This document shows, piece after piece, positions 1 to 26,583 of a stretch of DNA of 26,583 bases. The translations under genes were made by a program, and so were the position numbers. Source of the stretch: Amycolatopsis jejuensis (GTDB lineage Bacteria > Actinomycetota > Actinomycetes > Mycobacteriales > Pseudonocardiaceae); contig NZ_JNYZ01000058.1 in NCBI RefSeq assembly GCF_000717335.1, forward strand, positions 1 to 26,583, read 5' to 3'. Within the stretch, counting starts at the first letter, position 1. Every line of letters begins with the position of its first letter. The notes below the pieces were generated by a model. The model saw only the letters and a list, made by a program, of their open reading frames with translations, ran no database searches and was not told the DNA's origin.

Positions 1-1
1 T

Positions 2-61
2 CGGCATTTGCACGACGTAGGGGCGCCGCTGCGCGCGACCTCGGAACGTGTATCGGGATGA
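2..61 (+). CDS. Possible 3' end of a gene entering from the left edge
   Basis: The frame starting at base 2 is open to a TGA at 59-61 and reads as a plausible protein tail (LHDVGAPLRATSERVSG). Only about 19 codons are inside the window, so no family can be named. The assignment rests on codon composition alone and could be chance. An ATG at 58 overlaps this stop as ATGA and opens a 102-codon frame ending at 366, but that product is low-complexity and unrecognised. Confidence 0.22.
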   Translation, partial: RHLHDVGAPLRATSERVSG

Positions 62-525
62 CCGTCGTGCGCCAGCGGGAAACCAGCCCGGAAGGCAAGT
101 TGGGACCGCCTTCCGCTGCACGGCGGACCGTGCGCTTGGAAGGATTCCGCTCCACTGATCCGCACACGATCATGGCGCCCGGCACGGACTCACGGCGGGT
201 CAGCCTGCTCGTGGTGCCGCCGGAAACGCCCGGCGGAATGGCGCGGGCCGTGCTCCGCTCGGCCGCGGCAACTCCACCGCCACGGCCGGGGAAATCCTGT
301 TCGGCAACGGCGTTCCCGGGCCCGGCCGTGATGCCCGGTGAGCTACCGGGTTCCGTACGCGTGTAGTGTCGGTGATGTCCGGGAGCATCCCGTATCCGGG
401 CGCTTGAGCCCGCATCATCCCCTGTTCCTCGTAGTTCGCCTGGTCTTCGCGCGCCACGTGGTAACGATCGCGGCACGCCGGTCTTCCCGTCCCAGCCTCC
501 GGTGGTTGCCGGAGTCTGGAGCGTC
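62..525. other. Region without a convincing gene
   Basis: Both strands have open frames here simply because the DNA is GC-rich. None has a good ribosome-binding site or a recognisable product. The best candidate is the plus-strand 102-codon frame at 58-366, whose product is rich in Pro, Ala and Arg and resembles no family I know. The stretch probably holds the promoter for the small-gene pair that starts at 526, but I see no clear -35/-10 pair. Confidence 0.4.
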
Positions 526-858
526 ATGACCTGCATCGCCATCGACATCCGGCAGATCCTCGGCGTCGCCGAGCTCGATGGGTGCGGGAAAGCGACCCTG
601 GTGGAGCTGACCGGCATCCGGCTGCCCGGCCCGATGGAAGGGGCGATGGTCCGCCGAGCCGATGCGGAACGCGCCGGAATCGTCAGCGCCGGGGGCGAGT
701 CGCCGTCCGCTCCCGGCTGCCCGGTCTGCCCGCACGAGCGGGACGCGCACGACCTGATCGCGGACCGCTTCTGCACGGCGACCGCGGCAGGCGGATACCT
801 CCGCGGATGTGCCTGCGCCGCAGGAAGCCGCGAAACGAGAAAGAGGAACCACCCATGA
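526..858 (+). CDS. Small Cys-rich protein, RGCVC-family-like
   Basis: This encodes a 110-residue protein. Its C-terminal half has a CPVCPHERDAHD segment followed by RFCTATAAGG and RGCACA. That arrangement of paired cysteines with a terminal RGCxC matches my memory of the actinobacterial 'RGCVC family', whose function is unknown; the usual Val is Ala here. The cysteine pairs and histidines would suit a small zinc-binding fold (inference). I chose the ATG at 526 because GGAG at 511-514 and GGA at 518-520 precede it; a GTG at 502 is in frame. The stop TGA (856-858) lies inside the ATGA that starts the next gene, so the two are probably translationally coupled. Confidence 0.6.
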   Translation: MTCIAIDIRQILGVAELDGCGKATLVELTGIRLPGPMEGAMVRRADAERAGIVSAGGESPSAPGCPVCPHERDAHDLIADRFCTATAAGGYLRGCACAAGSRETRKRNHP

Positions 859-1016
859 CCGCCGACGTCGTCTTCGTGTCGCGCTACGACCAGCGCGTCG
901 CCCAGGTACGGGACCTGCTCAAGCAAGACACCGGCCTCACCGACACCGCCTGCCAGGCACTGGCGGTGCGGCTGCTGCACCTGCTCGACGAAGCACCGGA
1001 GAAGCTGCGCCGCTGA
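855..1016 (+). CDS. Small conserved protein, DUF6307-like
   Basis: This is a 53-residue protein beginning MTADVVFVSRYDQRVAQV and ending with DEAPEKLRR. The SRYDQRV motif near residue 9 and the closing PEK(L/V)R resemble the DUF6307 family of very small actinobacterial proteins, whose role is unknown. The start ATG at 855 is preceded by a good AGAGGA ribosome-binding site (839-847 region) and overlaps the stop of the RGCVC-like gene. The sequence predicts a mostly helical soluble protein with no signal peptide or membrane segment. The family name is from memory. Confidence 0.6.
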   Translation: MTADVVFVSRYDQRVAQVRDLLKQDTGLTDTACQALAVRLLHLLDEAPEKLRR

Positions 1017-1287
1017 CGCCGTCCGGCGGGCAGTGCCCAGACCACAATCGAGCAAAGGGGCCCGGTACAGCAGCTCACTCCCGGCGTCGTCGCGCGTTCG
1101 CGGAACGTTGCGCGGCACAGTCGAGGGTGCTGGTCGATTGTGCTGATGGTCCGCGGCATGGGGATGGTGAGGCGTGATGGCTGAGTTCGACACACCGTTG
1201 CTGATCTCGCCCAGCTTCAGTCGGCGTCGTGCGAACTGCGGAGCTCAGGCTGTGCTCCTGAAGGGACCGGTCCCGACGCGGTGATTG

Positions 1288-1293
1288 CATACT
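1288..1293 (+). promoter_or_regulatory. Possible -10 element for the gene at 1300 (leaderless)
   Basis: CATACT matches four of six positions of TATAAT and ends 6 bases before the ATG at 1300. No Shine-Dalgarno sequence precedes that ATG, so a leaderless transcript is plausible. There is no convincing -35 box, so this is weak. The rest of the 1017-1299 interval shows only small GC hairpins, such as CGCC/GGCG at 1017-1028. Confidence 0.22.
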
Positions 1294-1299
1294 GGCCGC

Positions 1300-1986
1300 A
1301 TGGCGGTGAAGAAACTGAACGTTCACCAAGACGTACGCGCGCGGCTCGGCAACGCACTGATCGACGAGCTCGCGGCACACATGTACGCGGTCGACTGTCA
1401 GACGTGCGGGCACGCGCTGGGCAGATTGCGGGCGCCCGCGCTCGGTGTGCGTGACTTCGGCGAGGTCGCCAACGCGACCCTCAACCACCGCCGGTGCCTG
1501 AAGCAGCCGTGGGTGTCGGCTGCGGAACCGCGGCTGTCGGGCCCACGCCACCTGAGCTGGCGGACGAAGATCCTCCAGCTCGACAGCGACCGCAAGCTGT
1601 TGTTCCTGGTCAACCCGTCGCTCGAGGGGGCGACGCTGCTGCCGGGGGAGGGCGGCTGGCGGTACGGCACTGTCGAGTACCGCGTCCGGTCCGGCATGCG
1701 GACCGACGACGATCCGGGGTTCGTCGATGCGATGACCGCCCGGCTCCTGCCGGAGGGCCACCTCGAGGTGGAGTTCGCGCCGGTGGCGGGGGTACCCGCG
1801 GAGGTGTGGCGGTGGACCATCCCGGCGGTCCATCCCTTCGCAGCCGTTCTGCGGTCGCTCGACCAGGTACTGATCGCCATCACCACCGCGCTGGACCTCG
1901 ACGCGCCCACGACCGGCGACGCGCTGGAGCAGGCGATCGTGGACGGGCGGGTCGCGTTCGGGTCGGCGGAGCTGACCCGAACATGA
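1300..1986 (+). CDS. Conserved hypothetical protein with CxxC...HxxxC motif
   Basis: This encodes a 228-residue protein with no signal peptide or membrane helix. An N-terminal helical segment leads into DCQTCGHALG (Cys33, Cys36), followed by LNHRRC about 25 residues later. That spacing would fit a zinc-binding knuckle, which is an inference. The remainder looks alpha/beta, with a WRWTIPAVHP stretch before a C-terminal helix. I recall similar actinobacterial hypothetical proteins but no known function. ATG 1300 is preferred; an in-frame TTG at 1285 is possible. It stands alone, with no operon partner within 280 bases upstream or 100 bases downstream. Confidence 0.65.
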   Translation: MAVKKLNVHQDVRARLGNALIDELAAHMYAVDCQTCGHALGRLRAPALGVRDFGEVANATLNHRRCLKQPWVSAAEPRLSGPRHLSWRTKILQLDSDRKLLFLVNPSLEGATLLPGEGGWRYGTVEYRVRSGMRTDDDPGFVDAMTARLLPEGHLEVEFAPVAGVPAEVWRWTIPAVHPFAAVLRSLDQVLIAITTALDLDAPTTGDALEQAIVDGRVAFGSAELTRT

Positions 1987-2162
1987 CGGCTGGGGACGGT
2001 GCACAACCGAGGTAGGCCCAAACGCAGCGGGGCGGTTCTCCTGGTATCCGCTTGTGCCGCAGCACCCCGTGTCAGCTGGGCGCGCCGATGGGTGCGCCCA
2101 GCTCGATAGACGGATCGTGGGCGACGAACGAGGCTTCTCTCACGGGCTCCGAGTTGTTGATC

Positions 2163-2263
2163 TCTGGGCAGCGTCTGGTAGCTGCGCAACGTCCGGTCGG
2201 ATAGAACAGCGGCGCTGCCGTGTGGGCCAGCCAGTGCGGGGCGTGTCCAGTGAAGAACCTCAT
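2163..2263 (-). pseudogene. Frameshifted N-terminal remnant, queuine tRNA-ribosyltransferase-like
   Basis: Reading leftward from the ATG at 2263 gives MRFFTGHAPHWLAHTAAPLF. After a one-base shift near 2204-2210 the next frame continues SDRTLRSYQTLPR. Joined, they resemble the N-terminus of actinobacterial queuine tRNA-ribosyltransferase-like proteins (DUF7221 type: start, PHWL, PLFVS, then a LPRA motif). After LPR the similarity stops and the rest of the gene is absent. It is therefore a fragment of about 33 codons with a frameshift, not a working gene. The family match is from memory. Confidence 0.45.
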
Positions 2264-2415
2264 GACACCCGTCCTGCTCAGCGACGCGGCGGGTCCACCG
2301 CTCACACTGGTTGTTCCGGTCACGCCGCGCAGCTCTTGGTCGTGACATGCTGGCGCTTTGTCGTGCGGCCGAGCTACGCCCTGCCCTCGGCTGTACGCGG
2401 GGAGCTTCGCGATGA

Positions 2416-3072
2416 GCCGGCTCTCGCCGCTGGCGTTTCTGCCCCGTCGTCGACAAGCTGCGGAAGGGAGCGTTCACGAAGGTCGTGCTGGCCGGGCATT
2501 CGCTCGGGTCGAGTGTGGTATTCGACGTCGCGTCGAAGTACCCGGGTGATGCTGACGGCGTGATCATCACCGGCATGGCGCACCGCTTCGGCGCGGGCAT
2601 CGCGTCGGTGTTCCCGGCGCTGCTGTGGCCGGCGCTCACCGAACCGCGATTCCACACTCTCGGCCCGGCGTACCTCACCACCCGGCCGGGTACCCGGGGA
2701 GAGTTGTTCTACGACACGGCGAATGCCGATCCCGAGGTGATCGCCACCGACGAGGTGACCAAGGGCACCACCGCTGTGCCCGAAGCCGCGACCTTCCTGC
2801 CGTACCTGATCGACGGTACGACCAGCCGCATCCACGTGCCTGCGCTGGTCGTGCTGGGGCAGCAGGACCGGCTGTTCTGCGGCGGTGTCACCGGCACCGA
2901 CTGCACGAGCAGCCGGACTTTGCTCGACCAGGAACGGCCGTGCTATCCGCCGGATGCCGGGCTGGAGGCGTTCGTCCTGCCGGATGCCGGGCATGACATC
3001 AATCTTCAGCGGGGTTCTCATGTTTGGTTCGACGTCGTCGGTGAGTGGCTGTCCCGGCGGTTTCCGTCGTGA
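2416..3072 (+). pseudogene. 5'-truncated alpha/beta hydrolase
   Basis: The open frame follows a TGA at 2413-2415. Recognisable protein starts near 2446 (PVVDKLRKG) and runs straight into the nucleophile elbow GHSLGS. The downstream catalytic residues are present: Asp in GQQDRLF and His in DAGHDIN, about 10 residues from the C-terminal WFDVVGEWL helix. The N-terminal part of the fold, including the oxyanion-hole strand, is missing: no frame upstream supplies it, and the only plausible start (GTG 2485) falls at the elbow itself. An FCGGVTGTDC pair and a later Cys suggest an originally secreted, disulfide-bonded esterase/peptidase-type hydrolase (inference). Its stop overlaps the start of the transporter gene. 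It is probably non-functional, although the remaining 3' portion shows no internal frameshift. Confidence 0.7.
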
Positions 3073-4358
3073 CGGCTGCAGTGCGGCCGATGGTGATCGT
3101 CGCCGCGTGCGCCGGGACATTGATCGAATTTTACGATTTCACCGTCTACGGCTACCTCGCCGTGACGATCGGCCGCGTGTTCTTCCCGTCCGGCGACAGC
3201 GCGGCGGCCACTTTGTCGGCGCTTGCCGTGTTCGCGCCGGCGTTTTTCGTCCGACCGCTCGGTGGGCTGCTCTTCGGCAGCCTTGGCGACCGCTTCGGCC
3301 GCCGGAACGTCCTGTCGGCCACCATCCTGATCATGGGCCTCGCGACCACGGCAATCGGACTGCTGCCCACGTACGCGACGATCGGCGTGGCCGGGCCGGT
3401 CCTGGTCGTGCTGGCCCGGCTGGTCCAAGGACTGGCGGCAGGCGGCGAACTGGGCGGCGCACTCACCTTCATCGCGGAGTCCGTTTCCCCACGCAGGCGC
3501 GGATTCCTGACGTCGTTCACCCAAGTAGGGTCACACGGTTCGGCGGCGCTGGGCGCGATCGTGGTAGCCGTGGTCACGTCTTCGGTGAGCCAGGAACAGT
3601 TCCTGACGTGGGGCTGGCGCCTGCCGCTGCTGATCGCGTTGCCGCTGGCCGCAATCGGCCTCTTCATCAGAACGAAACTGGCGGACACGCCGGAGTTCAC
3701 CGCCCTGCGCCGCGACGGCCACGTCACGCGCGCCCCCATCAGGCAAACCCTCCGCGAAGGACGGTCGGCTCTGGTACGGATCTGGGGCCTGATCGTGCTG
3801 CAGACCGTGTCCGGGTACTTCTGCATCACGTTCCTCTACCTGTATCTTTCGCACTACCTGGGTTTTTCCGTCCGGAGCGCCTACTGGGCGACCGTGGTCG
3901 AAGTCCTGGTCGGCATCGCGACACTCCCGCTCTTCGGCTGGCTGGGCGACCGCTGGGGCCGCAAACCGCTCCTGCGCGCAGGAGCGCTGGGGTGGCTGGT
4001 GCTGGTGTACCCGATGCTCGCGCTGATGGGCACCGGCAGCTACCCCGCAGCCCTCACCGCGGCGGTGGTGCTGTTCCTGCTCAACTGCGTCTACGCGCCA
4101 TCAGCCTTCGCCACGATCACCGAACTCCTCCCGACGCGGTTTCGCTTCACCGGCGCAGCCCTGGGGATCAACGTCCCGCTCGCCCTTTTCGGCGGCAGCG
4201 CCCCGTATGCATCGGCTTGGCTGATCGAACATACGGGAAACAGCCGTTCGCCTGCGTTCTTGATCGGTGGTGCCGCGGTGATCGCGTTGTTCACCACGGG
4301 GAAGATTCCGGAAACCGCTGTCCGGAATGGTGACACTCGGATGCGGATCGCCGGTTGA
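3069..4358 (+). CDS. MFS transporter, metabolite:H+ symporter (MHS) type
   Basis: This encodes a 429-residue inner-membrane protein with about 12 predicted helices. Near residue 20 it carries the MHS-subfamily signature (TLIEFYDFTVYG). The loop motif GDRFGRR follows helix 2, and its half-repeat counterpart GDRWGRK occurs mid-protein. Known MHS members (ProP, KgtP, ShiA, citrate carriers) import organic acids or zwitterions with protons; the substrate here cannot be told. GTG 3069 overlaps the hydrolase stop as GTGA and is preferred; GTG 3045 would add eight residues. Translation may therefore be coupled to the degraded hydrolase frame. It is on the opposite strand to the large catabolic run and convergent with the TetR gene. 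Confidence 0.85.
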   Translation: MTAAVRPMVIVAACAGTLIEFYDFTVYGYLAVTIGRVFFPSGDSAAATLSALAVFAPAFFVRPLGGLLFGSLGDRFGRRNVLSATILIMGLATTAIGLLPTYATIGVAGPVLVVLARLVQGLAAGGELGGALTFIAESVSPRRRGFLTSFTQVGSHGSAALGAIVVAVVTSSVSQEQFLTWGWRLPLLIALPLAAIGLFIRTKLADTPEFTALRRDGHVTRAPIRQTLREGRSALVRIWGLIVLQTVSGYFCITFLYLYLSHYLGFSVRSAYWATVVEVLVGIATLPLFGWLGDRWGRKPLLRAGALGWLVLVYPMLALMGTGSYPAALTAAVVLFLLNCVYAPSAFATITELLPTRFRFTGAALGINVPLALFGGSAPYASAWLIEHTGNSRSPAFLIGGAAVIALFTTGKIPETAVRNGDTRMRIAG

Positions 4359-4379
4359 TGTGCTGCGGACCCGGCTGGC

Positions 4380-4408
4380 CCGTGGCCGTGTCTTCGGCTC
4401 GGCCACGG
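4380..4408. terminator. Hairpin between convergent MFS and TetR genes
   Basis: CCGTGGCCG (4380-4388) and CGGCCACGG (4400-4408) form a perfect 9-bp stem with an 11-base loop containing TTCG. It sits in the 120-base gap between two converging genes and could act in both directions. There is no U-tract, as is common for actinomycete terminators. Confidence 0.5.
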
Positions 4409-4480
4409 CCGCAAAACCCGGGCCGCTGGGTGACCGTCGCCGCCGGTCTCCCAGGCCTCCCGGCCCGGCCGCTCGGAACG

Positions 4481-5110
4481 TCAGCCGGCCGCCGCTGCGG
4501 TCTTGCGCCGTCGGCCGCTGCCGATGACCAGGTCGCAATACGCCTTGGCCAGGTCCTCCGGTGACCGTTTGTCCCCGGGCTCGTACCACTGCGCCGTCGC
4601 GTCGACCATGGCGGTCAAGGCCCGGCGGCCGAGGTCGGGGTCAGCCGGGCCGATACCGTCGGCGGCCATGCGGTCGAAGAGGCCGCCGAGGACGTCGTCG
4701 AACGTGTCCAGCCGGGCGCGTACCTCGGTGAAACGCTCGTCCGGCCGCACCGACCTCCACTCCTGCCCGAAAACGATCACGTGGTACCGGAATTCGAGCA
4801 CGTGCCGCAGCCACCCCCGCACCAGCGCCCGCAGCTGGCGATCCGGGCGATCCGGGGTTTCGAGCGCCTCCTCGGTGATCGCCGCGAGCGGCTCGGTGAG
4901 CTGCTCGAACAGGCTGACGAGGAGGTTCTCCTTGCTGTCGATGTAGTGGTACAGCCCGCCCGGCTGAAGGCCGGTGGCCTCGACGAGCTCGTTGATCGAC
5001 GTCGCGTGATACCCCCGGTCGGCGTACACCTGCGCGGCACTGCCGAGCACAGCGGCCCGCCGCTTGTTGTAGCGATCCCGCAGACGCGGGCGGCTCGGTG
5101 GCTCGGGCAT
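4481..5110 (-). CDS. TetR/AcrR-family transcriptional regulator
   Basis: This encodes a 209-residue protein. Residues about 15-60 form the TetR DNA-binding domain, with helix-turn-helix SINELVEATGLQPGGLYHYI followed by SKENLL. The C-terminal about 140 residues are the helical ligand-binding/dimerisation region, with no recognisable ligand signature. ATG 5110 gives a normal N-terminus for the family. It lies 191 bases downstream of the last gene of the catabolic run, on the same strand, and converges with the MFS gene. Its target could be itself, the MFS gene or the catabolic genes; the sequence does not decide. The C-terminal RRRKTAAAAG tail is basic and probably disordered. Confidence 0.88.
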   Translation of the reverse strand: MPEPPSRPRLRDRYNKRRAAVLGSAAQVYADRGYHATSINELVEATGLQPGGLYHYIDSKENLLVSLFEQLTEPLAAITEEALETPDRPDRQLRALVRGWLRHVLEFRYHVIVFGQEWRSVRPDERFTEVRARLDTFDDVLGGLFDRMAADGIGPADPDLGRRALTAMVDATAQWYEPGDKRSPEDLAKAYCDLVIGSGRRRKTAAAAG

Positions 5111-5163
5111 ACCCGCAGCCTAGCGGTTCATGCCGGCAGAAAAAACACCGGCGGATCATTCTG

Positions 5164-5185
5164 ACTTCGCACGGCTCTTCGAAGT
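5164..5185. promoter_or_regulatory. Inverted repeat upstream of tetR-like gene, candidate operator
   Basis: ACTTCG (5164-5169) and CGAAGT (5180-5185) form 6-bp arms 10 bases apart, and CTTCGAAG at 5177-5184 is itself palindromic. They lie 54-75 bases upstream of the TetR start, a usual distance for autoregulation. A second weaker repeat (GCCGG, A-rich loop, CCGGC) lies at 5132-5152. No clear -35/-10 pair was found. Confidence 0.3.
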
Positions 5186-5301
5186 TCCCGCGCGGACCGG
5201 CCCGACGTCTCCGCCAGGGGAAGGGCCTCGCCGAACCGCTCGAGAAGGCGGCCAGGTGCTGGATCGGCCCGATAGTGTCCCGGCTTCGGCACGTGATGCG
5301 C

Positions 5302-6300
5302 TCAGAAGGCCTCGTGGGGCAGCCTCCGCCGGCACCTCGCCGACACCCGGCGACCGAAGATGCGGAGGGGGTTTTTCATGAGGATCTGCTGTGTCGCCTC
5401 AGCTCCGAGCCGGGCCTTCATCAGCGGCACGAAGTCGGTGATCAGGGTGGCCGCGTTCCCCGAATAGGCCGGGTCCGGGAGGCGGGCCAGTGAGGCGTCG
5501 TTGGAGACGAGCACGCGATCGCCGTACCCGGCTTCGCACAGGGCCGACACCTGGTCGAGGAGCACCTTCTCCGGGTCGGCCAACGCATACGGCTCCGGCC
5601 GCTGTACCGACATTCCGTCGAACTGCAGGTTGACGCCCCACCGCAGTGCAGTCAGATGCTCTTCTCCGCTGGAGAATTCCCCGTGTCCCCAGACGATCTG
5701 GCGCGGGTCGAGGAGGTCGGTCGACACCAGGCGGAAGGCTTGCTCGAACGCGGCGAAGTCGAGGGCGTGCACGCACAGGGCCGCGCCGGTCATCGAGGCG
5801 GCCTGGGCTGCCGCTACGAGGACTCGCCGTTCGGCCGAGGTGGGGCCGCCGTCGAGGGCGGTGACTTTGATGAACGTCGCGGTCACCGGGGTGTTTTCGA
5901 TGCCGGACCGGAGCTCGTCGACGAACACTTTCGCCAGCTCGTCGGTGGTTGCCGTGCTCAGCGACGGGGGCAACGCGCCGGCGCCGACCCCGGTCGCGGC
6001 GGCGATCTTCACGCCGGACCGCTTCGAGACGTCCCGGAGGAACAGGATGTTCCGCCCCATCCCGATGGCCGTCCAGTCCACCAGCAGGGAAACACCCACG
6101 GCACGCAGCTTGCCGAGCTCGGCCACGACGTGCCGGCTGGTGGCTTCCCAGTCGACGTCGAGGTAACTGTCGTGTGCCGGGCCGTGGGCGTCCACGCACA
6201 CGTGCTCGTGTGCCAGCACGTACCCGACCTCGTCCGCGGCCACCGGGCCGGTCACAGTGTTGATCACCCAGTCCGAAGGGGCGAAAGCCGAAAGGTTCAT
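5302..6300 (-). CDS. Phosphotriesterase-family metal-dependent hydrolase
   Basis: This encodes a 332-residue protein. All six binuclear-metal ligands of the phosphotriesterase/PHP family are in place: His31 and His33 (HEH), Lys145 (FIKV, the carbamylated lysine), His178 (CVHA), His206 (WGHGEF) and Asp268 (SNDA). Family members hydrolyse lactones, organophosphates or carboxylate esters, and a small-acid lactone or ester is the likeliest substrate here (inference). The ATG at 6300 overlaps the stop of the decarboxylase beta gene as ATGA and has a GGAGA ribosome-binding site 8 bases upstream. It is the last gene of the long minus-strand run. No signal peptide is seen, so it is cytoplasmic. The C-terminal tail is Arg-rich. 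Confidence 0.82.
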   Translation of the reverse strand: MNLSAFAPSDWVINTVTGPVAADEVGYVLAHEHVCVDAHGPAHDSYLDVDWEATSRHVVAELGKLRAVGVSLLVDWTAIGMGRNILFLRDVSKRSGVKIAAATGVGAGALPPSLSTATTDELAKVFVDELRSGIENTPVTATFIKVTALDGGPTSAERRVLVAAAQAASMTGAALCVHALDFAAFEQAFRLVSTDLLDPRQIVWGHGEFSSGEEHLTALRWGVNLQFDGMSVQRPEPYALADPEKVLLDQVSALCEAGYGDRVLVSNDASLARLPDPAYSGNAATLITDFVPLMKARLGAEATQQILMKNPLRIFGRRVSARCRRRLPHEAF

Positions 6301-6911
6301 CTGACGTCTCCAGGCTGGGTTGCGCGCTCGAGCATGTTCCGCTTGAAATTGATGGCGACCTCGGCGATGTCCCGGTCGGGGCGGGGCCGCCGGCCGTGGT
6401 GGCCGGAATCGTCGTGCACATCGAGTTTCGCCACGATGACGTGCGGGCCCGGAGTCCGGAGCGCGTGCTGCAGCCCGGTCTCGAACGCGGCGAGCGTGTC
6501 GGCCTCGCTGACCTGGCCGGGGGGCAACCCGCAGGCCAGCGCGACGGACCGCAGCGAAGTCCCGCATCCGGTCACCGTAGCTCGCCTGCCGTCCGCCGTG
6601 CTCGCGTACACCTGATCGTCCATGACCAGCAGGATGAGATTCGGCGGCTGATATCGGCCGGTGGTGGCCAGGATCGTCATTCCGGCGACCAACGACCCGT
6701 CCCCTTCGAAAGCGATCACCTTTTCCTCCGGGCGCGCGATGGCCAGCCCGAATGCCATCGCCGCCGAATAGCCCAGCTCCATGTTGTAGAGCGTCGCCGG
6801 TTCGTATCCGCACACGTAGAGTGCCCCGGAGAGCGCGCCGGGGCCGGCGATCACCGGAGCGCGGCCACGCAGCCGGTGCACGACGCGCGCTGCCTCGTAT
6901 CGATCAATCAC
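6297..6911 (-). CDS. ThDP-dependent decarboxylase, beta (PP-domain) subunit
   Basis: This is a 204-residue protein made only of the diphosphate-binding (PP) half of a thiamine-diphosphate enzyme. GDGS at 70-73 starts the cofactor motif. At its end, where sulfopyruvate decarboxylase ComE-type proteins have DN followed by VYGST, this protein has Asp98-Asp99 and then QVYAST. Such half-proteins pair with a PYR-domain partner, here the gene just upstream. The known relatives decarboxylate sulfopyruvate or phosphonopyruvate, so a 3-substituted pyruvate or other 2-oxoacid is expected. GTG 6911 overlaps the alpha stop as GTGA. The C-terminal tail (HHGRRPRPDRD) suggests a His/Arg-rich loop. Confidence 0.8.
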   Translation of the reverse strand: MIDRYEAARVVHRLRGRAPVIAGPGALSGALYVCGYEPATLYNMELGYSAAMAFGLAIARPEEKVIAFEGDGSLVAGMTILATTGRYQPPNLILLVMDDQVYASTADGRRATVTGCGTSLRSVALACGLPPGQVSEADTLAAFETGLQHALRTPGPHVIVAKLDVHDDSGHHGRRPRPDRDIAEVAINFKRNMLERATQPGDVR

Positions 6912-7426
6912 GGGGCCACCATCCGATCGAGCAGGTTCGCGGGAACGATGAAGCCCACTGCCGTTTTCTGCGATGCGCACGTCTTGAGTGCCTCGTGGAC
7001 GGCCCACCTGGGATCGGTGCCCGGCAGCAGGGTGTGATGCGGGATGTCGAGGCCGCGAAACACGCCTTCGGCGGCCAGCGCCGACGCCTGGTGGTAGTCG
7101 TGTTCCTCGCCGAAGACGCGGCTGTGCCCGGCAAGAACGAGCGCGGGAATGCGGCACACCCGCATCCGGGCCAGGATCAGGCCGCAGTAGCCGACCCCCG
7201 AACCCTCCATGGCGACAACGGGAGTCTTCCCGCCCAGCCACGCGCCGGCGGCGATCGCCATGCCTTCGTCCTCCCGCGCGCAGATGACGCTTTCCACCGC
7301 CGGGTTCTTGGCCAGCAGTTCGATCACCGGCGTCAGCACCCGCTCGGGAAGGGACACGCAGAAGTCGACACCGCCGTCCATCAGGCCGGCGTAGACCTCG
7401 TCCGCAATGGATTCACCGTCAGCCAT
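6908..7426 (-). CDS. ThDP-dependent decarboxylase, alpha (PYR-domain) subunit
   Basis: This is a 172-residue PYR-domain protein of the ComD/phosphonopyruvate-decarboxylase type. The segment CAREDEGMAIAAG (residues 49-61) carries the conserved acidic residues that activate the thiazolium, followed by a GSGVGYCG loop. Together with the adjacent PP-domain protein it should form a heteromeric cytoplasmic decarboxylase with the active site at the subunit interface. It starts 7 bases after the stop of the solute-binding protein gene and ends in a GTGA overlap with beta. The ribosome-binding site is weak. The exact 2-oxoacid cannot be inferred; an acetolactate-synthase-like role is unlikely because the central domain is absent. 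Confidence 0.78.
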   Translation of the reverse strand: MADGESIADEVYAGLMDGGVDFCVSLPERVLTPVIELLAKNPAVESVICAREDEGMAIAAGAWLGGKTPVVAMEGSGVGYCGLILARMRVCRIPALVLAGHSRVFGEEHDYHQASALAAEGVFRGLDIPHHTLLPGTDPRWAVHEALKTCASQKTAVGFIVPANLLDRMVAP

Positions 7427-7433
7427 TGCGCAC

Positions 7434-8375
7434 TCACTTCCCCGCGGGTACGGCGGCCAGGTCTTTCGGGCCGAGCTGGTTGATCGTGATGGCCGAGACC
7501 GCGTCCGCCGCCACCCCGTACTTGTCGAGGATGCGGTGGTAGGTACCGTTTTCGTGCAGCTTGACCAAACCGGCCTTGATCGCGTCGAGAAGCTCGGACT
7601 GCCCCTTCTTGACGGCGAACCCGTCGGCGAAGTTCACCGTCCCGCCCAGGCCCTCGTCGTCGCGGACGGAGGCGTAGGAGCCGCCGCCGTCCACGGTCCG
7701 CGCGAGGAAACCGGTCAACGCTTCGGACTGCACCATCGCGTCCGACTGCCCGGCCTTGATCGACAGGTAGGCCGCCGCGTTGTCGGGATACTCCCGGGTC
7801 TTGATCGCTTCCTTCCCCGCGGCCACGCACTTCTTGCTGCGGTCGGCAACCACTGCTTCGGGCGGGGTCTGCCCCTGCACGAGGGCGACCCGCCGGCCGC
7901 AGAGATCGGCTGCTCGCTGCACCCCGTGCGGATTGCTTTTGGGCACGAGGACCCCGAAGGGAACCTTCAAGTAGACGACGAAGTCCGCGACGGCAAGGCG
8001 TTCGGCGGAGGGCAGCAGCACGCCGGTGGCATCGATCTTCCCGGACTGCAGTGCCGGGATCAGCGACGCGGACGTCAGGCGGACGAATTCGATCTTCAGC
8101 CCGGACAGGGTGCCGAGTTCCCGGTACAGATCGATGTCGATCCCGGTCAGCTGCTCCTGCGGGTCCATGAACTGCAGCGGCGGGTTGGGGACCTTCAGGC
8201 CGACCGTGAGGGTGCCGCGCTCCTTGACGGCGGCCGGAAAGGCCTCCGCGAGCAGTGCCTTCCCGGTATTTTCGGTCTTGCCGTCACCGGGAGCGGCACA
8301 CGCCGTCAGTGCAGCGGCGAACAACACCGCCGAAGCGGCGGATGTCCCGGCGGTGCGGAAACGGGAAAAGCGCAT
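7434..8375 (-). CDS. Extracellular solute-binding lipoprotein (family 3), copy 2 in the run
   Basis: This encodes a 313-residue protein with a lipoprotein signal peptide: basic start, hydrophobic core and an LTAC lipobox with Cys near residue 26. The mature part is a periplasmic-binding-protein type 2 fold of the polar-amino-acid family, with GIDIDLYRELG near the start of lobe 1. DLCGRR and KKC about 25 residues later suggest a disulfide. It is clearly paralogous to the binding protein at 16212-17150, sharing VPFGVLVPK, VALVQG, FVQ/MVQSEALT and EGLGGTV-like segments. It has no permease next to it and presumably uses the single permease/ATPase pair of the same run. A GGAG ribosome-binding site lies 7 bases before ATG 8375. 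Confidence 0.85.
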   Translation of the reverse strand: MRFSRFRTAGTSAASAVLFAAALTACAAPGDGKTENTGKALLAEAFPAAVKERGTLTVGLKVPNPPLQFMDPQEQLTGIDIDLYRELGTLSGLKIEFVRLTSASLIPALQSGKIDATGVLLPSAERLAVADFVVYLKVPFGVLVPKSNPHGVQRAADLCGRRVALVQGQTPPEAVVADRSKKCVAAGKEAIKTREYPDNAAAYLSIKAGQSDAMVQSEALTGFLARTVDGGGSYASVRDDEGLGGTVNFADGFAVKKGQSELLDAIKAGLVKLHENGTYHRILDKYGVAADAVSAITINQLGPKDLAAVPAGK

Positions 8376-8426
8376 GGAAAACTCCGATGAGTGAGCGGAA
8401 GATACGGGCCAGGAAAGGAATTGCGG

Positions 8427-8843
8427 TCACGCGGGCGGAACAAGGGCCGGGCGGCTGCCGAGGAATGCCGTGGCCTCGATCTCGACGAGCAGCTGCGGGT
8501 CGGCCAGCGCGCTGACCGCCACCGACGTGTTGACCGGGCGGATCCGGGCGAACACCTCTCGGTGCGCGCGGGCGAATTCCGGAAAGCCGTCCGGCATCGT
8601 CAGGTACGCCCGAGTCTGGATGACCTCGGCCAGCGAACCACCCGCTTCCTGCAGCGAGGCAGCGATCTTGCCGAGCACGAACTTGGTTTGCGCATACATG
8701 TCCCCGGGCGCCACGACGGTGCCGCCGTCGGTGGCGGTCGTGCCGGCGACCATGATCAACGACCCGCACCGGACGACCCTGGCGTACCCGGCCAGTTCCT
8801 CGTTCGGCCAGGTGGAGAAATAGCGCTGCGCAGTTTCGGGCAT
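8427..8843 (-). CDS. RidA/YjgF-family protein lacking the catalytic Arg
   Basis: This is a 138-residue protein of the RidA (YjgF/YER057c/UK114) fold, normally a trimer with active sites between subunits. Canonical RidA uses an Arg in the RSCVEV segment to hydrolyse reactive enamines/imines. In the aligned segment here (RPVNTSVAVSAL) that position is Asn105. It therefore belongs with the Arg-lacking Rid subgroups rather than true RidA. Its N-terminus (RYFSTWPNEELAGYARVV) is longer than in E. coli RidA. The location between an amidohydrolase and a binding-protein gene suggests a pathway-specific role, such as a hydrolase or tautomerase acting on an N-containing intermediate (inference). AGGA precedes ATG 8843. 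Confidence 0.85.
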   Translation of the reverse strand: MPETAQRYFSTWPNEELAGYARVVRCGSLIMVAGTTATDGGTVVAPGDMYAQTKFVLGKIAASLQEAGGSLAEVIQTRAYLTMPDGFPEFARAHREVFARIRPVNTSVAVSALADPQLLVEIEATAFLGSRPALVPPA

Positions 8844-8881
8844 CGCACCGAATCCTTTCCGTAGCCGCCACCCAGGGGCGG

Positions 8882-10255
8882 TCAGAACACCGGCCACTTC
8901 GGCTTCAAGTCGATTCCCGACCTCGTCATCACGGTTTCGCGGGCCCGCCGGCTCGCCTGCCACAGTTCGGCCGGGTCGAAGCCGGTGGCAACCCGGTCTT
9001 CGACGAGTACCCGGCCGTCGACGACAACGGTGCGCACGCTGGAGGAATCGGCCGCATAAACGAGATTCGCCACGGGATTGAAGTACGGATCCGGCTGCCA
9101 GGCCGGACCCGTCAGGTCGAGCGTGACCAGGTCGGCCCGTTTGCCAACCTCGAGGGATCCCACGCGATCGTCGATCCGGAGTACCCGGGCGCCGTCGATG
9201 GTGGCCATTTCCAGCGCCCGGTAGCTGCCCGCCGCCAAGGGATCGGCCGTGACGTCCTTGTGCGCGGCCGCGGCCAGGTACATCACGCGGATCAGGTCGA
9301 GGAACCGGCTGACGGCCGCCGCGTCCGTGCCGAGACCCACGACGACCCCGGCGTCGAACATCTTCGGGAAGCCGCCGGACCCGACCACCCCCATCGCGCC
9401 CACCATGCTGGCGGAAGGGCAGTGCACGACCCGAGTCCCGGTCGCGGCCAGCAGCTCGGCTTCGGCCTCGGTGACCGCCCCCATGTGCACCAGGGCCAGG
9501 TGCGGCCCGAGGATCCCGAGCCGGTCCAGCCGCTCGATGTCCGACGGCGGGCGCTGCGGCTCGTTGCCCAGGATGAGATGCATCTGCACGGAGCCGCCGC
9601 AGCGTTGCGCGGCCGCGCACATGCCGATGCGTAGCTCGTCCGAGGTGGTTTCCATGTCCCGCAAGGAAAAACCGGCGCTGATCCGGCCATCCGCCCGGCC
9701 GTCCCATGCGTCGTGGAACGCGGCACTCGCGGCCAGCACCTCCTCGGTCGATTCCAGCCGGGCACTCGCCGTGGGCATCGACGCGGTGCTCCGGTCCTGC
9801 GACGAGCGGGCGACGACGCCCCGGATGCCGATTTCCTCAGCCGCCGCACACACCGCTTCGGGGTGCGTGCTGCCCGGATCGGCGAAACAGGTCGTTCCGT
9901 TGAGCAGCATCGCGGCGAAGTTGCCCATCGCCGCGGCCTGCGTGTCCGCCGCGGAGATGGCTTGTTCCAGCGGCCGGATGCGGTTTGCGATGCGCCACCG
10001 CACCGGGACGTCGTCGGAGAATCCCTGGGAGAGGAAGTGCACCGGGTGGTTGTGCGCGTCGATGAGCCCCGGGATCACCAGCCGGTCCGTGCAATCCACC
10101 CTGCGCGCGGCCGGGTACTGCCCGCGCAGGTCGGCGGACTTGCCCACCGCGACGATGGCGCCGTCCGTGACCGCCACCGCACCGTCGCGGATCATCCGCC
10201 GTTCCGGGTCCATCGTGACGACATAACCGCCGTCGAAGAGCAGATCCGCGGTCAT
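8882..10255 (-). CDS. TRZ/ATZ-type amidohydrolase (aminohydrolase superfamily)
   Basis: This is a 457-residue cytoplasmic metal-dependent hydrolase. The usual metal ligands are visible: His68 and His70 (DAHNHP), His226 (QMHLIL), His257 (VHMGAV) and Asp311 (LGTDAAA), spaced much as in AtzA/guanine deaminase-type enzymes. HCPSAS also matches the family. An oddity is that the Glu normally three residues after the third His (HxxE) is Leu229 here. Family members deaminate or dechlorinate heterocycles (triazines, guanine, cytosine, S-adenosylhomocysteine). In this operon, deamination or C-N hydrolysis of a ring intermediate is the natural guess. ATG 10255 overlaps the hyuB-like stop as ATGA. Confidence 0.83.
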   Translation of the reverse strand: MTADLLFDGGYVVTMDPERRMIRDGAVAVTDGAIVAVGKSADLRGQYPAARRVDCTDRLVIPGLIDAHNHPVHFLSQGFSDDVPVRWRIANRIRPLEQAISAADTQAAAMGNFAAMLLNGTTCFADPGSTHPEAVCAAAEEIGIRGVVARSSQDRSTASMPTASARLESTEEVLAASAAFHDAWDGRADGRISAGFSLRDMETTSDELRIGMCAAAQRCGGSVQMHLILGNEPQRPPSDIERLDRLGILGPHLALVHMGAVTEAEAELLAATGTRVVHCPSASMVGAMGVVGSGGFPKMFDAGVVVGLGTDAAAVSRFLDLIRVMYLAAAAHKDVTADPLAAGSYRALEMATIDGARVLRIDDRVGSLEVGKRADLVTLDLTGPAWQPDPYFNPVANLVYAADSSSVRTVVVDGRVLVEDRVATGFDPAELWQASRRARETVMTRSGIDLKPKWPVF

Positions 10256-12255
10256 GACGCGACCTCGTCCGCCCGGCGCGGGAGCACGGCCCGCGCAGCC
10301 GCCCGGTCACCGCCGGTGGCGCGGAAGATCTCGTAGGCGCGGACCAAGTAGTAATGCCGCAGTTCCGGCCGGACCCGTTCGTGCAGTTCGGCCAGCAGCT
10401 CGTCGTGGAACTCCGGCGGGAACTCCCGCTCGAAAGCGAGCCGTTCGCTGCCCACCGCGAACTCCCCGGGAGCCGGCGCGGTGCGGGACCTCAGCTCGCG
10501 TCGTTTGCGTGCGGTCCCTTCGTAATCGATCTCGTGGCCGTCGATCAGCACGCCGTAGACCTGTTCCGCGTGGCCGGCGTCGATGTACTCGTTGAGCACG
10601 TCGGCCAGCACCGCCTCGGGGGCGCGCTGCAGCGGCTCGCCGAACCCGCCGCCGCCCGCACTGATCATCCGGACGGTTTCCCCCGGCTGCAGGCGCAGCA
10701 CGTCGATCTTGCCGAGGTGCCGTTCCCGGCCGGTGCCTTCGTCGACGATGATCCGGCTCAGGCTGCCCGGTGCTCCGCCCCTTCGCCCCCACGGCCGGAA
10801 GACGTTGCGTTCCCAGCCACGCGCGGTCAGCACGCTGTCCGGGACGATGGCTTCGACGCACATGTCGCGGCCCAGCCCGCCCCGGAACTCCCCGGCCGCG
10901 GGTGCCTCGTCGGCGAGCCGGTAGTGCCGCAGGACCACCGGCAGCTCGGTCTCGATGACCTCCGCGGGGATGTTGCGGGTGAACCCCGCCAGGATCCCGA
11001 CCCCGTCGACCGCGTCCTTCCCGGGCCGGGCACCCGAACCGCCCCCGAGCGGCGAGACCACGTTGACGATGCGCTCGCCCGTTTCCTCGTCGAAGACCGA
11101 CATCGCCATCACCCCGCCGATCCCGGCTTCGGCGGCCGGGATGACCCCGGCGACGGCCTGCGCCCCGCCGGTTCCCTCGCACGCCTGCGACAGGGCCCCC
11201 AGCAGGGTTTCGAGCGCCCGCAGGCCGGTGGCGAACCGGACCCCGACCGGGGCGGGCGCCACCGGCGTCAGGATCGTTCCTTCCGGGATCACCACCCGGA
11301 TCGGCCGCCACAGCCCCTTGTTCAGCGGGGCATGCGGGCTGAGGGACAGGAAGAAGCCGGCGAGGCCGCCGGTGAGGAAATGGTGGTTCCGGCCGAACGT
11401 CGCGAGGTTCATCGCCGCCCGGACCTGCGGGTCGGTGCCCGTGTAGTCGATGGTCATCTCGTCGCCCCGGACCGTCGCCGCCACCGAGATGCGGGCGGGC
11501 GGCATGTCGATCATGTCCAGTTCGAGGTAGTCGTGGAACCGGTAGCTGCCGTCCGGGATGCGCGTGATGATCTCCCGGCTGACCGTCTCCGCGTAGTCGA
11601 GGACCTGGTCCCGCGCGGCTTCGACGACGTCGATGCCATACCGGTCGATCGTCTCGGCCATCCGGTCCTCGGCGACGTTCATCGCGGCGTTGAGCGCGTT
11701 GAGGTCACCGCGGTTGGGCAGCGGAATACGCGAGTTCGCCAGGAAGAGGTCCATGACATCCGTGTTGAGCTCGCCCGCCCGGTAGAGCTTCAGCGGCGGG
11801 ATCCGCAGGCCTTCCTGGTGGATGTCGGTGGCGGTCGGGCTGATGCTGCCGGGGGCGATCCCGCCGACGTCCGAGGAATGGATGAAGGTCCAGACGAAAC
11901 AGACGATCCGCCCGTCGTGGAAGATCGGTTTGAGCAGCTGGATGTCCGGCAGGTGGCTGGCGAGGCCGCCGCTGCGGAGGTACGGGTCGTTCGAGATGAC
12001 GACGTCGCCGGGGACGAGATCGTCGAACACGCGCACGGCCTGCTCGAACGGTGCCGCCACCATGAACGACACGCCGATGTCCTTGGAGTATGCGAACATC
12101 TCGCCGTCGCAGGTGACCAGGCCCATGCCGAAGTCCCACGCTTCCTTCACGAAGGGCGTGAACGAGGAGCGCCAGATGTTGCGCCCCATTTCGGTGACGA
12201 TTCCGGTGAACCGGTTGTTGAGGATTTCCAGGGTCACCTGGCTCACGGGGGTCAT
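10252..12255 (-). CDS. HyuB-type subunit, ATP-dependent hydantoinase/oxoprolinase family
   Basis: This encodes a 667-residue protein of the HyuB/oxoprolinase-B family. It has the early LEILNNRF segment, GDVVISNDPY near residue 83, HLPD shortly after, and the terminal SAGGGGFGEP motif. HyuB partners with HyuA to hydrolyse or carboxylate substrates at the expense of ATP: N-methylhydantoin, 5-oxoproline, caprolactam, or acetone-type ketones. No third small subunit of the acetone/acetophenone carboxylase kind is next to it, which favours cyclic-amide hydrolysis. The C-terminal about 100 residues beyond the GGGG motif are Glu/Arg-rich and helical, somewhat longer than the minimal family. It overlaps both neighbours by 4 bases (ATGA), so A, B and the amidohydrolase are coupled. 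Confidence 0.88.
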   Translation of the reverse strand: MTPVSQVTLEILNNRFTGIVTEMGRNIWRSSFTPFVKEAWDFGMGLVTCDGEMFAYSKDIGVSFMVAAPFEQAVRVFDDLVPGDVVISNDPYLRSGGLASHLPDIQLLKPIFHDGRIVCFVWTFIHSSDVGGIAPGSISPTATDIHQEGLRIPPLKLYRAGELNTDVMDLFLANSRIPLPNRGDLNALNAAMNVAEDRMAETIDRYGIDVVEAARDQVLDYAETVSREIITRIPDGSYRFHDYLELDMIDMPPARISVAATVRGDEMTIDYTGTDPQVRAAMNLATFGRNHHFLTGGLAGFFLSLSPHAPLNKGLWRPIRVVIPEGTILTPVAPAPVGVRFATGLRALETLLGALSQACEGTGGAQAVAGVIPAAEAGIGGVMAMSVFDEETGERIVNVVSPLGGGSGARPGKDAVDGVGILAGFTRNIPAEVIETELPVVLRHYRLADEAPAAGEFRGGLGRDMCVEAIVPDSVLTARGWERNVFRPWGRRGGAPGSLSRIIVDEGTGRERHLGKIDVLRLQPGETVRMISAGGGGFGEPLQRAPEAVLADVLNEYIDAGHAEQVYGVLIDGHEIDYEGTARKRRELRSRTAPAPGEFAVGSERLAFEREFPPEFHDELLAELHERVRPELRHYYLVRAYEIFRATGGDRAAARAVLPRRADEVAS

Positions 12256-14333
12256 CGGGCTCGCCTTCCGATCAGGCTCGTGCTCGGGTCGACGGTGACG
12301 GTGAAGCCGGGCGGGACGAACGTCGTGGTGTCGTACTGCGCGATGATGGCCGGACCGGCGAAGGTCCCGCCGGTGCCGAGCGAGTCCCGTTCGTACACCG
12401 CGCAAGTGATGAACCCTCCGTCCAGATAGACGTCCCGGGTTTCCTGCGCTTCGGGCACCTGCGCCGAGCCGGCGACCACGGGTGCCTCGGTGACCTGGGT
12501 CGGCGCAACGGCCGTCACGCGGAGATTGACGAGGTCGACGTTGGTGCTGAGGTTGCCGATGCCGAACTGGGCGACATACGCGGTTTCGAACTGCCGGACC
12601 ATACTGGTGGCGAGCTTGTCCGTCGTCTGATCGAACCCGTCCAGCGGCACTTCGATGGTGAAAGCCTGTGCGGCATAACGCATGTCGGCCGAGAAGACCA
12701 GCGAGTACTCGCCCGTGCTCCGGTTTTCCCGGTCGAGCCAGGCTTGCGCTTCCTGCCCGAGCGAGGCCAGCCACCCAGCGATCGCCGGGGACGAATCCTC
12801 CAGCGCCGTCTGCCGCACCTGCAGGTTGACACTGCGGATGAAGTCGCTCTTCACATCGGCGACGAGCGCGCCCAGCGCACACAGCGTGCCGGGCCGCGGC
12901 GGGACGATCACCGTGTCGATCCCGACCTCGCGAGCGAGCAGGAACGCGTGCGTGGGACCGGCGCCGCCGTAGGCGACCAGCGCGACCTGGTTGCGGTCCA
13001 CCCCGGCCTGGGCCAGCTGCGGAATCAGCTTGGCGTACATGTTCGACGTGGCGACGTGCAGGATCGCTTCGGCGAGCTGCACCGGAGCCATCTTCTCGCC
13101 GAGCAACGCGGCCGTTGCCGCGAGCGCGGCCCGGGATTCCTGCGGGTGCAGCGGCATCTTGCCGCCGAGGAACCGGTCCGGGTGGAGAATGCCGAGCTCG
13201 AGGTAAGCGTCGGTGATCGTGGCTTCGCGCCCGCCGAGCCCGTAACACGCCGGTCCCGGGTCCGAGCCCGCGCTGCGCGGGCCGACCTTGAGCACACCGG
13301 AGCTGTCGAGCCACGCGATGGACCCGCCACCGGCGCCGAGGGACTGCACGTCGACGGTCGGCAGTACCAGGTGGAAATCTCCCACCACGCTGTCGGTGGA
13401 CATCCGTGGCTCGTTCCGGATGATGGCCGCTTCGGTGCTGGTGCCGCCCATGTCGATGGCGACGACGTCTTCGAAACCGGCCCGGTGGGCGATGTAGCGT
13501 GCCGCGACGACACCGGCCGCCGGCCCGGACAGCAACGTCTCCACCGGCCGCTGCTGCGCTGCTGCCACGCTCATGATCCCGCCGTTGGACTTCGTGGAAT
13601 ACACGCGGCTCGTGATGCCTTCGCGGTGCAGATCGCCGAGCAGCGAGGTGTAGTACCGCTCCATGCCCGGCCCGACGTGACAATTGATGAGCGCGACCAT
13701 GGCCCGCTCGTATTCGCGCATTTCCGGCCAGACCTCCGAGGAGGCGCACACGAAAAGGGCACCGGCTGTCTCCCGCACGATCTCGGCGGCGCGCAGTTCG
13801 TCCTCGGGATATTTGTAGGAGTGCAGGAAACAGATCGCGACGGCGTCCACGCCGGATTCGAGAAGCTCCTGGGCGGCCCTGCGCACGCCTGCCTCGTCGA
13901 GGGGTTCCCGGCAGGTGCCGTCCGCGAGCCGGCGGCCCCGGATCTCCTTGACGAAGCGCCGCGCGGTCAGCGGAACCGGCAGCTCCACCAGGTAGTTGTA
14001 GACATCCGGAAGGCGCGCCCGCCCGAGCGTCAGCAGGTCGCGAAAGCCCTCGGTGACGAGCAGCCCGACCTTGGCCCCGCTGCGCTGCAGCAGGGTGTTC
14101 ACGCCGATCGTGGTGCCGTGCATGATCTCGTGCACGGCGGCCGGGGGAACGCCGAAGTCCGTCCGCAGCTGGTCCAGTGCGGCGAGGACGGCCCGGTGGG
14201 GCTCGGCAGGTGTCGACGGAGTCTTCACCACGTGCTGCCTGCCGGAGCCCGCATCGAACGCGACGAGATCGGTGAACGTACCGCCGACATCGATTCCGAT
14301 CCGTACTCCGGTGGCATTTCCTGCATCCGACAT
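12252..14333 (-). CDS. HyuA-type ATPase subunit, hydantoinase/oxoprolinase family
   Basis: This encodes a 693-residue protein with the actin-like ATPase fold of HyuA. GIDVGGTFTD at residues 13-22 is the phosphate-binding loop. MHGTT follows near residue 70, DMGGTSTE (second phosphate loop) lies mid-protein, and YGGAGPTHA near residue 430 completes the nucleotide site. It should phosphorylate or activate a cyclic amide or ketone for its HyuB partner. The GGTST-Glu in the second loop replaces the more usual Asp, which still occurs within the family. ATG 14333 is preferred because it gives the normal short N-terminus; ATG 14369 is in frame, and neither has a strong ribosome-binding site. A 101-base gap with a hairpin separates it from the ABC ATPase gene. 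Confidence 0.88.
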   Translation of the reverse strand: MSDAGNATGVRIGIDVGGTFTDLVAFDAGSGRQHVVKTPSTPAEPHRAVLAALDQLRTDFGVPPAAVHEIMHGTTIGVNTLLQRSGAKVGLLVTEGFRDLLTLGRARLPDVYNYLVELPVPLTARRFVKEIRGRRLADGTCREPLDEAGVRRAAQELLESGVDAVAICFLHSYKYPEDELRAAEIVRETAGALFVCASSEVWPEMREYERAMVALINCHVGPGMERYYTSLLGDLHREGITSRVYSTKSNGGIMSVAAAQQRPVETLLSGPAAGVVAARYIAHRAGFEDVVAIDMGGTSTEAAIIRNEPRMSTDSVVGDFHLVLPTVDVQSLGAGGGSIAWLDSSGVLKVGPRSAGSDPGPACYGLGGREATITDAYLELGILHPDRFLGGKMPLHPQESRAALAATAALLGEKMAPVQLAEAILHVATSNMYAKLIPQLAQAGVDRNQVALVAYGGAGPTHAFLLAREVGIDTVIVPPRPGTLCALGALVADVKSDFIRSVNLQVRQTALEDSSPAIAGWLASLGQEAQAWLDRENRSTGEYSLVFSADMRYAAQAFTIEVPLDGFDQTTDKLATSMVRQFETAYVAQFGIGNLSTNVDLVNLRVTAVAPTQVTEAPVVAGSAQVPEAQETRDVYLDGGFITCAVYERDSLGTGGTFAGPAIIAQYDTTTFVPPGFTVTVDPSTSLIGRRAR

Positions 14334-14383
14334 CGGGCAGCTCGCTCTCTGTTCGCCGGAAAAGGGCATGCGACATCACCGCG

Positions 14384-14408
14384 GGTGCCGCCGGGAAAAA
14401 GCGGCACC
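14384..14408 (-). other. Perfect 8-bp hairpin between transporter and hydantoinase genes
   Basis: GGTGCCGC (14384-14391) and GCGGCACC (14401-14408) pair perfectly around a 9-base loop that is UUUUUCCCG in the minus-strand transcript. It lies in the largest gap of the run. With no U-tract after the stem it is unlikely to be a strong terminator. It could be an attenuator, an RNase stop that sets different mRNA levels for the two segments, or part of an internal promoter region. Confidence 0.45.
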
Positions 14409-14434
14409 TGCGTTCTCGGCAGTGCTCGGCCGGG

Positions 14435-15280
14435 CTAGAGAATCCGCTCCAGGAATGCCTGGGTCTTGGCGTGCGTGGGATTCTCCAGCAGTTCCCTGGC
14501 CGGTCCGCTCTCGACGACCTGGCCGTCGGCCATGAAGGCCACCCGGTCGGCGACCTCGCGGGCGAAGCCGATTTCATGCGTGACGACCAGCATGGTCATC
14601 CCGTCGGCCGCGAGTTCCTTCATCACGTTGAGCACGTCACCGACGAGCTCGGGATCCAGCGCCGAGGTCGGCTCGTCGAACAGCATCAGCGACGGTTTCA
14701 TCGCCAGCGCCCTGGCAATGGCGATCCGCTGCTGCTGGCCGCCCGACAGCTGCCGGGGGTAGGAGCCGGCCCGGTCGGCGAGCCCGACCCGTTCCAGCAG
14801 GACCATCGCCTCGGCCTCGGCCTGCTTCCGCGGCACGCGTTTGACGTTGCACGGCGCCAGGATCAGGTTCTCCATCACGGTCATGTGGGAGAACAGATCG
14901 AAGTTCTGGAAGACCATGCCGACGACGGCCCGCTGCCTGCTGATCACGTCCTCGGGCAGCTCGTACAGGTCATGCCCGTCCCGCCGGTAGCCGAGCAGCT
15001 CACCCTGGACGTAGATCTCGCCGGCGTCGATCACTTCCAGGTGGTTCACGCAGCGCAGCAGCGTGGATTTCCCGGAACCGGAGCGGCCGAGCAGGCAGAC
15101 CACCTCGCCGCTGCGCACCTCGAGGCTGACCTCCCGCAGGATCTCGTTGTGCCCGTAGCTTTTCGACACCCGATCGACGATCAGGATCTCCTTGCGGCTG
15201 TCCATGGCCGTGACCGCTCCTGCAGGCTGTGCGGTGGGGTGCCGTCCGTTGTCGACGGCGGTACTCGCATCGTTGTTCAT
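14435..15280 (-). CDS. Amino-acid-type ABC transporter ATP-binding protein
   Basis: This is a 281-residue ATPase of the polar-amino-acid (GlnQ/HisP) class. It has Walker A GRSGSGKST (65-73), a Q-loop in VFQNFDLF, signature LSGGQQQR, Walker B LMLFDEPTSALD and the H-loop VVTHE. Residues 1-25 form a non-conserved leader; ATG 15205 (Met26) would give the standard length, but ATG 15280 overlaps the permease stop as ATGA and is preferred. It powers import by the adjacent permease and the two binding lipoproteins of this run. The first Walker A variable residue is Arg rather than the common Pro, a harmless variant. Confidence 0.92.
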   Translation of the reverse strand: MNNDASTAVDNGRHPTAQPAGAVTAMDSRKEILIVDRVSKSYGHNEILREVSLEVRSGEVVCLLGRSGSGKSTLLRCVNHLEVIDAGEIYVQGELLGYRRDGHDLYELPEDVISRQRAVVGMVFQNFDLFSHMTVMENLILAPCNVKRVPRKQAEAEAMVLLERVGLADRAGSYPRQLSGGQQQRIAIARALAMKPSLMLFDEPTSALDPELVGDVLNVMKELAADGMTMLVVTHEIGFAREVADRVAFMADGQVVESGPARELLENPTHAKTQAFLERIL

Positions 15281-16182
15281 AGCGCACTCCGGGGCACAAC
15301 CTGAAGGGACCGGGTCGACTTCGCATAGTGCTTTTCGATCTTGCTCTGGGCGAAGGACATCACGCTCGTGATCGCCAGATACCACAGCGCGGCCACCGTG
15401 AGCAGCGGGATCACCTGGTAGTTCTGCCCGTAGATGTGCTGGGCGGCGGTCATCAGCTCGGCGCCGCCGATGATCGACACGAGCGACGTGCCCTTGAGCA
15501 GGTTGATGAGGTTGTTCCCGGTCGGCGGGATGATGGCGGGCATCGCCTGGGGGAAGACCACCTTGCGGAAGACCGCGCTCCGCTTCATGCCCAGTGCACG
15601 GGCGGCACGGCCCTGGCCGGGATCGACCGACAGGATGCCCGCGCGGAACACTTCCGCCGTGTACGCCGCTTCGATCAGGGTGAGGCCGATGATGGCGGCG
15701 ATGAACGGGGTCAGGACCGAGTTGGTGTCCACTTCCACGAAGTTGATCGAGGTGAACGGGACCCCGAGGACGATCTGCGGGTAGAGGACCGCGAAGAACC
15801 CCCAGAAGATCAGCTGGACGAGCGGCGGAACCGACCGGAAGAACCAGACGTAGAGCCGCGCACCGGTCGACAGGACCCGGTTGCCCGACAGGTACATGAC
15901 CGCCACGACGAGCCCGAGCAGAAGGCCGATCACGAACGAGACGACGGTCAGCACCAGGGTGATCAGCACGCCGCGGACGATCTGGTCGTTGAACAGGTAC
16001 TCGCGGATCAGCGGTACCCCGAGGTTCTCGTTCCGGTACAGCGACGTGATCAGCAGGCCGAAAAGCAGGATCGCCACGGCGGCGGCCAGCCATTGGCCGT
16101 AGCGGCGGCGAACCCGCACCCGCGGTGCCGGGTGTTCCGCGGTTTCCGCGGGCGGTCCGCCGCGGATGCTCGATGCGGTCAT
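15277..16182 (-). CDS. Amino-acid-type ABC transporter permease
   Basis: This is a 301-residue membrane protein of the HisM/GlnP permease family (His/Glu/Gln/Arg/opine class). A basic N-terminal tail leads into the first helix (AAAVAILLFGLLITSL). The EAA cytoplasmic loop that docks on the ATPase reads EVFRAGILSVDPGQGRAA, followed by a segment with PPTGNN. Only one permease gene is present, so the transporter is probably a homodimer of it. GGGGA lies about 8 bases before ATG 16182. The 29-base gap to the binding-protein gene and the ATGA overlap with the ATPase gene indicate one transcript. Confidence 0.92.
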   Translation of the reverse strand: MTASSIRGGPPAETAEHPAPRVRVRRRYGQWLAAAVAILLFGLLITSLYRNENLGVPLIREYLFNDQIVRGVLITLVLTVVSFVIGLLLGLVVAVMYLSGNRVLSTGARLYVWFFRSVPPLVQLIFWGFFAVLYPQIVLGVPFTSINFVEVDTNSVLTPFIAAIIGLTLIEAAYTAEVFRAGILSVDPGQGRAARALGMKRSAVFRKVVFPQAMPAIIPPTGNNLINLLKGTSLVSIIGGAELMTAAQHIYGQNYQVIPLLTVAALWYLAITSVMSFAQSKIEKHYAKSTRSLQVVPRSAL

Positions 16183-16211
16183 GGCTCAATCCCCAATCGG
16201 AAGGACATCGG

Positions 16212-17150
16212 CTACTTGCCCCGGTCGGCAGGGGCGAGATCGTTGATCGAAATGGTGCTGACCGCGTCGTTTTCCACGCCGTACTTGTGCAGCACCTTGA
16301 CGTACTCCCCGTTGTCCACGAGCTTCTGCAGGGCCTTTTGCAATGCTTTCAGCAGGTCCTGGTTGCTCTTGAGCACGCCGTAGGCGTCGGTGAAATACAC
16401 CGTGCCGCCGAGACCCTGGAGGTCGGGCACGGACACGAACGCCGAGCCGTTGTCCGCCGTCTTGGCGATGTAGGCGGTCAGGGCTTCCGATTGCACGAAC
16501 GCGTCCGCGTCCCCGCTCTTCACCGCGAGCAGCGGGCTGCTGTTGTCGGAGTAGAGCCGCGTCTTGATTTCGGGCTTGCCTTTCTGCGCGCATTCTTTCT
16601 GCCGGTCGGCCACGATCGACTGCGGCGGCGTCGAACCTTGCACGAGGGCCACGGTGTGGCCGCACAGATCGGAGACGCCCTTCACGTGGTACGGATTCTT
16701 CTTGGGCACGAGGACCCCGAACGGCACCTTGAAGAAGACGGCGAAGTCGGCGATGGCCCGGCGGTCGGGCGACGGGAGTACGGTGCCGGTCGCGTCCGCT
16801 TTGCCTGCCTGCAGGGACGGCATGATCGCGTCGAACTTCACGTTGGTGAATTCGACCTTGAGCCCGGCCAGCTCACCGACCTTGCGATAGAGGTCGATGT
16901 CGATTCCGCCGAGCTGGTCGCCGTCGAGGGTCGCCATCGGCGGCGCGGGAGCGGTGAGGACCACCCGTAACGTGCCGCTGTCCCGGATCTTGGCCGGAAA
17001 GGCCGCTCGCACCTCCTTGTCGACGTTCGGCCCGGGAGTGCCGTCGCTGCCCGGCGACGTTCCGCCGCAGGCGGACAGCAGGCCGGTCAGCAAGAGCGCG
17101 GTGGTCGCCACACTGGCCCGGACGAGGGTGCGAGTTGTCGTGATACTCAT
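16212..17150 (-). CDS. Extracellular solute-binding lipoprotein (family 3), copy 1 in the run
   Basis: This is a 312-residue protein with a lipoprotein signal (LLLTGLLSACGG, lipobox LSAC). The mature protein is a family-3 binding protein, with GIDIDLYRKVG and VPFGVLVPKKNPYHV. DLCGHT plus KEC suggests a disulfide at the same place as in its paralogue at 7434-8375. It delivers solute to the permease encoded next. ATG 17150 has a GAGG ribosome-binding site 6 bases upstream, lying inside the 3' end of the molybdenum-enzyme gene; TTG 17156 is unlikely. It starts 2 bases after that gene's stop, which ties uptake to the oxidoreductase. Confidence 0.88.
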   Translation of the reverse strand: MSITTTRTLVRASVATTALLLTGLLSACGGTSPGSDGTPGPNVDKEVRAAFPAKIRDSGTLRVVLTAPAPPMATLDGDQLGGIDIDLYRKVGELAGLKVEFTNVKFDAIMPSLQAGKADATGTVLPSPDRRAIADFAVFFKVPFGVLVPKKNPYHVKGVSDLCGHTVALVQGSTPPQSIVADRQKECAQKGKPEIKTRLYSDNSSPLLAVKSGDADAFVQSEALTAYIAKTADNGSAFVSVPDLQGLGGTVYFTDAYGVLKSNQDLLKALQKALQKLVDNGEYVKVLHKYGVENDAVSTISINDLAPADRGK

Positions 17151-17152
17151 CT

Positions 17153-20100
17153 TCAACCTCTTTGTTGATTATGATTTCGAACAAGTCCCGGCACGGAAAT
17201 TTCGTTCTCCGGTGGCAGGTCGGGTACTCCTGTCCCGGCTTGGGCCTCCTGAAGGGATCTTCGCGTGCAGCGGGCGAGCAATGCCGACGCGGCAACCGGC
17301 TTCCACGCGGTCCCGGGCAGCGGGTGCGCCTCGGCAGTCCACGCACCGGCGGCCCGCTCGATCAGCTCGTCCGTCGCGCGCTGCCCGAGCAGCGCCTGTT
17401 CAGTCGCCGAAGCCCGGTAGGGAGTCGGGGCGATCCCGCCGAGCACGGCCCGGCATTCGGTGACCGCACCCGCAGTCGCCTGCACGGAAACGCATGCGGA
17501 CACGAGGGCGAAACCACCGTCGTACAGCTGGAGTTTCTCGAAGGTGGTCGTCCTGCGCAGGGCAGCCGCAGGCACGACGAGATGGGTGATCACGTCGGCG
17601 TGCCCGAGGACGGTTTCGCCCGGTCCCCGATACAGCTCGCCGATCGGCATGCGCCGGGCCCCTTGTGGGGTCGCCAGGTGCACGGTCGCGTCCATGGCGG
17701 ACAACGTCGTTGCGAGGTCCGAGGGTGTCGTGGCCTGGCAACGGTGGGCGCCGAGGGCAGCGTGGTAGAAGCGATGATCGCCCAGCACCGCGTAGCAGGG
17801 ACAGGTGCCGCCACCTCGTTTGTAGCACGCGAATCCGTTGCGGAAGAAGCCACATCGCTTTTCCTGGCACAGATTTCCCGCGACCGTGGCCGTCGCGCGG
17901 AGCTGCGCGGTGGCGATCGTGCCGATGGTCTCGGCGAGCGCGCTGATCTCGTGCCGGCGGGCGAATTCCGCGAGCTGGGCGAGGGTGACTGCGGCCCCGA
18001 TGACCAAGTCCTCGCCGGGCGGGTGGGTGAGGCGGGTCAGCTCGGGCAGCCGGGTGAGGTCGACGAGCAGCGACTCCGACCGGATGCCCTGTGCCCGCGC
18101 GACAAGCAGATCGGTACCGCCACCGAGCGGCCGGGACCGGGGTTGCTCCTGCAGGGTGGCAGTCGCGGCGGGGACGGTCGGTGGCTGGTGCAGGCGGATC
18201 GGTTCCGGAGGCCGTTGCGGCCGGGCGAGCCGGGTCCCGTATCGGTGCAGGAGCGCGTGCAGCCCGTGCGGATAGGCCCACCGCATCGCGGAAATCCACC
18301 AGCGGTGAGGGTCCCACCGGAGGCCGGCGGGCCGTTCCGGAATGCCGAGCGCGCTCAGTACCTTGTCCGGGGTGATTGGCAGCTCGCGGACCCGGGCACC
18401 CACGGCGTGCGCGACCGCGTTCGCCACGGCGGCGGGAATCGGGGACAGGGCGATCTCGGCCAGTCCCTTCGCGCCGAGTGGCCCGGTGCCGTCCGCGGAC
18501 TCCAGGAAGACCGGGGTGATGTCGGGGACGTCGACCGCGCGGGGCAAGGCGTACTCGGTGTAGCTGCCGTTGGCCAGTTTCCCTTCGGCGTAAGTCAACT
18601 CCTCGCCGAGCGCGGCGCCCAGCGCCATCGCCACACCGCCGACGACCTGTCCGGCCGCCCCGGTCGGATTGACGATGGTGCCGGAATCGTGCACGGCCAC
18701 TACTTTCAGTACCCGCACCCGTCCGGTCGCGCGGTCGACCTCGACTTCCACCGCGTGGGCGGCGAACGAGTAGGCGGGGGAGAGATTGCCGATGCCGGAC
18801 GGGTCGTCGGCCAGGGGCAGGTCGACGGTGTGCCGGTAGGAGAAACCCAGCACGCCGTCGACGGTGTCCGGGGCGGCCGTGACGAGATCACCGATGCTGA
18901 TGGCGTCGGCGCCCGCGCGGACCATGCCACCGTCGAGACGGACCGATGCCGCAGGGGTCGCGAACTTCCCGGCGGCGAGCTCCCGCAGGTACTCGGCGGC
19001 GGCCCGGCCTGCGCCGAGCGCGGCGTTGCCGGTCATGTAGGTGCCTTTGGACGCGCCGGCGCCTGGGTCGTACGGAGTCTGCGCGGTGTCCTGGTAGACG
19101 ACCTCGACGTCGGCCGCATCGAGGCCGAGCTGGCCGGCGACCAGGATCCCGGCGACGGTCGACTGTCCGGTGCCCGGGTCGCCGGCGCCGGTCCGCACCC
19201 TTACCGAACCGTCCGTGCCGAGTTCCACGCGCGCTTCGGAGTACGTCGCATACGGGGTACCGAGTGCGCCGGAAACGTGGATGGCCGCGGCGATGCCGAC
19301 TCCGCGGCCGCTTCCGCCGAGTGCTCGTTTCGTTTCCCAGCCGATCCGGTCGCGCGCGGTCTGCAGGCACTCGATCATCCGGGCACTGTCGATCTCCCAG
19401 CCGGCAATGGTGCGGTCACCCGGCCGGTTCGCGTTCCGGATCCGCAGCTCGACCGGGTCCTGCCCGAGCTGCGCGGCGAGCTCGTCGAGCTGCGACTCGA
19501 TCGCGAACACCGCCTGTGGACCGCCCGCGCCCCGGAATGCGCCACCCGGCCGCCGGCTGGTGTAGTAGGCGGCACCGCTGACCCGTGCCGCGTCCAGCCG
19601 GTACTGCGAGGCGAGCACCAGGCTGCAGAAGTTCAGTTCGTTGCCGGCGGCCTGTGCGTAACCGCCGGCCTCGACCTTGACGTCGGCTTCGCGGCTGATC
19701 AGGCGTCCGTCCCGGGTCGCGGTGGTGGCGAGGTCGACGACGAAGTCGTGGCGGTGCTTGGTGTGCGCGAACTCGTCGGCGCGGGTGAGGGCCAGCCGGA
19801 CGGGACGGCCGGTCTTGATCGCCAGCGCCGCGGCGAGCACTTCGACGTCACCGGGCCGTACGCGTGAGCCGAAGTCGCCACCCGCGGCGATCCGGTGCAG
19901 CCGGATCCGGTCTTCGCCGAGGTCGAGCAGGTGCGCGAGTTCCCGCCGGACCGTGCGGGTGCCCTGGGTGGGGGTCCAGATGTGCAGGCATTCGGCGTCC
20001 CACCTCGCGACAGTGGTGTGCGGTTCCATGCAGGCGTGCGCCTGGCTGCCGAAGCGGTAGCGCCCCGAAACCGTGACCGGGCCGGGGGAGGCGGGCGCCT

Positions 20101-20563
20101 CGCCGAATGTGCGGTCGAACGAAACCGCCACCCCGCGCGAATCCCGCGACCGCAAGGCCGGGTCGGCATCGAGCGCTTCGTCGAACGAGCGCAGCCGCGG
20201 CAGCGGGGCATAGCGGACCCGGATGCGAGCCAGTGCCGCACGGGCCTGTTCCTCGGATTCGGCGGCCACCGCAGCGATCTCGTGCCCCACGAAACGCACC
20301 GTGTCGCGCGCGAGGGCCGGCCGGTCGCCGATGCCGTAGTCGAGGTAGCGCCGGTCCGGCAGGTCGGCCGCGGTGATGACCGCCTGTACGCCGGGCATGC
20401 GCTCGGCCGCGTGCACGTCGAGCTGGGTGATTCTGGCGTGCTCGTGCGGACTGCGCAGCACGGCAGCGGCGAGCATGCCGGGCAGCCGGAGGTCACCCGC
20501 GTACCGGGCGCTGCCGTCGGTACGCGCCTGCCATTCGGCGTGCCGGACGTGAGGCATTCTCAT
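17153..20563 (-). CDS. Molybdenum hydroxylase: fused molybdopterin + FAD subunit
   Basis: This is an 1136-residue fusion. Residues about 1-730 form the molybdopterin subunit of the xanthine dehydrogenase/CO dehydrogenase family, with a hammerhead domain, GGDFGSR, GGAFRGAGGPQ and GAKGLAE, whose Glu703 is the expected catalytic Glu. A linker with a WWISAMRWAYPHGL segment leads to a CoxM-type FAD domain (about 805-1110, PLGGGTDLLVA). Inside the FAD domain, Cys899, 904, 913, 921, 923 and 942 cluster within 44 residues. 4-Hydroxybenzoyl-CoA reductase has a four-Cys [4Fe-4S] insertion at the corresponding place, and the 8-residue gap (913-921) matches it. The enzyme is probably cytoplasmic. ATG 20563 overlaps the [2Fe-2S] gene stop as ATGA. 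Its substrate is likely an aromatic or heterocyclic compound. Confidence 0.85.
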   Translation of the reverse strand: MRMPHVRHAEWQARTDGSARYAGDLRLPGMLAAAVLRSPHEHARITQLDVHAAERMPGVQAVITAADLPDRRYLDYGIGDRPALARDTVRFVGHEIAAVAAESEEQARAALARIRVRYAPLPRLRSFDEALDADPALRSRDSRGVAVSFDRTFGEAPASPGPVTVSGRYRFGSQAHACMEPHTTVARWDAECLHIWTPTQGTRTVRRELAHLLDLGEDRIRLHRIAAGGDFGSRVRPGDVEVLAAALAIKTGRPVRLALTRADEFAHTKHRHDFVVDLATTATRDGRLISREADVKVEAGGYAQAAGNELNFCSLVLASQYRLDAARVSGAAYYTSRRPGGAFRGAGGPQAVFAIESQLDELAAQLGQDPVELRIRNANRPGDRTIAGWEIDSARMIECLQTARDRIGWETKRALGGSGRGVGIAAAIHVSGALGTPYATYSEARVELGTDGSVRVRTGAGDPGTGQSTVAGILVAGQLGLDAADVEVVYQDTAQTPYDPGAGASKGTYMTGNAALGAGRAAAEYLRELAAGKFATPAASVRLDGGMVRAGADAISIGDLVTAAPDTVDGVLGFSYRHTVDLPLADDPSGIGNLSPAYSFAAHAVEVEVDRATGRVRVLKVVAVHDSGTIVNPTGAAGQVVGGVAMALGAALGEELTYAEGKLANGSYTEYALPRAVDVPDITPVFLESADGTGPLGAKGLAEIALSPIPAAVANAVAHAVGARVRELPITPDKVLSALGIPERPAGLRWDPHRWWISAMRWAYPHGLHALLHRYGTRLARPQRPPEPIRLHQPPTVPAATATLQEQPRSRPLGGGTDLLVARAQGIRSESLLVDLTRLPELTRLTHPPGEDLVIGAAVTLAQLAEFARRHEISALAETIGTIATAQLRATATVAGNLCQEKRCGFFRNGFACYKRGGGTCPCYAVLGDHRFYHAALGAHRCQATTPSDLATTLSAMDATVHLATPQGARRMPIGELYRGPGETVLGHADVITHLVVPAAALRRTTTFEKLQLYDGGFALVSACVSVQATAGAVTECRAVLGGIAPTPYRASATEQALLGQRATDELIERAAGAWTAEAHPLPGTAWKPVAASALLARCTRRSLQEAQAGTGVPDLPPENEISVPGLVRNHNQQRG

Positions 20564-21066
20564 CCGCACTCCTCGCCCGGTCCGGCCATCCGGATGCCCT
20601 GCACGATCGCGGAGTATCCGGTACAGCGGCAGATGTTTCCGGCGAGCTGGTGCCGGAGCCCGTGGTCGTCGGCGGGCACCTCGCCGGCGCGCAGCAGGGC
20701 CGCGGCGTGCACGAGCTGCCCCGACGTGCAGAACCCGCACTGGAAGGCCCCGGCGTCGGCAAACGCTTCCCGCAGCCGCGCCGTTTCCCCGGCAAGTCCT
20801 TCGATCGTCTCCACCGGGCCGCGGACGCGAGCGGCGAGCGTGATGCAGGCGAGTACCGGGGTGCCGTCCACGAGCACCGTGCACGCGCCGCATTCCCCGT
20901 TGCCACAGGCCAGTTTCGTGCCGGTCAGGCCGAGCCGGTCGCGCAGGAGCTCGAGCAGGACCGCGCCGGGAGCATGCCGGAGCAGGTGCCGGGTCCCGTT
21001 GACCTCGAGCTCGGTGTCGGTGGTGGCGGTGCGGTCCCCGGCCCGCCGCCGGCTCAGGCGCCGCAT
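20560..21066 (-). CDS. [2Fe-2S] subunit of molybdenum hydroxylase
   Basis: This is a 168-residue protein of the XdhC/CoxS/HcrC type. The plant-ferredoxin-like cluster is bound by Cys54, Cys59, Cys62 (CGNGECGAC) and Cys74. The second cluster is bound by Cys110, Cys113 (CGFC) and Cys146, Cys148 (CRC). It carries electrons between the molybdenum centre and the FAD domain of the next gene's product. The first 16 residues are a basic extension; ATG 21066 lies within the 3' end of the GTPase gene (13-base overlap). All eight cluster ligands are intact. Confidence 0.92.
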   Translation of the reverse strand: MRRLSRRRAGDRTATTDTELEVNGTRHLLRHAPGAVLLELLRDRLGLTGTKLACGNGECGACTVLVDGTPVLACITLAARVRGPVETIEGLAGETARLREAFADAGAFQCGFCTSGQLVHAAALLRAGEVPADDHGLRHQLAGNICRCTGYSAIVQGIRMAGPGEECG

Positions 21067-21980
21067 GCCGCGAACTCCCGTTCCAGTGCGGCTTCGTCGA
21101 GCCCGGCGCCGATCAGCACGAGGACCGACCGGCCTGGCTGCGGCTCGGCGCCGGCCGGCAGGTCGTCGAGGTCAACCGAACCGGACACCAGGTGCACGGC
21201 CTTCGCGGCGGCGCTTCCGGCGAGGTGCACGACTCCCTTGGCGCGGATCACGGACGAGGGCAGGCCGGCGAGCCAGCCGCGCAGCCGGCCCGCGTCGAGC
21301 TCGCGTTCGGTGCCGACGGTGACGCTGGCGAACCGATGCTCGCCGGGTCCGTGGGTGCTGGGCGATCGAACGCCGTCGGCCGGGGCGCGCCGCTCGTCGA
21401 ACACCGCTGCCGCCGGGACTTCGCAGCGGACTGCGGTCAGCTGGGTGGCCGCGGCGTTGACACGGCGCAGGCCTTGCCGGATCAGTTCCAGCACTTCGCC
21501 GCCGACCAGGTCGGCCTTGTTGATGATCAGCAGATCGGCATGGGTGAGCTGGTGGTACGCGGCTTCGGCGTGTTCCAGGTTCGCGTCGAAGTTGGCGGCG
21601 TCGACGCACGTCACGGTGCCGGTGAAGGTGACCCGGCCGGAAAGCGGCGGGCTGACCAGCGATTCGATCACCGGCCCCGGGTCGACCAGCCCGCTGCCCT
21701 CGACGAGGATGTGGTCGAATCCGGGCCCGGTGGTCAGCAGCGTGTCCACCGCCCGGATGAGGTCACCGCGGCTCGCGCAGCACACGCACCCATTGGCCAG
21801 TTCCAGCACACTGCCGGTGCGATGGGTGATGAGCGAGGCGTCGATGCCGAGTTCGCCGAACTCGTTCACGATCACCGCGAGGCGGCCCGGCGGCCGCGCC
21901 GTGAGCAGATGGTTGACCAGGGTTGTCTTGCCACTGCCCAGAAAACCGGTCACCAGCGTGAGTTTCGTCGTGGTCGCCAT
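21054..21980 (-). CDS. CobW/COG0523-family GTPase (metallochaperone type)
   Basis: This is a 308-residue G3E GTPase. Walker A is GFLGSGKT (12-19), the metal-binding GCxCC motif is GCVCC (64-68), and the guanine-specificity motif NKAD sits near residue 150. A C-terminal CobW_C-like domain includes SVTVGTERELD and a VIRAKGVVHL strand. Relatives (ZigA, ZNG1, YeiR, CobW, NHase activators) deliver Zn, Co or Fe to client enzymes. No His-rich metal-storage loop is visible. Its position between the M20 hydrolase and the molybdenum-enzyme genes suggests it supplies metal to a hydrolase of this pathway, or helps mature the oxidoreductase (inference). ATG 21980 is 2 bases after the M20 stop. Confidence 0.88.
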   Translation of the reverse strand: MATTTKLTLVTGFLGSGKTTLVNHLLTARPPGRLAVIVNEFGELGIDASLITHRTGSVLELANGCVCCASRGDLIRAVDTLLTTGPGFDHILVEGSGLVDPGPVIESLVSPPLSGRVTFTGTVTCVDAANFDANLEHAEAAYHQLTHADLLIINKADLVGGEVLELIRQGLRRVNAAATQLTAVRCEVPAAAVFDERRAPADGVRSPSTHGPGEHRFASVTVGTERELDAGRLRGWLAGLPSSVIRAKGVVHLAGSAAAKAVHLVSGSVDLDDLPAGAEPQPGRSVLVLIGAGLDEAALEREFAACGA

Positions 21981-21982
21981 CG

Positions 21983-23170
21983 CTACGCACCTGCTCCCGA
22001 CATCGAGGCACCGGCCAGCAGCCGGGACCGCACGGACGGCCGGTCCGCGAGATCGACGATGGTGGCGGCCAGCAGCGACGCACCGGCGAGCATCGCGTCG
22101 TCCGCCGCCGGGGTGGCACACGCCCTGGTGAAGTCCGGCTGATGGTTGACCACCGGCCAGGTACCGAGACCGACGAACGGGTGCAGCATCGGTATCGCTT
22201 GGGAGACGTTGCCCGCGTCGGTGGAGGCCAGGAAACCGGCGACCTGCTCCTCGGGATCGAACTCGCGCCCCGCGGTCACCGCGTTGGCCCGGTACAGCTC
22301 GGCCAGCTCGGGATCGGCCCGGAACTCCGCGTACGGCCGCTCACCGCCGCGCAGTTCCACCTGACATCCGGCGGCCAGTGCACCACCACGGAAACAATCC
22401 GTGACGCGGGTCCGGACGTCGGACAGCGCGGCCAAGGTCGGCGCGCGCAGAACGTACTCGGCCCGGGCCGACGCGGGGATGATGTTCGGCACTTCGCCGG
22501 CAGCGGTGGTGATGCCGCTGATCCGGATGCCGGGGTCGATGTGCTGACGCAGCAAGCCGATCGCGATCTGCCCGATGGCGAGCCCGTCGGCGGCGTTGCG
22601 CCCGCGCTGCGGTGCCGCGGAGGCGTGCGCGGCCTGACCGGTCACCGCCACGTCCATGGTGGACGCTGCGATCATGGCCGGGGAGACGGCTTCGAACGGG
22701 GTCGGGTGGATCATCAGCGCGGCGTGCACGCCGTCGAAGCCGCCCCGCTCCAGCATCAGGATCTTTCCGCCGCGGGACAGCACTTCCTCCGCGGGGGTGC
22801 CCAGTACGGTGATCGTGAGGTCCAGCTCGTCGGCAACCGGGCCGAGCGCCCGCGCCGCGGCGTAGGCGGCGGCCGCGATCATGTTGTGCCCGCACGCGTG
22901 TCCGATGCCGGGGAGGGCGTCGTACTCGGCGACCAGCGCGACGTTGAGGCTGCCGCTGCCGAGCTGCGCCCGGAAAGCCGTCGGCAGACCACAGATCCCG
23001 GCCTCGACCGAGTAGCCCTCGGCAGCCAGCGCCTCGGCCAGCCAGCGGCTGGCGTCGGCCTCCTCGTAGCCGATCTCGGGCCGGGCGTGCAGGGCATGGC
23101 TCAGCCTGACCGCGTCGCTGCTCCCGTGGCGTACCCGGCCGGCCGCGCGATCCTTCTGGTCAGCGCTCAT
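21983..23170 (-). CDS. M20-family amidohydrolase (AbgB/aminoacylase type)
   Basis: This is a 395-residue zinc hydrolase of the M20D group. EYDALPGIGHACGHN (82-96) holds metal ligands His91 and His95 with the conserved Cys93. TPAEE near residue 132 carries the general base Glu and a metal ligand. The AHASAAP segment marks the dimerisation-domain His, and VNHQPDF near the C-terminus fits the p-aminobenzoyl-glutamate-hydrolase/AbgB subgroup. Such enzymes remove an N-acyl group or split an amide; here one may release an amino acid from an N-acyl or N-carbamoyl intermediate (inference). ATG 23170 overlaps the upstream amidohydrolase by 11 bases. Confidence 0.88.
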   Translation of the reverse strand: MSADQKDRAAGRVRHGSSDAVRLSHALHARPEIGYEEADASRWLAEALAAEGYSVEAGICGLPTAFRAQLGSGSLNVALVAEYDALPGIGHACGHNMIAAAAYAAARALGPVADELDLTITVLGTPAEEVLSRGGKILMLERGGFDGVHAALMIHPTPFEAVSPAMIAASTMDVAVTGQAAHASAAPQRGRNAADGLAIGQIAIGLLRQHIDPGIRISGITTAAGEVPNIIPASARAEYVLRAPTLAALSDVRTRVTDCFRGGALAAGCQVELRGGERPYAEFRADPELAELYRANAVTAGREFDPEEQVAGFLASTDAGNVSQAIPMLHPFVGLGTWPVVNHQPDFTRACATPAADDAMLAGASLLAATIVDLADRPSVRSRLLAGASMSGAGA

Positions 23171-24848
23171 GGACGAGCTCCCCGCCGACGTAGGTCTGCA
23201 GCACCTTCAGCTCCGCGACCTCCTGGTCGGAACAGGTGAGGATGTCCCGGTCCAGCACGGCGAAGTCGGCGAGCTTGCCGGTTTCGAGCGAGCCGCGGAC
23301 GTTCTCCTGCCAGCAGGCGTACGCGTTGTTGATGGTGTACATCCGGAGCATCTGCTCACGGGTGATTTCCTGGCCCGGTGCCAGCACCCCGGCGAGCGTG
23401 TCCCCGGTGAGTGCGGCGTACTGGCTCAGGAAAGGACGGTCCGGGTCGTAGACCACGGCCGGGTTGTCCGAGCCGCCGGTCACCATGAGGCCGGCGTCGA
23501 ACCAGTCCTTGAGCGGCATTCCCCAGTCCCGCACGGTGCGCTTCCACGGGTCGTGCTCCGACATCTTGGCGATGCGCACCTGCTCCATGATCTCGTTCAT
23601 CCGCATGGACCGCGCCGACGCGTAGTAGGCCAGCAACGGATTGGCGGCGAGGGTGACGCCGAGTTCACGCGCCCGTTCGTAGTGATCGCGTTGCTGCAGG
23701 CCGAAACCGTGCTCGAAACTGAGCCGGCGGCCGTCGATCGGCCTGGTCTTGGCCGCTTCCTCCAGCGCCGAGATCACGATCTCGGCGGAGTCGCCCGCGC
23801 CACCGGTGTTGATGTGGATCGCCATGTTCCAGTCCCGGCGGTTGTACTCGGTGATCAGGAACCGCAGCTTGTCGGCGGAGTAGGCCCACCAGCCGTCGTT
23901 GACCACGACGAGCTTGATGCCGTTGAGCCGCAGCATGTCGTCGCCGAGGTGCTGCCGCGGCCCGAAGTAGGAGTCGATGGCGGTGAGGATCTCGTCGTTC
24001 GGCAAGTACCGGGCAGGCAGCCCGAGAATGAGGTCGGTGCGGATCTTCAGCAGGCCCCGCCGGCGTGCCTCGACGAACGAGTCGAGCTCGTCGACCGACG
24101 TGCCCATGTCGCGCACGCCCACCACTCCGCACGAGTGGTAAATGCGTTGCTGCGCCATCAGTGCCTCGATCTGCATGTCCTGGTCGAAATGCAGGAAGTC
24201 CCACTTCTTGATCGGCTGCCCGGCCGCCTTCCACCAGGCTTTGCGGGCCAGGTCGCCCGCGCCCGCGATGAGGTGCCCGGTGGGCTCACCGGCCCCGTCG
24301 CGCACGATCCAGCCTTCCGGCTCTGCCGGATGCGGGGTGTCGCGGGTGATGCCGGCGAGCCGCAGGGCATAGCTGTTGCAGATGACGTTCTTCCCGGACT
24401 GGAAGATGTACACCGGATGATCCGGCGCCACCTTGTCCAGGTCGTGCCTGGTGGGAAAGCGACCGTCGGCGAGCGCGCCGCGGTACATGCACGAGGTGCC
24501 GATCCATTCGCCCGCGGGCGTGACGTCGACCCGCGCCTTGATCTCCCGCAGGATCTCGTCGATCGACTGCAGCGTGGCAATGTTGACCTTCGCGGCGCCC
24601 CCGAGTGCATCGAGGCCGGCCAGCACGAAATGCACGTGGTTGTCCATCTGTCCGGGCACGACACAGCGGCCCTGCAGGTCGACCGTCTTCGTCCGGCGGC
24701 CGGCCAGTGCCCCGATCTCGTCGCTCGTCCCGACCGCAACGATCTTGCTGTCGAACACGGCGATCGCTTCGGCGACGGAGAAGGCACCGTCGACGGTGAC
24801 GATCCGGCCATTGGTGAGAACGAGGTCAGGAGCAAACTCGACAGGCAC
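23160..24848 (-). CDS. YtcJ-type (amidohydrolase family 3) metal-dependent hydrolase
   Basis: This is a 562-residue enzyme. It begins with a beta-sandwich segment (LVLTNGRIVTVDG), and His71/His73 (NHVHF) open the barrel metal site. Further candidates are His in AIHINTGG, His in LSFEHGFG and Asp in TGGSDNPAV. The beta-sandwich closes at the C-terminus (GKLADFAVLDRD). YtcJ-like proteins hydrolyse amides or N-formyl/N-acyl bonds of varied small molecules. GTG 24848 is chosen because a perfect GGAGG lies 7 bases upstream; the frame is open to 24896. It follows the IclR gene by 66 bases with no clear promoter between. Confidence 0.87.
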   Translation of the reverse strand: MPVEFAPDLVLTNGRIVTVDGAFSVAEAIAVFDSKIVAVGTSDEIGALAGRRTKTVDLQGRCVVPGQMDNHVHFVLAGLDALGGAAKVNIATLQSIDEILREIKARVDVTPAGEWIGTSCMYRGALADGRFPTRHDLDKVAPDHPVYIFQSGKNVICNSYALRLAGITRDTPHPAEPEGWIVRDGAGEPTGHLIAGAGDLARKAWWKAAGQPIKKWDFLHFDQDMQIEALMAQQRIYHSCGVVGVRDMGTSVDELDSFVEARRRGLLKIRTDLILGLPARYLPNDEILTAIDSYFGPRQHLGDDMLRLNGIKLVVVNDGWWAYSADKLRFLITEYNRRDWNMAIHINTGGAGDSAEIVISALEEAAKTRPIDGRRLSFEHGFGLQQRDHYERARELGVTLAANPLLAYYASARSMRMNEIMEQVRIAKMSEHDPWKRTVRDWGMPLKDWFDAGLMVTGGSDNPAVVYDPDRPFLSQYAALTGDTLAGVLAPGQEITREQMLRMYTINNAYACWQENVRGSLETGKLADFAVLDRDILTCSDQEVAELKVLQTYVGGELVHER

Positions 24849-24914
24849 TGCATTGCCTCCATGGTTGAGGGTTTTGCCGGCAGGCGGCGGGAGCACACCG
24901 GCCGTTTCCGGCTG

Positions 24915-25763
24915 TCAACCGAGCAGTTCCGCACTCGCCGGCCCGGTCAGGTGGCGGTTGCCGGCACCAGCAGGCAAGAGCTGGGAGATCCGGGCCGCCG
25001 TCTCGACCAGCGCGGGTGCGACGGTCTGGGTCATCTCGGCCATCGAGACCAGTGGAGTCGGCATGACGACGTTGACTGCGGCGACCGGATAGCCGTCGGG
25101 GCTCATCAGCGGGGCAGCCACCGAACGCACGCCGAGCGTGGTCTCCTGGTCCATGACGGCGAACCCGCGTTCGCGCGTCTGTGCCAGCATCTCCTGCAGC
25201 TCGCCGGGTGACGCCGCCGCGTACTCGGTTGTTGCCTGGAACCGGATCTCGCCGATGACCTCGGCGCGTTCCTGCTCCGGCAGGTAGGCGAGCATCGCCT
25301 TGCCGAGCGAGGACAGCTGGATCGGCAGCCGGTCTCCGATGTGCACGTTGACCCCGAGCCGGTAAGTGGCCCCACGCAGGCAGTCGATGAACATCACTTC
25401 CGCACGGTGGCGCACCGCCAGGTTCACCGACTGCCCGAACTGCTCGATCAGCGCGACGAGGTGCGGACGGGCGAGCTGGCGAAGATCGAGGCTCTGCAAC
25501 GCAGCGTAACCCAGCGTCAGCACGCATACTCCGGGCCGGTACCGGCGCGTCTGCGGGTCCTGCTCCAGGTAGCCGAGGTCGTACAGGGTCGACACCAGCC
25601 GCTGGGTCCGCCGCTTGTCCATCTCCAGCATCCGTGCCAGCTCACCCACGCCGAGCTCCGGGCGGTCGGCCGTGAAGGCGGCCAGCACCCGCAAACCGGC
25701 GGCCAGCGAAGCCACGAAGTCGCCTCGGGAGGGTAATGCACTATTTGCATCAGCGGTGCGCAT
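24915..25763 (-). CDS. IclR-family transcriptional regulator
   Basis: This is a 282-residue regulator. The winged helix-turn-helix covers residues about 16-80, starting with FVASLAAGLRVLAAF, a PcaR/PobR-like opening. The C-terminal effector domain includes RLPIQLSSLGKAMLAYL and a MSPDGYPVAAVNVV strand. Members of this family commonly control catabolic operons by binding a pathway metabolite. It is the first gene of the 17-gene run and likely controls it and itself. ATG 25763 lies 7 bases after a TAACAT -10 box with no Shine-Dalgarno sequence, so translation is probably leaderless. ATG 25772 and an ATG at 25826 are in frame, but the first overlaps the -10 box. Confidence 0.87.
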   Translation of the reverse strand: MRTADANSALPSRGDFVASLAAGLRVLAAFTADRPELGVGELARMLEMDKRRTQRLVSTLYDLGYLEQDPQTRRYRPGVCVLTLGYAALQSLDLRQLARPHLVALIEQFGQSVNLAVRHRAEVMFIDCLRGATYRLGVNVHIGDRLPIQLSSLGKAMLAYLPEQERAEVIGEIRFQATTEYAAASPGELQEMLAQTRERGFAVMDQETTLGVRSVAAPLMSPDGYPVAAVNVVMPTPLVSMAEMTQTVAPALVETAARISQLLPAGAGNRHLTGPASAELLG

Positions 25764-25796
25764 GCACTGCATGTTACGGCCGTCATGACCAGTGCA
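25736..25796. promoter_or_regulatory. Repeated TGCACT half-sites, candidate IclR operator
   Basis: ATGCACT occurs at 25736-25742 and 25762-25768, and the inverted AGTGCA at 25791-25796. ATGCA/TGCAT inverted repeats occur twice: arms 5 bases apart at 25736-25750, and 1 base apart at 25762-25772. The sites overlap the -35, the -10/+1 and codons about 5-9 of the IclR gene. The placement suits autorepression, but the IclR consensus for this protein is unknown. Confidence 0.42.
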
Positions 25797-25799
25797 CAA
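25771..25799 (-). promoter_or_regulatory. Sigma-70-type promoter for the IclR gene and catabolic run
   Basis: On the minus strand, TTGTGC (25799-25794) is followed 17 bases later by TAACAT (25776-25771). The -10 matches four of six consensus positions and the -35 three of six. Transcription should start about at base 25763-25764, the A of the IclR ATG, giving a leaderless mRNA. Coordinates were read by eye; no scoring was run. Confidence 0.5.
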
Positions 25800-26137
25800 G
25801 CCCGGGTGTGCGGTCGACAGGCTCACGTGGGGCCGGGTCCGGCTGCGTCGCGCCGGGGTCGTGCTCGGCTCGGTGCGGAGCAGGTCAGCGGGCGAAACAG
25901 TGACGATGTTCCCCGCGGGCGAGGACTGCCTGCGGGAGGTGATCCATGCGTTCGACGTTCAGGGCACGGGCGTTGGACCCAAGATCCTGCGGTGGCCGAC
26001 CGGCTGAATCCGGTCCAGCCGCCGTGAATTGATCTGCCGCGTCGCCCGCAGCGACGCGAAGGGGCTGGGGCCGCCCTTCGTCACCCGGCGGCCTCACGAA
26101 ACTGGTCGCAGATCCGTGCGGACACCATCGGCTGGCC
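25800..26137. other. Region without a convincing gene
   Basis: Short open frames exist on both strands but lack ribosome-binding sites and recognisable products. It separates the IclR promoter from mobile-element debris and may itself be decayed insertion-sequence DNA. I see no tRNA, attachment-site-like tRNA end or clear promoter here. Confidence 0.4.
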
Positions 26138-26272
26138 GTGTCCGCCGAGACCGTTCGACCACCCTGCGCAAGGCCGGCGTCAGCTGGCAGCGCACGAACC
26201 GTGGAAGGTGACCGTGACCCGGACTTCGCCACGAACGGCCAGGATCATGGACCTCTGCAACCGCCTCTCCGT
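26138..26272 (+). pseudogene. Frameshifted IS630-type transposase fragment
   Basis: Three frames each give a piece of one protein: VSAETVR (from 26138), then TTLRKAGVSWQRT in the next frame, then DRDPDFATN, then ARIMDLCNRL. Put together they follow the known IS630-family order, in which a helix-turn-helix ending in GVSWQ(R/A)T is followed by DPDF and an ARxxDLY helix ahead of the catalytic DE(F)GPL motif. The catalytic motif itself is not present. At least three frameshifts make it a dead remnant of about 45 codons. The assignment is from pattern memory. Confidence 0.5.
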
Positions 26273-26391
26273 GACCGGCACGCTGTCCGCAGTTGCTCGA
26301 CTTCTGCACGCAACTCCCGTGCTTCCCTGCCAGTGCAGCGGCGTTGGCGCAACCGGCATAGCCACCCGTCGCTGCATGACTGGGCAGCGGG

Positions 26392-26535
26392 CTGTGCCGC
26401 CACCAGCTGCTTGACGGTCCGATCGACGTTCTTCGGGCCGAACAGCTCCCCAATCCAGCCGTTCACCGCATCCCGCAGTGGCTCTTCCCTTAGAGTTCCT
26501 AACAAGTTGATCACTTGTGGTGCGTGAAGGTTCAT
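26392..26535 (-). pseudogene. Possible serine-recombinase C-terminal fragment
   Basis: From ATG 26535 the minus strand reads about 48 codons containing LREEPLRDAVNGWIGELF and DRTVKQLVAAQ. This resembles the helical segment after the zinc-ribbon of actinobacterial large serine recombinases (consensus: REDxLLxxLDxWLxxLF then TVxxLVAAQ). Upstream in frame is a stop (TGA within the palindrome at 26530-26552), and beyond AAQ the sequence degenerates. The recombinase catalytic domain is absent. It could instead be an unrelated short hypothetical frame. Confidence 0.32.
26502..26518. repeat. Inverted repeat ACAAGT-N5-ACTTGT
   Basis: This is a perfect pair of 6-bp arms around TGATC, 12 bases from the longer palindrome to its right. 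It could be an operator half of a regulated promoter pointing right out of the window, or part of a mobile-element end. Confidence 0.5.
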
Positions 26536-26552
26536 GATCGTTGATCATGAAC
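26530..26552. repeat. 23-bp near-perfect palindrome
   Basis: GTTCATGATC (26530-26539) and GATCATGAAC (26543-26552) are exact inverted copies around GTT. It lies just before a GAGG-type ribosome-binding site and a possible GTG start (26565) at the right edge, so an operator for a plus-strand gene is likely. A recombination site is the alternative. Confidence 0.6.
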
Positions 26553-26583
26553 GGGTGAGGAAAGGTGAACAGCCACCGTGGAT

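What the first reader, a model, noticed from the sequence alone, without database searches (positions are those of the whole stretch)
5302..25763. A 17-gene collinear catabolic cassette with no known pathway match
Seen: 17 minus-strand genes, most overlapping by 4-13 bases, with a largest gap of about 100 bases. Established: IclR regulators, Mo hydroxylases, HyuAB, TRZ/ATZ and M20 hydrolases, Rid proteins and ThDP decarboxylases each serve catabolism of N-containing compounds. Inference: the set describes one route. An amphoteric or amino-acid-like N-heterocycle is imported, hydroxylated or dehydrogenated by the Mo enzyme, deaminated, and ring-opened with ATP by HyuAB. It is then hydrolysed at the amide by M20 or YtcJ enzymes and finally decarboxylated as a 2-oxoacid. 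I know of no described operon combining HyuAB, a Mo hydroxylase and a split ThDP decarboxylase.
Basis: partly seen in the sequence, partly recalled or inferred. Interest (0 to 1): 0.78.

Follow-up and report, generated by a model that had tools for sequence, protein, structure and literature searches.

The report
Composite operon for N-ring breakdown
A bacterium carries a tightly packed run of 17 genes that looks like a kit for importing and dismantling an unidentified nitrogen-containing ring compound; the individual tools are familiar, but the combination looks rare and may have been put together from separate modules.

Summary
The 17-gene minus-strand run at 5302-25763 is real. All 17 products match Pfam families above cut-off; 8 of 16 junctions overlap by 4-13 bp, and the widest gap is 101 bp. 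Most active-site motifs tested are intact. Two departures matter. The "TRZ/ATZ" protein and six relatives lack the deaminase HxxE glutamate, so the proposed deamination is doubtful. Both solute-binding proteins keep the carboxylate arginine but have Ser for the alpha-amino aspartate, so the imported compound is probably a carboxylate without a free alpha-amino group. Best reading: an IclR-controlled composite catabolic operon for a carboxylated N-heterocycle, using Mo hydroxylation, ATP-dependent lactam opening by HyuAB, hydrolytic trimming, Rid and ThDP decarboxylation. Step order and substrate are inferred. No second cassette was found in the genomes searched. In the distant relatives opened, Mo and HyuAB modules lie apart. 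Contig-length matching hints that Mo-FAD and ThDP genes travel together; a HyuB-ThDP match is near chance. "No known pathway match" is too strong: reductive uric-acid clusters use an analogous toolset, without orthology. New variant of a known kind.

The parts
24915..25763 (-). IclR-family regulator (PcaR/PcaU/PobR-like, below that model's cut-off)
   Evidence: PF01614 121.5 bits, PF09339 43.1; TIGR02431 194 of 284.75
25763..25796 (.). imperfect palindrome at the IclR start; candidate operator only
   Evidence: 19-nt arms, 74% complementary, outer 7 bases of each arm (TGCACTG/CAGTGCA) fully complementary
23160..24848 (-). YtcJ-type Amidohydro_3 metal hydrolase
   Evidence: PF07969 218 bits; HxH motif; the name YtcJ is recalled
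21983..23170 (-). M20-family amidohydrolase (Xaa-Arg dipeptidase/HmrA-like)
   Evidence: PF01546 48.7 bits; TIGR01891 194.6 of 153.75; nearest solved 3ram, 7yh4
21054..21980 (-). CobW/COG0523 GTPase, putative metallochaperone
   Evidence: PF02492 170 bits; Walker A and CVCC motif
20560..21066 (-). 2x[2Fe-2S] small subunit of the Mo hydroxylase
   Evidence: PF01799, PF00111; both Cys motifs
17153..20563 (-). fused Mo large subunit plus FAD subunit, 1136 aa, with PaoB/HcrB-type extra cysteines
   Evidence: PF01315, PF02738, PF20256, PF00941, PF03450; best solved 1rm6_A, HcrA; Cys pattern
16212..17150 (-). solute-binding lipoprotein 1 (SBP_bac_3)
   Evidence: PF00497 82 bits; carboxylate Arg kept, alpha-amino Asp is Ser
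15277..16182 (-). polar-amino-acid-type ABC permease
   Evidence: PF00528 85 bits; TIGR01726 65.8 of 42.2
14435..15280 (-). GlnQ-type ABC ATPase
   Evidence: PF00005 119 bits
12252..14333 (-). HyuA, ATP-binding subunit of an ATP-dependent cyclic amidase
   Evidence: PF01968, PF05378, PF19278; DVGGTFTD, DMGGT, GSDPGP
10252..12255 (-). HyuB, metal-binding subunit of the cyclic amidase
   Evidence: PF02538 476 bits; D41, H101, D104, H126 conserved
8882..10255 (-). TRZ/ATZ-like Amidohydro_1 hydrolase lacking the deaminase Glu
   Evidence: PF01979 149 bits; metal ligands kept, HxxE absent
8427..8843 (-). Rid-family protein (enamine/imine hydrolase-like)
   Evidence: PF01042 78 bits
7434..8375 (-). 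solute-binding lipoprotein 2, 52% identical to SBP1
   Evidence: PF00497 95 bits; identity 159/306
6908..7426 (-). ThDP enzyme, PYR-domain subunit (ComD/phosphonopyruvate-decarboxylase-like)
   Evidence: PF02776 31 bits; TIGR03845 71 of 147.95; REDEG motif with the catalytic Glu invariant in 19 of 19 aligned
6297..6911 (-). ThDP enzyme, PP-domain subunit (ComE-like)
   Evidence: PF02775 52 bits; GDG motif
5302..6300 (-). phosphotriesterase-like (PTE/lactonase fold) metal hydrolase
   Evidence: PF02126 145 bits; HEH, Lys, His, Asp metal-motif candidates

Best explanation
A composite, IclR-regulated catabolic operon for a carboxylated nitrogen heterocycle (or similar cyclic N-compound) that has no free alpha-amino group. 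Shown: the genes, their order, the intact HyuAB ATP and metal motifs, a Mo/2Fe-2S/FAD enzyme with extra cysteines, and the altered SBP and TRZ active sites. Inferred mechanism: (1) the acid is imported by a one-permease ABC system served by two duplicated binding lipoproteins. (2) The fused Mo/FAD enzyme with its 2Fe-2S subunit hydroxylates a carbon next to nitrogen to give a lactam. (3) HyuAB phosphorylates and hydrolyses the lactam with ATP. (4) The Amidohydro_1, Amidohydro_3, M20 and PTE-like metal hydrolases cut the remaining amide, N-acyl or lactone bonds, with COG0523 supplying metal. (5) Rid hydrolyses an enamine/imine to a 2-oxoacid. (6) The two-subunit ThDP enzyme decarboxylates it to an aldehyde. 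The operon looks like a merger of a TRZ-HyuAB module, also seen in Variovorax, and a Mo-ThDP module.
For: 17 of 17 genes with family matches, overlaps and no strand change. HyuA/HyuB motifs of the caprolactamase paper present (PMC8453981, passages). Large subunit nearest HcrA: NCBIfam HcrA 494, XdhA 438, PaoC 349, CODH 318 bits; solved chains HcrA 308, CoxL 254, quinoline oxidoreductase 240, PaoC 238. SBP Arg kept, Asp to Ser in both. IclR nearest the aromatic-acid regulators PcaR/PcaU/PobR, below cut-off (that these answer to aromatic acids is recalled). IclR-TRZ-HyuA-HyuB-M20 run in Variovorax RA8: TRZ 43%, HyuA 48%, HyuB 51% identical. Exact contig-length matches pair Mo-FAD with ThDP-N on two contigs (24762, 30859), against about 0.125 expected by chance.
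Against: No expression data and no substrate evidence. No second cassette found. No Mo hydroxylase detected in the stretches around 24 distant HyuA(B) relatives, and no HyuAB around five fused-Mo relatives. Only 1 of 10 genomes with HyuA relatives has any ThDP-N match, at 27% identity. The RA8 M20 is not a close relative of the window's: no hit at 1e-4. The HxxE loss leaves the TRZ step unknown.
Confidence: 0.4

Rival explanations
1. Same operon, but the Mo enzyme works last: the ThDP enzyme makes an aldehyde and the Mo enzyme oxidises it to the acid, as PaoABC-type aldehyde oxidoreductases do. Ring opening then needs only HyuAB and the hydrolases.
For: FAD domain closest to the medium subunit of an aldehyde oxidase (5y6q_B 118 bits, HcrB 97, PaoB 85), with the PaoB cysteine pattern; E. 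coli PaoB (89 bits) over XdhB (76); Mo-FAD and ThDP-N share two contig lengths while Mo-FAD and HyuB share none; no aldehyde dehydrogenase family among the 17 genes.
Against: Large subunit scores higher with HcrA (494 bits) and XdhA (438) than with PaoC (349) models, and with XdhA (289) over PaoC (238) by BLAST.
Confidence: 0.25
2. Two or more independent catabolic modules happen to sit in one transcription unit: a TRZ-HyuAB module and a Mo/CobW(/ThDP) module, with no shared substrate.
For: Modules apart in the distant relatives opened; no shared contig between Mo-FAD and HyuB lists; coding GC is higher in M20-CobW-MoS-Mo (0.71-0.74) than in the SBP1, permease and ATPase genes (0.66); two SBPs.
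Against: One strand and no gap over 101 bp. The modules are interleaved: M20 and YtcJ precede the Mo genes, and TRZ-HyuAB lie between the Mo genes and the ThDP genes.
Confidence: 0.24
3. An aerobic version of the reductive uric-acid (XdhD-SsnA-HyuA-UacY-YgeY) pathway, that is, a purine or ureide route.
For: Same Pfam set: Mo hydroxylase, Amidohydro_1, a hydantoinase function, Amidohydro_3, M20 (PMC12507026, passages).
Against: No window protein hits E. coli YgeY, HyuA, YgfK, YgeX or YgeW at E<=1e-3; SsnA only 42 bits, less than GuaD at 110; SsnA keeps HAAE, the window protein does not. HyuAB belongs to PF01968/PF02538, not PF01979. The transporter is of polar-amino-acid ABC type, not a purine permease.
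Confidence: 0.06

Closest known systems
Reductive uric-acid degradation cluster (E. coli xdhD-ssnA-hyuA-ygeY; C. difficile with uacY)
   Same: Mo hydroxylase, Amidohydro_1, a hydantoinase, M20 and (C. difficile) Amidohydro_3 work in sequence on an N-heterocycle (PMC12507026, passages)
   Different: No orthology to the E. coli proteins tested; window has ATP-dependent HyuAB, ThDP decarboxylase-like pair, Rid, PTE and ABC uptake; no counterpart of YgfK, YgeX or YgeW found
ATP-dependent lactam hydrolases: caprolactamase CapAB, N-methylhydantoinase, 5-oxoprolinase, IaaCE of Aromatoleum
   Same: HyuA ATP motifs and HyuB Asp-His-Asp-His metal site (PMC8453981, passages); nearest solved HyuA relatives are N-methylhydantoinase and 5-oxoprolinase
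   Different: CapA 471 and CapB 251 bits against cut-offs of 1000; substrate unknown
4-Hydroxybenzoyl-CoA reductase and PaoABC aldehyde oxidoreductase
   Same: Xanthine-oxidase-family Mo enzyme with extra cysteines in the FAD part
   Different: Large and FAD subunits fused; below all equivalog cut-offs
Sulfopyruvate/phosphonopyruvate decarboxylase (two-subunit ThDP)
   Same: Split PYR and PP subunits, catalytic Glu, GDG motif
   Different: 71 of 148 and 74 of 221.5 bits; 19 relatives aligned of 56 found share MEGSG where 9iz3_A has MQNSG
IclR-TRZ-HyuA-HyuB-M20 run of Variovorax sp. RA8 plasmid 2
   Same: Regulator (27%), TRZ (43%), HyuA (48%), HyuB (51%) together
   Different: Tripartite tricarboxylate SBP; M20 not a close relative; no Mo, ThDP, Rid, PTE or YtcJ match in the 30-kb stretch

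Membership tests
ATP-dependent HyuAB (hydantoinase/oxoprolinase) | HyuA phosphate and adenosine motifs | tested here: met
   DVGGTFTD, DMGGT, GSDPGP; motifs from PMC8453981 (passages)
ATP-dependent HyuAB (hydantoinase/oxoprolinase) | HyuB Asp-His-Asp-His metal tetrad | tested here: met
   D41, H101, D104, H126, invariant in 4 of 4 aligned sequences
Caprolactamase | equivalog score | tested here: not met
   471 of 1000 (CapA), 251 of 1000 (CapB)
TRZ/ATZ-type deaminase | mononuclear metal ligands HxH, His, His, Asp | tested here: met
TRZ/ATZ-type deaminase | acid/base Glu in HxxE | tested here: not met
   absent in 7 of 7 (window plus six relatives), present in 2 of 2 E. coli references SsnA and GuaD; the role of the Glu is recalled; RA8 has a Glu two residues further on
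Xanthine-oxidase-family Mo hydroxylase | Mo domains, catalytic Glu, two 2Fe-2S motifs, FAD domain | tested here: met
4-hydroxybenzoyl-CoA reductase | equivalog scores of the three subunits | tested here: not met
   494 of 995, 147 of 405, 137 of 258
4Fe-4S-bearing FAD subunit (PaoB/HcrB type) | four extra cysteines | tested here: met
   read by eye from the alignments: aligned with PaoB in all four, with HcrB in three of four; which cysteines bind the cluster is recalled
Sulfopyruvate decarboxylase | equivalog scores ComD/ComE | tested here: not met
   71 of 148; 74 of 221.5
Sulfopyruvate decarboxylase | catalytic Glu and GDG...N motif of ThDP enzymes | tested here: inconclusive
   Glu and GDG present; the residues after the spacer are DD, where 9iz3_B has DN, so Mg ligation is inferred
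Polar amino-acid binding protein (HisJ/GlnH type) | Arg for the alpha-carboxylate | tested here: met
   Arg in SBP1 and SBP2 at HisJ R77; role recalled
Polar amino-acid binding protein (HisJ/GlnH type) | Asp for the alpha-amino group | tested here: not met
   Ser in both at HisJ D161, Asp in 4 of 4 E. coli references; role recalled
Reductive uric-acid cluster | orthologues of SsnA, HyuA, YgeY | tested here: not met
   42 bits for SsnA, no hit for HyuA or YgeY at E<=1e-3
Reductive uric-acid cluster | YgfK/UacX and YgeX | tested here: not met
   no YgfK or YgeX match among the window proteins; UacX (DHO_dh) family not among the Pfam hits of the 17 genes
Indoleacetate (iaa) cluster | CoA ligase, mutase and dehydrogenase genes iaaB, iaaGH, iaaF | tested here: not met
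   no such family among the Pfam hits of the 17 genes; gene list from the Introduction of PMC8360864
Single transcription unit | one transcript across all junctions | not testable with these tools
   needs RNA

The most novel reading that the evidence does not exclude
An undescribed aerobic pathway in which a fused, cysteine-enriched Mo hydroxylase makes a lactam from a carboxylated N-heterocycle, HyuAB opens it with ATP, and a distinct two-subunit ThDP decarboxylase subfamily (MEGSG type) removes the carboxyl carbon, with a TRZ-like enzyme that has abandoned the deaminase glutamate for another hydrolysis.
Probability: 0.25. Interest if true: 0.62.

Novelty: new variant of a known kind. Interest (0 to 1): 0.42.

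Why it matters
If it is one pathway, it would give a substrate and function to several orphan enzyme groups at once: the MEGSG-type split ThDP enzymes, the HxxE-less TRZ group, and this branch of ATP-dependent cyclic amidases. It would also show how actinomycetes build routes for N-heterocycles from modules. The altered binding-protein site narrows the first substrate screen to carboxylates without a free alpha-amino group.

Tried and rejected
Same gene order in other genomes: searched with the fused Mo-FAD protein (80 genus, 150 family, 246 class and 18 further genomes, overlapping sets), ThDP-N (390 family genomes), the Mo small subunit (386) and HyuB (246 phylum genomes; 230 of another family). 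No second cassette was found. One search had no positive control, so its empty result shows little. Strict cut-offs mean only fairly close relatives could appear; the genomes were a sample of a larger group. The window's own Mo-FAD protein did not appear among the 120 rows listed, although own proteins appear; I do not know why.

Fused Mo-FAD relatives (44-45% by tblastn) in G021, G221, G193, G120 and G300: not treated as cassette relatives. They share the Mo small subunit, and some have IclR, MFS or ABC-ATPase matches at 27-35%, but no HyuAB, ThDP, TRZ, M20 or YtcJ match at 1e-4. Embleya NBC_00896 and NBC_00888 hold HyuA (35%), HyuB (31%), TRZ (35%) and M20 (51-52%) on one strand within about 30 kb, but separated by other genes on both strands; treated as weak. 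Purine/uric-acid orthology: rejected. 4-HBCR, caprolactamase and sulfopyruvate decarboxylase as names: rejected by curated cut-offs. Viral contigs with HyuA: no relative. Near-identical plasmid DNA for window 1-24999: no record covers 80% of the query; the 10 rows listed of 238 hit only the ABC ATPase gene. Plasmid protein searches gave only relatives under 60% identity. No structure prediction was run; the residue questions were answered from alignments.

Contig-length test: first run with 80 of 119 HyuB rows (expected chance matches 0.05 for HyuB/ThDP-N), then with all 119 (expected 0.2). The full run weakens the HyuB/ThDP-N link, and I lowered the main confidence from 0.42 to 0.40 and raised the two-module rival from 0.22 to 0.24 for that reason.

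Literature on HyuAB with a Mo hydroxylase and a ThDP decarboxylase: 0 papers; 1 paper; listing only, did not look relevant; 0. Searches covered indoleacetate and uric acid. Only an open-licence library was searched, so this does not show that the cassette is unpublished.

Full report
OBSERVATION. The run is real. Seventeen minus-strand genes occupy 5302-25763. All 17 products match Pfam families above the curated cut-off. Of 16 junctions, 8 overlap (six by 4 bp, one by 11, one by 13) and 8 are gaps of 2-101 bp. Terminator-like and promoter-like hits in the scanned stretches are at chance level (sigma-70 consensus only). In transcription order: IclR, YtcJ-type Amidohydro_3, M20, CobW/COG0523, Mo-enzyme 2Fe-2S subunit, a fused Mo large + FAD subunit (1136 aa), SBP1, permease, ATPase, HyuA, HyuB, TRZ/ATZ-like Amidohydro_1, Rid, SBP2, ThDP PYR subunit, ThDP PP subunit, PTE-like hydrolase. 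The window lies in a 10.1-Mb genome of 136 contigs. Family and genus are unnamed to me. The best relative of the Mo-FAD protein that bears an organism name is from Pseudonocardia adelaidensis (71%), so an actinomycete of that kin is likely but not shown.

ENZYME TESTS. HyuA has the three ATP motifs and HyuB the Asp-His-Asp-His metal site described for ATP-dependent lactam hydrolases (motifs from PMC8453981, passages). Its scores are well below the caprolactamase cut-offs (471 and 251 of 1000), so the substrate is open. The nearest solved relative of HyuA is an N-methylhydantoinase (7hk5). The Mo large subunit has the GGxFG motif and the catalytic Glu. It scores highest with 4-hydroxybenzoyl-CoA reductase alpha and XdhA models, far below cut-off. 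Among solved chains HcrA is first (308 bits), then a CoxL (254), quinoline oxidoreductase (240) and PaoC (238). The FAD part carries cysteines that align by eye with all four of PaoB and three of four of HcrB (ligand roles recalled), so an extra [4Fe-4S] cluster is likely. The 120 relatives listed, of 2642 found, carry both Mo and FAD domains, so this fusion is not peculiar to the window. The ThDP pair resembles sulfopyruvate/phosphonopyruvate decarboxylase below cut-off. The PYR subunit has few relatives: 56 proteins at E<=1e-10 in a database of 5.8 billion sequences, after a word prefilter that passed 367 candidates. Nineteen of these were aligned and share REDEG and MEGSG.

First, the TRZ/ATZ-like protein keeps the metal ligands but lacks the Glu of the deaminase HxxE motif. 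The Glu is absent in the window protein and six relatives (one each from Variovorax RA8, Novosphingobium and Embleya, and three from two Streptomyces) and present in E. coli SsnA and GuaD. A deamination step is therefore not supported, though another residue could take the role. Second, SBP1 and SBP2 (52% identical) keep the Arg that binds the alpha-carboxylate in HisJ and GlnH, but have Ser where HisJ, ArgT, GlnH and TcyJ have the alpha-amino Asp (residue roles recalled). The ligand is more likely a carboxylate without a free alpha-amino group than an amino acid.

DISTRIBUTION. The cassette was not found elsewhere in what was searched. In 390 family genomes, ThDP-N matches at E<=1e-12 were the window's own and ten at 28-33% identity. 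In 386, the Mo small subunit at E<=1e-50 was the window's own only. HyuB at E<=1e-120 was in 2 of 246 phylum genomes: the window's own and one at 40% identity. Matches spanning both parts of the fused Mo-FAD protein at 45-48% identity occur in seven other genomes (G021, G221, G193, G120, G300, G477, G480). Five of these were opened (G221 starts near a contig edge) and none has HyuAB, ThDP, TRZ, M20 or YtcJ matches at E<=1e-4; some have IclR, MFS or ABC-ATPase matches. Conversely, 24 loci with HyuA/HyuB relatives show no Mo hydroxylase match in the stretch held: 18, mapped; three plasmids; G802; two Embleya. Of ten genomes behind such loci, one has a ThDP-N match, at 27% identity. These relatives are distant and several stretches are short, so this bears only weakly on close relatives.

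A conserved core does recur: Variovorax RA8 plasmid 2 has IclR, TRZ (43%), HyuA (48%), HyuB (51%) and an M20 in a row. The RA8 M20 is not a close relative of the window's. Matching exact contig lengths between the lists gives two Mo-FAD/ThDP-N pairs (24762 bp, 61% and 67% identical; 30859 bp, 51% and 48%), against 0.125 expected by chance. It gives one HyuB/ThDP-N pair (7345 bp) against 0.2 expected, and no Mo-FAD/HyuB pair against 0.325 expected. This is indirect, since only the longest contig of each cluster is given. It supports a Mo/ThDP link and says little about HyuAB.

MECHANISM. I favour one pathway with the order import, Mo hydroxylation next to nitrogen, ATP-dependent lactam opening by HyuAB, trimming by the Amidohydro_1, Amidohydro_3, M20 and PTE-like hydrolases, Rid, and ThDP decarboxylation. 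Gene presence and motifs are shown; order and substrate are inferred. The main rival places the Mo enzyme last, as an aldehyde oxidoreductase. It is favoured by the PaoB-like FAD part and the Mo/ThDP contig pairs, and disfavoured by the HcrA/XdhA-like large subunit. A third possibility is two unrelated modules in one transcription unit.

AGAINST WHAT IS KNOWN. The closest toolset I found is the reductive uric-acid pathway: Mo hydroxylase XdhD, SsnA (Amidohydro_1), hydantoinase HyuA, UacY (Amidohydro_3, C. difficile), YgeY (M20) (PMC12507026, passages; the gene neighbourhood also in PMC2276186, passages). It works by similar logic but is not the same family: no window protein is an orthologue of E. 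coli SsnA, HyuA or YgeY, and YgfK, YgeX and YgeW have no match. Predicted lactamases of indoleacetate metabolism are also HyuAB-type (PMC5214803, passages; IaaCE in PMC8453981, passages), but the CoA-ligase, mutase and dehydrogenase genes of that cluster (PMC8360864, Introduction) have no counterpart among the 17 genes. Whether a Mo enzyme acts in that route I only recall; the primary paper was not held.

VERDICT. A real, tightly packed composite catabolic operon, a new variant of a known kind. It is moderately interesting because of the untested ThDP subfamily, the HxxE-less TRZ group and the narrowed substrate class.

Noticed in passing
window 3045-4358 (+) and 4481-5110 (-): A ProP/2A0106-type MFS transporter gene and a TetR gene lie beside the cassette with their 3' ends facing; the TetR gene is 191 bp downstream of the PTE-like gene on the same strand.
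   Followed up: partly
window 1-2900: No Pfam match in two long ORFs tested (3-1193 - and 1285-1986 +); the + ORF 2485-3072 has a weak alpha/beta-hydrolase match (27.7 bits, cut-off 26.3) that starts at profile position 70, perhaps a remnant.
   Followed up: partly
window 25763-25796: Imperfect palindrome at the IclR start codon, with outer TGCACTG/CAGTGCA complementary; possible autoregulatory operator.
   Followed up: no
L032-L033 (G021), L046-L047 (G193), L048-L049 (G120): Fused Mo-FAD relatives sit in other apparent catabolic clusters with an M20-type hydrolase of a different group and, in G021, LigB-like and Rieske-like genes; read by eye from ORF translations.
   Followed up: no
L090 11843-18855 (Embleya sp. 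NBC_00896): HyuAB relatives next to genes that look by eye like a two-subunit 2-oxoacid:ferredoxin oxidoreductase and a ferredoxin, another HyuAB plus ThDP-enzyme pairing.
   Followed up: no
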